Below, one piece after another: positions 1 to 56,412 of a stretch of 56,412 nucleotides of DNA (positions within the stretch are counted from its first letter, which is position 1; each line of letters begins with the position of its first letter). The stretch is taken from assembly GCF_030908215.1 (NCBI RefSeq), contig NZ_JAVFJK010000013.1, positions 87,003 through 143,414 of the forward strand, read 5' to 3'. Source of the stretch: Sinomonas sp. ASV486 (GTDB lineage: Bacteria; Actinomycetota; Actinomycetes; Actinomycetales; Micrococcaceae). Below the pieces are notes generated by a model that worked only from the letters and a program-made list of their open reading frames with translations, did no database searches and was not told where the DNA came from. The translations under genes and the position numbers were made by a program.

Positions 1-75
1 CCCCCCCCCCCGCTCCCCCCCCCCCCCCCCCGCCCCGGCCGCCCCCCCCCCCCCCCCCCCCGCCCCCCGCCCCCC
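1..75. other. poly-C low-complexity edge
   Basis: Almost every base is C, with only a few G and one T. It holds no gene or plausible signal and stops abruptly 13 bases before the ribosome-binding site of the first gene. This looks like a sequencing or assembly artefact at a contig end rather than real biology, so nothing upstream of the first gene can be interpreted. Confidence 0.8.
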
Positions 76-105
76 TTGCGTCCATCATTGGAAGAGGATC
101 CCAGC

Positions 106-1425
106 ATGACCATTGAAACCAGACTGACCGCGCAGCCCGCCGCGCCGGCCGAGACGCTCAACACGAAGGACATGCGCCGCATCCTGGCCTCGTCCTTCAT
201 CGGCAGCGCCATCGAGTACTACGACTTCATGCTCTACGCGACGGCCGCGTCCCTCGTGTTCAACAAGGTCTTCTTCGCGAACCTCGGGCCGGGCTTCGCG
301 ATCTTCGCCTCGTTCGTCACGCTCGCCATCGGATATGTCGCGAGGCCGCTCGGCGGGCTCGTCTTCGGCCACTTCGGCGACATCCTGGGCCGGAAGAAGA
401 TGCTGGTCCTGTCCATGCTCATCATGGGCGCGGGCACGGTGGCGATAGGCCTTCTGCCCCCGACGGCGCAGATCGGCGTCGCCGCGCCGATCGCCCTCTC
501 CGCGCTCCGGCTCGTCCAGGGCATCGCGGTGGGCGGCGAGTGGGGCGGTGCGGCGCTCATGGCGATCGAGCACGCTCCCGCGAAGCACCGCGGCTTCGCC
601 GCAGCGTTCGCCAACGCGGGTGGCCCGGCTGGCGCGATCCTCGGCACCCTCGCCCTCTCGCTCTTCGCCGCGGTCTCGGGGAACCAATTCCTCACGTGGG
701 GTTGGCGCGTGCCGTTCCTCCTCTCGGCGCTCCTGATCCTCGTGGGCCTCGTCATCCGGCTGCAGGTGTCAGAGACCCCCGCCTTCAAGCGCCTCGAGGC
801 CGAGGGCGAGAGGCGACGTGTGCCGATCCTCGACGTGCTGCGCAACAACAAGCGCGCCGTCCTCCTCGGCCTGACCGCGACCACCGCGTTCTATGTGTGC
901 CAGTCCATGACCACGGTGTGGGGCGTCTCGGTCGCCATCGAATCCGGTGCGGACAAGAATGGCGTGCTCAACATCAAGGCCGCGGCTGCCGTGCTGACGC
1001 TCATCGTGACGTTCTGGTCTGCGCGCCTCTCGGACCGCTTCGGACGACGCCGCCTGCTCGCCGTGGGCACGCTCTCCGGCGTTGCGCTGGCGTTCCCGAT
1101 CGTCTTCCTCATGACGAACGGCACTCTGTGGGGCTTCGCCATCGCGATTGTGCTCGGCAACGGCCTGGTCCAAGGTCTCCTGTACGGACCGATCGCCGCC
1201 TATGTGGCGGAGCAGTTCCCCACCCGCAATCGGTACACCGGGGCATCGCTGGCATACCAAGGTGCGTCGATGCTCGGGGCCGGGTTCACTCCGATGGTCG
1301 TCGCCGGCCTCGCCCTCCTGACGGGCGGCCTCTGGGTGATCGGCGGCTTCTGGATCGCGATCCTGTTCCTCGCGTTCGTGGCGGTGCGGGCCACACCGGA
1401 AGGCACGAAGCGCGACCTCGACTGA
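106..1425 (+). CDS. MFS transporter, metabolite:H+ symporter (MHS) family
   Basis: A 439-residue inner-membrane transporter of the major facilitator superfamily, MHS branch (relatives of ShiA, KgtP and ProP), which import organic acids or osmolytes with protons. The N-terminal segment carries the branch-typical EYYDF motif (about residues 37-41), and the loop after the second membrane segment has the MFS motif GHFGDILGRK. Length fits the family. I chose the ATG at 106, preceded by GGAAGAGG at about 90-97, over an upstream TTG at 76 that lies at the edge of the poly-C run. The substrate cannot be read from sequence, and the upstream context is missing. It converges on the LOG-like gene with a hairpin between them. 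Confidence 0.85.
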   Translation: MTIETRLTAQPAAPAETLNTKDMRRILASSFIGSAIEYYDFMLYATAASLVFNKVFFANLGPGFAIFASFVTLAIGYVARPLGGLVFGHFGDILGRKKMLVLSMLIMGAGTVAIGLLPPTAQIGVAAPIALSALRLVQGIAVGGEWGGAALMAIEHAPAKHRGFAAAFANAGGPAGAILGTLALSLFAAVSGNQFLTWGWRVPFLLSALLILVGLVIRLQVSETPAFKRLEAEGERRRVPILDVLRNNKRAVLLGLTATTAFYVCQSMTTVWGVSVAIESGADKNGVLNIKAAAAVLTLIVTFWSARLSDRFGRRRLLAVGTLSGVALAFPIVFLMTNGTLWGFAIAIVLGNGLVQGLLYGPIAAYVAEQFPTRNRYTGASLAYQGASMLGAGFTPMVVAGLALLTGGLWVIGGFWIAILFLAFVAVRATPEGTKRDLD

Positions 1426-1461
1426 CCGCTCATCGCAGGCACGTGACCCCGCATCCTTGAG

Positions 1462-1501
1462 AGGTGACCCCGCATCGGTCTTGATCGTTGCGGGGTCACC
1501 T
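1462..1501. terminator. 13-bp perfect hairpin between convergent genes
   Basis: AGGTGACCCCGCA (1462-1474) pairs perfectly with TGCGGGGTCACCT (1489-1501) across a 14-base loop. It lies between the stop codons of the convergent MFS and LOG-like genes, so it can serve both strands. An extra copy of GTGACCCCGCAT stands at 1443-1454. There is no clear T-tract on the plus side. Confidence 0.6.
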
Positions 1502-1537
1502 TTCGCGATTGCGGAGTCACGTCGCAGCGACTCGGCC

Positions 1538-2656
1538 TCAGGCCAGCGCGGCGACCGCTTCTTCGACCGAGTCGACGAGGCGGAGACGGTCTGCCATGCC
1601 GCGGCCTTCCGCGAGGGTCCGCAGCAGCGGCCACGCCGGGAGCTCCTCAGTCCAGTGCCGCTCCCCCACGAGGACCATGGGCGTGATCGTCTCACTCGTG
1701 CCGTAGTAGTTCTCACACGCATCCTGGAAGACCTCCTGCACCGTGCCCGCGGCACCGGGCAGGAACACGACGCCTCCCGTGCACTTCTCGAGCAGCACGG
1801 CCTCGCGCACCGAGTTCGCGAAGTACTTGGCGATGTGCGTCGCGAACAGGTTGGGCGGCTCGTGGCCGTAGAACCACGTGGGGATGCCGAGGCTCGGCGT
1901 CCCGCCCGGGAACCGGCCCAGCACCGCGAGCGCGGCGCGCGCCCATGAACTCACCGAGGGCCTGAAGCGGGGCACGACGGCGATCTCCCGCAGTGCCGCA
2001 TCGAGGGCCGATTCCGGGAAGGCCGCCAAGTAGGCTCCGAGGTTCGCGGCCTCCATCGCGCCCGGCCCGCCACCCGTGGCGACCACATGCCCGGCCGCCG
2101 CGAGCCCGCGCCCGAGGCGCGCGGCGTCGTCGTACACCGGACTCCCCCGGAGTCCGGCGTGTCCACCCATGACGCCCACGATCTTCCGCCCGGCGAACGG
2201 CCCCTGGAGCGCGTCCTGCAGCGCTTCGCCGATGTGGTGGTCGTGGAGGGCAGCGGAGATCGCAGACTCGACGCCGACGCGGCCCTGCTGCTGGGTCCAG
2301 GCATAGATCCGCGCGTCCGGCGTCTCCTCGTAGGGCCGGTACTCGACTCCCGTGTACAGCTCGGGACCCGTGTAGAGCGCAGGGCGGTACGGATCGAACG
2401 GGAGGCCGGGCAGGACCGGGAAGACAAGTGCGCCCCTTGCCCGCAGGGACTGCTCCATCCCGGGCTGGAGCCGGCAGCCGAGGAACATGGCGCCCGCCGG
2501 GTCGAGGGCCTTGAGCGCGCTCGAACGCTCCGTGAGGTCCACCGACTGCACCTGCCACCCGGCCATCGAGGCCGCGCCACCGGCCACGAGCGCATCGAAG
2601 TGCCCGAGGGACTCGACCTCGAGCGTGCGCGGCAGCGGGGCGGGGGTGGCGTTCAT
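1538..2656 (-). CDS. LOG-like Rossmann-fold nucleotide-binding protein
   Basis: A 372-residue cytosolic protein of the LOG/lysine-decarboxylase-like superfamily. LOG enzymes release cytokinin-type bases from nucleoside monophosphates, but many bacterial members have unknown substrates. Visible are the glycine-rich turn ATGGGPGAMEAANLG near residue 190 and the second signature PGAAGTVQEVF, which corresponds to PGGxGTxxE but with Ala-Ala replacing the second Gly and its neighbour. It is about twice the length of a plain LOG protein (roughly 190 residues), with an extra N-terminal half of about 150 residues. It starts at an ATG at 2656 and has no operon partner. The long form and altered motif make cytokinin activity uncertain. 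Confidence 0.7.
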   Translation of the reverse strand: MNATPAPLPRTLEVESLGHFDALVAGGAASMAGWQVQSVDLTERSSALKALDPAGAMFLGCRLQPGMEQSLRARGALVFPVLPGLPFDPYRPALYTGPELYTGVEYRPYEETPDARIYAWTQQQGRVGVESAISAALHDHHIGEALQDALQGPFAGRKIVGVMGGHAGLRGSPVYDDAARLGRGLAAAGHVVATGGGPGAMEAANLGAYLAAFPESALDAALREIAVVPRFRPSVSSWARAALAVLGRFPGGTPSLGIPTWFYGHEPPNLFATHIAKYFANSVREAVLLEKCTGGVVFLPGAAGTVQEVFQDACENYYGTSETITPMVLVGERHWTEELPAWPLLRTLAEGRGMADRLRLVDSVEEAVAALA

Positions 2657-2750
2657 GGGGCCAGAGTATCCGGATCCTCCGGTGTCCCCCGGAGCGAATT
2701 CAGCGCCGATTCGGACTGCCTTAACCGAGATTTAACTATGAGTCCCGACC

Positions 2751-4328
2751 ATGGTCCGGGTGACATCACCCTGCCAAGCCCACAGCGGCGACACCCCAGC
2801 CCTCCTCTCCCCGTCACGTCGGGGATTCCTCACGGCCGCGCTCACCGGCGCGGCGCTGACCCTCGCACCGATGACCTTCGCCACCGCGGACACCGGCACG
2901 AGCCGAACCAAGACGATCACCGGCCACCTCGACCCCGGAGCCGCTGACTTCGTGTACCTCCCGGTCGAGATTCCGGCCGGGGTCAACAAGATCAGCGTCT
3001 CGTACTCCTACAACAAGCCCACGATCACACCGGGCCTCCTCGTGAACGCCTGCGACATCGGCATCTTCGACGAGAAGGGCACCGAGCTCCAGGGCAAGGG
3101 CTTCCGCGGATGGTCCGGCGGCTTCCGCACAGAATTCTCCATCAGCGCCGCGGAGGCAACTCCCGGCTACCTCGCCGGGCCCATCGGCAAGGGCACGTGG
3201 AACGTCATCCTCGGCCCGTACCAGGTGTCCGAGCATGGCCTTGACTACACGGTGACCGTCACGCTCGACTTCGGCCCCGACGGCACGCCGTACCAGCCCG
3301 CGTACCCGCCGCAGGCGATCGCGGGTCGCGGCGCCGGGTGGTACCGCGGCGACGGCCACCTGCACACCGTCTACTCGGACGGAAGGCGGACCCCGCAGGA
3401 AGTCGCTGCCGGCGCCCGGGCCGCACACATGGACTTCATGATCTCCACGGACCACAACACGCCGGCGTCCCACGGCGTGTGGGGCCCCCTCGCGGGGGAA
3501 GACCTGCTCATCATGACCGGCGAAGAGGTCACAACCCGCAACGGCCATTACCTCGCGCTCGGCCTCAAGCCGGGCGAGTGGATCGACTGGCGCTACCGCG
3601 CGCGCGAGAAGGGCTTCGAGGAAGCTGCACAGCGGATCCACGCCTCCGGAGGGCTCGTGGTCCCGGCCCATCCGTACTGCCCCTACGTCGCGTGCCGCTG
3701 GAAGTTCGGCTACGACGACGCCGACGCCGTCGAGGTGTGGACCGGCCCGTGGACGGTCGACGACGAGTTCTCCGTCAACACGTGGGATTCCATGCTCGTC
3801 CATTCCGTACGGACTACTGGCCGTTGGCTGCCCGCGATGGGCAACAGCGATGCGCACAGCGTCCCGCAGGTCATCGGATGGCCGCACAACGTGGTCAACG
3901 CGTCCGCGCTCTCGCACGACGCGATCCTTGAGGGCATCCGCAACGGGCGCTCATGGATCGCCGAGTCGGCGGGCATCTCACTCGAATTCGCCGTGAAGTC
4001 CGGCGGGAAGACGGCCGGCATCGGCGAGCGCCTGAGCGTGGCCGACGACGCGCCGGTCACCGTCTCGGCGACGGTTGCCGGCGTGCCGAACGGCGTGGTG
4101 CGGTTCATCACCGACGAGGGCCAGACGCAGCAGATCACGTTGCCTGCATCCGGTCAGGGCACGAGCACGTGGATCACGACGCCGCAGCTCGCGGCCTACA
4201 TCCGCGTCGAGGTCCGGCACCCGAAGAGCGACGGCACGTCGGGCAGCGGCACGGAGATGGGCCCGAACCTTTCGCTCGGAGCCATGGCGGCGCTGACGAA
4301 CCCCATCTTCCTCGGGAACGGGAAGTAG
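2751..4328 (+). CDS. exported PHP-domain metallohydrolase (CehA/McbA-like)
   Basis: A 525-residue protein with a twin-arginine signal near the N-terminus (SRRGFLTAALTGAALTLAP), so it is probably folded in the cytoplasm and exported. The middle holds a PHP-type metal site: DGHLH at about residues 201-205, STDHN at about 231-235, PAHPY near 305 and GNSDAH near 364. This order is typical of CehA/McbA-like proteins, which include carbamate and phosphoester hydrolases. Flanking regions look like beta domains. The ATG at 2751 has only a weak ribosome-binding site. The 3' end overlaps the convergent oxidoreductase gene by 133 bases. The substrate is unknown; phosphoester or carbamate hydrolysis is inference from the family. 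Confidence 0.75.
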   Translation: MVRVTSPCQAHSGDTPALLSPSRRGFLTAALTGAALTLAPMTFATADTGTSRTKTITGHLDPGAADFVYLPVEIPAGVNKISVSYSYNKPTITPGLLVNACDIGIFDEKGTELQGKGFRGWSGGFRTEFSISAAEATPGYLAGPIGKGTWNVILGPYQVSEHGLDYTVTVTLDFGPDGTPYQPAYPPQAIAGRGAGWYRGDGHLHTVYSDGRRTPQEVAAGARAAHMDFMISTDHNTPASHGVWGPLAGEDLLIMTGEEVTTRNGHYLALGLKPGEWIDWRYRAREKGFEEAAQRIHASGGLVVPAHPYCPYVACRWKFGYDDADAVEVWTGPWTVDDEFSVNTWDSMLVHSVRTTGRWLPAMGNSDAHSVPQVIGWPHNVVNASALSHDAILEGIRNGRSWIAESAGISLEFAVKSGGKTAGIGERLSVADDAPVTVSATVAGVPNGVVRFITDEGQTQQITLPASGQGTSTWITTPQLAAYIRVEVRHPKSDGTSGSGTEMGPNLSLGAMAALTNPIFLGNGK

Positions 4329-5302
4329 CCGGCGACGGCGTCCTCCGGGGTGCAGGGATTCGTGCGTTCGCCGAGCACAAGCTCCACGAAGGCTGCGAGC
4401 TCGGCCCGGTACGCGGCGTCGAACCGCTCGGCGAACGTCTTGTGCGTCTCCCCTGCCGGGAACGCGACGCCGGTCTCGGTCGAGCGCAGGGCGGTCTTGT
4501 CGTCCAGCCCCACCATGACGGAGTCCTTGGACCCCTGGATCTCGAGGCGCACGTCGTGTCCCGCCCCGTTGTAGCGCGTCGCGGAGACCGTGCCAACCGT
4601 GCCGTCGTCGAACGTCACAGCGGCGAGCGCGGTGTCGACGTCGCCAACCTCGCCGATCGCGGGATCGCCGTTGTTCGAGCCCTTCGCATAGACCTCGACG
4701 ATCTCGCGGCCGGTGAGCCACCGGAGGATGTCGAAGTCGTGGACCGAGCAGTCGCGGAAGAGGCCGCCGGACGTGGCGAGGAACTCGACGGAGGGCGGGA
4801 ACATGTCCCCGGTCATGGCCCGCAGCGAATGGATCCAGCCGATCTCACCCGCGTCGAAGCGGCGCTTGGCCTCGAGGTAGCCCGCGTCGAAACGGCGCTG
4901 GTGGCCGATCTGCACGACGCCGCCCTTCTCGGCGATGTACTCGAGCACCGGCAGGGAGTCCGCGACGGAGCCGGCCACCGGCTTCTCGCAGAACACGGGC
5001 AGCCCCGCGTCGACGCCCGCCCGGATGAGCTCGGGGTGGGTCTGGGTGCCGGTGGCGACGACGAGCGCGTCGACGCCGGAGGCGATGAGCCCCTGCACGC
5101 CGCCAGTGACGAACTCGGCGCCGACCTCGGCCGCGACGGCGCGCGCGTGCTCCTCGGCGACGTCGGTGAGCTTGAGCCGAAGCTCTACGCCGCGCTCGCG
5201 CTCGGCGAGCTGCGGCGCGATCGCCGCGATGTTGCGGGCGTGCATGACGCCGATGCGCCCGACTCCGACGAGTCCGAGCGTGACAGTCTTGGTGGTCTCC
5301 AT
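4196..5302 (-). CDS. Gfo/Idh/MocA oxidoreductase with abnormal C-terminus
   Basis: An NAD(P)-dependent sugar or inositol dehydrogenase (368 residues). The Rossmann motif GVGRIG lies at the N-terminus, FCEKPVAGS carries the family EKP lysine, and the DCSVHDFD helix matches the catalytic region of inositol 2-dehydrogenase-like members. The start at 5302 has GGAGGAG seven bases upstream. The family-like sequence runs to about residue 325 (CTPEDAVAG). The usual last helix is then missing, and the frame continues for about 43 residues antisense to the end of the PHP gene, as if a deletion fused the two 3' ends. It may still be active. It is divergent from a LacI gene and controlled by a GGAACGTTCC operator. 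Confidence 0.8.
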   Translation of the reverse strand: METTKTVTLGLVGVGRIGVMHARNIAAIAPQLAERERGVELRLKLTDVAEEHARAVAAEVGAEFVTGGVQGLIASGVDALVVATGTQTHPELIRAGVDAGLPVFCEKPVAGSVADSLPVLEYIAEKGGVVQIGHQRRFDAGYLEAKRRFDAGEIGWIHSLRAMTGDMFPPSVEFLATSGGLFRDCSVHDFDILRWLTGREIVEVYAKGSNNGDPAIGEVGDVDTALAAVTFDDGTVGTVSATRYNGAGHDVRLEIQGSKDSVMVGLDDKTALRSTETGVAFPAGETHKTFAERFDAAYRAELAAFVELVLGERTNPCTPEDAVAGYFPFPRKMGFVSAAMAPSERFGPISVPLPDVPSLFGCRTSTRM

Positions 5303-5335
5303 GTGGGCACTCCTCCGTCAGTTCCGGAACGCATA

Positions 5336-5390
5336 TGGGAACGTTCCAACATCTGGTTTAGAGTATCCCTATGACCGGCGTTGCGGTCAA
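5336..5390 (-). promoter_or_regulatory. promoter and LacI operator (A-type, GGAACGTTCC)
   Basis: The palindrome GGAACGTTCC (5338-5347, inside TGGGAACGTTCCAA) lies 36 bases before the oxidoreductase start. On the minus strand a -35-like TTGACC (5385-5390) is followed after 17 bases by GATACT (5362-5367), or after 19 bases by TACTCT. The palindrome therefore falls around the transcription start, the usual place for a LacI-type repressor. The divergent gene at 5420 encodes the likely regulator. The same 10 bases recur at 26559-26568. Confidence 0.75.
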
Positions 5391-5419
5391 GATTTGTCCT
5401 GACATTTGTGGAGGCGAAC

Positions 5420-6469
5420 ATGGCGCAGGCCGGCCCCAAGCCCGCGACGATCCTCGACGTCGCCGCCCGAGCCGGCGTGTCCAAGTCGGCCGCCTCCCTC
5501 GCGCTGCGCGGCACGGGCTACGTGAGCGAGGCGAGGCGCCGTGCCATCCTCGAGGCCGCCGCCGAGCTCGGCTACCGCCCCAACGCCGCCGCGCGCGCCA
5601 TGGGCTCGGCCCGCAGCGGCACCGTCGGCGTCATCCTCGATGACCTGCGCAACCCATGGTTCGTCCCCGCGGTCGAGGGCCTCACCGAGGGCCTCCATGC
5701 GGCGGGCCTCCACGCGCTCCTCGGCGACTGGCGGCTCGAGGGGGCCGAGCTCGCGGAGCGCTTCCTCGAGCTGCGTGTCGAGGCCCTCGTCCTGGTCGGG
5801 ACGCTCGACGGCGCGGAGACGGCTTTCGCCGAGATCGCGCCTTTGCCCGGGGGGATCCCCGTGCCGGTGGTCCAAGTGGGCGCTCCCCACGCCCAGGTCC
5901 CCGGTGCCGCTGTGGTCACCAACGACGATGCCGAGGGCGCCCGCCGCGTGGTCCGGCATCTCGCGGCGCTCGGGCACCGCCGGATCGCGCACCTCTCCGC
6001 CCCCGGAACCGCGGTGGGCGACGCACGGCGCGCCGGATTCGAGGACGCGTGCCAGGTCCTCGGCATCGAGTCACAGACGGTTGAGGCCGGACGCACCGAG
6101 GAGGCCGGCTGGCGCGCGGCGCACGAGGCTCTGGATGCGAGCCCGCGGCCCACAGCCCTGTTCGCGGTGAATGACATGGCCGCGTTCGGCGCTCTCTCCG
6201 CGGCCGATGACCTCGGCCTCCGCGTCCCCGAGGACCTCTCGCTCGCCGGCTACGACGACACCCCGGCAGCTCGCCTCAAGGCAGTGGGCCTCACGAGCGT
6301 GGACAATGCGAGCCGGGAGGCCGGGCGTGTCGCTGCGGACCTCCTCGCCGCACGGCTTGCCCACCCCGGGTCTCCCAGGGGAACCTACGACGACCGCGAG
6401 CCACCCGCCGTCGTCCTCCTGCCGCCTGAGCTCAAGGTGCGCACGAGCACGGCGCCGCCTCCGTCATGA
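5420..6469 (+). CDS. LacI-family transcriptional regulator
   Basis: A 349-residue repressor. The N-terminal helix-turn-helix reads ILDVAARAGVSKSAASLALR, followed by the hinge GYRPNAAARAM and a periplasmic-binding-protein-like sugar domain ending with TSVDNASREAG and VRTSTAPPPS. I chose the ATG at 5420 because GGAGG stands just upstream (about 5410-5414); an upstream in-frame start at 5381 has no such support. It is divergent from the truncated oxidoreductase with the GGAACGTTCC palindrome between them, so autoregulation and control of that gene are likely. The recognition-helix residues after VS are Lys-Ser, as in the LacI at 17487. The effector is probably a sugar or polyol, but unknown. Confidence 0.88.
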   Translation: MAQAGPKPATILDVAARAGVSKSAASLALRGTGYVSEARRRAILEAAAELGYRPNAAARAMGSARSGTVGVILDDLRNPWFVPAVEGLTEGLHAAGLHALLGDWRLEGAELAERFLELRVEALVLVGTLDGAETAFAEIAPLPGGIPVPVVQVGAPHAQVPGAAVVTNDDAEGARRVVRHLAALGHRRIAHLSAPGTAVGDARRAGFEDACQVLGIESQTVEAGRTEEAGWRAAHEALDASPRPTALFAVNDMAAFGALSAADDLGLRVPEDLSLAGYDDTPAARLKAVGLTSVDNASREAGRVAADLLAARLAHPGSPRGTYDDREPPAVVLLPPELKVRTSTAPPPS

Positions 6470-6521
6470 CTGCAAGTGGTTCGCGCCCCGGCTCACCGGC
6501 GACTGGTCTGAGAAGGCACGA

Positions 6522-7502
6522 CTAGGGAACTTCAATGTCGGGGTGCTGCCGCCGAACCCACTCGGCCATCCGCCGCGCTCGTGCTGCGATGAACTCCAGC
6601 GTGGCTTCGCGGTACGTCACGTATTCGTCGCGTGTGACGGGTGTCCCGGGGCGCTCGAAGTTGTCGAACGGCAGGTAGAACTGAACCTCGTTGTAGTCGG
6701 GCGTCACGAGGTCTTGCAGGTGGAAGAAGTCAACGAACTCAGTGAACCCGTCGAAGAGTTCGAAGAAGTCCGCATAGGCGCCGAGGACACCGGCCAGAGG
6801 GCTCTCTTCCTCTCCCGTGTAGTGACGCCGGATGCACTCAAGGGTGAGGTCCATGCGGTCACCGATCAGCCTGCCCGAGGGACCGAACCCTCGTGCCGTA
6901 TTCATCGTGGGTCGGTACTCCTTCCTCACGGGCCAGATCATCGCGCTGCCGATCGTGTACGGCGGGTTGAGGTAACGGGACCGCTCGTCCTCGTTCAGCG
7001 ACGCGATCGCGCCTGCCAGAGACGTCGGACGTGACCAGCCGGTGTAGGAGCTGGTGATGGCGTCGCTGCCGTACCAATGCCTGGCCTCGGAAGCATCGGT
7101 GTAGACGAGGTACCCGTTCCGACGGGCCGATGGCGCGGTCGGGGCGAAATGGACGCCAGAGTTCAGCTTCTTGGTCCACAGCAGCTCATGGTCCGAGCGG
7201 AGCCGGGGGCTGTCCCGGTCCGCATCGGGTCTGGACTTCGCAGGCCTGTCCGTCTTGTAGTCGAAGGAGATATCGAAAGCTCGCCGGACCTCGCCTATGA
7301 TCGCGATCTGCTTGGACTCCACCACGGCGGAGTAGTCAGGCATGGTGCTGCCTAGACAGGCCTCGACCCGGTAACGCCCATCTCCCAGTGGATATGCCGT
7401 CACCGGCTGGCCGGCCGGGACGGAGACACCCCCGCCGTGCTCGCCGGAGATGATCGGCTCAAAGATGATCTCTTCCTTGGTCTCTGCCGTGAACGCTTCC
7501 AT
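6522..7502 (-). CDS. uncharacterised protein, DUF6994-like
   Basis: A 326-residue soluble protein without signal peptide or membrane segment. The motif FDYKTDRP followed by DSPRLRSDHELLWTKKLNSG resembles actinobacterial proteins I recall as DUF6994; this assignment is from memory of the motif, not a search. The first 90 residues (a beta-rich segment ending at EACLGSTMPDY) look like an addition. The C-terminal half is rich in aromatic and acidic residues (FFELFDGFTEFVDFF). The ATG at 7502 is preceded by GAGGGGGGAACCG, a strong ribosome-binding site. It has no operon partner: the neighbours are a LacI gene convergent on one side and a repair protein behind a hairpin on the other. Function unknown. 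Confidence 0.6.
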   Translation of the reverse strand: MEAFTAETKEEIIFEPIISGEHGGGVSVPAGQPVTAYPLGDGRYRVEACLGSTMPDYSAVVESKQIAIIGEVRRAFDISFDYKTDRPAKSRPDADRDSPRLRSDHELLWTKKLNSGVHFAPTAPSARRNGYLVYTDASEARHWYGSDAITSSYTGWSRPTSLAGAIASLNEDERSRYLNPPYTIGSAMIWPVRKEYRPTMNTARGFGPSGRLIGDRMDLTLECIRRHYTGEEESPLAGVLGAYADFFELFDGFTEFVDFFHLQDLVTPDYNEVQFYLPFDNFERPGTPVTRDEYVTYREATLEFIAARARRMAEWVRRQHPDIEVP

Positions 7503-7664
7503 CGGTTCCCCCCTCGTGTGGCTCCATTGTGCCCATCTCGGCCGACGTCCAGCCCGCGCCACTCGCAGACGTTGCCATGGTCTTGCGCACTGGCCCACGA
7601 AGCCCTGTGGTGCGCTCCGCGGCGCGAGGATGCCTCGGCCGGTGCCGCCGGCCGGCGGTGAGAC

Positions 7665-7694
7665 CGCACGACGGCGAGCGGTCGCCGTCGTGCG
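7665..7694. repeat. 13-bp palindromic element with GCACGACGGCG arms
   Basis: CGCACGACGGCGA (7665-7677) and its exact complement TCGCCGTCGTGCG (7682-7694) flank a GCGG loop. It lies 5 bases past the stop of the HhH-GPD gene on the minus strand, so it can act as its terminator. The same stem core and loop recur inside a coding sequence at 19874-19895, and the arm word is dispersed through the window. Confidence 0.7.
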
Positions 7695-7698
7695 CGGC

Positions 7699-8277
7699 TC
7701 ACTCCTTTGCTGAGGCCTTCGCCGCAGCCTTCTGTGAGCGCTTGTGCTCGCGCACCTTCGCGAGGGACTCCGGCGAGACGATGTCGGCGACACTGCGGTA
7801 CGAGCCGTCTTCACCGTAGGCGCCAGAGGCCTCGCGCCAGCCCGCCCCAGCGTAGCCGTACTGCTTGCCGAGCAGCGCGAGGAAGATCTTCGCCTTCTGC
7901 TCGCCGAAACCCGGGAGCTTCTTGAGTCGCTTGAAGACCTCGGCGCCGTCGGGCGCGCCCCGCGTCCAGATCGCCGCGGCGTCGCCGCCCCACTCGCCCT
8001 CGATCTCGGCACAGAGGGCCTGGACCCGCGCAGCCATCGACCCCGGGAAGCGGTGGACCGCCGGGGTCTCCTTGAACAGCTGCGCAAAGTCGTCGGGATT
8101 CGCGTGGGCCAGGGCGCCCGCATCGAGCGTGCCGGCCCGCTCGGAGATCTTGAGCGGGCCGGCGAACGCGGTCTCCATCGGGACCTGCTGGTCCAGCAGC
8201 ATCCCAATGAGGAGGGCCAGCGGGTCGTCGGTCAGAAGGCGGTCGGCGGCGTCGTCGCCGGTGATGTGCAAGGCCAT
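7699..8277 (-). CDS. HhH-GPD-type base excision repair protein
   Basis: A 192-residue soluble protein resembling DNA glycosylases of the helix-hairpin-helix GPD superfamily, which remove damaged bases. The segment LIGMLLDQQVPMETAFAGP corresponds to the N-terminal helical core, and KLPGFGEQKAKIFLALLGK near residue 120-138 is the hairpin. The C-terminus is Lys/Ala rich (EHKRSQKAAAKASAKE), suggesting nucleic-acid contact. No four-cysteine iron-sulfur cluster is present, unlike Nth or MutY. The ATG at 8277 gives the family-like N-terminus MALHITGD; longer upstream frames have no homology I recognise. It stands alone between sugar-metabolism genes. The lesion specificity is unknown. Confidence 0.75.
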   Translation of the reverse strand: MALHITGDDAADRLLTDDPLALLIGMLLDQQVPMETAFAGPLKISERAGTLDAGALAHANPDDFAQLFKETPAVHRFPGSMAARVQALCAEIEGEWGGDAAAIWTRGAPDGAEVFKRLKKLPGFGEQKAKIFLALLGKQYGYAGAGWREASGAYGEDGSYRSVADIVSPESLAKVREHKRSQKAAAKASAKE

Positions 8278-8317
8278 GGGGCCAGTCTTCCACTGGCTCC
8301 GGCGTAGGTCGACGAGC

Positions 8318-9085
8318 TCAGCGACCGAACTCGGCCCCGAAGGCCGTGAGCGCGGCGTCCGGATCGCCGGACGCGTAGGCCTCCATGCCCACGGTGCCCT
8401 CGTATCCGGCCTCGGCGAGCGCCCGGTGGACCGCCGCGTAGTTGATCTCGCCTGTGCCGGGCTCGCAGCGGCCGGGCACATCCGCGACCTGGACCTCGCC
8501 GATCCACGGCAGGGCCTCGCGCACCAGCTCGATGAGGTTTCCCTCCCCGATCTGCGCGTGGTACAGGTCGAGCATGAGCCTGACGTTCGGGTGGTCCACA
8601 GCTCTCACGAGCGCGAGCGTGTCCTTGGCCCGCGCGAGCGGGATGCCCGGGTGGTCGAGGATCGTGTTGAGGTTCTCGAGGCAGAACGTGAGCCTATGCC
8701 TGGCACCGAGCTCGCCGAGCTGCTCGAGCGCCTTCGCCGCGGTGAGCCACATGGTCCCGTCCGAGCGCCAGTGCGGGCGCGCGGCCTGGCCGTCCACAAG
8801 CTCCGCTGAGTGCACCACGAGGCGTTCGACGCCGAGCTCCAGGGCCGTGGGGATCAGGCCTTCCGCTGTGCTCACCACGAGGTCCGCGGTGTCCGGCTCG
8901 ACGAGCGAGCCCGTCACATAGCCCGTCATCGACGAGAACCGCGCGCCAGTGGCCTTGAGCTCCGCGATGTCCTTGGTGCGGGAGTCCCACATCTCGACGT
9001 CGAACCCGGCCTCGCTGATCCTCCGGACCCGCTCGATAAACGGCAGGTCCGTGTAGACCATCTCCGCGCAGACGGCGAGCCTCAT
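8318..9085 (-). CDS. hydroxypyruvate isomerase-like TIM-barrel protein
   Basis: A 255-residue xylose-isomerase-like (AP endonuclease 2 fold) TIM barrel, closest in length and motifs to hydroxypyruvate isomerase (Hyi): the N-terminus MRLAVCAEMVYTDLPF, the metal-ligand strands CLENLN and LMLDLYHAQIGEGN, and VQVADVPGR. Hyi interconverts hydroxypyruvate and tartronate semialdehyde. Its ATG overlaps the stop of the upstream oxidoreductase by four bases (ATGA, 9082-9085), so the two are translationally coupled and probably act in sequence. An oxidised sugar acid or ketose could therefore be the substrate instead. Control is by the CTAGATCGATCTAG operators upstream of the pair. The specific substrate is inference. 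Confidence 0.75.
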   Translation of the reverse strand: MRLAVCAEMVYTDLPFIERVRRISEAGFDVEMWDSRTKDIAELKATGARFSSMTGYVTGSLVEPDTADLVVSTAEGLIPTALELGVERLVVHSAELVDGQAARPHWRSDGTMWLTAAKALEQLGELGARHRLTFCLENLNTILDHPGIPLARAKDTLALVRAVDHPNVRLMLDLYHAQIGEGNLIELVREALPWIGEVQVADVPGRCEPGTGEINYAAVHRALAEAGYEGTVGMEAYASGDPDAALTAFGAEFGR

Positions 9086-10200
9086 CGCGCCACCGACCCG
9101 GCGCCGTCGTGCGTCCCCTCGGGAGCCGAGCCAGCGACGCCTGCCGCCGCCCCGCTCTGGACTGACTCGATGCAGGCGCGCGCGAGGGCGAGGGCGCGTC
9201 GGGCGTCGGCGAGGCCGGGTGTCACGGGAACGCCGTGCTCGGGCGCCGCGGTGCCGTCTCGGCGGCCGGCGACGTGGGCCGCGAAGTCCGCGAGCTCGTC
9301 GCGGTAGGCATCGGCGAAGAGCTCGATGTTGAGGCGGGGCGTCTCGGCGCCCACGCCATCAGCGGTGTAGCGGCACGCGGCCGTCTCGGTCGCGCGGCCG
9401 GCCTGGACCATGCCGGCGGAGCCGAAGGTCTCGCCGCGCACGTCGTAGCCGTAGAGCGCGGAGAAGTTGGCCTCGGCCACGGCAATGGCGCCGTTGCTGT
9501 AGCGGATCGTCGCCACGGCCGTGTCGATGAAGCCCGCGTCCTTGAACGAGGGCTCGACCAGCGCGTCCGCGAAGACGTGGACGCTGATGGGCTCGGCACC
9601 GGGGTTCATCCAGTTGAGGGCGTCGAAGTCGTGGATGAGCGTCTCGAGGAACATGGTCCACTGGGGGACGCGGGCGGCATGGGGGATGGAGCCGTTGCCG
9701 GGGTCCCGCGTGAGGGAGCGGAGGAGCTGCGGGGTCCCCACAACGCCCGCGGCGAGGTCGCGGCGTGCGGCGAGGAAGTCCGCGGCGTACCGCCGGTTGA
9801 AGCCGATCTGCCAGTGCACACCCGCCTCGGCGACGGCGGCCTCGATCTCGGCGAGCTCCTCGAGCGTGGTGGAGCCGGGCTTCTCGCAGAACACGTGCTT
9901 GCCCGCACGCGCGGCGGCGATCGAGAGCGGGGCGTGGAACCGGATCGGGCCGGCGATGACGACGGCGTCGATCGCGGGATCCGCGAAGAGGTCGGCGGCG
10001 TCCGCGGTGACCTTCTCGACGCCGAGCTCGGCCGCGAGCTTCGTGGCGGGCTCGATGGCTGGGTCAGCGATCGCGGCGAGGGTGGCGCCTGGGATCCTCT
10101 CGGCCAGGCTGCGGGCGTGGAAGGCGCCCATCCAGCCGGCGCCGATGAGGCCCACTCGGACCGGCTCGGGTCGGGCCGAGTCGACGGGGAGGTAGCTCAT
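9082..10200 (-). CDS. Gfo/Idh/MocA family oxidoreductase
   Basis: A 372-residue NAD(P)-dependent sugar or cyclitol dehydrogenase. GLIGAGWMGAFHA is the dinucleotide-binding turn, HVFCEKPGSTT the EKP motif, and LIHDFDALNWM the active-site helix. The last 25 residues (from GAAAGVAGSAPEGTHDG) look like a disordered extension beyond the normal family end, and its DNA includes a copy of the GCACGACGGCG word. It starts at an ATG at 10200 behind GAGAGGA. First gene of a two-gene operon with the Hyi-like gene, and divergent from a LacI regulator with twin operators between. An oxidation plus isomerisation or lyase step on a sugar is the natural reading. Confidence 0.85.
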   Translation of the reverse strand: MSYLPVDSARPEPVRVGLIGAGWMGAFHARSLAERIPGATLAAIADPAIEPATKLAAELGVEKVTADAADLFADPAIDAVVIAGPIRFHAPLSIAAARAGKHVFCEKPGSTTLEELAEIEAAVAEAGVHWQIGFNRRYAADFLAARRDLAAGVVGTPQLLRSLTRDPGNGSIPHAARVPQWTMFLETLIHDFDALNWMNPGAEPISVHVFADALVEPSFKDAGFIDTAVATIRYSNGAIAVAEANFSALYGYDVRGETFGSAGMVQAGRATETAACRYTADGVGAETPRLNIELFADAYRDELADFAAHVAGRRDGTAAPEHGVPVTPGLADARRALALARACIESVQSGAAAGVAGSAPEGTHDGAGSVAR

Positions 10201-10233
10201 TGGGGGGGTCCTCTCGGGAAGTCAGCATGGGAT

Positions 10234-10303
10234 CTAGATCGATCTAGTGAATCAGGTGCTGTCAGTGTGGCACGCCTCGCGCGCCATGTCTAGATCGATC
10301 TAG
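10234..10303. promoter_or_regulatory. twin LacI operators (T-type, CTAGATCGATCTAG)
   Basis: Two identical 14-base perfect palindromes, at 10234-10247 and 10290-10303, are 56 bases apart centre to centre between divergent genes (an oxidoreductase and a LacI regulator). The core AGATCGATCT fits the GA-N-CG-N'-TC skeleton of the other operators here, with T at N. A -10-like TACAGT (10304-10309) directly follows the second copy on the plus strand. The spacing would allow one tetramer to loop, or each promoter to have its own site. Confidence 0.82.
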
Positions 10304-10348
10304 TACAGTGTGCGCAAGAGTTCCACGACAACGCCGAGGAGGAGGACC

Positions 10349-11341
10349 GTGGCCAAGCGCCCCACCATGGCAGACGTCGCCGCCGAGGCTGGCGTCTCGC
10401 GGGCCCTCGTCTCGATCGTGTTCCGCGGCACCCCAGGCGCGAGCGACGCGACCCGCGCGCGCGTTCTCGCGGCTGCCGACAGGCTCGGCTACCGCCTCGA
10501 TACCCGTGCCCGGCTGCTGCGGAGCGCGCGGAGCCGACTGCTCGGCGTGGTCTTCGCGCTCGACGGCGCCTTCCACGCCGAGCTCGTCGAGGCCCTCTAC
10601 CCGGCGGCCTCGGCGGCAGGGTTCGACCTCGCCCTGTCCGCGCGCAGTCCGCGGCGCTCCGAGGACGAGGCGCTGCGGTCCCTCCTGGACCTCGGCGTCG
10701 AGGCCCTCCTCGTGCTCGCGCCGAACACGGCGCCCGATCAGCTCGGGGCCCTCCCGCTCCCGGTCGTCTCGGTCCTCGAGCCCCAGACGCACGACGGCGT
10801 CGCGAGCGTCGCGACGGACGAGGCCGCTGGCGTCGGGCTCGCCGTCGCGCATCTGAGGGGCCTCGGACACCGCCGTCTCGTGCACATCGACGGCGGCTCC
10901 GCCGTGGGCGCCGAGGCGCGCCGTGGCGCGTTCCGGGTCCTCGAGGGCGAGGATGCTGCCGTCGTGCCAGGCGGGCCGAATGACGCTGCCGGCATGGATG
11001 CGGCCCGGACGCTCCTCGCGCTCGTCAGCATCCGCCCGCACGAGGCGCCCACGGCGGCAGTCGTCTTCAACGACGAAGCCGCGCTCGGCGTCGTCCATGT
11101 GCTGCGCGCCGCCGGCCTCCGAGTGCCGGAGGACCTCTCGGTTGTCGGCTACGACGACTCCCGCCTCGCGGCGCTGGTCCACGTGAGCCTGACGAGCGTG
11201 CGACAGGACCCCGATGCGCTCGCCGCCGCGTCCGTCCATGCTGCGGCCGAGGCGCTCGAGGGGCGGATCGAGCACGCGCTCGTGCCCCCCTCGCTCACGG
11301 TGAGGTCGAGCACCGCGCCGCCGCGCGCCGTCGTGCACTGA
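10349..11341 (+). CDS. LacI-family transcriptional regulator
   Basis: A 330-residue repressor. The helix-turn-helix reads TMADVAAEAGVSRALVSIVF, the hinge is GYRLDTRARLL, and the sugar domain ends with the usual TSVRQDPDALA and VRSSTAPPRA. I chose GTG at 10349 because GAGGAGGA stands five bases upstream; an in-frame GTG at 10310 overlaps the promoter and lacks a ribosome-binding site. It is divergent from the oxidoreductase and Hyi-like operon. The recognition-helix residues after VS are Arg-Ala rather than the Lys-Ser of the two other LacI proteins here, matching its more divergent operator. The hinge Pro-Asn/Ser pair seen in the others is Leu-Asp here. Confidence 0.87.
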   Translation: MAKRPTMADVAAEAGVSRALVSIVFRGTPGASDATRARVLAAADRLGYRLDTRARLLRSARSRLLGVVFALDGAFHAELVEALYPAASAAGFDLALSARSPRRSEDEALRSLLDLGVEALLVLAPNTAPDQLGALPLPVVSVLEPQTHDGVASVATDEAAGVGLAVAHLRGLGHRRLVHIDGGSAVGAEARRGAFRVLEGEDAAVVPGGPNDAAGMDAARTLLALVSIRPHEAPTAAVVFNDEAALGVVHVLRAAGLRVPEDLSVVGYDDSRLAALVHVSLTSVRQDPDALAAASVHAAAEALEGRIEHALVPPSLTVRSSTAPPRAVVH

Positions 11342-11362
11342 TCACAGCATGTGCGGGGCGGT

Positions 11363-12295
11363 TCAGGCCTCGACGCTGTCCGAACGCAGGCGCGCCCGCG
11401 TTCGCCGCGCCGTCGACCTGAAGACGGATACGGCCTGTTGCCCGGCAGGGCTAAGGCGTCGGTTGGCGAGCTGGGCCAAGAGGATCCTGCGCATGGGCGA
11501 TACGGCGAGCGGAACCGCCACGATGTCGGCGCGGAGGGCGCTCAGCGCCAGCTGCGGGGCAAGGGCAATCCCGATTCCCGCGGCCACCATGCCCTGCGTC
11601 TCCTGGTAGTCGTTCGCCGCGAAGGCGATGCGGGGCTCGAAGCCGGCGTCGCGGCAGACCCGCCGGAGGACGTCGGCCACCGGGTGCTCGTCACGGACAA
11701 TCCACTCCTGATCGACCAGGGCGTCGATCGGCACTGATCGATGTCCAGCCATGGGGTGGTCCCTCGGGACCAGCAGCATGGTTGGATCGTCCATGAGCCG
11801 CACCAGAGCCAAGTCCTCGTCCTCGATGCGCTGCCATGGGTAATCCCACAGAAGCGTGAGCTCGACGTCCCGTCGCCGCAGCCGTTCCAGGAGTCCGTCG
11901 CGTCGAGCGCTCACCACGGTGACGGCGACCTCCGGGTGGCGCGCTCTGAAGGCCAGCACGACATCCGGCATGAGCGAAGCACCCACCGTGGGGAACGTCC
12001 CCATCCGAAGCTGGCCTCGCCGCAGGCCCGCGAACTCGTCCATCTCGGCGCGGGCCGCTTCGACGGTCCGGTCGATCTCGTCGGCGTACCTCAGGAGCGC
12101 GTGGCCCGCATCGGTGAGCACCACTCCCCTCGGGTGCCGCTCGACGAGCGCGACGCCCACCTCGTGCTCGAGCTTCGCGATCTGCTGCGAGACGGCGGAC
12201 GTCGTGAAGGAGAGCGCCGCTGCCGCTGACGTCAGCGACCCGGAATGTCCCACTTCGCGGAGGACGTGGAGCCTGTGCAGATCGAGGTCGGACAT
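11363..12295 (-). CDS. LysR-family transcriptional regulator
   Basis: A 310-residue regulator: an N-terminal winged helix (LHVLREVGHSGSLTSAAAAL through SAVSQQIAKLEHEVG), a linker helix and a periplasmic-binding-protein-like co-inducer domain (from GQLRMGTFPTVG). Divergent from the PrpF-like/DctA operon, which it probably activates in response to the imported acid. The ATG has no ribosome-binding site. A -10-like TAAACT ends six bases before it, so the message may be leaderless. Length is normal. Confidence 0.86.
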   Translation of the reverse strand: MSDLDLHRLHVLREVGHSGSLTSAAAALSFTTSAVSQQIAKLEHEVGVALVERHPRGVVLTDAGHALLRYADEIDRTVEAARAEMDEFAGLRRGQLRMGTFPTVGASLMPDVVLAFRARHPEVAVTVVSARRDGLLERLRRRDVELTLLWDYPWQRIEDEDLALVRLMDDPTMLLVPRDHPMAGHRSVPIDALVDQEWIVRDEHPVADVLRRVCRDAGFEPRIAFAANDYQETQGMVAAGIGIALAPQLALSALRADIVAVPLAVSPMRRILLAQLANRRLSPAGQQAVSVFRSTARRTRARLRSDSVEA

Positions 12296-12352
12296 GGACC
12301 GAGTTTAGCAAAAGTAGATCCTTCTCGATTTTTCTTCGATTGTGCTGAACCC
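12296..12352. promoter_or_regulatory. leaderless LysR promoter and possible LysR-binding arms
   Basis: On the minus strand TAAACT (12302-12307) is followed by six bases and the LysR ATG, which fits a leaderless transcript. The imperfect inverted pair GTTTAGCA (12303-12310) and TGCTGAAC (about 12344-12351) brackets an AT-richer stretch between the divergent LysR and PrpF-like genes and could be the regulator's binding region. The second part is a weak call. Confidence 0.4.
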
Positions 12353-12418
12353 TCGTGCCTTGGATCGTGGAAGGACAAGGCGCCGTGAGGTGCACCACCC
12401 AAGGTGAAGGAGAAGACA

Positions 12419-13558
12419 GTGCAACTCCGAGGTCACTGGTACCGGGGCGGCACGAGCAAGTGCTGGATCTTCGACGCCGAAGACGTCTCCCGGCATGCCT
12501 CAACGTACGAGGAGATCGGCTCGCTGCTGGCCGACGCCTTCGGGGCCGCTGATGCCCGCCAGCTCGACGGCGTCGGCGGGGGAACCTCGACGACGTCCAA
12601 AGCCGCCGTCGTCTGGGCCACTCCCGGGGGGCCCGCAGACCTCGACTATCTCTTCGCCCAGGTCGGGATCGGGGACTCGAAGGTTGAACTGGGCTCCAAC
12701 TGCGGCAATTGTGCGACGGCGATCGCCCTCTATGCCGTGCAGTCAGGCATCGTCTCCCCCGGCGAGGACACGACGCGCGTGAGCATGCGAAACCTCAATA
12801 CCGGGGCGGTGCTTGGCGGCACGATCGCGACTCCCGGCCGCCGCGTCCCGACATCGGGCCACGCAACGGTGCCTGGAAGCAGCGCACCGGGCGTGCCCGT
12901 GGGCCTCTCGTTCCGGGCCCCGTGGGGGCAGACCACGGGAGCTCTCCTGCCGACGGGCAGTCCCTCGGATGAGATCGCGGCCAACGGATGCGGTGTCACG
13001 GCGACCCTGGTCGACGCGGGAGCGCCTGCGGTCCTCATCCCGGCGGAGGAGATCGGCGTCGACCTCTCCTCGATGAGCGACAACCTCTCCGAGCACCTGT
13101 CCCAGCTCATCGACGCCCGCGCCTCCGCGGGCCTCGCGATGGGCCTGAGGAAGCCCGGGGATCCCCCGCAGAACGCGGTGCCGAAGGTTGGCATCGTGGC
13201 GCCCCCGGGCGACTACACGGCCGCCGACGGAACCCGGATCGCCGCGGACAGCCACGATCTGCGGGTGCGAATGCTCTCGATGCTCGCCCCGCATCCCGCG
13301 ATCGGCCTCACGAGCGCCGTGGCTGTCTCGCTCGCGGCGGCCCTGCCGGGCTCCGTCGTCGCCAAGGCCCTCCCCCCTGCGCACGATGCACACTCCGGAC
13401 CCCTTCTTCTGCGCATCGGAACACCCGCCGGAGTCATCACCACCGAAGTCGTCACCGACGATGCCGGCAACGTCATCGAAGTCGCCCTCCGGCGGGCGGC
13501 CCGCCATCTTGCCGTGGCCGACATCGACCTCGCGCGGCCCGTGCCCCAGACCGCCTAG
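12419..13558 (+). CDS. PrpF-family aconitate/oxalomesaconate isomerase
   Basis: A 379-residue cytosolic isomerase of the PrpF/GalD family, which moves a double bond in methylaconitate, aconitate or oxalomesaconate. The signatures RGGTSKC at the N-terminus and GSNCGNCATAIALYA near residue 90 are both present; the latter carries a catalytic cysteine. I chose GTG at 12419, six bases after AAGGAG, over GTG at 12404, which would place the ribosome-binding site inside the gene. Followed after 57 bases by a C4-dicarboxylate carrier gene and divergent from a LysR gene. No PrpC, PrpD or LigJ partner is nearby, so the substrate is probably an imported tricarboxylate or unsaturated acid handed on to central metabolism. 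Confidence 0.82.
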   Translation: MQLRGHWYRGGTSKCWIFDAEDVSRHASTYEEIGSLLADAFGAADARQLDGVGGGTSTTSKAAVVWATPGGPADLDYLFAQVGIGDSKVELGSNCGNCATAIALYAVQSGIVSPGEDTTRVSMRNLNTGAVLGGTIATPGRRVPTSGHATVPGSSAPGVPVGLSFRAPWGQTTGALLPTGSPSDEIAANGCGVTATLVDAGAPAVLIPAEEIGVDLSSMSDNLSEHLSQLIDARASAGLAMGLRKPGDPPQNAVPKVGIVAPPGDYTAADGTRIAADSHDLRVRMLSMLAPHPAIGLTSAVAVSLAAALPGSVVAKALPPAHDAHSGPLLLRIGTPAGVITTEVVTDDAGNVIEVALRRAARHLAVADIDLARPVPQTA

Positions 13559-13615
13559 ACCCCCCCACCTGCCCCCTGTCACTATGGACAGGGCGCTCAT
13601 CAAGGAAGTTGTTCA

Positions 13616-14926
13616 ATGAAGATCAAATCCATCCTCGGACACCTGTACGTCCAGGTCCTCATCGGCGTCACGCTGGGCGTCCTCGTCGGCGCACTGTGGC
13701 CGGACCTCGGGTCCTCGCTCAAGCCGCTCGGCGACGGGTTCGTCAAGCTCGTGAAGTTCATGATCGCCCCGATCGTCTTCTGCACGATCGTCAGCGGGAT
13801 CACCTCGCTGACCGACACGAAGAAGGTCGGCCCCACCCTGGCCCGATCCCTAGGCCTCTTCTATGCGCTCACCGCGCTGGCCCTGGCCATCGGCCTCGCC
13901 TCGGTCATGCTGTTCCAGCCGGGCGCTGGCATGCACATCAACCCCGCTCACCTCGACGCCTCCGTCGCCTCGAAGTACACGAGCCAGCTGCCCAGCAGCA
14001 ACCCTGTCGACTTCCTCCTCGGCATCATCCCCACAACCTTCGTCGGTGCCTTCGCCGACGGCGAGGTCCTGCCCGTGCTCGTCATCGCCCTGCTGTGCGG
14101 CTTCGCCTTCAGCAAGCTCGGCACCCCGGGCCAGCTCGCCCTCAACGTCGTCAACAGCTTCAACCGGCTGCTGTTCGTGGTCTTCGGCTACCTCATGAAG
14201 GTCGCTCCCATCGGGGCGTTCGGCGCCATGGCCTTCACCGTGGGTAAGTACGGCGCACATTCGATCGGCAACCTCGGGATGCTGATCCTCGCCTTCTACG
14301 CCGCGTGCATCGTCTTCGTCGTCGTGGGCCTGGGCATCCTCGCCAAGATCGCCGGCTTCAGCCTCTGGCGGATCCTGCGGTACTTCCGGGACGAGTTCCT
14401 CATCGTCCTCGCAACGTCCTCGAGCGAGCCTGTGCTCCCGCGACTGCTCTTCAAGCTCGAGCGCATCGGCTGCGACCGCGGCGTCGTCGGACTCGTCGTC
14501 CCGACGGGGTACTCCTTCAACCTCACCGGCACCGCGGTCTACCTCACCCTCGCGTCAATGTTCATCGCCCAGGCCTGCGACATCCAGCTGAGCTGGGACC
14601 AGATCCTCCTCATGCTCGGGATGATGCTCCTGACCTCCAAGGGCGCGGCTGGCGTCAGCGGGAGCGGCTTCGTGGCCCTCGTCGCCACCCTCACCGTCAT
14701 GCCCACCCTGCCGGTGGCAGGCGTCGCGCTCATCGTCGGGATTGACCGCTTCATGAGCGAGGCCCGCGCCCTCACCAGCACGGTGTGCAACATCGTCTCG
14801 TGCGTCGCCGTTGCGAAGTGGCAGGGCGAACTCGACACCGAGACCTTCCGCGCCGAGCTCAAGGCCGGCTTCGTCCCCACTGAGGCCGAGCGCGTCCAAC
14901 TGGCCGAACCCGCACTGGCACACTGA
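13616..14926 (+). CDS. DctA-like C4-dicarboxylate:cation symporter
   Basis: A 436-residue membrane carrier of the dicarboxylate/amino acid:cation symporter family. The hairpin-1 serine motif reads ATSSSEPVLPRL, the unwound membrane segment GYSFNLTGTAVYL (NLTGT in place of the common NMDGT), and hairpin 2 LLTSKGAAGVSGSGF. These elements form the substrate and sodium or proton sites. Length is normal. It forms an operon with the PrpF-like gene, suggesting import of a tri- or dicarboxylate that the isomerase then uses. A 19-base perfect hairpin follows. It shares its fold with the carrier at 19775-21232, which belongs to a separate acid locus. Confidence 0.88.
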   Translation: MKIKSILGHLYVQVLIGVTLGVLVGALWPDLGSSLKPLGDGFVKLVKFMIAPIVFCTIVSGITSLTDTKKVGPTLARSLGLFYALTALALAIGLASVMLFQPGAGMHINPAHLDASVASKYTSQLPSSNPVDFLLGIIPTTFVGAFADGEVLPVLVIALLCGFAFSKLGTPGQLALNVVNSFNRLLFVVFGYLMKVAPIGAFGAMAFTVGKYGAHSIGNLGMLILAFYAACIVFVVVGLGILAKIAGFSLWRILRYFRDEFLIVLATSSSEPVLPRLLFKLERIGCDRGVVGLVVPTGYSFNLTGTAVYLTLASMFIAQACDIQLSWDQILLMLGMMLLTSKGAAGVSGSGFVALVATLTVMPTLPVAGVALIVGIDRFMSEARALTSTVCNIVSCVAVAKWQGELDTETFRAELKAGFVPTEAERVQLAEPALAH

Positions 14927-14970
14927 TCGGTTCTGAGCGGCCCGCCGTCAGGGCCAGCGCGTGACGCAAA

Positions 14971-15023
14971 ATGGTGAGTTGAGCAGGGTATACGGACGCC
15001 CCCGACCCTGCTCAACTCACCAT
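14971..15023. terminator. 19-bp perfect inverted repeat between convergent genes
   Basis: ATGGTGAGTTGAGCAGGGT (14971-14989) is the exact complement of 15005-15023 around a 15-base loop. It lies between the stops of the DctA-like gene and the convergent TIM-barrel gene. The stem is long for an intrinsic terminator and has no T-tract, so a repeat-type element that also terminates is possible. Confidence 0.65.
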
Positions 15024-15044
15024 CCGTGCCGGCGGGGCAGGGAG

Positions 15045-16064
15045 TCAGGCGCGAGCGGGCGCGTCTTCGCCGATCATGCGGGCGGCCTCGAGCAGCACGC
15101 CGGCGGCGACCTCCAGGCCTTCGATGCGGCCGAGGGAGACATCCTCGTGCTCGATGTTGACCATCATCTCCGGATCCACGTCGCGGAGGGCTCGGAGGAA
15201 CTCGGCCCAGTACGCGGCGTCGTGCCCGCGACCGAGGGCAACGAAGTCCCACGCCGAGTCCTTCGGCCACTCGTTCGCCCACTCGTCGCCGCCGAGGTTG
15301 GTGCGGGGCTCGTCCGGGGAGAGGCGGCGGAAGCGGTTGTCGAGGACGCCGTAGAGCTTGGCGTTCTCGGTGTTGACGCGCACGTCCTTCGCCGCCGCGT
15401 GGAACACGAGAGGCCCGAGCTCGCGGACCACGGCCACCGGGTCCATCTGCTGCCAGAAGAGGTGCGAGGCGTCGAGCTCGACTCCGACGTGGGTCGCGCC
15501 GGTGAGCTCGACGAGCTTGTGGACGTCGGCGGTGTTGAACACGATGTTCTGCGGGTGCAGCTCGAGGGCCACCTTGACGCCGTGGTCCGCGGCGAGGCGG
15601 TCGGTCTCGCGCCAGAAGTCCGCCGCGATCCCCCACTGGTAGTCCAGGACGTCGAGCGCGGCCGAGTTCCATGCGTTGACGATCCAGTTCGTCACTGTCG
15701 CGCCGGGCTCGCCGCCGGGGAGGCCGGACATGGTCACGACTCGGTTCTGGCCCAGGCGCTCCGCGAGGCGGATCGAGCGGCGGATGTCCTCGGCGTGCTT
15801 CTGGCCGATCTCGGCCTTCGGGTGGAGCGGGTTGCCGTTACAGTTCAGGCCCGCGATGGCTACGCCGGTGCCCTCGAAGATGCCCAGGTAGTCATCGCGG
15901 GCCGCGTCGCTGACGAGGATGTCGTCGAACGTGGGGACATGGACGGCGGGCAGGAAGCCGCCGGTGTTGATCTCGATGCCGGTGAGGCCGAGATCGGCGA
16001 TGACCTTGAGCGCCTCGGGAAGGGAGCGGTCGTGCAGGATGGCGTTGTAGATGCCGAGCTTCAT
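15045..16064 (-). CDS. sugar phosphate isomerase/epimerase-like TIM barrel
   Basis: A 339-residue xylose-isomerase-like TIM-barrel protein. Motifs: LNCNGNPLHP, TMSGLPG, VALELHPQNIVFN, VELDASHLFWQ and FHAAAKDVRVN. Glu, Asp, His and Glu residues in these strands are placed to bind a divalent metal. The ATG at 16064 is preceded by AGAGGAA; the open frame extends upstream but without homology. It lies 25 bases downstream of an oxidoreductase gene on the same strand, so the pair forms an operon under the TTTGGAGCGCTCCAAA operator. It is clearly paralogous to the protein at 23437-24402, sharing NGNxLHP, SGLPG, DxSHLxW and the AKD motif. Specific reaction unknown: isomerase, epimerase or lyase on an oxidised sugar. 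Confidence 0.8.
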   Translation of the reverse strand: MKLGIYNAILHDRSLPEALKVIADLGLTGIEINTGGFLPAVHVPTFDDILVSDAARDDYLGIFEGTGVAIAGLNCNGNPLHPKAEIGQKHAEDIRRSIRLAERLGQNRVVTMSGLPGGEPGATVTNWIVNAWNSAALDVLDYQWGIAADFWRETDRLAADHGVKVALELHPQNIVFNTADVHKLVELTGATHVGVELDASHLFWQQMDPVAVVRELGPLVFHAAAKDVRVNTENAKLYGVLDNRFRRLSPDEPRTNLGGDEWANEWPKDSAWDFVALGRGHDAAYWAEFLRALRDVDPEMMVNIEHEDVSLGRIEGLEVAAGVLLEAARMIGEDAPARA

Positions 16065-16089
16065 GGTGTGTTCCTCTTGGTCTGGGGGT

Positions 16090-17313
16090 TCAGCGCACGA
16101 CGGCGGCAGTGGGCTTCTGCGCCGATGGCACCTCGACGCGGCGGCCGGAATCGGCGGCGGACTGGGCGACTGCGCCGAGGATCTCCATGTTCCGCACGCC
16201 CTCGTCGAACGTCGCGTTGCGTGGGAGGGAGTCGGCCTCGGACAGCCCTGCGACCTCCTCGAGGAAGGCGCGGGCCTGGTAGCCGAAGGCGTCATTCTGG
16301 CCGAAGCCGACGCTCGGCGCGTCCATCGCGAGGCCACCGGCGATGTACGGGTGGTCGGGGCCGAGGATCACCTGGCGGTAGCCGTTCTGGGCGTAGGGGC
16401 CCTCGTTGAGGAACAGACCGATCTCGGCGGGGCGGCGCTGGTCGAAGAGCGCGGCGCCGTTCTCGCAGAAAACCTCGAACATGAGCGAGTTCGCGTGGCC
16501 GGAGGCCACGCGGGAGACCGAGAGCGAGCCGATGCACGAGGCGAACTCGGCGGAGAAGGAGGCAACGTCGTCGTTCTCCACCGGCTCGAGCTGGTCCGAC
16601 ACGGCCGCGTGGTCGTGGCCCATGACGGCGCCGAGCGGGAGCGGGCGCTCCGTGATCGCGGTGGAGAGCTGGCCGCCGGAGACGGACTGGATGTCTCCGC
16701 ACAGGAACTCGCCCACATAGGCGAGGTGGCTGCCCACGTCGGCGAGCGCGCCCGAGCCCGGGCCGCCCTTGTAGCGCCAGCTCATGGGGGCCTGCGGGCT
16801 GCAGCCGTAGTCGGTCCAGTAGCGGCCCGAGAAGTGGAGCGGGCGGCCGAGGGTGCCGTCCTGGATGAGCTTGCGGATCGCGGCGATGCCGGGCGTGCGG
16901 CGGTAGGTGAAGCCGATGCGGCCCAGGACGCCGCGCTCCTCCGCGGCCCTCGCGGCGTCGGCCATCGCGCGGGCATCGGCGAGCGTGTCGGAGAGGGGCT
17001 TCTCGCACAGGACATGCTTGCCGGCGGCGAGGAGGCCCTCGACCACCTCGCGGTGGAGCGAGTTGGCGATGACGACGCTCACGACGTCGATGTCGTCCGC
17101 CTCGGCGATGGCCTGCCACGAGGAGTCGTGGCGCGCGTAGCCGAAGCGGGTTGCGGCGGCCTGCCCGAATTCCGCGTTGACGTCGCCGATCGAGACGAGG
17201 CGGATCTCGGGCAGCGTGGGCTTGTACAGGGTGCTCGCGGTGCGGTAGGCGGCGGCATGGGCCTTGCCGGCCATGCCTGCGCCGATGACGGCGACGCCGA
17301 GGGGCTTGCTCAT
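16090..17313 (-). CDS. Gfo/Idh/MocA family oxidoreductase
   Basis: A 407-residue NAD(P)-dependent dehydrogenase, among the longer members of the family. AVIGAGMAGKAHAAAYR binds the nucleotide, HVLCEKPLSDT carries the EKP lysine, and GGPGSGALADVGSHLAYVGE holds the Asp/His active-site helix. Tyr/Trp-rich FSGRYWTDYGCSPQ is typical of members acting on glycosides or cyclitols. The ATG at 17313 follows AAGGAGAG. First gene of a two-gene operon with the TIM-barrel protein. The promoter has TTGACA and is covered downstream by a 16-base palindrome; the divergent LacI at 17487 is the probable regulator. Confidence 0.86.
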   Translation of the reverse strand: MSKPLGVAVIGAGMAGKAHAAAYRTASTLYKPTLPEIRLVSIGDVNAEFGQAAATRFGYARHDSSWQAIAEADDIDVVSVVIANSLHREVVEGLLAAGKHVLCEKPLSDTLADARAMADAARAAEERGVLGRIGFTYRRTPGIAAIRKLIQDGTLGRPLHFSGRYWTDYGCSPQAPMSWRYKGGPGSGALADVGSHLAYVGEFLCGDIQSVSGGQLSTAITERPLPLGAVMGHDHAAVSDQLEPVENDDVASFSAEFASCIGSLSVSRVASGHANSLMFEVFCENGAALFDQRRPAEIGLFLNEGPYAQNGYRQVILGPDHPYIAGGLAMDAPSVGFGQNDAFGYQARAFLEEVAGLSEADSLPRNATFDEGVRNMEILGAVAQSAADSGRRVEVPSAQKPTAAVVR

Positions 17314-17399
17314 GGGTCTCTCCTTCGAGGGGTCCGGCGTCGCCGGCGGGGAAGTGCGGGAAATCGGGAAATCAGGACGTCTGGAGGGTGGTGATGTGA

Positions 17400-17447
17400 T
17401 TTGGAGCGCTCCAAAGAAGGTTAAGACCGAGGAGTTTGTCCTGTCAA
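17400..17447 (-). promoter_or_regulatory. promoter and LacI operator (G-type, TTTGGAGCGCTCCAAA)
   Basis: On the minus strand a consensus -35 TTGACA (17442-17447) is followed by TTAACC (17419-17424, 17-base spacer) or TAACCT (18-base spacer). Immediately downstream lies the perfect 16-base palindrome TTTGGAGCGCTCCAAA (17400-17415). A repressor bound there would block initiation for the oxidoreductase and TIM-barrel operon. The divergent LacI gene begins at 17487. Confidence 0.82.
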
Positions 17448-17486
17448 TACCGCGCTCGCGGGTCCTTAGGGTGCCATGATGGACCC

Positions 17487-18512
17487 GTGCCGACCGACCC
17501 CATCCCCCGCCCGACGATCTACGACGTCGCGCAGCTGGCCGGCGTCTCCAAGTCGCTCGTCTCGCTGGTCCTGAGGGACGCGCCGCACGTGAGCGACGTC
17601 CGGCGCGAGGCCGTCCTCGCGGCGATCGAGGAGCTCGGCTACCGGCCCTCCCCAGCCGCGAGTGCCCTCGCGAGCCAGCGGACCCGCACGGTCGGCGTCC
17701 TCATCGACGACTTCCACAACCCGTGGTTCGTCGAGCTCCTCGCGGGTCTGCGCTCCATCCTCGACCCAGCCGGGTATACGGCGAGCGTCGCGGACCTCCA
17801 GCTCGAGGCCGCCTCCGGGCGCAACCCCGTGGACGGGTTCCTCGCGCAGCATGTCGACGCGCTCGTCATCGCCGCGGACCCCGCCGAGGGGACGCTGGAC
17901 GGCGTGAGCGCGCCGATCGTCGTCGCCGGCACCAGGGAGTTTGGGGCCGCGGCCGACGCCGCGCTGGTCGCCGACGTCGTCGCGGGCGACGACGCGCTCG
18001 GTGCCCGCCTGGCGACCGAGCACCTGATCGGGCTGGGCCACCGGAGCATCGGCCACCTGACCGGGAGCAGTGGTCCCGGTGCTCAGCGGCGGCGGGGCTA
18101 CGAGGAGGCGATGCAGGCGGCGGGGCTCGACCCGCTGGTCTTCGGGGAGCGCGGCGGGACCTCCGAGGCCGACGGCTACGCCGCAGCGTGCGCCCTGCTC
18201 GACGCGCACCCCGGGATCACGGGGGTCGTTGCGGCCAACGACGTCATGGCCGTCGGCGCCCTCGCCGCCCTGCGCGAGCGGGGCCTGACCGTGCCCGCGG
18301 ATGTCTCCGTGGTGGGCCACGACGACTCGCCGCTGGCCGCGTACCGGTACCTCGCCCTCACGAGCGTGGACGGACACTCCCGAGAGGTCGGGGCGGCAGC
18401 GGCCCGAACCCTTCTGGACCGCATCGACGATCCCGACGCCCCGCCGCACCGCGAGCTCCTCGCGCCAGACCTCGTGGTCCGCTCGTCGACGGCCCCTCCC
18501 CCGCACCCATGA
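17487..18512 (+). CDS. LacI-family transcriptional regulator
   Basis: A 341-residue repressor. The helix-turn-helix reads TIYDVAQLAGVSKSLVSLVL, the hinge is GYRPSPAASAL, then comes the sugar-binding domain (VGVLIDDFHNPWF) ending in VVRSSTAPPPHP. GTG at 17487 gives the normal N-terminus for the family, although no ribosome-binding site is evident; an upstream in-frame TTG at 17436 would start inside the promoter of the divergent gene. It is divergent from the oxidoreductase at 16090-17313, with one G-type palindrome between. Its DNA-reading residues after VS are Lys-Ser, like the LacI at 5420; the two operators differ by one base per half-site in the GGA-N-C core. Confidence 0.86.
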   Translation: MPTDPIPRPTIYDVAQLAGVSKSLVSLVLRDAPHVSDVRREAVLAAIEELGYRPSPAASALASQRTRTVGVLIDDFHNPWFVELLAGLRSILDPAGYTASVADLQLEAASGRNPVDGFLAQHVDALVIAADPAEGTLDGVSAPIVVAGTREFGAAADAALVADVVAGDDALGARLATEHLIGLGHRSIGHLTGSSGPGAQRRRGYEEAMQAAGLDPLVFGERGGTSEADGYAAACALLDAHPGITGVVAANDVMAVGALAALRERGLTVPADVSVVGHDDSPLAAYRYLALTSVDGHSREVGAAAARTLLDRIDDPDAPPHRELLAPDLVVRSSTAPPPHP

Positions 18513-18611
18513 GGGCAGGGGCCTCACCCGCCTCACCGCCCGCCCACATCTGGGGCACCCCCTGACGCTCACCTGATGCGACCTCAGAAGATGACCTTCA
18601 GGACGTGACCT

Positions 18612-19778
18612 TCAGAAGCTAACCCCCAGACGGCGGGCGATGTCCCGCCCAGCTTCGGCGAGCAGCTGGGCCGACAGCCGGGGATCCGACACAGTGTCCC
18701 GCTCCGTCATCGACGAGAGGGCGTAGACCCGTCCGATCCCGTGCTCCGGAACGCTCTCCCGGCCCAGCGCGTTGTGCCCCACCACTGCGACGACGGGCAC
18801 AGGTCCATCCGAGCAGGCGCCCGCGCGGCGCGCGACGGCGAGCGGCAGCTTCCCGGACAGGGTCTGGCCGTCGAGCCTCCCCTCACCTGTGACCACGAGG
18901 TCAGCGCCCCCGAGCGCCTCGTCGAAGCCGAGGAGGTCAAGGAAGAAGTCCGCCCCGGAGACCACGCGCGCCCCGAGGAGCAGGGCAGCGAACCCCAGGC
19001 CGCCAGCGCTCCCGGCGCCGGGCCTCTGGGCTGCAGACGACGCCGGCATCCCGGCCTCGTCCAGCCGCGCCACCAGATGCGCGAGGCCAGCCTCGAGGAG
19101 CTCAAGCTCCGAAGGACTGGCACCCTTCTGCGGCCCATACACCGCAGCGGCGCCGTCGGGACCGAGGAGCGGGTTCTGCACGTCGCTCGCGGCGACGAGC
19201 TCGACCCCAGCGAGATCGACAATCCGTGACAGGTCCACCCGCGCAACCTCGCACAGCGTCCCGCCCGCGGGGACGAAGGCTTCACCGCGGCGGTCGAGGA
19301 ATCGTGCACCGAGCGCCGCGAGCATCCCCGCGCCGCCATCGGTCGACGCGCTCCCGCCGAGTCCCACCACGATGCGCGCCGCCCCCTCCGCGAGCCCCGC
19401 GCGGACGGCCAGCCCGAGCCCGAGGCTTGTGCTCGTGAGCGGCTCGAGCCGCCCGCCGGGCAGGGCCTGCAGGCCGCAGGTCCCCGCGACCTCGAGGACG
19501 GCGGTCCCGCGCCGGAGCGCGATCCTCCCCTCCACCGGCTCGCCCGTGGGCCCGGAGACCCGCACGGCAACGGCCTCGAACCCGGCCGCGAGCGCCGCCT
19601 CGACGCTCCCGTCCCCGCCGTCTGCGAGGGGCAGGGCCCGCCAGTCAACCCCTTCGGGCGCCCGGGCGGCCAGCCCCTCGCCGATGGCCCGCGCGACCTC
19701 GCCCGCGGTGAGCGAGCCCTTGAACTTGTCCGGTGCCACGAGGACAGTCACGCGGCCGGCGGCCGGGGAGGTGCTCAC
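18612..19778 (-). CDS. glycerate kinase (GarK/GlxK-type)
   Basis: A 388-residue kinase that phosphorylates D-glycerate with ATP, feeding it to glycolysis. Family signatures: VLVAPDKFKGSLTAGEVA at the N-terminus, LPLADGGDGSV near residue 50, IVVGLGGSASTDGGAGMLAA near residue 140 and VVTGEGRLDGQTLSGK near residue 290. The length matches GarK/GlxK. The GTG at 19778 overlaps the stop of the upstream carrier gene by four bases (GTGA), so translation is coupled; the longer open frame upstream is antisense-type noise through the carrier gene. Last gene of the operon with a tartrate-dehydrogenase-like enzyme and a dicarboxylate carrier, where it would consume the glycerate made from tartrate. Confidence 0.9.
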   Translation of the reverse strand: MSTSPAAGRVTVLVAPDKFKGSLTAGEVARAIGEGLAARAPEGVDWRALPLADGGDGSVEAALAAGFEAVAVRVSGPTGEPVEGRIALRRGTAVLEVAGTCGLQALPGGRLEPLTSTSLGLGLAVRAGLAEGAARIVVGLGGSASTDGGAGMLAALGARFLDRRGEAFVPAGGTLCEVARVDLSRIVDLAGVELVAASDVQNPLLGPDGAAAVYGPQKGASPSELELLEAGLAHLVARLDEAGMPASSAAQRPGAGSAGGLGFAALLLGARVVSGADFFLDLLGFDEALGGADLVVTGEGRLDGQTLSGKLPLAVARRAGACSDGPVPVVAVVGHNALGRESVPEHGIGRVYALSSMTERDTVSDPRLSAQLLAEAGRDIARRLGVSF

Positions 19779-21232
19779 CGCAACGCCCCGGCCCGGAGGT
19801 CGCTCTCCCCCGCGGCGGCGACAGGCTCGAGCCTCCCGGCATCCTCGACACCATCGCGGGTCCCGCTCACCGCCGACGGCGACCGCTCGCCGTCGTGCGC
19901 CGCGGCACCCCGGGCGGGGCCCGCCGCATCCAGCGGAGGCAGGTGTTCGCCGCGGAAGGCGCGGCGGGCGCGATCGTCGTCGAGGGACTTGTCCCACCAC
20001 GCGATGAAGAGGGTCGCGACCGCGTTGCCACAGAAGTTCACCAGGGCGCGGCACTCGGACATGAACTTGTCGATGCCGAAGATGAGCATGATGCCCGCGG
20101 CCGGGATGGTTCCGAGCGTGCTCAGCGTCGCGGTGAGGGCGATGAAGCCCCCGCCCGCCACGCCCGCGGCGCCTTTCGAGGTCAGGAGCATGACGGCCAG
20201 GAGGCCCAGCTGCTGCCCGATCGAGAGATGCGTGTTGGTGGCCTGGGCGATGTACACGGCCGCGAGGGAGAGGTAGATCGCGGCACCGTCCAGGTTGAAG
20301 CTGTACCCCGTCGGGACCACGAGACCCACGGTCTCCTTCTTGACGCCGGCTTGCTCGAGCTTGCGCATGAGCCCGGGGAGCGCCGGTTCGGCGGTGGACG
20401 TGCCCACAATCAGGAGCAGCTCCTCCTTGAAGTGGCGCAGCATCGAGAAGATGTTGAGCCGCAGGAACGCCATGACGCCGCCGAGCACGACGACCACGAA
20501 CACGATCGACGTCGCGTAGAACAGCAGGATGAGCCAGCCGAGGCTCGTGAGGCTCGAGACCCCGTACTTGCCGACCGCGAACGCCATGGCGCCGAACGCG
20601 CCGAGCGGGGCGGCCTTCATGACGAAGTTGAGGACCTTGAAGACCACCTTGGTGAGGCGCTCGACGGCGACGAGCACCGGCGCGGCCACCTTGCCGAGAG
20701 CGTTGACCGCAATCCCGACGAGGACGGCCATGAAGATGATCTGCAGGATGTCGCCCTGCACGAACGGGCCCACGACGGACGTCGGGATGATGTTGACCAG
20801 GAAGTCCCACCAGTTCTCGCCCTTGCCGGCGCTGATGTACTGTGCGGCCGTGCCGCTGGCCTGGATCTTGCTCGCGTCGATGTTCAGCCCGTCGCCGAGG
20901 CGGAACACGTTGATTGCCACGAGGCCCGCGGTCATCGCCAGGATCGTGCCGACCTGGAAGTACGTGAGGGCCTTGAGGCCCGTGATGCCGACCCTCTTGA
21001 GGTCCGCGACACTCGCGATCCCGCCCACGATCGTGAGGAACACGATCGGGCCGATGAGCATCTTCATCGCGTTGACGAACGTGGTCCCGATCGGCTGCAT
21101 CGCCTCACCCGCCTTGGGCGAGAGCCACCCGAGGACGATCCCGACGACGATTGCGAGCAGAACCCAGAAGTACAGCTGCCGGTACCAGGGCCGGCGGGCG
21201 GGGCGGACGGCATTGTCCACGTTGTGTCCCAT
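19775..21232 (-). CDS. dicarboxylate/amino acid:cation symporter (DctA/GltP-type)
   Basis: A 485-residue membrane carrier. The hairpin-1 motif reads VGTSTAEPALPGLM, the unwound segment GYSFNLDGAAIYLSL, and hairpin 2 LLTSKGAAGVAGGGF. The transport core ends near residue 430 (WWDKSLDDDRARRAF). About 50 further residues (from GEHLPPLDAAGPARG) look disordered and contain the translated copy of the palindromic repeat at 19874-19895, so the tail was probably extended by read-through or repeat insertion. The start at 21232 has AGGAGGA upstream. Ten bases separate it from the dehydrogenase gene, and its stop overlaps the glycerate kinase start. Probable substrate: tartrate or D-malate-like C4 acid, by context. 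Confidence 0.87.
   Translation of the reverse strand: MGHNVDNAVRPARRPWYRQLYFWVLLAIVVGIVLGWLSPKAGEAMQPIGTTFVNAMKMLIGPIVFLTIVGGIASVADLKRVGITGLKALTYFQVGTILAMTAGLVAINVFRLGDGLNIDASKIQASGTAAQYISAGKGENWWDFLVNIIPTSVVGPFVQGDILQIIFMAVLVGIAVNALGKVAAPVLVAVERLTKVVFKVLNFVMKAAPLGAFGAMAFAVGKYGVSSLTSLGWLILLFYATSIVFVVVVLGGVMAFLRLNIFSMLRHFKEELLLIVGTSTAEPALPGLMRKLEQAGVKKETVGLVVPTGYSFNLDGAAIYLSLAAVYIAQATNTHLSIGQQLGLLAVMLLTSKGAAGVAGGGFIALTATLSTLGTIPAAGIMLIFGIDKFMSECRALVNFCGNAVATLFIAWWDKSLDDDRARRAFRGEHLPPLDAAGPARGAAAHDGERSPSAVSGTRDGVEDAGRLEPVAAAGESDLRAGALR
19874..19895. repeat. palindromic element copy inside carrier gene
   Basis: CGACGGCGA, a CCGC loop and TCGCCGTCG form a perfect 9-bp stem with the same core and loop (in complement) as the intergenic element at 7665-7694; GTGC continues on one side. 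Here it is read as codons in the disordered C-terminal tail of the symporter. Confidence 0.65.
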
Positions 21233-21242
21233 GATGTCCTCC

Positions 21243-22340
21243 TCAGACCGCCGCGAGGGAACGGGTCAGGGCCTCGACGATCGCGTCGGTGACCTCGCGC
21301 GTGTCCGCGGTGCCGCCGACGTCGCGCGTGAGGTGGCCCGCCGCCGCCGTCGCCTCGATCGCGGCCTCGACACGGCGGGCCTCGTCGGCCAGGCCGAAGT
21401 GGTCGAGCATGAGGGCCGCGCTCGAGATGGCGCCGATCGGGTTGGAGATGCCCTTGCCCGCAATGTCGGGGGCGGAGCCGTGCACGGGCTCGAACATGCT
21501 CGGGAAGCGGCGCTCGGGGTTGAGGTTCGCGCTCGCGGCGAGGCCGAGGCTGCCGGCGAGGGCGGAGCCGAGGTCGGAGAGAATGTCCGCGTTGAGGTTC
21601 GAGGCGACGACGACGGACAGCTCCTCGGGCTTGAGCACGAACTTGGCGCTCATCGCGTCCACGAGCACGCTCTCGGTGGCCACGTCCGGGTAGTCCAGGG
21701 CCACGCGGCGGAACACCTCGTCCCACAGGACCATGCCGTACTGCTGGGCGTTGGACTTCGTGACGCTCGATACCTTCTTGACCGTGCGGGTCCGGGCCAG
21801 GTCGAAGGCGAAGCGCATGATCCGCTCGCAGCCCTTCTCCGTGAAGAGCGCAGTCTGGAGCGCCACCTCGTTGCCCGGGCCGCGGCCCGAGAGGTTGCGC
21901 CCGCCGAGACCGGCGTACTCGCCCTCACTGTTCTCGCGGACCACCACCCAGTCGAGCTCGGCGGTGTCGGCGCGGCGCAGCGGCGACTCGACGCCGGGGA
22001 GGAACCTCACGGGGCGGATGTTGGCCCACTGGTCGAAATTCTGGGTGATGTTCAGGCGCAGGCCCCACAGGCTCACGTGGTCCGGGACGTTCTCCCAGCC
22101 GACGGCGCCGAAGTAGATCGCGTCGAACGGCTTGAGGGCCTCGAGGCCCTCGGCTGGCATCATCTCGCTGTGCCTGGCGTAGTAGTCCGAGCCCCACGGG
22201 AACTCGGTCCACTCGAAGGCGAAGGCGCCGCCGGACTGGGCGGCGAGGGCGTCAAGGACGCGTCGACCGGCGGCGACGACCTCCTTGCCGACGCCGTCGC
22301 CGGGGATGGAAGCAATCTTGAAGGTCTTGATCTCGCTCAC
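21243..22340 (-). CDS. tartrate/D-malate dehydrogenase-like (decarboxylating)
   Basis: A 365-residue enzyme of the isocitrate/isopropylmalate dehydrogenase superfamily, tartrate dehydrogenase (TtuC/YeaU/DmlA) branch. It oxidises C4 2-hydroxy acids with NAD and metal: meso-tartrate to D-glycerate and CO2, or D-malate to pyruvate. Visible: IPGDGVGKEV, the substrate loop IRPVRFLPGVESPLR, VVRENSEGEYAG, the Lys of SSVTKSNAQQYG, DAMSAKFV with metal-binding Asp, and FEPVHGSAPDIAG. GTG at 22340 has AAGGAGAG upstream. First gene of the operon with the carrier and glycerate kinase, preceded by a T-N11-A box and a LysR gene. The D-malate/tartrate choice cannot be made from sequence, but glycerate kinase favours tartrate. 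Confidence 0.87.
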   Translation of the reverse strand: MSEIKTFKIASIPGDGVGKEVVAAGRRVLDALAAQSGGAFAFEWTEFPWGSDYYARHSEMMPAEGLEALKPFDAIYFGAVGWENVPDHVSLWGLRLNITQNFDQWANIRPVRFLPGVESPLRRADTAELDWVVVRENSEGEYAGLGGRNLSGRGPGNEVALQTALFTEKGCERIMRFAFDLARTRTVKKVSSVTKSNAQQYGMVLWDEVFRRVALDYPDVATESVLVDAMSAKFVLKPEELSVVVASNLNADILSDLGSALAGSLGLAASANLNPERRFPSMFEPVHGSAPDIAGKGISNPIGAISSAALMLDHFGLADEARRVEAAIEATAAAGHLTRDVGGTADTREVTDAIVEALTRSLAAV

Positions 22341-22444
22341 GTGCAGGTCTCTCCTTGGGTGTTAGCGGCATCACAGCTGCCGCGCTACATCCATAAGACC
22401 AAGCCGGGATTGATCACGTCCAAGACCAATTCTTCATCTGCTGG

Positions 22445-22459
22445 ATAGGATGCACCTAT
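22445..22459. promoter_or_regulatory. LysR-type box ATAGG-N5-CCTAT (T-N11-A)
   Basis: The inverted repeat ATAGG (22445-22449) and CCTAT (22455-22459) has the T-N11-A geometry of LysR operators (T22446, A22458). It lies about 105 bases upstream of the tartrate-dehydrogenase-like start and 12 bases downstream of the LysR stop on the same strand, the right place for activation of the acid-use operon. Confidence 0.6.
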
Positions 22460-22470
22460 CGATGAGTACC

Positions 22471-23373
22471 TCAGCGCGTCTCCCAGTGCGCAGTCGCGTA
22501 GGTCGCGGCGACCTCGAGGAACGCCGCCGCGGCCGGCGTGAGGCCAGACTGGCGGCTCAGGACGGCCACGTGCAGGACTGACTCGGGCTCGATCCGGGCC
22601 ACACGTAGCCCTGAATGCCGGGCCAGCGGCGCCCACGAGGACGGCATGATCGCGTGGCCCACACCGGCGAGGACGAGCGGAAGGATGGACGTGCGGTGGG
22701 CAACCTCCACCGCAACCTCCACGTCGACGCCGCTCGCAAGGATGTCATCCACGAGCCACCGCATGAGGGACCCACGCTGAGAGACGATGACCCTGTGCCC
22801 GCCGAGGTCCTCCCGGCCCACCGACTCGGCTCCCCCGAACCTGTCCGCCTCGGGATTGACGATGAGGACGAGCGGCTGCCGCTCGAGCTGCATGACGTCG
22901 ACCCCTGCCGCCCGCACGGGGCGGTCCTGCCCGAGCACACCCACCTCGGCGAGGCCGGAGCGGACGGACTCCACGACGTCGTCCGGCGTGAACGCCGCTG
23001 CGACGGCCACAGTCACCGCCGGGTGTGCGCGGGCGAAGGCCGCGATCATCGATGTGAGCGGCTCGATCCCCGGAGACGGCATCGCGATGAGGTCAAGTCG
23101 GCCGCTGCGGACCCCTCGGAGATGGTCGACGGCGGCCCTCGCCGCGTCGAGGTCCCGCACCACGAGCCGGGCCGGCCCCACGAGCTCGCGCCCGGCCTCC
23201 GAGAGGACCGCGCGCCGCCCCACCCGGTGGAAGAGCGGCACGCCGAGGTCCTGCTCGAGCGCCTTGACGGTCTGCGAGAGCGACGGCTGGGCAATGAGCA
23301 GGTGCTCCGCCGCCCGGTGGAATCCGCCATAGTCCACCACTGCGAGGAAGTACCTCAGCTGCCTGACATCCAT
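22471..23373 (-). CDS. LysR-family transcriptional regulator
   Basis: A 300-residue regulator. The N-terminal winged helix (MDVRQLRYFLAVVDYGGFHR, then IAQPSLSQTVKALEQDLGV) is followed by the co-inducer domain from GRLDLIAMPSPG. It lies on the same strand, directly upstream of the tartrate-dehydrogenase-like operon, instead of divergent as is usual for LysR; a T-N11-A box sits between them. It probably activates that operon when the C4 acid is present. Normal length, ATG start at 23373. Confidence 0.87.
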   Translation of the reverse strand: MDVRQLRYFLAVVDYGGFHRAAEHLLIAQPSLSQTVKALEQDLGVPLFHRVGRRAVLSEAGRELVGPARLVVRDLDAARAAVDHLRGVRSGRLDLIAMPSPGIEPLTSMIAAFARAHPAVTVAVAAAFTPDDVVESVRSGLAEVGVLGQDRPVRAAGVDVMQLERQPLVLIVNPEADRFGGAESVGREDLGGHRVIVSQRGSLMRWLVDDILASGVDVEVAVEVAHRTSILPLVLAGVGHAIMPSSWAPLARHSGLRVARIEPESVLHVAVLSRQSGLTPAAAAFLEVAATYATAHWETR

Positions 23374-23436
23374 TGCCGCCCCCTGTCCTGGGTGGAGGGG
23401 CGATCGGCCGCACAGTGCCCCCGCCCCTCATCCACC

Positions 23437-24402
23437 TTAGATCCGGGCCGGTGCCCAGTCGGGAGCATCACGGATCAGGACAGACTGGAGCAGTTCCGCG
23501 GCGCGGCGCACACCCTCCCCAGAGGACACCAGGACGTCCTCGTGCTCGATGTTGAGCGGCCCGTCGTAGCCGACCGAACGGAGCGCATACACGCAGTCCC
23601 CCCAGAATCCGGTCCCGCCAGGGTGGCCCAGGCCGAGCGTCACGTAATTCCACGACCGGGCGGCGGCCCGGGAAGGCGGCAGAGTGTCGAGGATGCCGTT
23701 GACGTCGGCGTTCCGGCGCTCCACCCGGGCATCCTTCGCGTGGACGTGGAAGATCGCGGACCCGAGGGCCTGGACGACCGCGAGGATGTCGGCTCCCATC
23801 CACATCAGGTGCGAGGGGTCGAGGTTCGCGCCGACCACGTCCTCGCCCACCGCGTCCCGCAGGCGCAGCATCGTCGCGACGTTGAACACGAGCTGGCGGC
23901 CATGCATCTCCACGGCCAGCCGAACGCCGCGGGTCCGGGCGTACTCGGCGAGATCCGTCCAGTACGGGATGGCCACCTCGTTCCACTGGTACTCGAGCAC
24001 CTCAAGCGTCTCGGGCGGCCAGGACGTGGTGATCCAGTTCGGCGTCCGCTCGCCCCGGGCGCCCGGGAGGCCGGACATGAGGACGACCGTGGGAACCCCC
24101 ATTTCGCCGGCCACCGTGATCGTGTCCCGGACCACCTTGTCATGCTCCGCGCCCGTGACCGGATGCAGCTGATTGCCGTTGGCGTTCAGCGCGCTGAGCG
24201 TGAGCCCCCGACTCGCGACGGCGTCCGCGAGCCTCGTGCGCGCCGCGGCACTCGCGACGAGCTGCGGGAGATCGGCGTGCGGCGCCTCGGACCAGTTTCC
24301 CGTGGCAAGCTCGACGCCGTCGAGCCCCAGCTCCGCGGCAACGTCCAAGACGTCCTCAAGCGGTCGGCCGCCCAACGAATCTGTAATCAGCCCAAGCTCC
24401 AT
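23437..24402 (-). CDS. sugar phosphate isomerase/epimerase-like TIM barrel
   Basis: A 321-residue xylose-isomerase-like TIM barrel, paralogous to the protein at 15045-16064. Matching motifs: LNANGNQLHPVTG, LMSGLPGARGE, VEMHGRQLVFN, ANLDPSHLMWMG and FHVHAKDARV. It lies 106 bases behind the two oxidoreductase genes on the same strand, so it may be co-transcribed with them, completing another oxidoreductase plus TIM-barrel set. The ATG at 24402 (MELGLITDSLGG) fits its paralogue's N-terminus and has AGAGAGG upstream. The reaction is unknown; the conserved Glu/Asp/His/Glu strands suggest a metal-dependent isomerase, epimerase or lyase. Confidence 0.8.
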   Translation of the reverse strand: MELGLITDSLGGRPLEDVLDVAAELGLDGVELATGNWSEAPHADLPQLVASAAARTRLADAVASRGLTLSALNANGNQLHPVTGAEHDKVVRDTITVAGEMGVPTVVLMSGLPGARGERTPNWITTSWPPETLEVLEYQWNEVAIPYWTDLAEYARTRGVRLAVEMHGRQLVFNVATMLRLRDAVGEDVVGANLDPSHLMWMGADILAVVQALGSAIFHVHAKDARVERRNADVNGILDTLPPSRAAARSWNYVTLGLGHPGGTGFWGDCVYALRSVGYDGPLNIEHEDVLVSSGEGVRRAAELLQSVLIRDAPDWAPARI

Positions 24403-24460
24403 CGAAATCCCTCTCTGTACTGCGTCTGTTCGGTGGCGCGACTGACCTTTGGTACGTCTC

Positions 24461-24489
24461 ATCTGCGGTGCGCATGATCTGCGGTGCGC
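24461..24489. repeat. 13-base direct repeat upstream of TIM-barrel gene
   Basis: ATCTGCGGTGCGC occurs at 24461-24473 and again at 24477-24489, separated by ATG. It lies in the 106-base gap between the oxidoreductase stop and the TIM-barrel start. It may be replication slippage or a tandem protein site. Confidence 0.55.
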
Positions 24490-24508
24490 GGGTCGGCGCG
24501 CCTTGGCC

Positions 24509-25534
24509 TTACTCCCCCGGGTACACGATCGCGGCCTGGCGCCGCAGCTCGTCCGCGACGCGCAAGGCCAGGATGCTGAGGTGGAGTGGCCGTTCGGCCA
24601 CCTCGGTCTGCCCCGCGGCGATGGCCCGGGCCACCGCGGCGGCCTGGAAGTGCAGCCCGGCCACGTGATCGCCAGGCGTGCCCTCCCAGCGGTGGGCCTC
24701 GCCGTCGGCGGTGCGCACGGTCAGGCCACCCGGCGAGTTGAACGGGCCGTCGAATGTCAGGGCCGCCTCGGTGCCGACCACGGTGAGCTGCGCGGGCGTG
24801 AATCCGAGCATCGTGGTGGTGAGCGTAGCCTGGGCGCCGCCGGGGAACCCGAGCAGGGCCGAAAGCTGTCCGTTCACCCCGTTGGCCAGTGGCGACCCGA
24901 GCCCCAGGACGCGGTCTGGCTCGCCGAGGATGTCCGTGGCGAGGGCGAGGAGGTAGATGCCGAGATCGAGGAGCGGGCCTCCGGCGAGGGCCGGGTCGTG
25001 CGCACGGTGGCTCGGCGGGAGGTACTCGCCGTAGTCGCCCAGGACGGTGCTCAGCTCGCCGAGGTGTCCGCCGCGGATGAGCTGCCGCGCGACGTCGTAC
25101 GAGGGCAGGAACGCGGTCCAGAGCGCCTCGGCGGCGAAGAGGCCGCGGGACCGGGCGGCGTCGGCGATCTCCTGCGCCTCGGCCGCGCTGATGCCGATGG
25201 GCTTCTCGACGAGAACGTGCCGGCCCGCCCCGAGCGCGATCAGGGCAACGTCACGGTGCGCGGTGTGCGGCGTGGCAACGTAGACGATGTCGACGTCGGG
25301 GTCCGCGGCGAGCGATTCGTACGAGCCGTGGGGCCTCAGCCCACGGGGCGCCGCGAACGCCCGCGCCCGCTCGAGCGAGCGGGACCCGACGGCCGTGACC
25401 CGCTGGGAACCGTGCAGGGCGAGCGATTCAGCGAACCGCTCGGCGATCCAGCCCGGCCCGGCGATCCCCCACCGCAGGCTGGGCGCCTCGGCGGCGTCGG
25501 GCACGCGCGATACGGGGAACTCGAACGAGCTCAC
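24509..25534 (-). CDS. Gfo/Idh/MocA oxidoreductase, dihydrodiol dehydrogenase-like
   Basis: A 341-residue NAD(P)-dependent oxidoreductase. RWGIAGPGWIAERFAESL is the nucleotide-binding segment, HVLVEKPIGIS the EKP motif, and AAEALWTAFLPSY is characteristic of members resembling dimeric dihydrodiol/D-xylose dehydrogenases and glucose-fructose-type enzymes. GTG at 25534 overlaps the stop of the upstream gene by four bases (GTGA). Second gene of an operon whose promoter carries the A-type GGAACGTTCC operator. Two different oxidoreductases in one unit suggest sequential oxidations, or an oxidation plus reverse reduction of a cyclitol or sugar. Confidence 0.83.
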   Translation of the reverse strand: MSSFEFPVSRVPDAAEAPSLRWGIAGPGWIAERFAESLALHGSQRVTAVGSRSLERARAFAAPRGLRPHGSYESLAADPDVDIVYVATPHTAHRDVALIALGAGRHVLVEKPIGISAAEAQEIADAARSRGLFAAEALWTAFLPSYDVARQLIRGGHLGELSTVLGDYGEYLPPSHRAHDPALAGGPLLDLGIYLLALATDILGEPDRVLGLGSPLANGVNGQLSALLGFPGGAQATLTTTMLGFTPAQLTVVGTEAALTFDGPFNSPGGLTVRTADGEAHRWEGTPGDHVAGLHFQAAAVARAIAAGQTEVAERPLHLSILALRVADELRRQAAIVYPGE

Positions 25535-26535
25535 GCGTGGACTACCTTCACGAAAGCGCCGGCGGCGTCGATCGAGGCTGCGAGGGCGGCGCCGATCTCC
25601 GAGGCGCGGAGCCCGTCGCGTGCAGTCGCGAGGGGCGACGGCGCGCCCGTCCGCAGCGAGTCGATCCATGCCTGGAGCTCGATCCGGTACGCGTCGGCGA
25701 AGCGGGGGCGCCAGTCGGCGGGGTACTCGGTCGCCCGGCGCCGATCGAGGTTGAACTCGAGCAGGGGGGACTCGGTGAAGCTGGCGGTCCCGCGCTCCCC
25801 CACGACTTCAAGCCGCGTCGAGTAGCCGTACTCGGCGTTGAGGAACAGCTCGAGGGTCACGAGCGTGCCGTCCTCCATCCGCAGCAGCATGAGCGCGGGG
25901 TCCTGGAGGCCCGCAGGCGCGAGCGAGGACGCCTTCCGGCCCGAGACCCACGCGACCTCGGCCACGGAGGTGCCGAGCAGCCACGGCATCGAATCGAGCT
26001 CGTGGATCGCCGAGTTGGTGATGGCGGAGACGTTCGTCGCGTCCGGGGCGGAGCGGACGTTGCGGCTCACGCAGTGCGCCACGAGCACCTCGCCGAGCTC
26101 GCCCGCGGCGAGGCGCCGCCTGAGCTCGGTGTGCGCGGGATCGAAGCGCCGCATGAATCCGAGGGAGACGAGGCTGCGGCCCAACTCCACGGCCACCGCC
26201 TCCTCTGCCTCGACCACGGCACGGCCCTCCTCGACGGTGGGGGCGAGGGGCTTCTCGCACAGGACGGGCTTGCGTGCATCGAGGCAGGCGGTGAGGAGCT
26301 CGGCGTGGGTGGAGTCGTGGGACGCGATGACGACGGCGTCAACCTCGTCGTCCGTGATGAGCGCCCGCGGGTCGGTGGTGCTTCGCGCGCCGGCCGGCCC
26401 GGCGGCGGCAGCCGCGCGGTCGGCGTCGAGGTCCGCAACGAGCGAGACGGAGGCGCCGCTCACCGCGCCGGCGAGATTGCGCACATGGTCGGCACCCATG
26501 ATTCCGGCGCCGATGACGCCCACGCGGATGGTCAT
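25531..26535 (-). CDS. inositol 2-dehydrogenase-like Gfo/Idh/MocA oxidoreductase
   Basis: A 334-residue NAD-dependent dehydrogenase closest in style to IolG-type inositol dehydrogenases. GVIGAGIMGADHV is the Rossmann turn, PVLCEKPLAPT carries the EKP lysine, and SAIHELDSMPWLLG holds the catalytic Asp/His region. Length matches the family, and its intact C-terminus (TARDGLRASEIGAALAAS) contrasts with the broken end of the related protein at 4196-5302. First gene of the operon, behind a promoter with TTGACA and the palindrome TGGAACGTTCCA. No LacI gene is adjacent, so the LacI at 5420 (same operator) is the obvious candidate regulator. Inositol is the likely but unproven substrate class. Confidence 0.83.
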   Translation of the reverse strand: MTIRVGVIGAGIMGADHVRNLAGAVSGASVSLVADLDADRAAAAAGPAGARSTTDPRALITDDEVDAVVIASHDSTHAELLTACLDARKPVLCEKPLAPTVEEGRAVVEAEEAVAVELGRSLVSLGFMRRFDPAHTELRRRLAAGELGEVLVAHCVSRNVRSAPDATNVSAITNSAIHELDSMPWLLGTSVAEVAWVSGRKASSLAPAGLQDPALMLLRMEDGTLVTLELFLNAEYGYSTRLEVVGERGTASFTESPLLEFNLDRRRATEYPADWRPRFADAYRIELQAWIDSLRTGAPSPLATARDGLRASEIGAALAASIDAAGAFVKVVHA

Positions 26536-26557
26536 AGGGATCTCTTCTCTTCAGTAG

Positions 26558-26616
26558 TGGAACGTTCCAAGGTTGGGTTGATCACACTCTAGTCGCAGCC
26601 GAGTTTGTCCTGTCAA
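26558..26616 (-). promoter_or_regulatory. promoter and orphan A-type operator TGGAACGTTCCA
   Basis: A 12-base perfect palindrome (26558-26569) lies 23 bases before the inositol-dehydrogenase-like start. Upstream on the minus strand are TTGACA (26611-26616) and a -10-like TAGAGT (26586-26591, 19-base spacer). The core GGAACGTTCC is identical to the site at 5338-5347, 21 kb away beside a LacI gene. Confidence 0.78.
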
Positions 26617-26640
26617 GTGCGCTTCGGGGCTCGACCCTCG

Positions 26641-26695
26641 GCTGACGGTCTTCTGACTGTTGTCTGACGGTTGTCTGACGGTTGTCTGACCGTGG
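26641..26695. repeat. five 11-bp tandem units, TCTGACGGTTG type
   Basis: Five consecutive 11-base units: one GCTGACGGTCT, one TCTGACTGTTG, two exact TCTGACGGTTG and one TCTGACCGTGG. The period is close to one helical turn, so a protein bound to each unit would sit on one DNA face. It lies 25-80 bases upstream of the -35 of the oxidoreductase operon. Confidence 0.75.
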
Positions 26696-26703
26696 CGCGC
26701 GGT

Positions 26704-26756
26704 GACGCACGATGACGGCGCGGTCGGCTGGGTGCCGAACCGCGCCGTCGTGCGTC
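26704..26756 (-). terminator. hairpin downstream of sugar ABC operon
   Basis: GACGCACGA (26704-26712) plus CGGCGCGGT (26716-26724) pair with ACCGCGCCG (26739-26747) and TCGTGCGTC (26748-26756). This makes an 18-bp stem with a three-base bulge and a 14-base loop, 40 bases past the stop of the ATPase gene. One arm contains the dispersed word CGCCGTCGTGC. Confidence 0.65.
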
Positions 26757-26796
26757 CCCCGGGCAGTCGACGCGCGAACCCGGGATGTGCCCATCG

Positions 26797-27726
26797 TCAG
26801 GCTGTGGGCGACTCCGCCTTGGGTGCTTCGGCTTGGACGGCGGCGGCTTCGGCTTTGGCTTCTTGGAGGGCTTGGGTGTGGCCGCCGAGCTGTTCGAGTT
26901 CGTGGGCGAGTTCGGCGAGTTCGGCGCCGCCGGCCATCTGGGCGGTGAGTTCTTCCAGGGTGATGTCCTTCTTGTCGTAGTAGCCGATGGAGCGGCCGCG
27001 CTTCAGGAGCAGGAAGCGGTCCCCGACGGGGAAGGCGTGGTGGGGGTTGTGGGTGATGAAGATGACGCCGAGGCCGCGGTCGCGGGCCTGGAGGATGTAG
27101 CGCAGGACCACGCCGGACTGCTTCACGCCCAGGGCGGCGGTGGGCTCGTCCAGGATCAGGACCTTGGCCCCGAAGTACACGGCCCGGGCGATGGCCACGC
27201 ACTGCCGCTCGCCGCCGGAGAGCTGGCCGATGGGCTGCTCGACGTCGCGCAGGTCGATGCCCATGGCCGCCAGCTCGGTCCTGGTGGTCTCCTTCATCCG
27301 GTTCACGTCCATGCGCTTGAACGGGCCGAACCCGGTGGTCAGCTCGGAGCCGAGGAAGAAGTTGCGCCAGATCGGCATGAGGGAGACCACCGCGAGGTCC
27401 TGGTAGACCGCGGCGATGCCCGCGTCCAGGGCCTCCCTCGGGGAGGAGAGCCTGCGTTCCTCGCCCATGATGGTGAAGGTGCCGGCGTCGTGCTGGTGCA
27501 GGCCGGCGATGATCTTGATCAGGGTCGACTTCCCGGCCCCGTTGTCGCCCAGGACGCAGGTGACGCGGCCGTTGTCCACGGCCATGGTCACCTCCCGCAG
27601 GGCGATGACGTTGCCGTAGTGCTTGCCCACGCCGTCCAGGCGCAGCAGGTGCACGGGCCGGTCGGTGAGGGGGTCGGTCTCCCCCGCCTTGGCCAGGATC
27701 TCCTGGTTGCTGATGTGCTCTGCCAT
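26797..27726 (-). CDS. sugar ABC transporter ATP-binding protein
   Basis: A single-domain ATPase (309 residues) of the ribose/fructose/inositol-type importers. Walker [10 protein letters not shown] near residue 64-72, Q-loop VYQDLAV, signature [10 protein letters not shown] near 155 and Walker [12 protein letters not shown] near 180, with the His switch ITHNPHHAF. RbsA-type proteins often have two domains; this one has one, like FrcA. The tail after the ATPase fold is Ala/Glu/Lys rich. ATG at 27726 is nine bases after AGGAG, better placed than ATG at 27735, which abuts it. Last gene of the binding protein, permease, ATPase operon; energises import at the cytoplasmic membrane. Confidence 0.9.
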
Positions 27727-27753
27727 GGTGGCCATCTCCTGTGCTTCGTTCTC

Positions 27754-28821
27754 TCAGGCGCGCTCTGCGCGCTTCTTGACGATGAGGTTCACGATCGTGG
27801 CCAGCAGGAGCATCAGGCCCAGGAAGAACTTGAACCAGTCCGGGTTCCACTGCGCGTACACGATGCCCTTGTTGGCCATGCCGAAGATGAACGCGCCGAT
27901 CGCCCCGCCCACGGCCGAGCCGTACCCGCCGGTGAGCAGGCACCCGCCGATGACCGCGGCGATGATGTAGAGGAACTCGTTGCCCACGCCCTCCCCGGAC
28001 TGGACCGCGTCGAACGCGAACAGGTTGTGCATGCCCAGCAGCCACCCGCACAGCCCCACCCCCATGAACAGGCCGATCTTGGTCGCGGTGACCGGGACCC
28101 CGACCGCCCGGGCGGCGTTCGCGTCCCCGCCCGCGGCGAAGATCCAGTTCCCGACCTTCGTGCGCAGCAGCACCCAGGACGCGACCACCACCAGCACGAT
28201 CCAGTACAGGATCGTGATCTTGAACTCGACCCCGCCGATGTTCACCGAGGACGCGAAGACCGCCTTGGCCGCGCCGAACCCGTCCATCTGGGCGATCGAG
28301 GGCGAGGACACCGCCCCGCCGATCAGGCGGGTCAGGGCCAGGTTCAGGCCCGTGAGCATCAGGAACGTGGCCAGGGTCACGATGAAGGAGGGCAGCTTCG
28401 TCTTGACCAGGATCCACCCGTTCACGAACCCGATCCCCAGGGAGACCACCAGGGCCAGCAGGACCCCGACCCACACGTTCATCCCGAAGTTCCAGGAGAA
28501 CAGGGACGCGGTCAGGGCCGAGGAGATCACCGCGACACCCGAGGACAGGTCGAACTCGCCCCCGATCATCAGCAGCGAGACCCCCACCGCCATGATCCCG
28601 ATCGTGGAGGACCCGTACAGGACCGTCGCGAGCGCGTTGGGCTGCAGGAACGTCCCCGAGACCGCCGCGAAGAAGATGAACAGCACGACCGCGGCCGCCA
28701 GCGCCCCGACCTCCGGACGGCCCAGGAGCTTCTGGAACGGGCCACGACGCCCGACCCGCTCGTCTTTGGCAGCCGGCGCGGGCGCCGGCCCCGGCGTCGA
28801 GGGAAGTGTTGCAGTTGCCAT
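27754..28821 (-). CDS. sugar ABC transporter permease (RbsC/FrcC-type)
   Basis: A 355-residue integral membrane protein of the branched ribose/xylose/inositol permease family. Hydrophobic segments include LAAAVVLFIFFAAVSGTF, GVLLALVVSLGIGFVNGWI and FFLGLMLLLATIVNLIVKK. The family loops MIGGEFDLSSG and FAAGGDANAARAVGVPV (the ATPase-contacting EAA-like loop) are clear. The first 30 residues are Pro/Ala-rich and cytoplasmic. ATG at 28821 follows AAGGAG. It lies 27 bases upstream of the ATPase gene and 63 bases downstream of the binding protein gene. The sugar is unknown; the nearby inositol-type dehydrogenases make a cyclitol or pentose plausible. Confidence 0.9.
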   Translation of the reverse strand: MATATLPSTPGPAPAPAAKDERVGRRGPFQKLLGRPEVGALAAAVVLFIFFAAVSGTFLQPNALATVLYGSSTIGIMAVGVSLLMIGGEFDLSSGVAVISSALTASLFSWNFGMNVWVGVLLALVVSLGIGFVNGWILVKTKLPSFIVTLATFLMLTGLNLALTRLIGGAVSSPSIAQMDGFGAAKAVFASSVNIGGVEFKITILYWIVLVVVASWVLLRTKVGNWIFAAGGDANAARAVGVPVTATKIGLFMGVGLCGWLLGMHNLFAFDAVQSGEGVGNEFLYIIAAVIGGCLLTGGYGSAVGGAIGAFIFGMANKGIVYAQWNPDWFKFFLGLMLLLATIVNLIVKKRAERA

Positions 28822-28884
28822 GGAAAGAACTCCTTCTCAGTCGGGCCGCGCGGCGTTCCCGCCGCACGGCCCCGATCCTTGGAA

Positions 28885-29874
28885 CTAGCGGACGCCCTGC
28901 TGGACGAACTTGAGGACGTCGGAGATGTTGGACTTGTCCACGATCGCCGGCCCGGTCAGCACCGGCTGGCCACCACCGACCTTGAACCCGCCGCGCTTGT
29001 TCTGCCAGAGCGCGTCAACCGACAGGTAGCCCTGCAGCCACGGCTGCTGGTCCACCGTGAAGAGCACCTTGCCGTCGCTGATCGCCTGGGCCAGGGCAGG
29101 GTTGAGGTCGAAGCTCGCCACCTTGACCGAGCTATTCGCATCCGCCACCGCCTTGAGGAGGGTGACCGTGTACGGGGCGCCGAGGCCGACGATCACATCG
29201 GCGTCCTTCGTGGCCTGCAGCTTCGCCGTCGCCGTGGACTGCACCGAGGTCATATCGGCTCCGTTGACGTAGAGGATCTCCGTGCCCGGGACCTTCTCCT
29301 TCACGCCCGCGCACCGGGCCTCGAGCTGCACCTGCCCCTGCGACATGATCACGCAGATGGGGTGCTTGTAGCCGTCCGAGGCGAGCTTGGTGCCCACCGC
29401 CTCACCGGCGAGCTTCTCGTTCGAGCCGAAGTGCGTGAACGCGCCCATCTGCGCGGAGACGTCGCCGCCGGCGTTGAAGCTCACGAGCGGGATGCCCGCG
29501 TCGGCAACCTTCTTCAGCACATCCTTCATGGCGCCCGGGTTGGCGATGGTGACCGCGATGCCATCCACCTTCTGGTCGATCGCCTGCTGCACCAGCTGGG
29601 ACTGTCGCCCGGCGTCCGAGTCATTCGTGTAGAGAATCTCGACGTTGTCCTTCGCCGCCGCCTCCTCGGCACCCTTGCGCACGATGTCCCAGAACGTGTC
29701 GCCCGCCTCGGCGTGCGTGATGAGGGCAACCTTCATCCTGGGAGTCGAGACGGCCTGGCCGCCTCCTGAACCTGCGGTCGCGTCGGCCTGCTTGCCGCCG
29801 CCCGAGCAGGCCGTCACGGCGAGGACTGGGATCAGGGCAAGGGCGGCCAGGCCGCGGTGCCACGTCTTCTTCAC
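28885..29874 (-). CDS. sugar ABC transporter substrate-binding lipoprotein
   Basis: A 329-residue secreted lipoprotein. The signal peptide LAALALIPVLAVTACSGGG ends in a lipobox with Cys as lipid anchor. The mature part is a ribose-binding-protein-like fold (KVALITHAEAGDTFWDIVRKG, VDGIAVTIANP, VSFNAGGD) that hands a sugar to the permease. I placed the start at GTG 29874, five bases after AAAGGAGA; the GTG at 29904 would put that ribosome-binding site inside the gene. First gene of the transporter operon. Its promoter is bracketed by two TGGACCGGTCCA palindromes, shared with the divergent TIM-barrel gene. Confidence 0.9.
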   Translation of the reverse strand: MKKTWHRGLAALALIPVLAVTACSGGGKQADATAGSGGGQAVSTPRMKVALITHAEAGDTFWDIVRKGAEEAAAKDNVEILYTNDSDAGRQSQLVQQAIDQKVDGIAVTIANPGAMKDVLKKVADAGIPLVSFNAGGDVSAQMGAFTHFGSNEKLAGEAVGTKLASDGYKHPICVIMSQGQVQLEARCAGVKEKVPGTEILYVNGADMTSVQSTATAKLQATKDADVIVGLGAPYTVTLLKAVADANSSVKVASFDLNPALAQAISDGKVLFTVDQQPWLQGYLSVDALWQNKRGGFKVGGGQPVLTGPAIVDKSNISDVLKFVQQGVR

Positions 29875-29971
29875 GAGCTCTCCTTTGATGTTCGTGCGCT
29901 TCACATCCCGGGAAGGATCTCGGGGGCTCCGGCCTCACCGGATCGGCGGGAATGTGATGCGGGTCTCTTTA

Positions 29972-30025
29972 TGGACCGGTCCAACCATAGGCCGCGAAAG
30001 TTTCGGATGTCAATGGACCGGTCCA
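29972..30025. promoter_or_regulatory. promoter bracketed by two C-type operators TGGACCGGTCCA
   Basis: Two identical perfect 12-base palindromes, at 29972-29983 and 30014-30025, are 42 bases apart centre to centre. Between them on the minus strand stand TTGACA (30008-30013), an 18-base spacer and TATGGT (29984-29989), each touching an operator. Binding would lock the binding-protein promoter and could also affect the divergent gene at 30100. No LacI gene is adjacent. Confidence 0.85.
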
Positions 30026-30099
30026 CTATTTCTGTGCCACACTCATCAACAACCCCCGAGTGACTCACACCACAGGCCTCAGGCCCCGAGAGGATCCCC

Positions 30100-30957
30100 A
30101 TGCCATCCACTACCGAGCGGTTCGTCGCAACCTGCTGGACAAGCGCCGGCGATGCCGCCCCACTTCGCAGCCCAGAGACGAGTCCAGTCCCCCTCCCCGA
30201 ACGGATCGAGGCGCTTGCGGCCACTGGATGGTCCGGGTTCGGTCTCGTTCTGGACGACCTCAAAGCCGCGCAGTCGTCGATGGGCTTCGCGGCGCTGAAC
30301 CGCCTCGTCCGCTCCCACGGGCTGACGCACGTCGAGGTCGAGCTCCTCGCGCGATGGTGGGAGCCCCGCGAAGTCTGGGGCACGGACTGGGACCTTCTCC
30401 TCCACGCCGCCGAGGCACTGCACGCACCGTTTGTGAAGATCGGCAGCGACTTCGGCACTCCCCCGGCCGACCTCGGGTTCATGGTGGAGCCCCTCAGGAC
30501 GCTCGCCGGGGAGGCCGAGAAACGGGGAACGAGAGTCGCCCTCGAACCCGTGGCCTTCACGCTCGTCGACACGATCCCCCGCGGCGCCGATCTGATGCGC
30601 CGCGTGGATCACCCGGCGTGCGGCCTGATCGTGGACTTCTGGCACGTGTACCGCAAGGGAACGAGTCTGGCAGAACTCCGCAGTTCCCTCACGGCGGACC
30701 AGATCTTCGGCGTCGAGCTCAACGATGCCCACAACGAGATCCAGGGCACGCTGTTCGAGGACACCCGGGACCATCGCTGCTACCTCGGACAGGGGGACCA
30801 GGACGTTGCGGGCTTCATCCGGACCATGCAGGACATCGGGTTCAAGGGCCCGTGGGGTGTCGAGATCCTCTCCGAGGAACACCGGGCTCTGCCGGTTCAG
30901 ACGGCCTTGGCGGCCGCCATGGCAACGACCCGTCCATTCTTCGAGTCCGATGAGTGA
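30100..30957 (+). CDS. sugar phosphate isomerase/epimerase-like TIM barrel
   Basis: A 285-residue xylose-isomerase-like TIM barrel, similar in size to IolE/IolI-type inositol enzymes and hydroxypyruvate isomerase. Strand motifs VEVELLARWW, VKIGSDFG, RVALEPVAFTLVD, GLIVDFWHVYRKG, GVELNDAHNE and GVEILSEEHR carry the Glu, Asp, His and Glu expected of metal ligands. ATG at 30100 follows GAGAGG. It is divergent from the sugar transporter operon across the shared C-type operators, so it probably processes the imported sugar or a derivative. It lies 97 bases upstream of a CE7-type esterase gene on the same strand. Exact reaction unknown. Confidence 0.78.
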   Translation: MPSTTERFVATCWTSAGDAAPLRSPETSPVPLPERIEALAATGWSGFGLVLDDLKAAQSSMGFAALNRLVRSHGLTHVEVELLARWWEPREVWGTDWDLLLHAAEALHAPFVKIGSDFGTPPADLGFMVEPLRTLAGEAEKRGTRVALEPVAFTLVDTIPRGADLMRRVDHPACGLIVDFWHVYRKGTSLAELRSSLTADQIFGVELNDAHNEIQGTLFEDTRDHRCYLGQGDQDVAGFIRTMQDIGFKGPWGVEILSEEHRALPVQTALAAAMATTRPFFESDE

Positions 30958-31054
30958 CGGGCAGTCGCGCCCCCGCGGGGGACACAGCACATCCCACCTC
31001 CCTCCAGTAAGCTCGGTCACATCCGTCCCCGACGTCCGGAGGAACCGCACGGCC

Positions 31055-32086
31055 ATGCCCGCCCTCGACTTCCCCCTCGAAACGCTCCGCTCCTATCGCG
31101 GTTCCGCCACGGCGCCCGCGGACCTCGGGGACTTCTGGGACGCAACGCTCGCCGACGCGCGCAAACCGCCGCTCGACGTCGTGCTCGAACCGGTCGAGAC
31201 GGGGCTCGCCCTGATCGACACCTTCGACGTCACCTTCACCGGCTTCGGAGGCGCCAGGATCAGGGGCTGGCTCCACGTGCCGGCCGGCCCGCGGGGCGAC
31301 GTGCAGGCACAGCCGCTGCCCGCCGTCGTGCAGTACGCCGGCTACTCGGGCGGCCGCGGGCTCCCGCATCAGGACACCGTGTGGGCGCAGGCCGGCTGGG
31401 CCATGCTCATCATGGACACCCGCGGGCAAGGCTACGGCGGGATCTCCGGCGACACGCCCGATCCGCATCCCAGTGCCGGCGGCATCGCGTACCCCGGGCT
31501 CATGACGCGCGGGATCCAGGACCCCGAGGACTACTACTACCGCCGCCTCTACACCGACGCGGTGCGCGCCATCGAAGCTGCGCAGGCCCTCGACGCCGTC
31601 GACTCCGCCCGCATTGTGGTCCATGGCGTCTCACAGGGTGGCGGCCTAGCGATCGCCGCGGCCTCACTCGCCGCGCGCGCCGGGATCGGCGGCGTCATCG
31701 CATGTCTGCCGGACGTCAATTTCCTCTCCGACTTCCGCCGCGCGCTCGATGTCGCCACGGCGGGTCCGTACCCCGAGATCGAACGCTTCCTCGTGCGGCA
31801 CCGGGAGATGGCCGCCACCGCGCTGCGCACGCTGGACTACTTCGACGTCTCACTGCTCGCGAGATGGGCGACGGCGCCCGCCTCCTTCTCGGTCGCGCTG
31901 CGGGACGAGGTCTGCCCGCCGTCGACCGTCTATGCAGCGTTCAACAACTACGGCGAGGACTCGCCCGAGAGGGCGCGGCCGGCGAAGGACATCACGGAGT
32001 GGCCGTTCAACAACCACGAGGGCGGCGGCGAGCACCAGGTAGCGGCACACCTGCGCCGCCTCGCGGAGCTGCGCAGCAGCACCTGA
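31055..32086 (+). CDS. CE7-family acetylxylan esterase / cephalosporin C deacetylase
   Basis: A 343-residue alpha/beta hydrolase of carbohydrate esterase family 7, which removes acetyl groups from xylooligosaccharides and other small molecules. Catalytic residues in order: Ser193 in GVSQGGG, Asp284 in LRDEVCPP and His321 in FNNHEGGG. YAGYSGGRGLPH near residue 94 forms the family's oxyanion region. There is no signal peptide, so it acts on imported acetylated sugars. ATG at 31055 follows GGAGGA. Probably co-transcribed with the TIM-barrel gene upstream. This context suggests that the transporter imports an acetylated or plant-derived saccharide. Confidence 0.88.
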   Translation: MPALDFPLETLRSYRGSATAPADLGDFWDATLADARKPPLDVVLEPVETGLALIDTFDVTFTGFGGARIRGWLHVPAGPRGDVQAQPLPAVVQYAGYSGGRGLPHQDTVWAQAGWAMLIMDTRGQGYGGISGDTPDPHPSAGGIAYPGLMTRGIQDPEDYYYRRLYTDAVRAIEAAQALDAVDSARIVVHGVSQGGGLAIAAASLAARAGIGGVIACLPDVNFLSDFRRALDVATAGPYPEIERFLVRHREMAATALRTLDYFDVSLLARWATAPASFSVALRDEVCPPSTVYAAFNNYGEDSPERARPAKDITEWPFNNHEGGGEHQVAAHLRRLAELRSST

Positions 32087-32095
32087 CCCCCAGGA

Positions 32096-32116
32096 TGTGC
32101 GGTCACCTACCGCACA
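32096..32116. terminator. 8-bp hairpin after esterase gene
   Basis: TGTGCGGT (32096-32103) pairs with ACCGCACA (32109-32116) over a five-base loop. It begins 9 bases past the esterase stop and precedes the stop of the convergent unknown gene at 32195. Confidence 0.55.
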
Positions 32117-32194
32117 GACGGGTCACCCGCAGAACCTGACCCCCCGGAGCTGACTTCCAGAAGGGCCACCCGCGGCCTGGCGCGGAGGCGTGCG

Positions 32195-33082
32195 TCACGC
32201 GTGCAGGGCGCTCCCCACGCGCTCGACCAGCGTCTCGAACCGCCGCCGGAGGACTTCCTGCCGTGCCGCGGGCCAATGCGAGTAGGCGAGGCAGATGCTC
32301 AGCAGCCCATGCCCTCGCACGTCGATGTACGCGTGCACCTCGCCGTCGGGCGTCCGGCCGAAGTCCACGCCCGTCGGCGCGTCGGCCCCTCCGAAAGACT
32401 CCGGGACGAGGAACACGGCCTCGGCGATCTCGTCGAGCCCGAAGGCCACGGACCCTCGTTCGAGTGCCCCCTCGGGGAGCAGGCTGGCCGTCTCCGCGGA
32501 GAGCATGCCGTCGGAGAGGACGAACACGAGCCCGCCCGGCGTGCTCACGAGGGCCCCGTTCAGTTCGACGGCCTCGGACCCGCGCCGCGCAGCGAGCAGG
32601 AACCCCGGCAGCACCACGGACTCGTCCATGTACAGCCCGTGGTCGTACCGGGGGTCTTCGGCGGCCGCGCGCGCGAGCGCCGCCTTCAGCATGAGAGCCT
32701 CGGCCTTCGCCGCAGAGGCGAGCATCGGGTCGTCTGCGGCGGCGTCCTCCGACTCGAGCACCATCTCCTCGAGGGCCTGGATGGCCGACGGCATGTGGCT
32801 GAGCACGAGGCGCCCCGCCTCCTCGGCGCCGAACAGCAGCGCCGCGGCACCGAGAATCGTGACCAGGGCCTCGCGGGAGTCCATACCCCCGGCCAGCTGG
32901 GCTTCGAGCCATGTCGTCACCCGCAGCGCGCCCTGCTCATCGAGCACGCAGGCTGCCGCCTCCCCGCTGCGCTCCCCCGGAGCGGCGGTGCTGGCGTGCG
33001 CGAGAACTGCGGCCAGCCCCTCGGGGACGCCGGACTCGACGAGCCGCTGTGCCAGCGACAGACATGATGGAGTGAGACTCAC
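32195..33082 (-). CDS. unrecognised soluble protein
   Basis: A 295-residue protein that I do not recognise. No signal peptide or membrane segment. The N-terminal 130 residues are alpha-helical and Ala/Glu rich (LGAAALLFGAEEAGRLVLSH, IQALEEMVLESEDAAADD), with acidic low-complexity between about 107 and 120. The C-terminal half looks like mixed alpha/beta (VVLPGFLLAARRG, GLVFVLSDGMLSAE, VAFGLDEIAEAVFLVPESF, VHAYIDVRGHGLLSICLAYSH). The codon pattern is typical of real genes, and no competing frame explains it. GTG at 33082 has only weak ribosome-binding support. It stands alone between convergent and same-strand genes with gaps of about 110 bases on each side. Confidence 0.65.
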   Translation of the reverse strand: MSLTPSCLSLAQRLVESGVPEGLAAVLAHASTAAPGERSGEAAACVLDEQGALRVTTWLEAQLAGGMDSREALVTILGAAALLFGAEEAGRLVLSHMPSAIQALEEMVLESEDAAADDPMLASAAKAEALMLKAALARAAAEDPRYDHGLYMDESVVLPGFLLAARRGSEAVELNGALVSTPGGLVFVLSDGMLSAETASLLPEGALERGSVAFGLDEIAEAVFLVPESFGGADAPTGVDFGRTPDGEVHAYIDVRGHGLLSICLAYSHWPAARQEVLRRRFETLVERVGSALHA

Positions 33083-33198
33083 GCTTCAAGCCTGTCAACC
33101 GGAATGAGAGGAGGTCAACCCGGGTCCGCACGGCGCGCGAAAGATGACGCCGTCCCGGCCACCCGCCGATCACCGGCCGGAAGGACAGGACTCCGCGC

Positions 33199-34656
33199 TC
33201 AGACAGCCCGCCGGCGCGGCAGGAAGAACAGGCTCGCGGCCGCGGCGAAGCACAGCAGGGAAGCGGAGAGCCACGCGGTCATGTAGGTCCCGCTCACTTC
33301 GCGTCCCCACCCGGCCAGGAACGCGCCCACCCCGGCGCCGACCATGTGCGAGGCGAACACCCACCCGAACACTACTGAGCTCTTGGCCGCGCCGAAGTGC
33401 TCGCGGCACAGCGCCACGGTGGGCGGCACGGTCGCAACCCAGTCGAGCCCGTAGAAGACGATGAAGATCCACAGCGGCGGCTCGACGTCCGGCGCGAGCA
33501 GCGCGTTGACGGTGAGCAGCGAGGCCCCGCGCAGCGCGTAGTACGCGACGAGCAGTATCCACGGCCGCACACGGTCCGTGAGCCAGCCGGAGGCGACAGT
33601 GCCAATCACGTCGAACACGCCGATGAGCGCAAGCAGCCCTGACGCTGTGGTGGCGGGCATGCCGTGATCGTGCGCGGCGGGGATGAAATGGGTCTGCATG
33701 AGCCCGTTCGTGCTCCAGCCGCACACCCAGAACGTGAACAGCAGGATCCAGAAGGCCCTCGACCGCAGCGACTCGCGCAGCACCGAGAGAGCCTCCACCG
33801 CCGCGTTCCGGCGCACGACGGCGGGCGCCTCCTCACGCTGCACCGCCTTCTCGCGCTGCACGACCTCGTGCGGTGTTTCTCCGCGCTGCTCCGCGTCCTC
33901 ATGTCGCGCCTCTCCGCGCTTCCCCTCTCGCAGCGCCGTCCCCGCACCCATCGGCGAGCTCTCCAGCTCCGGCGAGCTGGCGGCGTCGTGCGCAGGTGCG
34001 GGCGCGACGGCGGGCGACGCACCGTACGGCGCAACCCCCACCTCCGCGGGCGAGTTGGCGAACGGCCAAGCGAGCAGCGGCACGATCGCGAGCGCGAACA
34101 CGGCGACAAGCAGCGCGGCGGTGCGCCAGCCCTCGTGCGCGGCCAGCTGCACCACGGCGGGCAGGAAGACCAGCTGTCCGCACGCGTTCGCGGCCGAGAA
34201 GAAGCCCATCACGAGCCCGCGCCGGGCCGCGAACCAGCGGTTGGCAACGACGGCGCCGAAGACGAGCGCGAGCATCCCCGTTCCCACGCCGATGAACACA
34301 CCCCACAGCGCCCACAGCTGCCACGCGGCGGTCATGAGAGTGGTCAGACCACTCCCGGCCGCGACGAGGACGAGCGCCGTCGCCACGACCTTGCGCAGCG
34401 TGAACCGCTCCATGAGTACTGCGGCAAACGGCGCCACGAGGCCGTATATCACGAGGTTCGCCGTCACCGCGCCCGAGGTCTCGGCCCTCGTCCAGCCGAA
34501 CTCGGCCTCGAGGGGCTCAAAGAGCGCGCCGGTCGTCGAACGGAAGGCGGCCGCGGCCACGAGCGCGAGAAGCGTCACGGCGGCGACGAGCCACGCGCGG
34601 TGCACGCCCCGACGCACGACGCCGGCCGGCTGGGTCTGCTGTCTGGTCTCGGTCAC
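33199..34656 (-). CDS. MFS transporter with charged repeat loop
   Basis: A 485-residue major facilitator transporter resembling monocarboxylate/oxalate-type (OFA) members: FRSTTGALFEPLEAEFGWTR after the first membrane segment and NRWFAARRGLVMGFFSAANA later are typical. The central loop between the two six-helix halves (about residues 225-290) is unusually long and made of Arg/Glu/Gln repeats such as REGKRGEAR, HEVVQREK and AVQREEAP, suggesting repeat expansion. GTG at 34656 overlaps the stop of the SRPBCC gene upstream by four bases (GTGA), so they are coupled. Substrate unknown, probably a carboxylate. Confidence 0.83.
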   Translation of the reverse strand: MTETRQQTQPAGVVRRGVHRAWLVAAVTLLALVAAAAFRSTTGALFEPLEAEFGWTRAETSGAVTANLVIYGLVAPFAAVLMERFTLRKVVATALVLVAAGSGLTTLMTAAWQLWALWGVFIGVGTGMLALVFGAVVANRWFAARRGLVMGFFSAANACGQLVFLPAVVQLAAHEGWRTAALLVAVFALAIVPLLAWPFANSPAEVGVAPYGASPAVAPAPAHDAASSPELESSPMGAGTALREGKRGEARHEDAEQRGETPHEVVQREKAVQREEAPAVVRRNAAVEALSVLRESLRSRAFWILLFTFWVCGWSTNGLMQTHFIPAAHDHGMPATTASGLLALIGVFDVIGTVASGWLTDRVRPWILLVAYYALRGASLLTVNALLAPDVEPPLWIFIVFYGLDWVATVPPTVALCREHFGAAKSSVVFGWVFASHMVGAGVGAFLAGWGREVSGTYMTAWLSASLLCFAAAASLFFLPRRRAV

Positions 34657-35144
34657 GCGGTGCCCGCCTCGGGGGTGCGCGCCTCAGGGGTTTCGCTCTC
34701 GGAGGTTCCGGTCTCCGAGGTTCCAGTCTCAGCGGTTCCGGCCTCGGAGGCTCCGGCCTCGAGGACGTCCTTGAGGGTGTCCAGGTCGGCCTGGACGGCC
34801 GCGGCGTCGGCCTCGAAGGCCTCATCGGTCACGCCCTCCGCACGGCGGAGGTGGAAGACCGCGAGGCTGTGCGCGCCGTCGGCGAGGATGCGGAACTGGT
34901 TCAGGACCACGCTCCCATCGGGCAGCATGACCTCGTGGTCGAGGATCCCGGCGGCAGTGTCGCCCACGAACCTCACCTCGACCGCACCCATCGGGGAGTC
35001 CGCGATCCAGCGGCCGTTCTCCGCACGGACGCCCGCCGCAAGGCCCGCGGCCCAGCGCGGGAGGTTGGCGGGATGGCCCGCGAAGGCAAAGACGGCGCGG
35101 GGCGACAGGGCGATCGGGACACTCAGGTGGCGGAACTCGGACAC
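34653..35144 (-). CDS. SRPBCC-fold protein with repeat tail
   Basis: A 163-residue protein with a START/SRPBCC-like lipid- or ligand-binding fold over about residues 1-110 (FAFAGHPANLPRWAAGL, MGAVEVRFVGD, GILDHEVMLPDGSVV). The last 35 residues are Glu/Thr/Ser/Gly/Ala repeats (SEAGTAETGTSETGTSE) encoded by 15-base tandem units, probably unstructured. GTG at 35144 gives the family-like start VSEFRHLSVPI; the open frame continues upstream without homology. It is translationally coupled to the MFS transporter gene downstream, so it may bind or sense the transported compound. Function otherwise unknown. Confidence 0.72.
   Translation of the reverse strand: MSEFRHLSVPIALSPRAVFAFAGHPANLPRWAAGLAAGVRAENGRWIADSPMGAVEVRFVGDTAAGILDHEVMLPDGSVVLNQFRILADGAHSLAVFHLRRAEGVTDEAFEADAAAVQADLDTLKDVLEAGASEAGTAETGTSETGTSESETPEARTPEAGTA
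34670..34765. repeat. 15-base in-frame tandem repeat in SRPBCC gene
   Basis: Imperfect units of the type GGTTCCGGTCTCCGA repeat about five times, encoding a Glu-x-Gly-Thr-Ser-like pentapeptide at the protein's C-terminus. Length changes would keep the frame. Confidence 0.6.
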
Positions 35145-35353
35145 GGACAGAAGCGTACGCCAGCGGCATCCCCGCGAGCGGGGAGACCAACGGGGAGACG
35201 AGCGGGTCGGGCCGCGGTCCCGAGGCCGGTCGGGCCGGTCGGGCGCTCGCGAACCGTGCACCCTCGGACAAGCACCGGGCGCGCGTGGTCAAGCACGGCG
35301 GTGGCGCCTCGCCGGATGCTTGAACGAACACCGGACTCGATGAGGAGGACTTC

Positions 35354-36775
35354 ATGGAAACGCTCGAGCACGCAGATACCCTGCTGGGATCGGTCGAGGC
35401 GCCCGAGGGCACGCCGCGGCAGGAGATGCTGGACCCGGCCACCGGGGAGCGGGTGGGCTTCGCGCCGCTGCAGAGCGTGGCGGACCTCGAGGCGGCCATC
35501 ACGGCCGCGAGGGCCGCCCAGCCGGGCTGGGCGGCGCTGGGGCACGCGGCGCGCTCGGCGTCGCTGCTGCGGGCCGCGGACGCGGTCGAGGCAAACGCCG
35601 AAGAGCTGGCCCGGATCCTCTCCCGCGAGCAGGGCAAGCCGCTCAACGGCCCCAACGCCCGCTTCGAGGTCGGCGCGTGCGCGGCCTGGCTGCGCGCGAC
35701 GGCCGCGACCGTCCTCGAGCCCGAGACCGTGGTCGACGCCGACGGGACCAAGGCGGTGCTGCACTACCGCCCGATCGGGGTCGTGGGTGCGATCGGGCCG
35801 TGGAACTGGCCCATGATGATCACCGTCTGGCAGATCGCCCCGGCCCTGCGCATGGGCAACACCGCCGTGGTCAAGCCCTCCGGCATGACCCCGCTGTCCG
35901 TCCTTGCCCTCGTCAAGGTCATCAACCAGGAACTGCCCGAGGGCGTCCTGCACGTGGTCCCCGGCCGCCGGGACGTGGGCGCGGCCCTGGCCGAGCACCC
36001 CGCGATCAGCAAGGTCATGTTCACCGGCTCCACCGCCACGGGCAAGTCGATCATCCGCTCCTCCGCGGACACCGTGAAGCGCCTGACCCTCGAGCTCGGC
36101 GGCAACGACGCCGGCATCGTCCTGCCCGACGCCGACCCGAAGGCCATCGCCGAGGGCCTCTTCTGGGGCGCGTTCATCAATACCGGCCAGACCTGCGCCG
36201 CCCTCAAACGCCTCTACGTGCACGAGGACATCTACGAGGACGTCTGCGCCGCCCTTACCGAGTACGCCGCGAACGTGCCGATGGGCGTGGGCCTGGACGA
36301 GCAGAACGTCCTGGGCCCGCTGCAGAACAGGTCCCAGTACGAGATTGTCGCCGGCCTCGTCCAGGACGCGAAGGACGCCGGCGCCCGCGTCCTCCTCGGC
36401 GGAAACCCAGACGAGAACCAGCCCGGCTACTTCTACCCCACCACCCTCGTCGCGGACATCGACAACGACAACCCCCTCGTGGCCCAGGAGCAGTTCGGCC
36501 CCGCCCTGCCCATCATCAAGTACACAAACGTGGACCACGCCGTCGTCATGGCCAACGCCCTGGAAGTCGGCCTCGGCGCCTCCGTGTGGGGCACCGACCC
36601 CGACCAGGCCCACGCCGTCGCCGCGCGCCTCGAAGCCGGCAGCGTCTGGATCAACAACCACGGCGCGGTGAACCCCATGGCCCCCTTCGGCGGTGCCAAG
36701 CAGTCCGGCTACGGCCTCGAATTCGGCACCGAAGGCCTCAAGCACCTCGGCCAACCCCAGGTCATCCACGGTTAA
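35354..36775 (+). CDS. NAD(P)-dependent aldehyde dehydrogenase
   Basis: A 473-residue aldehyde dehydrogenase that oxidises an aldehyde to its acid. Catalytic Cys281 in NTGQTCAALKR, general base Glu247 in ELGGND, and Lys174 in VVKPSGMTP binding the cofactor; the N-terminal oligomerisation motif GPWNWPMM is clear. Length matches the family. ATG at 35354 follows AGGAGG. It is monocistronic, with a strong hairpin at 36831-36865. The substrate is not evident: relatives act on succinic semialdehyde, betaine aldehyde or aromatic aldehydes, and the neighbours give no clue. Confidence 0.87.
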   Translation: METLEHADTLLGSVEAPEGTPRQEMLDPATGERVGFAPLQSVADLEAAITAARAAQPGWAALGHAARSASLLRAADAVEANAEELARILSREQGKPLNGPNARFEVGACAAWLRATAATVLEPETVVDADGTKAVLHYRPIGVVGAIGPWNWPMMITVWQIAPALRMGNTAVVKPSGMTPLSVLALVKVINQELPEGVLHVVPGRRDVGAALAEHPAISKVMFTGSTATGKSIIRSSADTVKRLTLELGGNDAGIVLPDADPKAIAEGLFWGAFINTGQTCAALKRLYVHEDIYEDVCAALTEYAANVPMGVGLDEQNVLGPLQNRSQYEIVAGLVQDAKDAGARVLLGGNPDENQPGYFYPTTLVADIDNDNPLVAQEQFGPALPIIKYTNVDHAVVMANALEVGLGASVWGTDPDQAHAVAARLEAGSVWINNHGAVNPMAPFGGAKQSGYGLEFGTEGLKHLGQPQVIHG

Positions 36776-36830
36776 TATGCATTTGTAGTTATATTCTGCC
36801 AGAGGACTATTTCCTTCTGGCCGGGGAGCT

Positions 36831-36865
36831 GGGCCCCACCGCGCGGAACGTGCGCGGCGGGGCCC
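36831..36865 (+). terminator. strong hairpin after aldehyde dehydrogenase gene
   Basis: GGGCCCCACCGCGC (36831-36844) pairs with GCGCGGCGGGGCCC (36852-36865) with one A/C mismatch and a seven-base loop, followed by TT. The stretch before it (36773-36815) is notably AT-rich for this genome. Confidence 0.75.
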
Positions 36866-36949
36866 TTCCCATGCCGCAATACGGAGCGAGCACCCCGGTG
36901 CGTCCACTAGGCTAGATCGGGTGTGACGACGGGCGAGGAAGGGCAACAC

Positions 36950-38290
36950 GTGGCCGAGAGTGATATCGGGCTCGACCCTACCTTCGTCGGCGGCAGGTAT
37001 CGGCTCCTCGAGGTCGCCGGCAGCGGCGCCATGGCCACGGTGCACCGGGCCCATGATGAGGTTCTGGGGCGCGACGTGGCCGTCAAGACCTTCCGTACCC
37101 ACGCGCCGGACCCCCGCCACGAAGAACGTCGCCGTGGCGAGATGCAGGTGCTCGCGCGCCTCAACCACCCGAGCCTCGTGCGCCTCTACGACGCTGGCAC
37201 CGACACCCAGGACGACGGGACCACTCAGGTCGCCTACCTCGTCATGGAGTTCGTCGACGGCACGGACCTGCGCCAGCGCCTTGCCTCAGGCGCCCTCACG
37301 TCCGACGACGCGCGCCTCCTGGCGCTCGACCTCGCCGGCGCCCTCGCGTACGTGCACGCGCTCGGGATCGTGCACCGCGACATCAAGCCCGCGAACATCC
37401 TCGTCCCCCACGCCGACCCGAACCACCGCCGCAGGCCTGTCAAACTCACCGACTTCGGGATCGCCCGCCTCACCGACGCCTCGAGGCTCACCCTCACGAA
37501 CACGACGATCGGCACGGCCAACTATCTCAGCCCAGAGCAGGCGCGCGGCGAGAAGGTCGGACCGGCGTCGGACATCTACTCGCTCGGGCTCGTGCTCCTC
37601 GAATCCCTCACGGGCTCCATGGAGTTCACGGGCGGGGCGGTCGAGGCAGCCGTCGCGCGGCTCCTCCGCGATCCCCGCATCCCCACTCACCTCGGCGGCC
37701 CGTGGGCCTCGCTCCTCCCGCGTATGACGGCGCGCGACGCCGCCGACCGGCCCGACGCCACCGAGATTGTCCGGGTGCTCCGCGGGGAGGCCCCGGCCGA
37801 CGGCGGGGCGCCGACTCGCGCCATCGAGTCCCCGGACCCTGCGGATGGCGGGCTCACCCAGGCGCTCGCGCCCGCCGTCGTCGAGGGCGCAGGCACGCGC
37901 GTGATGCCCTCGGCGGCCGCGGCTCTGCACACGGCCCCAATGAGCCGGCTGGGCGCGGAACAGGATGGCCAGCAGACCCGTGCGTGGCGCGCTGCCCCCC
38001 TCGTCCCCGAACTCCCCCAGGACCCGCCCGCGGTACCGGGCCACGCGCCGTCGTCCGCCCGGCCCCGTGGCGGATCCGGCGCCCGTGCGGCCCGCAGGCC
38101 ACGACGCGGACTCTTCTGGGCCGCCGTCACGGTCGGGATCCTGGCCGCGCTCCTCGTGATCGTGCCGCTCGTGCTCCGGGCCGTGCTTCCCGCACAGCCC
38201 GCGAACCTGCCGCCCCTTCCCGCCTCCCCCGCTGTCTCCGGGCAGCTCGGGACGCATCTCGACCAGCTCGAACGGAGTCTCAGGCCATGA
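36950..38290 (+). CDS. membrane-anchored Ser/Thr protein kinase
   Basis: A 446-residue eukaryotic-like kinase. Gly-loop GSGAMATV (about 24-31), ATP-binding Lys46 in VAVK, catalytic HRDIKPAN (142-149), metal-binding DFG (168-170) and activation segment end YLSPEQA. A Pro/Ala-rich linker follows the kinase domain, then one membrane helix (WAAVTVGILAALLVIVPLVL) and a short outside tail of about 45 residues with no PASTA or other sensor domain. GTG at 36950 follows GAGGAAGGG by six bases; an in-frame GTG at 36923 is less well placed. Its stop overlaps the start of a lipoprotein gene (ATGA), suggesting that the lipoprotein is its sensor partner or target. Confidence 0.9.
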   Translation: MAESDIGLDPTFVGGRYRLLEVAGSGAMATVHRAHDEVLGRDVAVKTFRTHAPDPRHEERRRGEMQVLARLNHPSLVRLYDAGTDTQDDGTTQVAYLVMEFVDGTDLRQRLASGALTSDDARLLALDLAGALAYVHALGIVHRDIKPANILVPHADPNHRRRPVKLTDFGIARLTDASRLTLTNTTIGTANYLSPEQARGEKVGPASDIYSLGLVLLESLTGSMEFTGGAVEAAVARLLRDPRIPTHLGGPWASLLPRMTARDAADRPDATEIVRVLRGEAPADGGAPTRAIESPDPADGGLTQALAPAVVEGAGTRVMPSAAAALHTAPMSRLGAEQDGQQTRAWRAAPLVPELPQDPPAVPGHAPSSARPRGGSGARAARRPRRGLFWAAVTVGILAALLVIVPLVLRAVLPAQPANLPPLPASPAVSGQLGTHLDQLERSLRP

Positions 38291-38700
38291 CGGCACGCAC
38301 CCTCTGGCTCGGCGCCGTGGCCGCAGGACTCGCGGCCACCCTCCTGAGCGGCTGTTCCCCCGCACCGGCCCTCGACGCCGGGGTTGCCTCGAAGCTCGCC
38401 AGTGCGGCGCAGGAGCTGCGCACCGAGGCCGCGACCGGACGGTACGCGGACGCGCTGGCGAAGCTCGACGCGCTCGAGCGCGAGGCGCGGAACGCGTCCT
38501 CGAACGGCACGATGAGCAGCGACCGGTCGTCGCAGGTCCTCGGAGCCATCGCGAGCGTGCGCAAGGACCTGCAGGCCCTTGCCTCGGCCCAGTCCGCCCC
38601 GACCGCGACCCTGGATCCGACGCCCACCCCCGAGCCCACGAGGCCCAAGGCCAAAGGCAAGAAGACGCCGGACCCTACCCCGCCGCCAGAGGACAACTGA
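38287..38700 (+). CDS. small lipoprotein coupled to kinase
   Basis: A 137-residue lipoprotein: signal LGAVAAGLAATLLSGCSPAP with lipobox LSGC. The mature part is a helical segment rich in Ala, Leu, Lys and Glu (KLASAAQELRTEAATGRYAD, ALAKLDALEREARN), possibly coiled coil, and a tail of Thr-Pro repeats ending TPPPEDN. The start overlaps the kinase stop by four bases, so the two are made together. The kinase has no external sensor domain of its own, so this lipoprotein may supply it; that role is inference. I do not recognise a named family. Confidence 0.78.
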   Translation: MTARTLWLGAVAAGLAATLLSGCSPAPALDAGVASKLASAAQELRTEAATGRYADALAKLDALEREARNASSNGTMSSDRSSQVLGAIASVRKDLQALASAQSAPTATLDPTPTPEPTRPKAKGKKTPDPTPPPEDN

Positions 38701-38718
38701 CCCCACGGGCTCCGGCGC

Positions 38719-39267
38719 TCAAGCGTCGCGGCCCGGGATCGGTGCGCCGCTCGGGAGGCCAGCGGCGACATAGCCGGCATAGAGCTGACCCCAGTCGTCC
38801 GGCCGATCGGCGGTCCCCGGCCCCGAGTGCGGGGCGGTTGAGGCCAGTCGCTCGAGCTTCTTCGCGAGTTCCCGCAGGCACACGTGCCACCCGGCGGCAT
38901 TGCGCGCGGCCGCGGTGCTGTCTGCAAGCCAGTCCCGGAGCGTGAGCTCGCACTCGTCGTCCGAGCCCTCGACAAGGAATTCCATGAGGTCGCCGCCCCA
39001 GGCGAAGGCCCAGCGCCGGGGCGGGTCCCAGTCGACGATCTGGTCCGTGCTGCCGCCCGCCGCGTCGTTCGGGTCGCCGCTGAAGGTGACCGTGCCGGCG
39101 TCATGCGCGATCTGCACGCGCGAGGGAAACCAGCCGGCGAGACCGTCCTCGGTGCTCACGGCCGTCCACAAGTCCGCGGCCGGGACCGGATAGGACCGGA
39201 TGAACGTCACGGCGCCGCGTCCCTCGACCTCGGCATACTCGCCGTCGAGCTCCTCGAGTCCAGACAT
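38719..39267 (-). CDS. SRPBCC/AHSA1-like protein
   Basis: A 182-residue protein with an Aha1/SRPBCC ligand-binding fold. AVTFIRSYPVPAADLWTAVS, DGLAGWFPS, FSGDPNDAAG and DWDPPRRWAFAWGGD are typical of the family; the last part (AKKLERLASTAPHS on) is a helix plus Pro/Gly-rich tail. ATG at 39267 is preceded by AAGGGG; the open frame extends 32 codons further without homology. It converges on the lipoprotein gene with an 18-base gap. Members bind hydrophobic ligands or act as stress proteins; the ligand here is unknown. Confidence 0.75.
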   Translation of the reverse strand: MSGLEELDGEYAEVEGRGAVTFIRSYPVPAADLWTAVSTEDGLAGWFPSRVQIAHDAGTVTFSGDPNDAAGGSTDQIVDWDPPRRWAFAWGGDLMEFLVEGSDDECELTLRDWLADSTAAARNAAGWHVCLRELAKKLERLASTAPHSGPGTADRPDDWGQLYAGYVAAGLPSGAPIPGRDA

Positions 39268-39378
39268 TTGCGCGCCCCTTCCGTACGGTTCCCGGCCACC
39301 GGGGCCCTTCTGCATGCTAGGCACGCACGACGGCGATGGGTCAAGGTCCGCTCTCACTGTCATCGATCAGCGTAAATA

Positions 39379-39410
39379 TGATCAAAGATCTTACATAGAA
39401 TTTGATCAAA
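39379..39410. promoter_or_regulatory. TTTGATCA-type sites downstream of gntR
   Basis: TGATCAAA (39379-39386) and the perfect palindrome TTTGATCAAA (39401-39410) lie in an AT-rich stretch between the gntR stop and the SRPBCC start. TGATCA also occurs at about 39413. The same TTTGATC word is found in the gntR promoter, so the GntR protein may bind both ends of its gene. Confidence 0.45.
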
Positions 39411-39496
39411 AGTGATCATCCGACGTGTATAAGCCAGACCAGATGATCGCGGAGATTCGCCCGGATCGTCGCTCGGATTGCGCGGCAGGAGGCCGC

Positions 39497-40186
39497 TCAA
39501 ACGGCACTGGTCTGGGCAGCGAGGAGCTTCCTGATGCGGTCCGTCGCGTTGGCGAGTGAGGCGTCATTGACCGCTGCCGCGGCGACGGGGTCCCGATGTC
39601 GGGCGGCCACTATCAGGTCCTCCTGATAGCGCCACAGAGAATCGTCCCCCGCCGCGGACAGGGTTCCGTCGGCGCCCACGATCTTGTACGCGCGGCATTG
39701 CTGCCAGAGGTTGCGGATCATCCGGATGAGGAGCGGGTTGCCGGCTCTTCCGTAGAGGATCTCGAGCAGTGCCTCGTCGTGGTCGAGGAGGGCGATGACC
39801 TCATGCTCCCTGATCGCCGTGAGCATCAAGTCATACTCCGCCTGCATCCGGTCGCCGTCCTGGGCCGTGACGTGCGGTGCGCCCAAGCGTGCGGCCTCGA
39901 CCTCGAGAAGCCGCCGCATGTCGTAGACATGGAGCAGCTCTTCGAGAGTGAGGGTCTTCACGACCGCGCCCTTGTGCGGCTCGCGCGCGACCATGCCGGA
40001 CACCTCCAGCCGGCGGATGGCTTCCCTCACCGGCATCGCACTCGTCCCGACCTGGTCCGCCAGCTCGCGCACGGTCAGCCGGGAGCCCCCGGGCAGCTCG
40101 CCGCTGAGAATCGCCTGATGGATCGTTTCGTACACCTGATCAGTCAGGAGCACAGGCTCGACCCTCTTGGCTATGGCTATGGACAT
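39497..40186 (-). CDS. GntR-family (FadR/FCD) transcriptional regulator
   Basis: A 229-residue regulator. N-terminal winged helix: LTDQVYETIHQAILSGEL, LTVRELADQVGTSAMPVREA and IRRLEVSGMVAREPHKGAVV. The C-terminal FCD helical domain has YDMRRLLEVEAARLGA and HDEALLEILYGRAGNP, with acid and His residues placed for metal and carboxylate effectors. Divergent from an amino-acid ABC transporter operon, its probable target. The ATG at 40186 lacks a ribosome-binding site: TATATT ends six bases upstream, so the transcript is probably leaderless. TTTGATCC overlapping that -10 suggests autoregulation. Confidence 0.87.
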   Translation of the reverse strand: MSIAIAKRVEPVLLTDQVYETIHQAILSGELPGGSRLTVRELADQVGTSAMPVREAIRRLEVSGMVAREPHKGAVVKTLTLEELLHVYDMRRLLEVEAARLGAPHVTAQDGDRMQAEYDLMLTAIREHEVIALLDHDEALLEILYGRAGNPLLIRMIRNLWQQCRAYKIVGADGTLSAAGDDSLWRYQEDLIVAARHRDPVAAAAVNDASLANATDRIRKLLAAQTSAV

Positions 40187-40416
40187 GGATCAAATATACA
40201 AACTGGGTTCCGGCCAAAGGCAAGACCCAGAGCCTCTTTGGACCACTTCTCCAGATTCTCTTGATCTTTGATCCAAAGTAGCCCACTATGAGGAAGGTCA
40301 CACCGCCGACCCGGAGTCCTCTGGAGAGGCACTGATGTTCTCCCACCCGGCAGGCGGCAGTGCACCGCATACCCGACCTCCGTGGGGAGCTCCGATTCCC
40401 CAGAAGGGCAACTCCC
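40187..40416. promoter_or_regulatory. gntR/transporter divergent control region
   Basis: The gap from the gntR start to the transporter permease gene is 388 bases. Near gntR it holds a -10-like TATATT (40193-40198, minus strand) overlapped by GGATCAAA (40187-40194) and, 73 bases further, TTTGATCCAAA (40267-40277), both TTTGATC-type sites. I see no other gene in the first 230 bases. From 40417 a 53-codon open frame runs into the permease start. Confidence 0.5.
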
Positions 40417-40578
40417 ATGAAGAACGTTGTTAGCGCACGGGGCTGCACCGTCGGCCCGTCCCCCGGTTGGAATCCCAGTCACGCGAACACGCCCGGACTC
40501 GGGCTTGGATCCGTGCACGCGAAGCCCGTCGCCACAGGCCGCTCCCGGCCCAGCCGAGGGGCCGGTGGAGACCGATGA
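40417..40578 (+). CDS. possible leader ORF overlapping permease start
   Basis: A 53-codon frame starting MKNVVSARG, with AGAAGGGC upstream, whose TGA overlaps the permease ATG (ATGA, 40575-40578). The product is Gly/Pro/Arg rich and resembles no family I know. The exact overlap suggests a translationally coupled leader peptide, but a chance open frame in GC-rich DNA is a real alternative. Confidence 0.3.
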
Positions 40579-41537
40579 GCACGGTCAACGACGCGCGGCC
40601 GGCCACCGAGGCGTCCGACGACATCCGGGTGGCGCATCGCGCCCACTGGGGCTGGTGGATCCTCTCTGCGCTGGTCCTCTTGTTCGCGGGCGGCATCGTC
40701 CAGATGCTGTTCACCAATCCGAACCTGCAGTGGGACGTTGTAGCGAGCTGGTTCTTCAGCCAGAGCATCGTGTTCGGTCTCCTGCGGACCCTCGAGCTGA
40801 CAGTCCTGTCGATGCTCTTCGGCATCTTGCTCGGCATGCTCACCGCCGTCATGCGGCTCTCGCCGATCCGGATCCTCTCGACGGTCGCATGGTTCTACAC
40901 GTGGTTCTTCCGGGGAACGCCACTCCTGGTCCAGCTGATCTTCTGGTACAACCTTGCGGCACTCTTCCCGACGATCGATGTGGGCATTCCCTTCATCGGT
41001 CCGACGATCTGGGCGGGCAACGCCAACCAGATCGTGACCCCCTTCATGGCCGCCCTCCTCGGGCTCGCACTCAACGAAGGCGCCTACATGTCCGAGATCG
41101 TCCGGGGCGGCATCCTCTCGGTGGACCAGGGCCAGCTCGAGGCCTCGGTCGCGCTCGGCATGCGCACATCACGCGCGCTGCGCCGCGTCATCCTCCCCCA
41201 GGCGATGCGCGTGATCGTGCCGCCGACGGGCAACCAGGTCATCGGCATGCTCAAGTCCACCTCGCTCGTGAGCGTGACCTCGATGCCGGAACTGCTGTAC
41301 TCGGCACAGCTCGTCTACAACCGCACCTTCCAGACCATCCCGCTGCTCATCGTCGCGAGCATCTGGTACCTGATCGTCACGAGCGTCCTGAGCATCATCC
41401 AGTACTACATCGAGCGCCACTACGCCAAGGGCGGCCGCCGCGCGCTGCCGCCCACCCCGTGGGAGAAGCTCAAGCGCACGATCGCAGGAATCGTTCCCGC
41501 CCAGACCAAGTCAGCCACTGCAACCAGGAGGGCCTGA
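40575..41537 (+). CDS. polar amino-acid ABC transporter permease
   Basis: A 320-residue membrane protein of the HisM/GlnP type. Segments include [41 protein letters not shown] and the family-typical [20 protein letters not shown]; the cytoplasmic EAA loop is [24 protein letters not shown]. The ATG at 40575 has GGAG a few bases upstream. Its TGA overlaps the next ATG by one base (TGATG). Order: permease, ATPase, binding protein. It probably imports a polar amino acid or opine-like compound under GntR control. Confidence 0.9.
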
Positions 41538-42343
41538 TGACCGCCTCATCCACCACCCCGGCCGCCAGGCAGACCGGCGCGCGCGAGGTCGTCCTCCGGG
41601 TCACCGGACTCAAGAAGCGCTTCGGCCCCCTGGAAGTCCTCAAGGGCGTCGACCTGACCGTCGAGCGAGGCGAGGTGATGTGCATTATCGGGCCTTCGGG
41701 CTCGGGGAAGAGCACGCTGCTGCGCAGCATGAACCACCTCGAGGAGATCGACGGCGGCCGGGTCGAACTGGACGGCGAGCTCGTGGGCTACCGACAGCAC
41801 GGACACAAGTACGTCACCCTGCCGGAGAAGTTCCTCGCACGCCAGCGGACCAAGATGGGCATGGTCTTCCAGTCCTTCAATCTGTTCCCGCACATGACCG
41901 TCCTGCAGAACATCATCGAGTCCCCGGTGGGGGTGCTCAAGCAGGATTCGAAGGAGGCCAAGGCCACCGCCATGGCCCTCCTCGAGAAGGTCGGCCTTGC
42001 CGAGAAGGCCCACCACTACCCCCGCCAGCTCTCAGGAGGCCAGCAGCAGCGCGTTGCGATCGCCCGTGCCCTCGCGATGAAGCCCCGCGTCATGCTGTTC
42101 GACGAGCCCACCTCCGCGCTCGACCCCGAGCTGGTCGGTGAAGTCCTCGACGTGATGAAGGACCTCGCCCGCGAGGGCCTGACGATGGTCGTGGTCACCC
42201 ACGAGATGGGTTTTGCCCGGGAGGTCGCCGACTCGGTGCTCTTCATGGACGGCGGGGTCGTCGTCGAACGCGGACACCCGCACGACGTCCTGCTCAACCC
42301 CCAGATGCCCCGTACGAGGGAATTCCTCTCCAAGGTCCTCTGA
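41537..42343 (+). CDS. polar amino-acid ABC transporter ATP-binding protein
   Basis: A 268-residue ATPase of the GlnQ/HisP type. Walker [10 protein letters not shown] near residue 55, Q-loop [18 protein letters not shown], signature [17 protein letters not shown], Walker [15 protein letters not shown], and switch His in VTHEMGFA. An insertion of about 15 residues ([20 protein letters not shown]) before the Q-loop is seen in some relatives. Translation is coupled to the permease by a one-base overlap. Confidence 0.92.
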
Positions 42344-42460
42344 CCCACCCGCCGCTCCTACCCGCCCGCTCCTACCCGCCCCGCACGCACCTCCCCGGCC
42401 ACGACGACGATGTCCGACCGACTCCGCACGACCGACCAGACTCACTCGAAAGGTTCTTCC

Positions 42461-43432
42461 ATGTACCGACGCCCTTCCCTGCACGCCTCCCTCACCGTCG
42501 CGGCAGTCGCAGCCGTCGCCGCCCTGGGACTGTCCGCCTGCTCCGATCCCGGCTCGACGTCCAACGCCGGGAGCAACAGCTCGGCCAACGCCTCGGCCGC
42601 CGGCGCATCGAATGTCACCACGACGTGGGGGCTCAAGCCAGTCGACTCAGTGACGGCGCTCGTGCCGGCGGACGTCAAGGACAAAGCCATCCAGAATGGC
42701 ATCTACAACGACTTCGCGCCCCAGGACTTCGAGGAGAACGGTCAGCTCGTCGGCATCCAGCCCGACATCGTCCTCGCGCTCAGCGAGGTCATGGGCGTGA
42801 AGGTGAACAACGTCTCTGTCGGCACGTTCGACTCGCTCATTCCGGGCCTCAGCAGCGGCCGGTATGACATCTCGTCTGCCGACTTCGGCGTCACCAAGCC
42901 CCGCCTCGCCCAGGTCGACTTCGTGTCGGAGTTCGCCGTCGGCACCTCCTTCGCCTCGAAGACCGGAAGCGGCATCACCGTGGAGAGTGCCACCGACCTG
43001 TGCGGCCACTCGGTCGGCGTCCTCTCCGGCTCCTACTTCATCGACCAGGTCAACCAGGCCAGCGCCGACTGTGCCAAGGCCGGCAAGGCGGCCGTCACGC
43101 TGCAGACCTATCCCGACGACGGCGCGCGGCTCCTCGCCGTCTCCAACGGCCGCAGCGAGCTCACCGCCACCACGACCGACGCCATGGCCTACGCGATCAA
43201 GTCCCAGAGCCTCCCGCTCACCCTCCAGAAGTTCGTCTACCAGCCGCTCGAACTGGGCATCGCCCTGAAGAAGGGCAGCACCCTCGGCCCGGCGATGCAG
43301 GCAGCGATGAAGGAGATCGTCAGCAACGGAACCTACGCCAAGATCCTGAAGAAGTGGGGCGTCAGCGACATCGCGTACGGCTCCGCCGACAAGGTCACGC
43401 TGTACACGAACGCCTCCCAGCTGCCCGGCTGA
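42461..43432 (+). CDS. amino-acid ABC transporter substrate-binding lipoprotein
   Basis: A 323-residue lipoprotein (signal SLTVAAVAAVAALGLSACSD with lipobox LSAC), followed by a Ser/Asn/Ala-rich spacer and a type II periplasmic-binding fold. FDSLIPGLSSGRYDISSADF and the late segment GSTLGPAMQAAMKEIVSNGTY are typical of PAAT family binding proteins. ATG at 42461 places the signal correctly; AAAGG stands upstream. Third gene of the transporter operon, 117 bases after the ATPase. The lack of a recognisable arginine-type signature leaves the ligand open; the neighbouring proC hints at proline or ornithine-related compounds only weakly. Confidence 0.9.
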   Translation: MYRRPSLHASLTVAAVAAVAALGLSACSDPGSTSNAGSNSSANASAAGASNVTTTWGLKPVDSVTALVPADVKDKAIQNGIYNDFAPQDFEENGQLVGIQPDIVLALSEVMGVKVNNVSVGTFDSLIPGLSSGRYDISSADFGVTKPRLAQVDFVSEFAVGTSFASKTGSGITVESATDLCGHSVGVLSGSYFIDQVNQASADCAKAGKAAVTLQTYPDDGARLLAVSNGRSELTATTTDAMAYAIKSQSLPLTLQKFVYQPLELGIALKKGSTLGPAMQAAMKEIVSNGTYAKILKKWGVSDIAYGSADKVTLYTNASQLPG

Positions 43433-43549
43433 TCCAGGCCCCGCACCCATCACGTCCCGTACCACCACGGACGCTGACCCATCCCCTGTCCCTGCGTCCC
43501 GCATCCCCGCTCCCGGATGCGGGGCGCAGGCATGATCGTGAGGAACACC

Positions 43550-44386
43550 TTGGCTGCAATGGATCACCTTGCCTTCCTCGGGTGCGGATCGATGAACGAG
43601 GCCATCCTGGCCGGACTCCTCGCCGCAGGCCTCCCGAAGGAGGGCGCCACCGCCACCGTCCGGCGACGCGGGCGCGCCGAGGAGCTGGCAAGCCGCTACG
43701 GGGTCACCGTCCTCGCGGCGGACGACACCTCTGACGCGAACCGGCGGGCCGTGCGCGATGCGTCGCTCGTGATCATCGGGGTCCGGCCCGTCGACGTGTC
43801 AGCGCTCGCGACCGAGATCGCCCCGGCTCTGCCCCGCTCGGCCGTGGTCGTGAGCGTGGCGGCGGCGGTGACGATCGGCCAGCTCGAGCATCTGCTGCCG
43901 CCGGGTCAGCCCGTGGTCCGTGTGCTGCCGAACAGCCCTTCGCGTCTCGGCAGCGGTGTGATCGCCGTCTGCGGGGGCACGGGCGCCTCCCGGGAGCAGG
44001 TCGACCACGTGAAGGGGCTGCTCGCGGCTCTGGGGCTGGTCGTCGAGGTACCGGAGGAGCACATCGACGTGGTGAGCGCCGTGAGCGGATCCGGTCCCGC
44101 CTACGCGTTCTATCTGGCTGTGGCGATGGCCGACGCCGGCACCCGGCTGGGGCTCGATCGCGGCCTCGCGGCCGACATCGCCCGCCAGACGCTTGTCGGC
44201 GCGGGCCGCCTGCTGGCCGAACCGGGTGCCGATCCCGCGGTGCTCCTCGGTCCCTTCGTTGGCCCGGACACGACGACCGGGGGAGCGATCGACGTCTTCG
44301 ACGAGCGCGGCCTGGGCACCATCATCGCCGATGGTGTGCGCGCGGCCCACGAGCGCTCAGAGGCGCTCGCCCGCAGGCTCGGCTGA
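43550..44386 (+). CDS. proC: pyrroline-5-carboxylate reductase
   Basis: A 278-residue reductase that makes L-proline from 1-pyrroline-5-carboxylate with NAD(P)H. AFLGCGSMNEAILAGLLAAG binds the cofactor, VIIGVRPVDV and RVLPNSPSRLGSGV follow, and the C-terminal dimer domain carries DVVSAVSGSGPAYAFYL and PDTTTGGAIDVFDERG. NSPSRLG is a variant of the usual NTPxxxG. I prefer TTG at 43550, five bases after GTGAGGA; ATG at 43559 is possible. It may be co-transcribed with the transporter, 117 bases upstream, or have its own promoter. Confidence 0.88.
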   Translation: MAAMDHLAFLGCGSMNEAILAGLLAAGLPKEGATATVRRRGRAEELASRYGVTVLAADDTSDANRRAVRDASLVIIGVRPVDVSALATEIAPALPRSAVVVSVAAAVTIGQLEHLLPPGQPVVRVLPNSPSRLGSGVIAVCGGTGASREQVDHVKGLLAALGLVVEVPEEHIDVVSAVSGSGPAYAFYLAVAMADAGTRLGLDRGLAADIARQTLVGAGRLLAEPGADPAVLLGPFVGPDTTTGGAIDVFDERGLGTIIADGVRAAHERSEALARRLG

Positions 44387-44403
44387 ACGACGTCCCGAAC
44401 CGG

Positions 44404-45225
44404 TCAGTGCCGGTAGATGGCGCGCACCAAGAGGTCGAACGCGCGATCGGGGAGGATTCGCCGGAGCGCCATGAGGAACTTGGCGCCGCGGCCGACCGGG
44501 TATCGTGGGGCCGGCCTCCGGGACTGCACGGCATGGAGGATCGTGTCCGCGACGACTGCGGGCGGCGAGCCCACCCCCGGGCGGTCTGCGGTCTGGAGGA
44601 CGCCGGCCACCCGGCGTGCCGAGTTCGCGTACGGGCCACCTGCGGAGGCCGCCAGAAGCGTGGTCTGGGCGATCCCGCTCCACTCGGACAGTATCGGGCC
44701 CGGCTGGATCACGACCACCCTGATGCCGAACTTCCGCAGCTCGATCCGCAGCGAGTCGGAGAGCCCCTCCACAGCGAACTTCGTCGCGTGGTACCAGGAT
44801 CCGAGCGGCTCGTAGAACTTCCCGCCGATCGAGGAGACGTTCACGATGGTCCCGGAGCGTCGCTCGCGCATGCCCGGCAGGAGAAGCTGGGTGAGGCGCG
44901 CAAGCCCGAAGACGTTGACGTCGAACTGGCGGCGCGCCTCATCGATCGGGACGTCCTCGAGGGCGCCGAACGACCCGTACCCGGCGTTGTTCACGAGGAC
45001 GTCGACGCGCCCGGCCTCCGCGAGGACCTTGCGGACGCCGTCGGTGAGCGAGGCGTCATCGGTGACGTCGAGCGCGAGGATGCGGGCGCCGTCGTGCGCG
45101 AGGCCCTCCATCCGCTCGACCCTGCGTGCCGCCGCGTAGACGGTGTACCCCGCGCCCAGGAGGGAGCGGACGGTGGCCTCGCCGATCCCGCTCGACGCGC
45201 CCGTGACAAGAGCAACCTGCTGCAT
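44404..45225 (-). CDS. short-chain dehydrogenase/reductase
   Basis: A 273-residue classical SDR: cofactor motif TGASSGIG, NNAG at about residue 83, catalytic Ser in NVSSIGG and the YHATK motif (Tyr and Lys), followed by QPGPILSEW. The Asp in LALDVTDD contacts the nucleotide. The C-terminus (YPVGRGAKFLMALRRILPDR) resembles SDRs acting on retinol or lipid-like substrates. ATG at 45225 gives the normal N-terminus MQQVALVTG. It converges on proC with a 17-base gap. No operon; substrate unknown. Confidence 0.87.
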   Translation of the reverse strand: MQQVALVTGASSGIGEATVRSLLGAGYTVYAAARRVERMEGLAHDGARILALDVTDDASLTDGVRKVLAEAGRVDVLVNNAGYGSFGALEDVPIDEARRQFDVNVFGLARLTQLLLPGMRERRSGTIVNVSSIGGKFYEPLGSWYHATKFAVEGLSDSLRIELRKFGIRVVVIQPGPILSEWSGIAQTTLLAASAGGPYANSARRVAGVLQTADRPGVGSPPAVVADTILHAVQSRRPAPRYPVGRGAKFLMALRRILPDRAFDLLVRAIYRH

Positions 45226-45293
45226 GGCGCCCACGCTACCCTGCGGCTGCACCCGACGGAGCCGCCGCCGCGCGTGGACCGATGCTGGGACAA

Positions 45294-45368
45294 GGAAACC
45301 CCGCCGAGTATCGGGACATGGTGGGAAGGGGGGAGCCCACCATGCCCCGATACCCTGCGGGGTGTTCC
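45294..45368. terminator. long imperfect hairpin after rhodanese gene
   Basis: Arms 45294-45325 and 45336-45368 are complementary over about 32 bases with a few mismatches, around a purine-rich 10-base loop. It starts 37 bases past the stop of the rhodanese gene on the minus strand. Its arm shares the word GCAGGGTAT with the hairpin at 14971-15023, so the two may belong to one repeat family. Confidence 0.6.
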
Positions 45369-45404
45369 GAGTTTACCCAACGGCTGCTGGGAAAACCATG
45401 GCTT

Positions 45405-45731
45405 TCAGTCGAGGCCGGCCGCGCGCCATGCGCCCATGCCGCCGCGCACCGAGTAGGCCGTGATGCCCGCAGCCGCGAGCTGACGGGCCGCAGCGGCCGA
45501 GCGGATGCCGGACGCACAAATGGCGACGACGGGGCGGTCCTTGCGCAGGCCGGTGATCCGTGTCGGGAGCGCGTCGAGAGGCATGTGGTGGGCGCGGCGT
45601 GCGTGGCCGAGGCGCCACTCGGCCGGCGTGCGGACGTCGGCGAGGACGGCTCCCTCGCGGACGAGGTCCTGGGCCTGCTGCGCGGAGACGGTGGCGTACG
45701 GCTTGGCGAAGAGCTTGCTGAGGAATCCCAT
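45405..45731 (-). CDS. single-domain rhodanese sulfurtransferase
   Basis: A 108-residue rhodanese that carries persulfide sulfur on Cys72 (active loop CASGIRSA). Fold motifs LADVRTPAEWRLGHARRAHH and YSVRGGMGAWRAAG are complete. A preceding segment (GFLSKLFAKPYATVS) is common in actinobacterial members. ATG at 45731 follows AAAGG. Third gene of the operon behind the CstR-controlled promoter, 65 bases after TauE, so it probably detoxifies or traffics sulfane sulfur. Confidence 0.88.
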   Translation of the reverse strand: MGFLSKLFAKPYATVSAQQAQDLVREGAVLADVRTPAEWRLGHARRAHHMPLDALPTRITGLRKDRPVVAICASGIRSAAAARQLAAAGITAYSVRGGMGAWRAAGLD

Positions 45732-45796
45732 GGCGGACCTTTCGGGTGGGTGGAGTGTGGAGTGTAAGGACGGGGCTGTGCGGTGGGGGCAGCGGC

Positions 45797-46594
45797 TCAG
45801 ATGGCCAGCAGTCCGGTGGTGCCGACGATCGCGGTTCCCATGCCCACCGCGGACAGCAGGACCACGAAGGCCCGCTGGAGGATGTTGGGCGGAAGCCTGC
45901 GGCCGAGACGGGCTGCGACCAGGGAACCGACAATCGCGGCCGCGGCCAGGAACACGACGGGCACACCGGTGCCAGCCGGCTGGAAGAGCTGCGCCCCGTG
46001 CTGGCTGAGCCCCGCGATCGAGTTGACCGCAATGACGGGCAACGACGTCGCCGCGGCGGCCCGCAGCGGCATCCTCAGGGCAATCAGCAGCACGGGCGTC
46101 AGGAGGAAGCCGCCGCCCACGCCGAGCAGACCGGTCAGGAAGCCGACGGCGATGGCGGCGAGGGCGCTGGGCGCCCAGCAGCGCAGCCGCTCCGCGGCGC
46201 TCCCTGTCGAGCAGGTGAGCTCGCCCTCCGCCGTGGGCTTGCGCCGGTACGACGCGACCGCTGCCGCCACGGCGAGCGCAGCCACGCCGAGGAGCAGGTA
46301 CGGTCCGGGGATTCCGCGGCCGACGGCGGCACCGGCCATCGCAGCCGGCGCACCGAGGACGGCGAACGTGGCCGCGATGCCCCAGCGCGTGTGCCGGGCC
46401 GCCCCGCCGATGAGGGCGACCACGGCGGCGGATGCGACGACGAGCAGCGACGCGGCAACGGCGTCGTGCGGCTCGAGACCGAGGAGGACGAACGCCGGGA
46501 CGGCAAGGATGCCCCCTCCCGAGCCGAAGAGACCGATCACGGACCCGACCGCCAGTGCGGCGAGGACGGGGAGTGCGGCGGCGAGCACCGTCAC
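45797..46594 (-). CDS. TauE/SafE-family sulfite/organosulfonate exporter
   Basis: A 265-residue membrane protein. The duplicated glycine-rich motif appears as GLFGSGGGILAVPAFVLLGL near the N-terminus and GFLTGLLGVGGGFLLTPVLL in the middle, as in TauE/SafE exporters. GTG at 46594 overlaps the stop of the upstream rhodanese by four bases (GTGA). A short charged loop with a lone Cys (GELTCSTGSAAERLRC) lies between the halves. In persulfide-responsive (cst) loci such proteins are thought to export sulfite or sulfur compounds; here too the two flanking rhodaneses support that. Confidence 0.85.
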   Translation of the reverse strand: MTVLAAALPVLAALAVGSVIGLFGSGGGILAVPAFVLLGLEPHDAVAASLLVVASAAVVALIGGAARHTRWGIAATFAVLGAPAAMAGAAVGRGIPGPYLLLGVAALAVAAAVASYRRKPTAEGELTCSTGSAAERLRCWAPSALAAIAVGFLTGLLGVGGGFLLTPVLLIALRMPLRAAAATSLPVIAVNSIAGLSQHGAQLFQPAGTGVPVVFLAAAAIVGSLVAARLGRRLPPNILQRAFVVLLSAVGMGTAIVGTTGLLAI

Positions 46595-46896
46595 GCCGGG
46601 AACACGAGCGGGCGGCCCTCGGCCTGCCACTGCATCATGCCGCCAGCCACGCTGACGACGTCGTAGCCGAGCTGCCCGAGGGCCTCGGCAACGCGTCCGC
46701 TGCGGTTGCCGGAGCGGCACACGACGTGGACCGGCCGCGACTTGTCGATCTCGTCCAGACGACCGGGGATCTGGCCCATCGGGATGTGGCGCGCGCCCGG
46801 GATCATGCCGTCGGCGACCTCGAAGTCCTCACGGACGTCGATGATCTGGACGGTGTCGGCGGCTTCCGCCGTCTGGGCGGTGGTGGTCTCGATCAT
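46591..46896 (-). CDS. single-domain rhodanese sulfurtransferase
   Basis: A 101-residue rhodanese with catalytic Cys60 in CRSGNRSG; the IIDVREDFEVADGMIPGARH and SVAGGMMQWQAEGRPL motifs are intact. ATG at 46896 follows AGGAG. First gene of the rhodanese, TauE, rhodanese operon, directly behind the CstR-type operator. The two rhodaneses differ in their active loops (CRSGNRS here, CASGIRS at 45405-45731), so they may have different sulfur acceptors. Confidence 0.88.
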   Translation of the reverse strand: MIETTTAQTAEAADTVQIIDVREDFEVADGMIPGARHIPMGQIPGRLDEIDKSRPVHVVCRSGNRSGRVAEALGQLGYDVVSVAGGMMQWQAEGRPLVFPA

Positions 46897-46939
46897 GCGT
46901 GGCTCCTGGGAGGGGTCCGGTCAATCTGTGCGTGATTCG

Positions 46940-46988
46940 AGTATCCAATACCCCTAGGGGTATGTCAAAATACCCAGAGGGGTACACT
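46940..46988. promoter_or_regulatory. CsoR/CstR-type operators within divergent promoters
   Basis: On the minus strand TTGACA (46963-46968) and GATACT (46940-46945) are 17 bases apart. The perfect palindrome ATACCCCTAGGGGTAT (46948-46963) fills that spacer. A second, imperfect copy (46970-46985, ATACCCAGAGGGGTAC) overlaps a plus-strand -10-like TACACT (46983-46988) toward the regulator gene. The repressor can thus shut both the rhodanese operon and its own gene. Confidence 0.88.
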
Positions 46989-47031
46989 GGAACGTGCCTC
47001 TCGGGGCACCCAACCACAGAAGGAAGAACCC

Positions 47032-47289
47032 ATGAACGTGGAACCCGAGTCCATGAAGGCGGCCATCAACCGGCTCAAGCGTGCGCAGGGACAGCTCAAT
47101 GCCGTAGTCCGCATGCTCGAAGAGGGCCAGGACTGCAAGTCGATCATCACCCAGCTCTCCGCGGTCTCGAGCGCCGTGGACAAGGCTGGCTTCGCGATCA
47201 TCGCCACGAACCTGCAGCAGTGCCTCACCAACCCCGAGCGCGGCGGCGATGTGGCCGAGCTCGAGAAGATGTTCCTTAGCCTGGCCTGA
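47032..47289 (+). CDS. CsoR/CstR-family repressor, persulfide-sensor type
   Basis: An 85-residue all-helical DUF156 repressor. The family's metal site is Cys-His-Cys in copper-sensing CsoR; here the positions are Cys35, Asn60 and Cys64 (ATNLQQC), the Cys-x-Cys pattern without His that marks CstR, which senses persulfides by linking its two cysteines. Context agrees: it is divergent from rhodanese, TauE and rhodanese genes with CstR-type operators between. ATG at 47032 follows GAAGGAAG. A copper role is unlikely, as no copper ATPase or chaperone is near. Confidence 0.87.
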   Translation: MNVEPESMKAAINRLKRAQGQLNAVVRMLEEGQDCKSIITQLSAVSSAVDKAGFAIIATNLQQCLTNPERGGDVAELEKMFLSLA

Positions 47290-47412
47290 GCCTCTGCTGG
47301 CTCTCTGCCATCCGGCAATTGTCGGCCAACCGTGGGTACAGACGGCCGGGACCCACGGTCAGCCGACCATCGCTGGGGTAGCGGAGCCGAACGGCGTGAG
47401 AGGCTGGTGCGC

Positions 47413-48696
47413 ATGAGCCTCCGCCGCCTCGCCGCCTCGTCCCGCTCCCAGGTGCCGCCGTTCGCGGTCATGGACATCCTGGCCCGCGTCGACGCGCTGC
47501 GGGCCGAGGGACGCGACGTCGTGAGCCTGTGCGCGGGGGAGCCCTCGGCCGGGGCCCCGGGTGCGGTCTCGGCACGGGCTGCCGAGATCCATGCCTCCGG
47601 CAGGCCCCTCACGTACACCCCCGCCCTCGGCACCGCGGAACTGCGTGCTGCGATCGCGGGGCACTACCGCCGCTGGTACGGCCTCGACGTCGATCCCGGG
47701 CAGGTCGCGGTGACCACGGGCTCCTCCGGGGCGTTCATGCTCTCGTTCCTCGCGGCCTTCGAGGCCGGCGACCGCGTGGCGCTCGCCCGTCCGGGCTACC
47801 CCGCGTACCGGAACATCCTCGCGGCGCTCGGGTGCGAGGTCGTGGAGGTCGACGCCGGCCCCGAGACCCGCTACCAGCCCACCCCCGCGATGCTCGACGC
47901 CGCGGCCTCCGAACGCGGGCCGCTCGCCGGCGTCGTCCTCGCCTCCCCCGCCAACCCGACCGGGACCATGGTCAGCCGCGCGGAGCTCGCGGCCCTGACG
48001 GACTGGTGCGCGGCGAACGGGGCGCGGCTCGTGAGCGACGAGATCTACCACGGCATCACGTACGCCGGCGCGGATCCGGCGGATCCGGCGGATCCCGCGG
48101 ATCCCGCGGATCCCGTCGATCCCGTCGATTCCGTCGATTCCGTCACCGGCGACGAGCACAGCACCCGCGGGGTGTGCGCGTGGGAGCTGGACCGGGAGGC
48201 GATCGTGATCTCGAGCTTCTCGAAGTACTGGGGCATGACGGGGTGGCGGCTCGGCTGGATGCTGGTGCCGAAGGAGCTGGTGAGCGCGGTGGACGCGCTG
48301 GCCGGCAACGTGGCGCTGTGCCCGCCGGCACCGTCGCAGCTCGCGGCAGTGGAGGCCTTCACCCCGGATTCGTACACCCAGGCCGACGCGTGGGTCGCCG
48401 GGTACGCCCAGACGCGCCAGACGCTGCTCGACGCGCTTCCGGCCCTCGGCTGGGGCCCGGCCGCCCCTGCGGACGGCGCGTTCTACCTGTATGCCGAGCT
48501 CGGCGCCCAGCTCGAACGGTTTGGGGACTCGCGGGAATACTGCCGCGCACTGCTCGAGGCGGAGGGCGTGGCCCTCGTTCCGGGCACAGACTTCGACGCC
48601 GTCCACGGCGGGCGTGCGGTCCGGCTTTCCTTCGCGGCCGGGCAGGTGGCAGTCGAGTCAGCGATCGAGCGGATCCTGCGCTTCCAGAGGGCGTAG
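47413..48696 (+). CDS. class I/II PLP aminotransferase with repeat insertion
   Basis: A 427-residue fold-type I aminotransferase (aspartate aminotransferase-like). VVSLCAGEPSAGAP, VTTGSSGAFMLSFLAAFEAG, LASPANPTGTM and DEIYHGI precede SSFSKYWGMTGWRLGW, where Lys binds PLP; the late Arg is in VRLSFAAG. Between DEIYHGITYAG and WELDREAIVISSF lies an inserted loop of about 33 residues containing eight Asp-rich tripeptides (ADP, VDP, VDS) from a 9-base tandem repeat. ATG at 47413 follows GAGAGG. Monocistronic; amino donor unknown. The loop is probably at the surface. Confidence 0.86.
   Translation: MSLRRLAASSRSQVPPFAVMDILARVDALRAEGRDVVSLCAGEPSAGAPGAVSARAAEIHASGRPLTYTPALGTAELRAAIAGHYRRWYGLDVDPGQVAVTTGSSGAFMLSFLAAFEAGDRVALARPGYPAYRNILAALGCEVVEVDAGPETRYQPTPAMLDAAASERGPLAGVVLASPANPTGTMVSRAELAALTDWCAANGARLVSDEIYHGITYAGADPADPADPADPADPVDPVDSVDSVTGDEHSTRGVCAWELDREAIVISSFSKYWGMTGWRLGWMLVPKELVSAVDALAGNVALCPPAPSQLAAVEAFTPDSYTQADAWVAGYAQTRQTLLDALPALGWGPAAPADGAFYLYAELGAQLERFGDSREYCRALLEAEGVALVPGTDFDAVHGGRAVRLSFAAGQVAVESAIERILRFQRA
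48070..48141 (+). repeat. 9-base microsatellite (8 units) in aminotransferase gene
   Basis: Units GCGGATCCG (two), GCGGATCCC (three), GTCGATCCC (one) and GTCGATTCC (two) repeat in tandem without gaps, encoding ADP/VDP/VDS. Copy-number changes keep the reading frame. Confidence 0.9.
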
Positions 48697-48739
48697 GCCC
48701 GCTGGGAGCTCGGCTGCTCGGTCTCCGGGCGCTCCGATT

Positions 48740-48758
48740 CGGCACCGGATCGGTGCCG
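48740..48758. terminator. 8-bp hairpin between convergent genes
   Basis: CGGCACCG (48740-48747) pairs with CGGTGCCG (48751-48758) across GAT. It sits between the aminotransferase stop (48696) and the stop of the convergent TPM-type gene (48801). Confidence 0.5.
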
Positions 48759-48800
48759 GACCCGCGGCAGAGGTCGGGCTCAGGATCCGCGCTCCGCTGC

Positions 48801-50261
48801 TCAGAAGCCGGACGAGCTCCCCGAGCCCGAGAAGCTCCCTCCGCTGCCGCCGTAGCCCGTGGTCGAGGATGACCGTGCCGAGTCCACGGCGGAGTAGCCC
48901 GAGTTGATCCCGCTGCTGAAGCTCACAATGCTGATCACGGGCAGCTGCGGGTACGCGACGTCGAGGATGCTGCCCTGGGTGCGGTGCGTGGTCCTCCACG
49001 TCTGCCTCGACGCGTCGAGCTTCTGGCGCATGAGATCCCGCTCTTTGTCGGTCTTCGCGTGGTCGCGGATCACCGCCTCGGCGTGGAGGTCGAGGGCCTC
49101 GCCGAGGCGCTCTCGGACGCGCTTGAGCCCGTCGAGGGCGCCCTCCGGCATCACGGAACGGTCCTCGAGGCCTGCACCGAGCCGCTCGAGGTCCGCACGT
49201 GCGCGGGTGGCCTCAGCGCGGACCGCCTCTGCGGTCTCGGGCGAACCGGCGGTGTGCTTCGCCCGGAGCATGCCGTCGATCCCGTCCAGCTGGTCCGTCA
49301 GCTCCGCCGTCTGATTGCGCCAGGCCGCACGCCACCGCGAGTCCATCGTGAGGATCGAGTTCGTGTCGGCGATCGCATCGTCGAGGCCGTCGAGGGTCTC
49401 CGCGATCTCCTCATAGCGCCGTGCCTCCTTGACGTACTTCGAGGTTGAGCGCTCCCTGGGCCGAAGGCCCGTGAGCTGGTCCCTCAGCTCGGTCGCCTCC
49501 CGATGCTGTGCCCTGAAGCTGTGCCAGCGCTCGAGGACTAGGCCGCCGTACGAAGACGATTCCGGAATGGTCGAGGCATTGAGTTCGGTCTCGTCGAGCT
49601 TGAGCGTCACGGACGAGTACGAGCGATCGCCCGCTTCCAGGGCCAGGGCGAACTTCCTCCGCCGCCAGCCCCGTACCCCGATCCAGGTGCCGACGCCGCC
49701 GAGGACCACGAGCCCGACAGCCCCTTCGGTGATGAAGGCGGCCGGAGAGAGGTACCACGGCCGCCCAATCCGGGACGCGGCAGACTTCACCCCGGCGATC
49801 GTCCCATCGGTCCACTGGGCCGTCCGGAACAGGTCCTTCGTATCGTCCTGGATCGCCTTCTCCTGGCCCGGGCCCACCTTGCGATCCTCGCCGAAGTATG
49901 TCCCGACCTTCCGGCCGGTGGTGTCGAGGGCGAAGATGAACAGCCCGTCGGCCCACTTCTGCCCGTCCGCACTGATCCACTCAGGGTGGTTCGCCCGTGC
50001 GAACTGCAGCACGGCCTCGTTGAGGTTGTCACTGGCCTGTCCTGCACGCGTGAACACGACAACCTTGGTGGGCACATAGAACGAGATCCCGGCGAGCGCG
50101 GGATCAAGCTGCGGTCGGTACAGTGCGCCGGCCGTGTCCTCGACCACCACCTCGCTCGGCGACACGGCGAGCGCGGCAGGCGGGGCCAAGCCTCCGAGCA
50201 CAGAGGCGAGAACCGCACCGGCGAACATAACAGCCGCGGCGAGCCCCGACAGCAACTTCAT
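48801..50261 (-). CDS. TPM-domain membrane protein (DUF5129-like)
   Basis: A 486-residue protein: signal peptide (LLSGLAAAVMFAGAVLASVL), then an extracytoplasmic TPM-like domain (VVVFTRAGQASDNLNEAVLQ, DGLFIFALDTTGRKVGTYFG), one membrane helix near residue 180-200 (GAVGLVVLGGVGTWIGVRGW) with a basic stop WRRRK, a long charged helical region (about 240-420, coiled-coil-like) and a Gly/Ser-rich end (GYGGSGGSFSGSGSSSGF) as in many TPM proteins. DUF5129 is my recollection of the family name. Function unknown; TPM relatives act in membrane protein repair or phosphatase-like roles. Monocistronic. Confidence 0.78.
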   Translation of the reverse strand: MKLLSGLAAAVMFAGAVLASVLGGLAPPAALAVSPSEVVVEDTAGALYRPQLDPALAGISFYVPTKVVVFTRAGQASDNLNEAVLQFARANHPEWISADGQKWADGLFIFALDTTGRKVGTYFGEDRKVGPGQEKAIQDDTKDLFRTAQWTDGTIAGVKSAASRIGRPWYLSPAAFITEGAVGLVVLGGVGTWIGVRGWRRRKFALALEAGDRSYSSVTLKLDETELNASTIPESSSYGGLVLERWHSFRAQHREATELRDQLTGLRPRERSTSKYVKEARRYEEIAETLDGLDDAIADTNSILTMDSRWRAAWRNQTAELTDQLDGIDGMLRAKHTAGSPETAEAVRAEATRARADLERLGAGLEDRSVMPEGALDGLKRVRERLGEALDLHAEAVIRDHAKTDKERDLMRQKLDASRQTWRTTHRTQGSILDVAYPQLPVISIVSFSSGINSGYSAVDSARSSSTTGYGGSGGSFSGSGSSSGF

Positions 50262-50375
50262 GGCGTTCCCCCGGTTGAGCGCGGCCCGTGGTGAGCCGAC
50301 AACGTCAGCCTAGGCACCGCCGTCGTGCGTCCGCATCGGCCCTTGGGCCTATGTGGACAACTCTCCAATGCGGCG

Positions 50376-51375
50376 CTAGGAGACCGGGAACTCCTCGGTG
50401 TCCACGTCGGCCTGCGCGGCAGCCGAGTAGCGCCCGCCGGCAACCGTTCCCTCGTTGACGAGCTCGTCGACGCGCGAGGACGTCCGCCGAAAGCTCGAGC
50501 GAACCGGCCGCGAAGTCCTCGTTGAGGTGGGCGGAGCTGCGCGTGCCGGGCAGCGCGATCACGTGCTCGCCGCGGGAAAGGACCCAGGCGATCGCGAGCT
50601 GCGCGGGCGAGCACCCGGCGTCGTCCGCGAGGGCGCCGAAGAGGTCGAGGAGCGCGAGGTTCGCAGGCCAGTGCTCGGCGTCGAACCGCGGCATCGAGCG
50701 GCGCAGGTCCCAGTCCGGCAGCCCGGACGGATCCCGCAGCACGCCGCCGAAGGCGCCCCGGCCCACGGGGCTGAACGCGACGAACGCGATGCCGAGTTCA
50801 CGGCAGGCCTCGAGCGTGCCGAGCTCCGGGTTGCGGGTCCATGGCGAGTACTCGCTCTGCAGCGCGGCGATGGGGTACTCGGCGTGGCCGCGGCGCAGCA
50901 CGTCGGTACCAATCTCGGAGAGGCCGACGGCGCCGATCTTGCCTTCGCGGACGAGCCCCCCGAGGGCTCCGACCGACTCCTCGATGGGGACGGTCCGGTC
51001 CCACCGGTGCAGGTAGTACAGGTCAATCCGGTCCGTCCGCAGCCGGCGCAGCGAGGCGTCGACGTGCGCACGGAGGGTTTCGGGCCGGCCGTCGATCACG
51101 CGGCGCCCCTCTGCTGAGGACATGCCGCCTTTGGAGGCGAGGAAGAACTCCCCGCGGCGGGACGCGAGCGTCTCCCCGAGGAGTATCTCGTTGGCCGTGG
51201 CGCCGTAGATGGTGGCGGTGTCGAAATGGGTGACGCCCTCGTCCAAGGCGTGGAGCAGGAGCTTGGCGGCGTCCTCGCGGGACGGAAGCGGGCCGTAGGC
51301 CTGGTTGAGGTTCATCCAGCCGAAGCCGACGGGGCCCACGTTCGTTCCGGCAATCGTGCGGGGAGTCAAGGTCAT
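50376..51375 (-). pseudogene. aldo/keto reductase with frameshift near C-terminus
   Basis: An NADPH-dependent aldo/keto reductase (YdhF-like). FGWMNLNQAYG, catalytic Asp/Tyr in HFDTATIYG, DLYYLHRWD and AFSPVGRGAFGG are intact. After LELSADVLAR the frame breaks: the expected VDELVNEGTVAGGRYSAAAQ and its end at 50376 lie in another frame. Losing one CG dinucleotide (or gaining one base) in the CGCGCG run at 50471-50476 explains this. Without the repair the frame reads a foreign Arg-rich tail to 50305. Either a real mutation or a sequencing error. Start at ATG 51375. Confidence 0.8.
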
Positions 51376-51513
51376 CCCCCGATCCTCCCATGGCAACCGT
51401 GAGGCCTGTGCGCCAGGCAGCACGCCCATGGCGCACGTGTGGCCGGCCCGCGGCTGCGCGGAGGGAGGCTCAGCCTCGAACGAGCGCCTCACCGTGAACG
51501 CTAGCGCGGATGC

Positions 51514-52278
51514 TCAGATCCAGCGAGGAGGCATGGGGACCTCTGCGAGCAGTGCGCCGTCGCGCGTCGCGGTGAGCGGCTGGCCTGGTTCGGTGCCGCG
51601 GCCGGCGGCCCAGCGGGCGACGGCGGCGAGCGGCCCGGTCACGACGGTCCCTGGCGCGTCGGGGTCGCCGAGGGTGAGCCCGTCCTCGGCGCCGAGGACG
51701 CGCACGGCGAGCCCGGCGGTCTCGGCGCGCTTCTCCCACGCTCCCCAGATGTCCCCGATCAGGCGGCGGAGCACCCCAGTGGGGATGTCCGCGAAGCGGG
51801 CGCCGTTGTCCAGGTCGACCGCGTGCAGCCATACCTCGCGGGTGCGCATCCACACGGTCTCGGACACGGGCACTGTCCGGCCCTGGGCGGTGCGGACCTC
51901 CTCGCCCCACCGGGCGTCGGGGAGGTCGCGCCACTCGACCGAGAGGTGGATCGCGGAGTGGTCGTACAGGTTGAGCAGCGCTGTGGGGGGCAGAGTCGCT
52001 CCGAACTCGATCTCCTCGTTCCGCGCCTCGGGCGAGGGGTACATCGGGGTCTCGATCCCGGTGGCGGCCCACTCGACGAGACGGGCGACGGCGCGGGCGT
52101 TGTAGCCCACGTGCGCGATGACGTGGCGGCGGGACCAGCCCGGCAGCAGGGACGGCTCGTCCGTGTCGGTGTAGGCGAGCTCGTTGAGCTTGCGGGCGAA
52201 GAACGCCGTGCCGCGCCGGACCGTGAGCAGCCCGGCGCGGGTCTCGGCGTCTGTCACGAGGTCGTGGCGGGCAACCAT
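51514..52278 (-). CDS. maleylpyruvate isomerase, mycothiol-dependent type
   Basis: A 254-residue DinB-fold enzyme of the mycothiol-dependent maleylpyruvate isomerase family, which turns maleylpyruvate into fumarylpyruvate in the gentisate pathway. The metal site is visible as His in HVIAHVGYN (about residue 52) and Glu/His in REVWLHAVD (about 144-148); LPGWSRRHV is family-typical. ATG at 52278 is one base from the upstream stop, so it is coupled to the hydrolase gene. Third gene of the gentisate operon. Mycothiol use implies an actinobacterium. Confidence 0.88.
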   Translation of the reverse strand: MVARHDLVTDAETRAGLLTVRRGTAFFARKLNELAYTDTDEPSLLPGWSRRHVIAHVGYNARAVARLVEWAATGIETPMYPSPEARNEEIEFGATLPPTALLNLYDHSAIHLSVEWRDLPDARWGEEVRTAQGRTVPVSETVWMRTREVWLHAVDLDNGARFADIPTGVLRRLIGDIWGAWEKRAETAGLAVRVLGAEDGLTLGDPDAPGTVVTGPLAAVARWAAGRGTEPGQPLTATRDGALLAEVPMPPRWI

Positions 52279-52279
52279 C

Positions 52280-53176
52280 TCAGGCGTTTCCGGAGGAGGC
52301 CGCCGCGAGATCGACGCCGGCTGGCAGCACCCCGGGCACGGCCGGACCCGCGGCCTGGGCGCGGGCGACGTTGCGGAGCTGCCCGATGCCCTCGATCGCC
52401 ACGGTGACCGTCTGCCCGTCGGTGAGGTACACCTCGGGGGTGCGGGCGCGGCCCACACCGCCGGTGGTGCCGGTCAGGATGAGGTCCCCCGGGTTGAGGG
52501 TGATCATCTCGGAGATGTAGGAGACGAGGTATTCCGGCGTGAACACGAGGTCCCCGATGGACCCGGTCTGCATCCTGGCCCCGTCGACCTCGGTCGTGAT
52601 CGCCGCGTCCGCGCCGAGCTCCTCCGGGGTGACCATGACGGGCCCGACCGGGGTGGAGGCCTCCCACATCTTGCCCTGGAGCCACTCCTTGGTGCGGAAC
52701 TGGTACGTGCGCATCGAGATGTCGTTCGCCGCGGTGTACCCGGCGATGTACCCGGCCGCTTCGGCCTCGGGCACGCGGCGGGCCCGCTTGCCGATCACAA
52801 CGACGAGCTCGGCCTCCCAGTCGATCGCGGGGTCCGCGGCGGGCAGCTCGATGTCGTCGTAGGGGCCGGTGAGGGTTTCGGCGAACTTCGCGAACAGTGT
52901 CGGGTGCGCGGGAAGGCCCCGGCCCATCTCCTTGATGTGCGAGGCGTAGTTCAGGCCCACGCACACCACCTTGGACGGGGCGGGGACCACGGCGGCGAGG
53001 TCGGCGCCCTGCACGGGGTGCCGCGCGCCGTCGGCCGCCGCCGCGATGTCCTTCCAGCCGGGCGCGGCCAGGAGCGCACCCAGGTCCGCGTACCCGGTCA
53101 CTTCGACGAATGCGTCCCCGTCCTGGCGGGCGGCAGCGGTTGCCCCGGAGGGCAGGCGGAGGGTTGTGACCTTCAC
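52280..53176 (-). CDS. fumarylpyruvate hydrolase (FAH superfamily)
   Basis: A 298-residue hydrolase cleaving fumarylpyruvate to fumarate and pyruvate. VCVGLNYASHIKEMGR, PAIDWEAELVVVIGKRAR (two metal-binding Glu) and YIAGYTAANDISMR (metal-binding Asp) are family signatures, with LTGTTGGVGRARTPEVYL near the end. GTG at 53176 overlaps the dioxygenase stop by four bases (GTGA). Second gene of the gentisate operon, upstream of the isomerase. Its neighbours fix the substrate as fumarylpyruvate over related acylpyruvates. Confidence 0.9.
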   Translation of the reverse strand: MKVTTLRLPSGATAAARQDGDAFVEVTGYADLGALLAAPGWKDIAAAADGARHPVQGADLAAVVPAPSKVVCVGLNYASHIKEMGRGLPAHPTLFAKFAETLTGPYDDIELPAADPAIDWEAELVVVIGKRARRVPEAEAAGYIAGYTAANDISMRTYQFRTKEWLQGKMWEASTPVGPVMVTPEELGADAAITTEVDGARMQTGSIGDLVFTPEYLVSYISEMITLNPGDLILTGTTGGVGRARTPEVYLTDGQTVTVAIEGIGQLRNVARAQAAGPAVPGVLPAGVDLAAASSGNA

Positions 53177-54330
53177 TGGTGCTGGTCCTTCGTGGTCGTC
53201 TGGCCTTCGATGAAGGTGCGGTTCAGGTGCAGGCGCTCGAAGATCGGCTGGTCGCCGAACGTGAACAGGTCGAACTGGGTCTCGGCCTCGATGGACCACG
53301 CGGCCCACGAGGGGACCACGATCATGTCGCCCTTCGTCACGGTGGTCCGCTCGCCGTTGAGCACGAACGCGCCCTGGCCCTCGAAGACCTGGTACACGCT
53401 CGAGCCGACCTCGCGGGTCGTGCGTGTCGCGACGCCGGGGCGGAGCCGGTGGAACTCGGCGCGGATCGTGGGGATGACGTCCCCGCCCGTGGTCGGGTTG
53501 GCGTAGCGGACTGCGGCGTGGCCCTGGCCCACCGTGGCCGGGTAGCCCTCGTCCTCGAGCGCGAGCTGCTCGGTCAGGGCCCGGTCGGTGTACTCCCACC
53601 GGTAGGCCCCGATCGGGGTCGCCGGGGTGTTCTCGAGCCGCGAGAGCGGCCGCAGGCCCGGGTGGCACCAGAGCCGCTCCGAGCGCGAGATGTCCGGGGT
53701 GGCCTCATCGGTCACCCGCTCGGTGCCGAACTCGAAGAAGCCCGCGTCCATGCCGCGCACGAACGGGATGTCCAACCCGTCGATCCACGCCATCGGCGCA
53801 TCGGTGTCGTTGTGGTGGCCGTGGAAGTTCCACCCCGGCTGCGGCAGGAAGTCACCGCGGGACATGCGCACCGGGTCGCCGTTCACCACGGTCCACACGC
53901 CCTCGCCCTCCACCACGAACCGGAACGCGTTCTGCGAATGCCGGTGCTCGGGGGCAACCTCGTGGCCGCCGAGGTACTGGACCGCGGCCCACAGGGTCGG
54001 GGTCGCATAGGGAAGCCCACCCAGGCCCGGGTTCGCCAGGGCGATCGCGCGACGCTCCCCGCCCCGGCCCACCGGCACCAGATCCCCGGCGCGGGCGGCC
54101 AGCGGAAGGATCGTGTCCCACCGCCACACGTGTGGCACCGCCGCCGGAGACGGGACCATCGGCATCAGCTCGTCGATCTGCGTCCACAGCGGAACCATGT
54201 TCTCCCGCGACATCGTCGCGTACATCGCCGCCAGCTCCGCCGCCTCCCCAGGGGTCAGCTCGGACGCGACCATCACGTTCTTGACTGACTCGTGCGATGT
54301 CTCACGGGTCGTCTCTGGGAACGCGCTCAT
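53173..54330 (-). CDS. gentisate 1,2-dioxygenase
   Basis: A 385-residue bicupin iron dioxygenase that opens the ring of gentisate to maleylpyruvate. The iron-binding cupin motif GGHEVAPEHRHSQNAFRFVV lies in the first half; the second cupin (VYQVFEGQGAFVLNGERTTV) is less rich in His, as in this family. PLWTQIDELMP at the N-terminus is typical. ATG at 54330 is five bases after GGAGG; ATG at 54333 is also possible. First gene of the gentisate operon, directly downstream of a fumarylacetoacetase remnant. No regulator gene is adjacent. Confidence 0.9.
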   Translation of the reverse strand: MSAFPETTRETSHESVKNVMVASELTPGEAAELAAMYATMSRENMVPLWTQIDELMPMVPSPAAVPHVWRWDTILPLAARAGDLVPVGRGGERRAIALANPGLGGLPYATPTLWAAVQYLGGHEVAPEHRHSQNAFRFVVEGEGVWTVVNGDPVRMSRGDFLPQPGWNFHGHHNDTDAPMAWIDGLDIPFVRGMDAGFFEFGTERVTDEATPDISRSERLWCHPGLRPLSRLENTPATPIGAYRWEYTDRALTEQLALEDEGYPATVGQGHAAVRYANPTTGGDVIPTIRAEFHRLRPGVATRTTREVGSSVYQVFEGQGAFVLNGERTTVTKGDMIVVPSWAAWSIEAETQFDLFTFGDQPIFERLHLNRTFIEGQTTTKDQHQ

Positions 54331-54433
54331 CATGGCCTCCTCGCCATTGAAGTTCTTGGCTCCGCTTCGAGGCTATGGGCGACGCTCACGGTTCGGCACT
54401 GATTTCTGCCCTGCGGAAGGTGTCCGGACGCGC

Positions 54434-54559
54434 CTACCGCGCCGGCTCGACCCTGCCGGAGACCTCGCCGAACGAGACGGTGGTCCCGCCAGGCCCCGGC
54501 GCGGTCGCCGCCATCGTCACGGTCTGGCCGTCCTCGAGGAACGTCATGGACCCTTCTGG
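54434..54559 (-). pseudogene. C-terminal remnant of fumarylacetoacetase
   Basis: A minus-strand frame reads MTFLEDGQTVTM, then SFGEVSGRVEPAR and a stop at 54434-54436. This matches my knowledge of the C-terminal end of fumarylacetoacetase (FahA: TFLEDGDTVT... GFGEVxGxVxPA). Upstream of about 54559 no homology continues, and nothing of the rest of the protein (over 350 residues) is present, so this is a stump left by deletion. It is on the same strand as, and about 100 bases upstream of, the gentisate operon. The rest of the 54331-54705 gap shows no gene. Confidence 0.7.
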
Positions 54560-54659
54560 GCGGGCATCCTGGCGGTCGCTGCGGTGACCACGGCCTTCAG
54601 CCCCGAGGGCAAGGACGGGCCATCGACTGAGGGCCTCGGCCTGCAGCTTTCGGGCGGAC

Positions 54660-54686
54660 GGGTGGGGACCCTAGTGCTCCCCACCC
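54660..54686 (-). terminator. 8-bp GC hairpin after quinone oxidoreductase gene
   Basis: GGGTGGGG (54660-54667) pairs with CCCCACCC (54679-54686) over an 11-base loop, 20 bases beyond the stop of the minus-strand oxidoreductase gene. Confidence 0.6.
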
Positions 54687-54705
54687 GGCCTTGACCAGGC
54701 TCAGT

Positions 54706-55698
54706 TCACGGGACCACCAGCACCCGGCCACGGACGTCTCCGGATTCCAACGCCTCGTGGGCTTTGGCCGCATCGGCGAGGCGGAACGTTGCCCCGACCC
54801 GGGACACGAGGCCGCCTTCAGCCAGAAGGCTGTTGATAACCCTCGCCGCACCGGCCAGGTCCGAGACCGAGGCGTTGCTGATGGCGAATCCGCAGAGCTT
54901 GGCGTCCCGGGTGTACAGGGCACCCACGGGCAGAATCGGGGCTGCAGCCATGCCTGCCATCATGATCACGCGCGCGCCCTGGCGAAGGAGAGGCAGCGTC
55001 ACCTCGAAGTCGTGGTGCCCGCTGTTGTCCCACCAGACATCAACGCCGGCAGGTGCGGCATGGCCGATCTTCACGGCGAGGTCCGGGTCCCGGTAGTCCA
55101 GCGTGACGTCCGCCCCGAGCGACCGGCACCACTCGCCGTCGTCCGCTGACGCCGAGGTGACCACGTGGGCACCCATGGCCCTCGCGAGCTGGATGGTCGC
55201 GCTCCCGACCGCGCCGCCGCCCCCGGCGATGAACACCGTCTCGCCGGGCTGCAGCGCTGCCTCCCGCACGAGGCCGATGTGTGCGGTTGCCGTGGCATGC
55301 AGCACGGGCGCCGCGTCGGAGGGGTCCACGCCGTCGGGCAAAGTGTAGAGCCGGTCGGCGCCGACCACCGCGTACTCGGAGAACGCACCCTGCCGCCCTG
55401 CGTGGCCCAGACTGTTGGTCCAGACGCGGTCCCCCGGGGAGAAGCCGACCACGCCCGGGCCTGTTGCCTCGACGGTGCCCACGAGGTCCCGGCCGATCAC
55501 GAAGGGGAACGGCGTCTTGGTCTGGTACGCGCCGGACCGCACGAACAGGTCCACGTGGTTGACGGCGCTGGCCTCCATCCGCACGAGCAAGTCCGTCGGC
55601 CCCGCGTCCGGAACGGGCAGCCGCCCAACCTCGATCTTCTCCGCACCGCCGAGCTCACGTACAAACGCCGCCTGCATCGTCTGGGCTGCGCGCACCAT
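54706..55698 (-). CDS. NADPH:quinone oxidoreductase (zinc-free MDR)
   Basis: A 330-residue medium-chain dehydrogenase/reductase of the quinone oxidoreductase type. ASAVNHVDLFVRSGAYQ and GRDLVGTVEATGPGV form the substrate domain, GGGGAVGSATIQLARAMGAHV binds NADPH, and RVGATFRLADAAKAHEALE is near the end. The cysteines of structural zinc are absent, as expected. ATG at 55698 has AAGGAGG five bases upstream. Monocistronic. The quinone or enone substrate is unknown; detoxification is a common role. Confidence 0.87.
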   Translation of the reverse strand: MVRAAQTMQAAFVRELGGAEKIEVGRLPVPDAGPTDLLVRMEASAVNHVDLFVRSGAYQTKTPFPFVIGRDLVGTVEATGPGVVGFSPGDRVWTNSLGHAGRQGAFSEYAVVGADRLYTLPDGVDPSDAAPVLHATATAHIGLVREAALQPGETVFIAGGGGAVGSATIQLARAMGAHVVTSASADDGEWCRSLGADVTLDYRDPDLAVKIGHAAPAGVDVWWDNSGHHDFEVTLPLLRQGARVIMMAGMAAAPILPVGALYTRDAKLCGFAISNASVSDLAGAARVINSLLAEGGLVSRVGATFRLADAAKAHEALESGDVRGRVLVVP

Positions 55699-55762
55699 CG
55701 CATCCTCCTTGTTGCCGTGCCTCGGTTCTTTCGGAGCATTCGGCGCTCTGCGGGGTTCACCC

Positions 55763-56164
55763 TCAGTCGCCGTGGGTCTCCCCCCGCAGCCTCTCCATCT
55801 CCCGCCGGTCCTTCTTGGTGGGCCGACCGGCCCCGCGATCCCGCTGCGGGAGGCCCAGGAACGGCGCGGGCGGCCGCTCGGGCGTGTGGTCGGTGTAGCA
55901 CCGCGACGCGGCCTCGGCGCCGACGCGCTTGACGATCAGCACGTGCACCTCAAGGAGGCGCTCGAACCCGGGCTGGCGCACGCCGACGGTGTCGCCGGGG
56001 ACCACCGTCTGTGACGCCTTGACCGGGTTCCCGTTGAGCCGCACATGCCCCGCACGGCACGCGGCGGTCGCGGCAGAGCGGGTCTTGAACGCTCGCACGG
56101 CCCAGAGCCAGGAGTCGATCCTGACGGCTGATGATGACGGGGCAGGTGCATTCGGAGGGGGCAT
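55763..56164 (-). CDS. S4-domain RNA-binding protein (Hsp15-like)
   Basis: A 133-residue protein with an S4 RNA-binding domain over about residues 14-60 (RIDSWLWAVRAFKTRSAATA, AGHVRLNGNPVKASQTVVPG) as in Hsp15 (HslR), which recycles stalled 50S subunits with peptidyl-tRNA. The C-terminal segment is basic (GRPTKKDRREMERLRGE), typical of RNA contact. ATG at 56164 is chosen because the S4 domain begins shortly after; longer frames up to 56239 lack homology. Divergent from a small basic protein gene. Confidence 0.85.
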   Translation of the reverse strand: MPPPNAPAPSSSAVRIDSWLWAVRAFKTRSAATAACRAGHVRLNGNPVKASQTVVPGDTVGVRQPGFERLLEVHVLIVKRVGAEAASRCYTDHTPERPPAPFLGLPQRDRGAGRPTKKDRREMERLRGETHGD

Positions 56165-56228
56165 GGTGCCAAGCATCTTACCGGCGTATTGTCGTGTGAA
56201 TCGGGGGGATGACCAAAGGAGTTCTGAC

Positions 56229-56375
56229 ATGCCTGACAAGCAGCCTCACCAGCCTGAAGCCCACAAAAAGCCTTCAAAGTCGCTCAAGGAGCAGCGCGCG
56301 GCGAAGAAGGCCAGGAGGGCCATCACGCTCGACGCCGATCCCGTGGCGCACCTGCGCAAGCCGCGCAGCAAGTAG
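56229..56375 (+). CDS. small basic protein, 48 residues
   Basis: A short gene too small for certainty but well supported: AAAGGAG stands at 56215-56221, eight bases before the ATG. The product is Lys/Arg/Pro rich (KPSKSLKEQRAAKKARR, then LDADPVAHLRKPRSK), with no membrane segment or signal. It resembles short conserved actinobacterial hypothetical proteins I have seen beside S4 or DNA-binding genes, but I cannot name a family. It may bind nucleic acid. Confidence 0.6.
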   Translation: MPDKQPHQPEAHKKPSKSLKEQRAAKKARRAITLDADPVAHLRKPRSK

Positions 56376-56412
56376 TATCGAAGAGCAACTGAAGCGCACG
56401 ACGCCGGCGAGG

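Follow-up and report, generated by a model that had tools for sequence, protein, structure and literature searches.

The window, by which the whole analysed stretch of 56,412 nucleotides of Sinomonas sp. ASV486 is meant, was checked for the seven palindromes described earlier; all are present and perfect. They look like ordinary operators of related sugar-gene LacI repressors, differing mainly at one base. The skeleton GGA-N-CG-N'-TCC is common to five of the sites, each lying between predicted genes: GGAACGTTCC is present twice (5338 and 26559), GGAGCGCTCC once, and GGACCGGTCC as a pair (29973 and 30015). The remaining two are copies of AGATCGATCT, at 10236 and 10292. The first-pass annotation had described perfect palindromes on a single skeleton with a central CpG, proposed as LacI-type operators, and all seven were recovered. 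Its positions 5338, 26559, 29973 and 30015 are exact, whereas GGAGCGCTCC starts at 17403 and not 17402, and 10235 and 10291 are the starts of the 12-mer TAGATCGATCTA. The base at ±6 is T in the window sites, except at 5338, where G stands on one side only. The features are as follows.

4196..5302, minus strand: Gfo/Idh/MocA oxidoreductase (PF01408, PF22725), likely LacI-A target
5338..5347, no strand: putative operator A1, GGAACGTTCC, in the context TGGGAACGTTCCAA, between the divergent Gfo/Idh gene and LacI-A
5420..6469, plus strand: LacI-A (locus L014), helix KSAASL, residue 5 Leu, residue 55 Gly (PF00356, PF13377)
8318..9085, minus strand: xylose-isomerase-like TIM barrel (PF01261), likely in one operon with 9082..10200
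9082..10200, minus strand: Gfo/Idh/MocA oxidoreductase (PF01408), divergent from LacI-T and its likely target
10235..10246, no strand: putative operator T1, TAGATCGATCTA; T1/T2 pairing kept in G038, G002, G003 and G004
10291..10302, no strand: putative operator T2, TAGATCGATCTA, 56 bp from T1; pairing kept in the same four genomes
10349..11341, plus strand: LacI-T (locus L021), helix RALVSI, residue 5 Ala, residue 55 Arg (PF00356, PF13377)
15045..16064, minus strand: xylose-isomerase-like TIM barrel (PF01261), likely in one operon with 16090..17313
16090..17313, minus strand: Gfo/Idh/MocA oxidoreductase (PF01408), divergent from LacI-G and its likely target
17400..17415, no strand: putative operator G, TTTGGAGCGCTCCAAA, core kept upstream of LacI-G orthologues
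17487..18512, plus strand: LacI-G (locus L006), helix KSLVSL, residue 5 Tyr, residue 55 Ala (PF00356, PF13377)
25531..26535, minus strand: Gfo/Idh/MocA oxidoreductase (PF01408), first gene behind putative operator A2
26559..26568, no strand: putative operator A2, GGAACGTTCC, in the context TGGAACGTTCCA
26797..27726, minus strand: ABC transporter ATPase (PF00005), whose 3' end holds the probable junction
26820..26844, no strand: probable assembly junction, in the 3' end of the ABC transporter ATPase gene
27754..28821, minus strand: ABC transporter permease (PF02653 on 27754-28686; the ORF extends to 28821)
28885..29874, minus strand: sugar ABC transporter substrate-binding protein (PF13407), first operon gene behind C1/C2
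29972..29983, no strand: putative operator C1, TGGACCGGTCCA; 42-bp spacing to C2 kept in G038, G006 and G012
30014..30025, no strand: putative operator C2, TGGACCGGTCCA, 42 bp from C1; spacing kept in the same three genomes
30100..30957, plus strand: xylose-isomerase-like TIM barrel (PF01261), divergent from the operon across C1/C2
Contig C19, 35080-36099: LacI-C, the fourth repressor, outside the window, residue 5 Arg, residue 55 Ala

The LacI genes of the window number three (LacI-A at 5420, LacI-T at 10349, LacI-G at 17487), out of 24 PF00356 matches in the genome, and all three proteins exceed the cut-offs of PF00356 and PF13377; the start codon of LacI-A was picked by script. LacI-C also has a PF00356 match above cut-off. 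In the window gene map no LacI gene stands beside the GGACCGGTCC pair or beside 26559, and both GGAACGTTCC sites (5338, 26559) probably serve LacI-A, with A2 marking a second target. For the oxidoreductase at 4196..5302, the nearest NCBIfam model, TIGR04380 inositol 2-dehydrogenase, falls under its cut-off. Lys-Ser occupies residues 15-16 in three of the four repressors, and residues 17-20 read AASL, LVSI, LVSL and LVSL. The Arg-Ala repressor, LacI-T, does adjoin the most deviant operator, of the TAGA...TCTA type, as had been noticed in the first reading of the sequence.

A genome-wide search had been proposed earlier as the check on these sites, and its outcome depends on the word that is counted. 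The bare 10-mer GGANCGNTCC occurs 178 times in the genome, near our own base-composition estimate of about 177, and 6 times in the window against a shuffle mean of 3.73 (at least 6 in 17 of 100 shuffles); its enrichment was therefore rejected as evidence of function. Of the six window occurrences, five have a palindromic N and fall outside the predicted genes, in the gaps between them; the one at 49155 lacks palindromy at N and is inside a predicted gene. The 12-mer TGGANCGNTCCA, by contrast, has 10 copies in the assembly, reducing to 6 distinct places when a triplicated stretch is counted once. Four of these are palindromic at N, all in the window and between predicted genes, and the other two lie inside predicted genes. 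The word TAGATCGATCTA was counted in the window only, unlike TGGANCGNTCCA, which was counted in the whole assembly.

The sites were also found to be conserved with their genes. With the own genome included, all 11 LacI-G orthologues found in the genus are preceded by GGAGCGCTCC, all 10 LacI-A orthologues found by GGAACGTTCC, and all 4 LacI-C operons by at least two copies of TGGACCGGTCCA. In G002, G009 and G038 operator A2 again precedes the orthologous Gfo/Idh gene; in G003 it lies between the ATPase gene and LacI-G, and no adjoining Gfo/Idh orthologue was found there. The ±2 base differs between paralogues and is nearly constant inside each orthologue group, the exception being the LacI-T relatives of G006 and G007, which mix A and T within one site. 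A CG-centred upstream palindrome with 6 of 6 flanking pairs matched was found at 59 of 234 LacI genes, where shuffling predicts 5.4. The near-chance 10-mer counts might suggest that such palindromes arise by accident in G+C-rich DNA or are restriction-type words, but this is implausible against their intergenic position, the 12-mer counts, this excess and, above all, their conservation together with LacI genes.

The four units had been taken for neighbours. A complete same-species genome has the GGACCGGTCC pair some 1 Mb away from the other sites, heading an operon with LacI-C, so all four units exist but their standing side by side is probably an artefact of assembly. Positions 26844-56412 of the window (29,569 bases) are 100% identical in three contigs, namely the window's own, C4 and C19, and all three copies of this 29.6-kb stretch, which carries the GGACCGGTCC pair, run to a contig end. 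The three genomic TGGACCGGTCCA pairs are thus not three regulated loci: one locus is present in three contigs. True adjacency, arising by duplication or recombination through transporter genes, is what the contig itself displays, and a second transporter-gene copy, about 94-95% identical, follows the A-T-G cluster in the same-species genome and could recombine. It is nonetheless very unlikely, given the perfect identity of copies that each stop at a contig end and a complete genome in which the stretch continues to LacI-C and the second transporter is followed by other genes. The LacI-A, LacI-T and LacI-G units are true neighbours, with the C unit probably adjoining them only through an assembly join, a warning that contig ends can produce false gene neighbourhoods. 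The C1/C2 sites precede the transporter genes and lie 8.6 kb from the LacI-C gene, on its upstream side. Among nine genomes of the genus searched, close-grouped TGGACCGGTCCA sites were found only in the four that bear LacI-C; single sites occur in G003 and G013, which lack LacI-C, and one extra site in G012.

To relate the ±2 base to the proteins, LacI genes were collected by similarity to the window's own LacI. Duplicates and genes with fewer than 200 bases upstream of the domain were left out before counting, as were palindromes beyond -250 to -20 (for example the 6-of-6 sites of L099, L090 and L336) and genes with more than one second-tier site and no first-tier site. A full palindrome was present in 99 of 379 distinct LacI genes (57 clusters), and over these 99 the ±2 base tracks residue 55, in the hinge, most strongly (z 9.0), followed by residue 5 (z 6.2), which is the LacI Tyr7 position at the start of helix 1. 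As positive controls in the same set, ±5 tracks residues 15 and 16, and ±6 tracks residues 17 and 20. The controls are imperfect: ±4 puts residue 17 first and residue 16 sixth, and in the Arg-20 set ±5 does not rank residues 15 and 16 first.

Among the Lys-Ser repressors nature supplies a controlled comparison: residues 15-16 do not vary, and the base shifts with residue 5. When non-palindromic half-sites were allowed and each 60%-identity cluster was given one vote (21 clusters), residue 5 was the top variable position (z 4.94, 0 of 2000 permutations) and residue 55 fell outside the top 14. Tyr5 goes with G, Arg5 mostly with C, and most other residues with A. Called sites of this class fit the residue-5 rule in 47 of 47 cases, a count made in the rule's own source set and demanding palindromy at ±2, as the half-site count did not; the 47 comprise 24 first-tier and 23 second-tier calls, with Arg at residue 5 in 10, Tyr in 15 (including the second-tier L219, whose G site lacks the GGA skeleton) and other residues in 22. 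The 72 half-sites of Arg-5 repressors carry C in 45, A in 22, T in 3 and G in 2. In the two-residue table of 78 genes without Arg-20, a small residue 55 accompanies Arg5-C in 4/4, Tyr5-G in 9/9, Glu5-G in 17/17 and Val/Ile/Leu/His5-A in 3/3, while Val55 goes with A in 7/7 and Arg/Lys55 with A or T in 30/31. The frame follows the helix class: TGGANCGNTCCA stands upstream of 54 of 111 Lys-Ser, 5 of 39 Arg-Ala, 1 of 6 Arg-Ser and 0 of 127 Arg-20 LacI genes, and Ala at residue 16 accompanies A at ±5 in 28 of 35 relatives without Arg-20.

The best explanation, to which we give a probability of roughly 0.73, is that these are the operators of four LacI/GalR paralogues, with a ±2 base that goes jointly with residues 5 and 55 and a C unit probably joined to the rest by assembly. 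The palindromes would be autoregulatory and operon operators of four paralogous actinobacterial repressors whose targets are predicted to be sugar or inositol-type catabolic genes. By analogy with the family, the dimer would presumably insert its hinge helix into the minor groove at the central CpG, and the recognition helix would presumably read the outer half-site. A TGGA...TCCA frame accompanies Lys-Ser at 15-16 and no Arg-20, TAGA...TCTA accompanies Arg-Ala and Ile-20. Where residue 55 is large or basic (Val, Arg or Lys), A or T is seen at ±2; with a small residue 55, Tyr-5 or Glu-5 accompanies G, Arg-5 C, and Leu, Ile, Val or His-5 A. LacI-G (Tyr5/Ala55), LacI-C (Arg5/Ala55), LacI-A (Leu5/Gly55) and LacI-T (Ala5/Arg55) accordingly have G, C, A and T, respectively. 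The residue-base association is observed in the counts, and a direct contact between residue and base, and binding itself, may underlie it.

The earlier suggestion of a code stands in so far as the base goes with the protein; the recognition helix alone does not account for it, three of the four repressors sharing Lys-Ser while residues 5 and 55 track the base. The ±2 base thus appears tied to two repressor residues and not to the classic recognition helix alone. Whether, outside the TVSR class, a two-residue switch sets ±2 independently of residues 15-16, with residue 55 as gate and residue 5 as reader, is in our estimate an even bet. The reader settings belonging to that joint reading (Tyr or Glu for G, Arg for C, aliphatic residues or His for A) stand at the same even odds. 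If the switch is real, one residue change could re-aim a repressor between otherwise identical operators, and all four settings are in use among the paralogues of one cell. Should the link between residue 5 and the ±2 base in Lys-Ser repressors hold up in binding, it would offer an easy lever for making repressors orthogonal and would improve the prediction of operators in Actinobacteria.

The residue rule was frozen and applied to 41 held-out proteins, of which 12 lay outside the subgroup, 14 had no called operator and 15 were called; in the training subgroup, 96 of 186 genes had no operator call. It was right for 5 of the 7 called genes less than 60% identical to training genes; the other 8 of the 15 calls, at least 60% identical, were all right and are excluded from that figure. 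The one clean failure was L450 (Arg5/Val55) with A, and the second miss, L423, is based on a doubtful site. The Val55 clause and the two-residue table were drawn up after the L450 failure and are not independent of it. Residue 5 alone as a strict rule was discarded after this failure and the half-site counts, and the relation of the ±2 base to the residues is a preference, not a strict code. No upstream TGGANCGNTCCA was found for 17 of 19 Arg5/Val55 genes. Among Arg-20 LacI (21 genes, 17 clusters), residue 5 fell outside the top 6 with no clear effect; Arg5 there goes with C in 2, G in 1 and T in 1, and one Val5/Ala55 protein has G. Glu46 was also considered as the cause of C at ±2 and rejected, Arg46 being present in 8 of 10 training-set Arg5 operators, all with C.

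An unlikely alternative is that hinge residue 55 alone reads ±2, residue 5 having been carried along by common descent. No residue correlates more strongly with the base than residue 55, whether all LacI are taken or the Arg-20 class (z 4.7), the excerpts of Camas et al. (2010; PMC2978694) also put it first, and the tree tests of residue 5 contain few independent pairs. On a tree of 89 rows (one of the 90 called genes omitted), Arg5-C gave 2 independent pairs (3 on all branches), with a mean of 1.9 concordant and none opposed, and Tyr/Glu5-G gave 5 pairs, with means of 2.6 concordant and 2.3 without difference and one pair opposed in a few pairings; neither was significant. Yet Lys-Ser proteins that share Ala55 still vary: those with Tyr5 have G, those with Arg5 have C, and those with His, Ile or Leu at residue 5 have A. 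LacI-G and LacI-C are such a pair, with G versus C. The low rank of residue 55 in the Lys-Ser class and the position of L218 (Ile5, A) in one supported clade with Tyr5/G proteins likewise speak against residue 55 acting alone.

That the four bases were selected to insulate the paralogous repressors from one another, the evolved code of the first-pass annotation, is possible but doubtful. Four paralogues of one cell do have four bases, nearly constant within orthologues, and the confinement of palindromic TGGANCGNTCCA to these loci (with TAGATCGATCTA counted in the window) fits such selection. LacI proteins of distant genera use the same bases, however, and history may be explanation enough. 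A half-sites are tolerated by Arg-5 repressors (22 of 72), which makes some cross-talk between C- and A-type sites plausible. The mixed A/T sites of the LacI-T relatives also tell against insulation, as does the complete same-species genome, where the four units do not adjoin one another.

Each of the four repressors has an even, palindromic, CpG-centred operator candidate upstream of its own gene or operon, as in the LacI/GalR family, that of LacI-C heading the transporter genes 8.6 kb upstream. CelR-type operators have the consensus TGGGAGCGCTCCCA, with G at ±6, and serve other target genes; none of the seven window sites matches it, their ±6 base being T, or G on one side only. Excerpts on CelR/CebR of Actinobacteria (PMC3377646) describe a likeness: a LacI-family regulator, the GGA-N-CG-N'-TCC form, and G or A at ±2 by species. 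Camas, Alm and Poyatos (2010; PMC2978694), in the parts of that survey used here, report that ±2 correlates with residues 55, 15 and 5, and (±5, ±4) with residues 15 and 16. There, rules were built for TVSR proteins (residues 17-20) and for (±5, ±4), the ±2 map was left unresolved, and it was thought perhaps beyond mutational work without a genomic blueprint. Family, kind of operator and positions are alike in the two studies, and they agree on residues 55 and 5. The proteins differ: the present four have LVSL, AASL or LVSI and lie outside the TVSR class (Thr-Val-Ser-Arg at 17-20, G at ±6), and in the Lys-Ser set residue 5 leads while residue 15 is constant.

In the portions of Ravcheev et al. 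(2014; PMC4052901) compared, a central CG pair is given for 1173 of 1303 LacI-family regulators, sites lie mostly 30-140 bp upstream, and tandem sites are common; the peaks named there (13, 22 and 32 bp) do not include the spacing seen in the C pair. At 42 bp, the C1/C2 spacing is close to four helical turns.

The seven palindromes that the first-pass annotation had claimed from sequence alone are all present in the window, which covers bases 87003-143414 of contig C5 in an assembly of 4.28 Mb and 19 contigs. LacI-type helix-turn-helix matches number 24 in the assembly, three of them inside the window. Operator positions were counted from the centre, with C at ±1, the variable base at ±2, A at ±3 and G at ±4; ±5 is G or A, and ±6 is mostly T. 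Residue numbers follow E. coli GalR, the convention of Camas et al. (2010). The four repressors, named by the base at ±2 of their operators, are:

LacI-A, window 5420
LacI-T, window 10349
LacI-G, window 17487
LacI-C, contig C19:35080, recognition helix KSLVSL

A Gfo/Idh/MocA oxidoreductase gene is divergent from each of the three window LacI genes, with the operators in between, and is followed by a sugar-isomerase-like gene in two of the three cases. All NCBIfam equivalog matches of ten scanned proteins fell below cut-off; inositol-like substrates for these catabolic genes are a guess.

The bare 10-mer by itself showed no enrichment in window and genome-wide counts. The 12-mer TGGANCGNTCCA is rare, with 10 matches in the assembly at six distinct places when a triplicated stretch is taken once; four places are palindromic at N, all in the window, and the remaining two are non-palindromic and lie within predicted genes. 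Within the genus, all 11 LacI-G orthologues found (own included) have the G operator GGAGCGCTCC upstream, and all 10 LacI-A orthologues found have the A operator GGAACGTTCC there. The T pair TAGATCGATCTA is perfect in five of the seven genus genomes with an examined LacI-T relative (own, G038, G002, G003 and G004), and mixed A/T half-sites occur at both places in G006 and at one in G007. Another copy of GGAACGTTCC, at 26559, lies ahead of a Gfo/Idh gene; G002, G038 and G009 retain it upstream of the orthologous gene. In G003 its neighbours are the ATPase gene and LacI-G, and no adjoining Gfo/Idh orthologue was found. LacI-A probably has two targets.

The LacI set was built from genes of relatives resembling those of the window; it numbered 348 once duplicates were removed, and 379 distinct proteins with the held-out set added. 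Operator calling, which took no account of the protein, looked for CG-centred palindromes upstream of each gene. It yielded an operator for 90 of the 186 genes in the subgroup with Ser19 and either Tyr or a hydrophobic residue at position 20. Among those with Lys-Ser at 15-16, the base at ±2 followed residue 5 in all 47 called genes of the rule-deriving set (24 first-tier and 23 second-tier sites): Arg5 with C (n = 10), Tyr5 with G (n = 15), and Ala, His, Ile, Leu, Ser or Val5 with A (n = 22). When half-sites of this Lys-Ser class were counted whether or not they were palindromic, with a single vote per 60% cluster (21 clusters), residue 5 was the top predictor of ±2 among variable positions (z = 4.94, 0 of 2000 permutations). 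Residue 5 is presumably the position of LacI Tyr7, touching the operator.

The rule was fixed in writing and then applied to 59 loci from two phylum-wide searches. For genes less than 60% identical to training genes, five of seven callable predictions were right (four of five for full palindromes alone), the clear failure being L450, a locus with Arg5, Val55 and base A. Half-sites of the Lys-Ser class, counted with palindromy not required, gave C 45, A 22, T 3 and G 2 for Arg5; G 29 and A 1 for Tyr5; A 29 and G 3 for His/Ile/Leu/Val5; A 8 for Ala/Ser5; and A 1 and G 1 for Asn5. A strict code is disfavoured because Arg5 repressors carry A half-sites; insulation of the paralogues is a plausible hypothesis.

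Camas et al. (2010; PMC2978694) linked ±2 by correlation to residues 55, 15 and 5, stated that residue 55 had been demonstrated for PurR, and worked out (±5, ±4) in TVSR proteins without settling the ±2 map. The present all-LacI ranking concurs on residues 55 and 5: over 99 genes with full palindromes (57 clusters), residue 55 was the leading correlate of ±2 (z = 9.0), ahead of residue 5 (z = 6.2). Positive controls placed residues 15 and 16 top for ±5 and 17 and 20 for ±6, and were less clean at ±4 (residue 17 first, 16 sixth). For the 21 genes (17 clusters) of the small Arg-20 set, 15/16 did not come first for ±5, and residue 5 fell outside the top six for ±2. CelR sites (PMC3377646) carry G and A at ±2 within the same skeleton as the sites here. 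These are operators and repressors of known type, and the new part is a refinement of a known correlation; no residue-5 rule was seen in the literature searched, a weak negative given thin coverage of subscription papers.

Residues 5 and 55 were combined post hoc over 78 genes without Arg-20, training and held-out sets both included. With a small residue 55, Arg5 went with C (4/4), Tyr5 with G (9/9), Glu5 with G (17/17), aliphatic or His5 with A (3/3), and other residues with G in five cases and C in one. Val55 went with A (7/7) and Arg/Lys55 with A or T (30/31); one gene lacked residue 55. The four repressors match: Tyr5/Ala55 G, Arg5/Ala55 C, Leu5/Gly55 A and Ala5/Arg55 T. On a ligand-domain tree (89 rows), at least 13 changes are needed at ±2. 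Shared ancestry as the source of the association remains a concern, because independent pairs are few: two for Arg5-C (mean 1.9 concordant) and five for Tyr/Glu5-G (mean 2.6 concordant, 2.3 without difference), neither significant.

Among Arg5/Val55 LacI genes (L296-L320 and others), 17 of 19 have no full TGGANCGNTCCA upstream. Arg5/Ser55 repressors (L292, L294, L295, L297, L303-L305 and others) have two upstream sites each, the one at about -16 usually the asymmetric TGGAAC|GGTCCA and the farther one with C on the left; this asymmetry seems conserved.

The pairing of the Arg-Ala repressor with the most different operator was borne out. All 20 full palindromes of Ala16/Ile20 proteins read AGA at ±5 to ±3, against GGA in all 27 for Ser16 with Leu or Met20; those of Ala16/Leu20 proteins read AGA in six of 11, GGA in four and AAA in one. 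Residue 20 may share the effect at ±5, since the single Ser16/Ile20 protein has AGA. The pairing fits what Camas et al. (PMC2978694) reported on residue 16.

The four LacI units had been described as neighbours, which holds for three of them, but the LacI of the C unit lies on C19 and, in the complete same-species genome G038, about 1 Mb from the A-T-G cluster. Window positions 26844-56412, a length of 29,569 bases, show 100% identity to the end of contig C4 (C4:130093-159661) and equally to the start of C19 over the same length; on C19, transporter genes behind the TGGACCGGTCCA pair are followed by more same-strand genes and then LacI-C. G038 has this stretch connected to LacI-C, at about 0.03-0.06 Mb; the A-T-G cluster, at about 1.08-1.09 Mb, is followed by a second transporter copy, about 94-95% identical (94.3-95.5% to the window's transporter), and then, judged by eye, by a GntR-like regulator and further catabolic genes. 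Most likely the window spans a false junction within the ATPase gene (26820-26844). As side observations, the identical stretch lies at the ends of three contigs, and the genes to the right of 26.8 kb probably owe their place in the window to a misjoin; the two sugar ABC transporter copies of G038 (L124 1082-4018, L128) lie about 1 Mb apart.

The C operator itself is sound on sequence grounds. TGGACCGGTCCA was searched in nine of 15 genus genomes; the four with a LacI-C orthologue (own, G038, G006 and G012) have two or three copies located 8.6 kb ahead of LacI-C, including two spaced by 42 bp. It occurs nowhere else in G038; single sites elsewhere are found in G012, G003 and G013. The six copies in the assembly form three pairs with 42 bp spacing, and their reading as a regulon was rejected, this being one locus present in three copies.

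Other LacI loci carry other palindromes. Repressors with RTLVSF or RTTVSF helices (L372, L392, L395, L252) have CTAACGCGCGTTAG, and at L205 (G009:C1:1231800-1238000) two TGACAGCGCTGTCA palindromes, 40 bp apart, are common to two divergent LacI genes. At L020/L039 (G000:C12:362140), a LacI with PALVSL, divergent from transporter-like genes as judged by eye, has two TCTAGAGCGC sites 33 bp apart.
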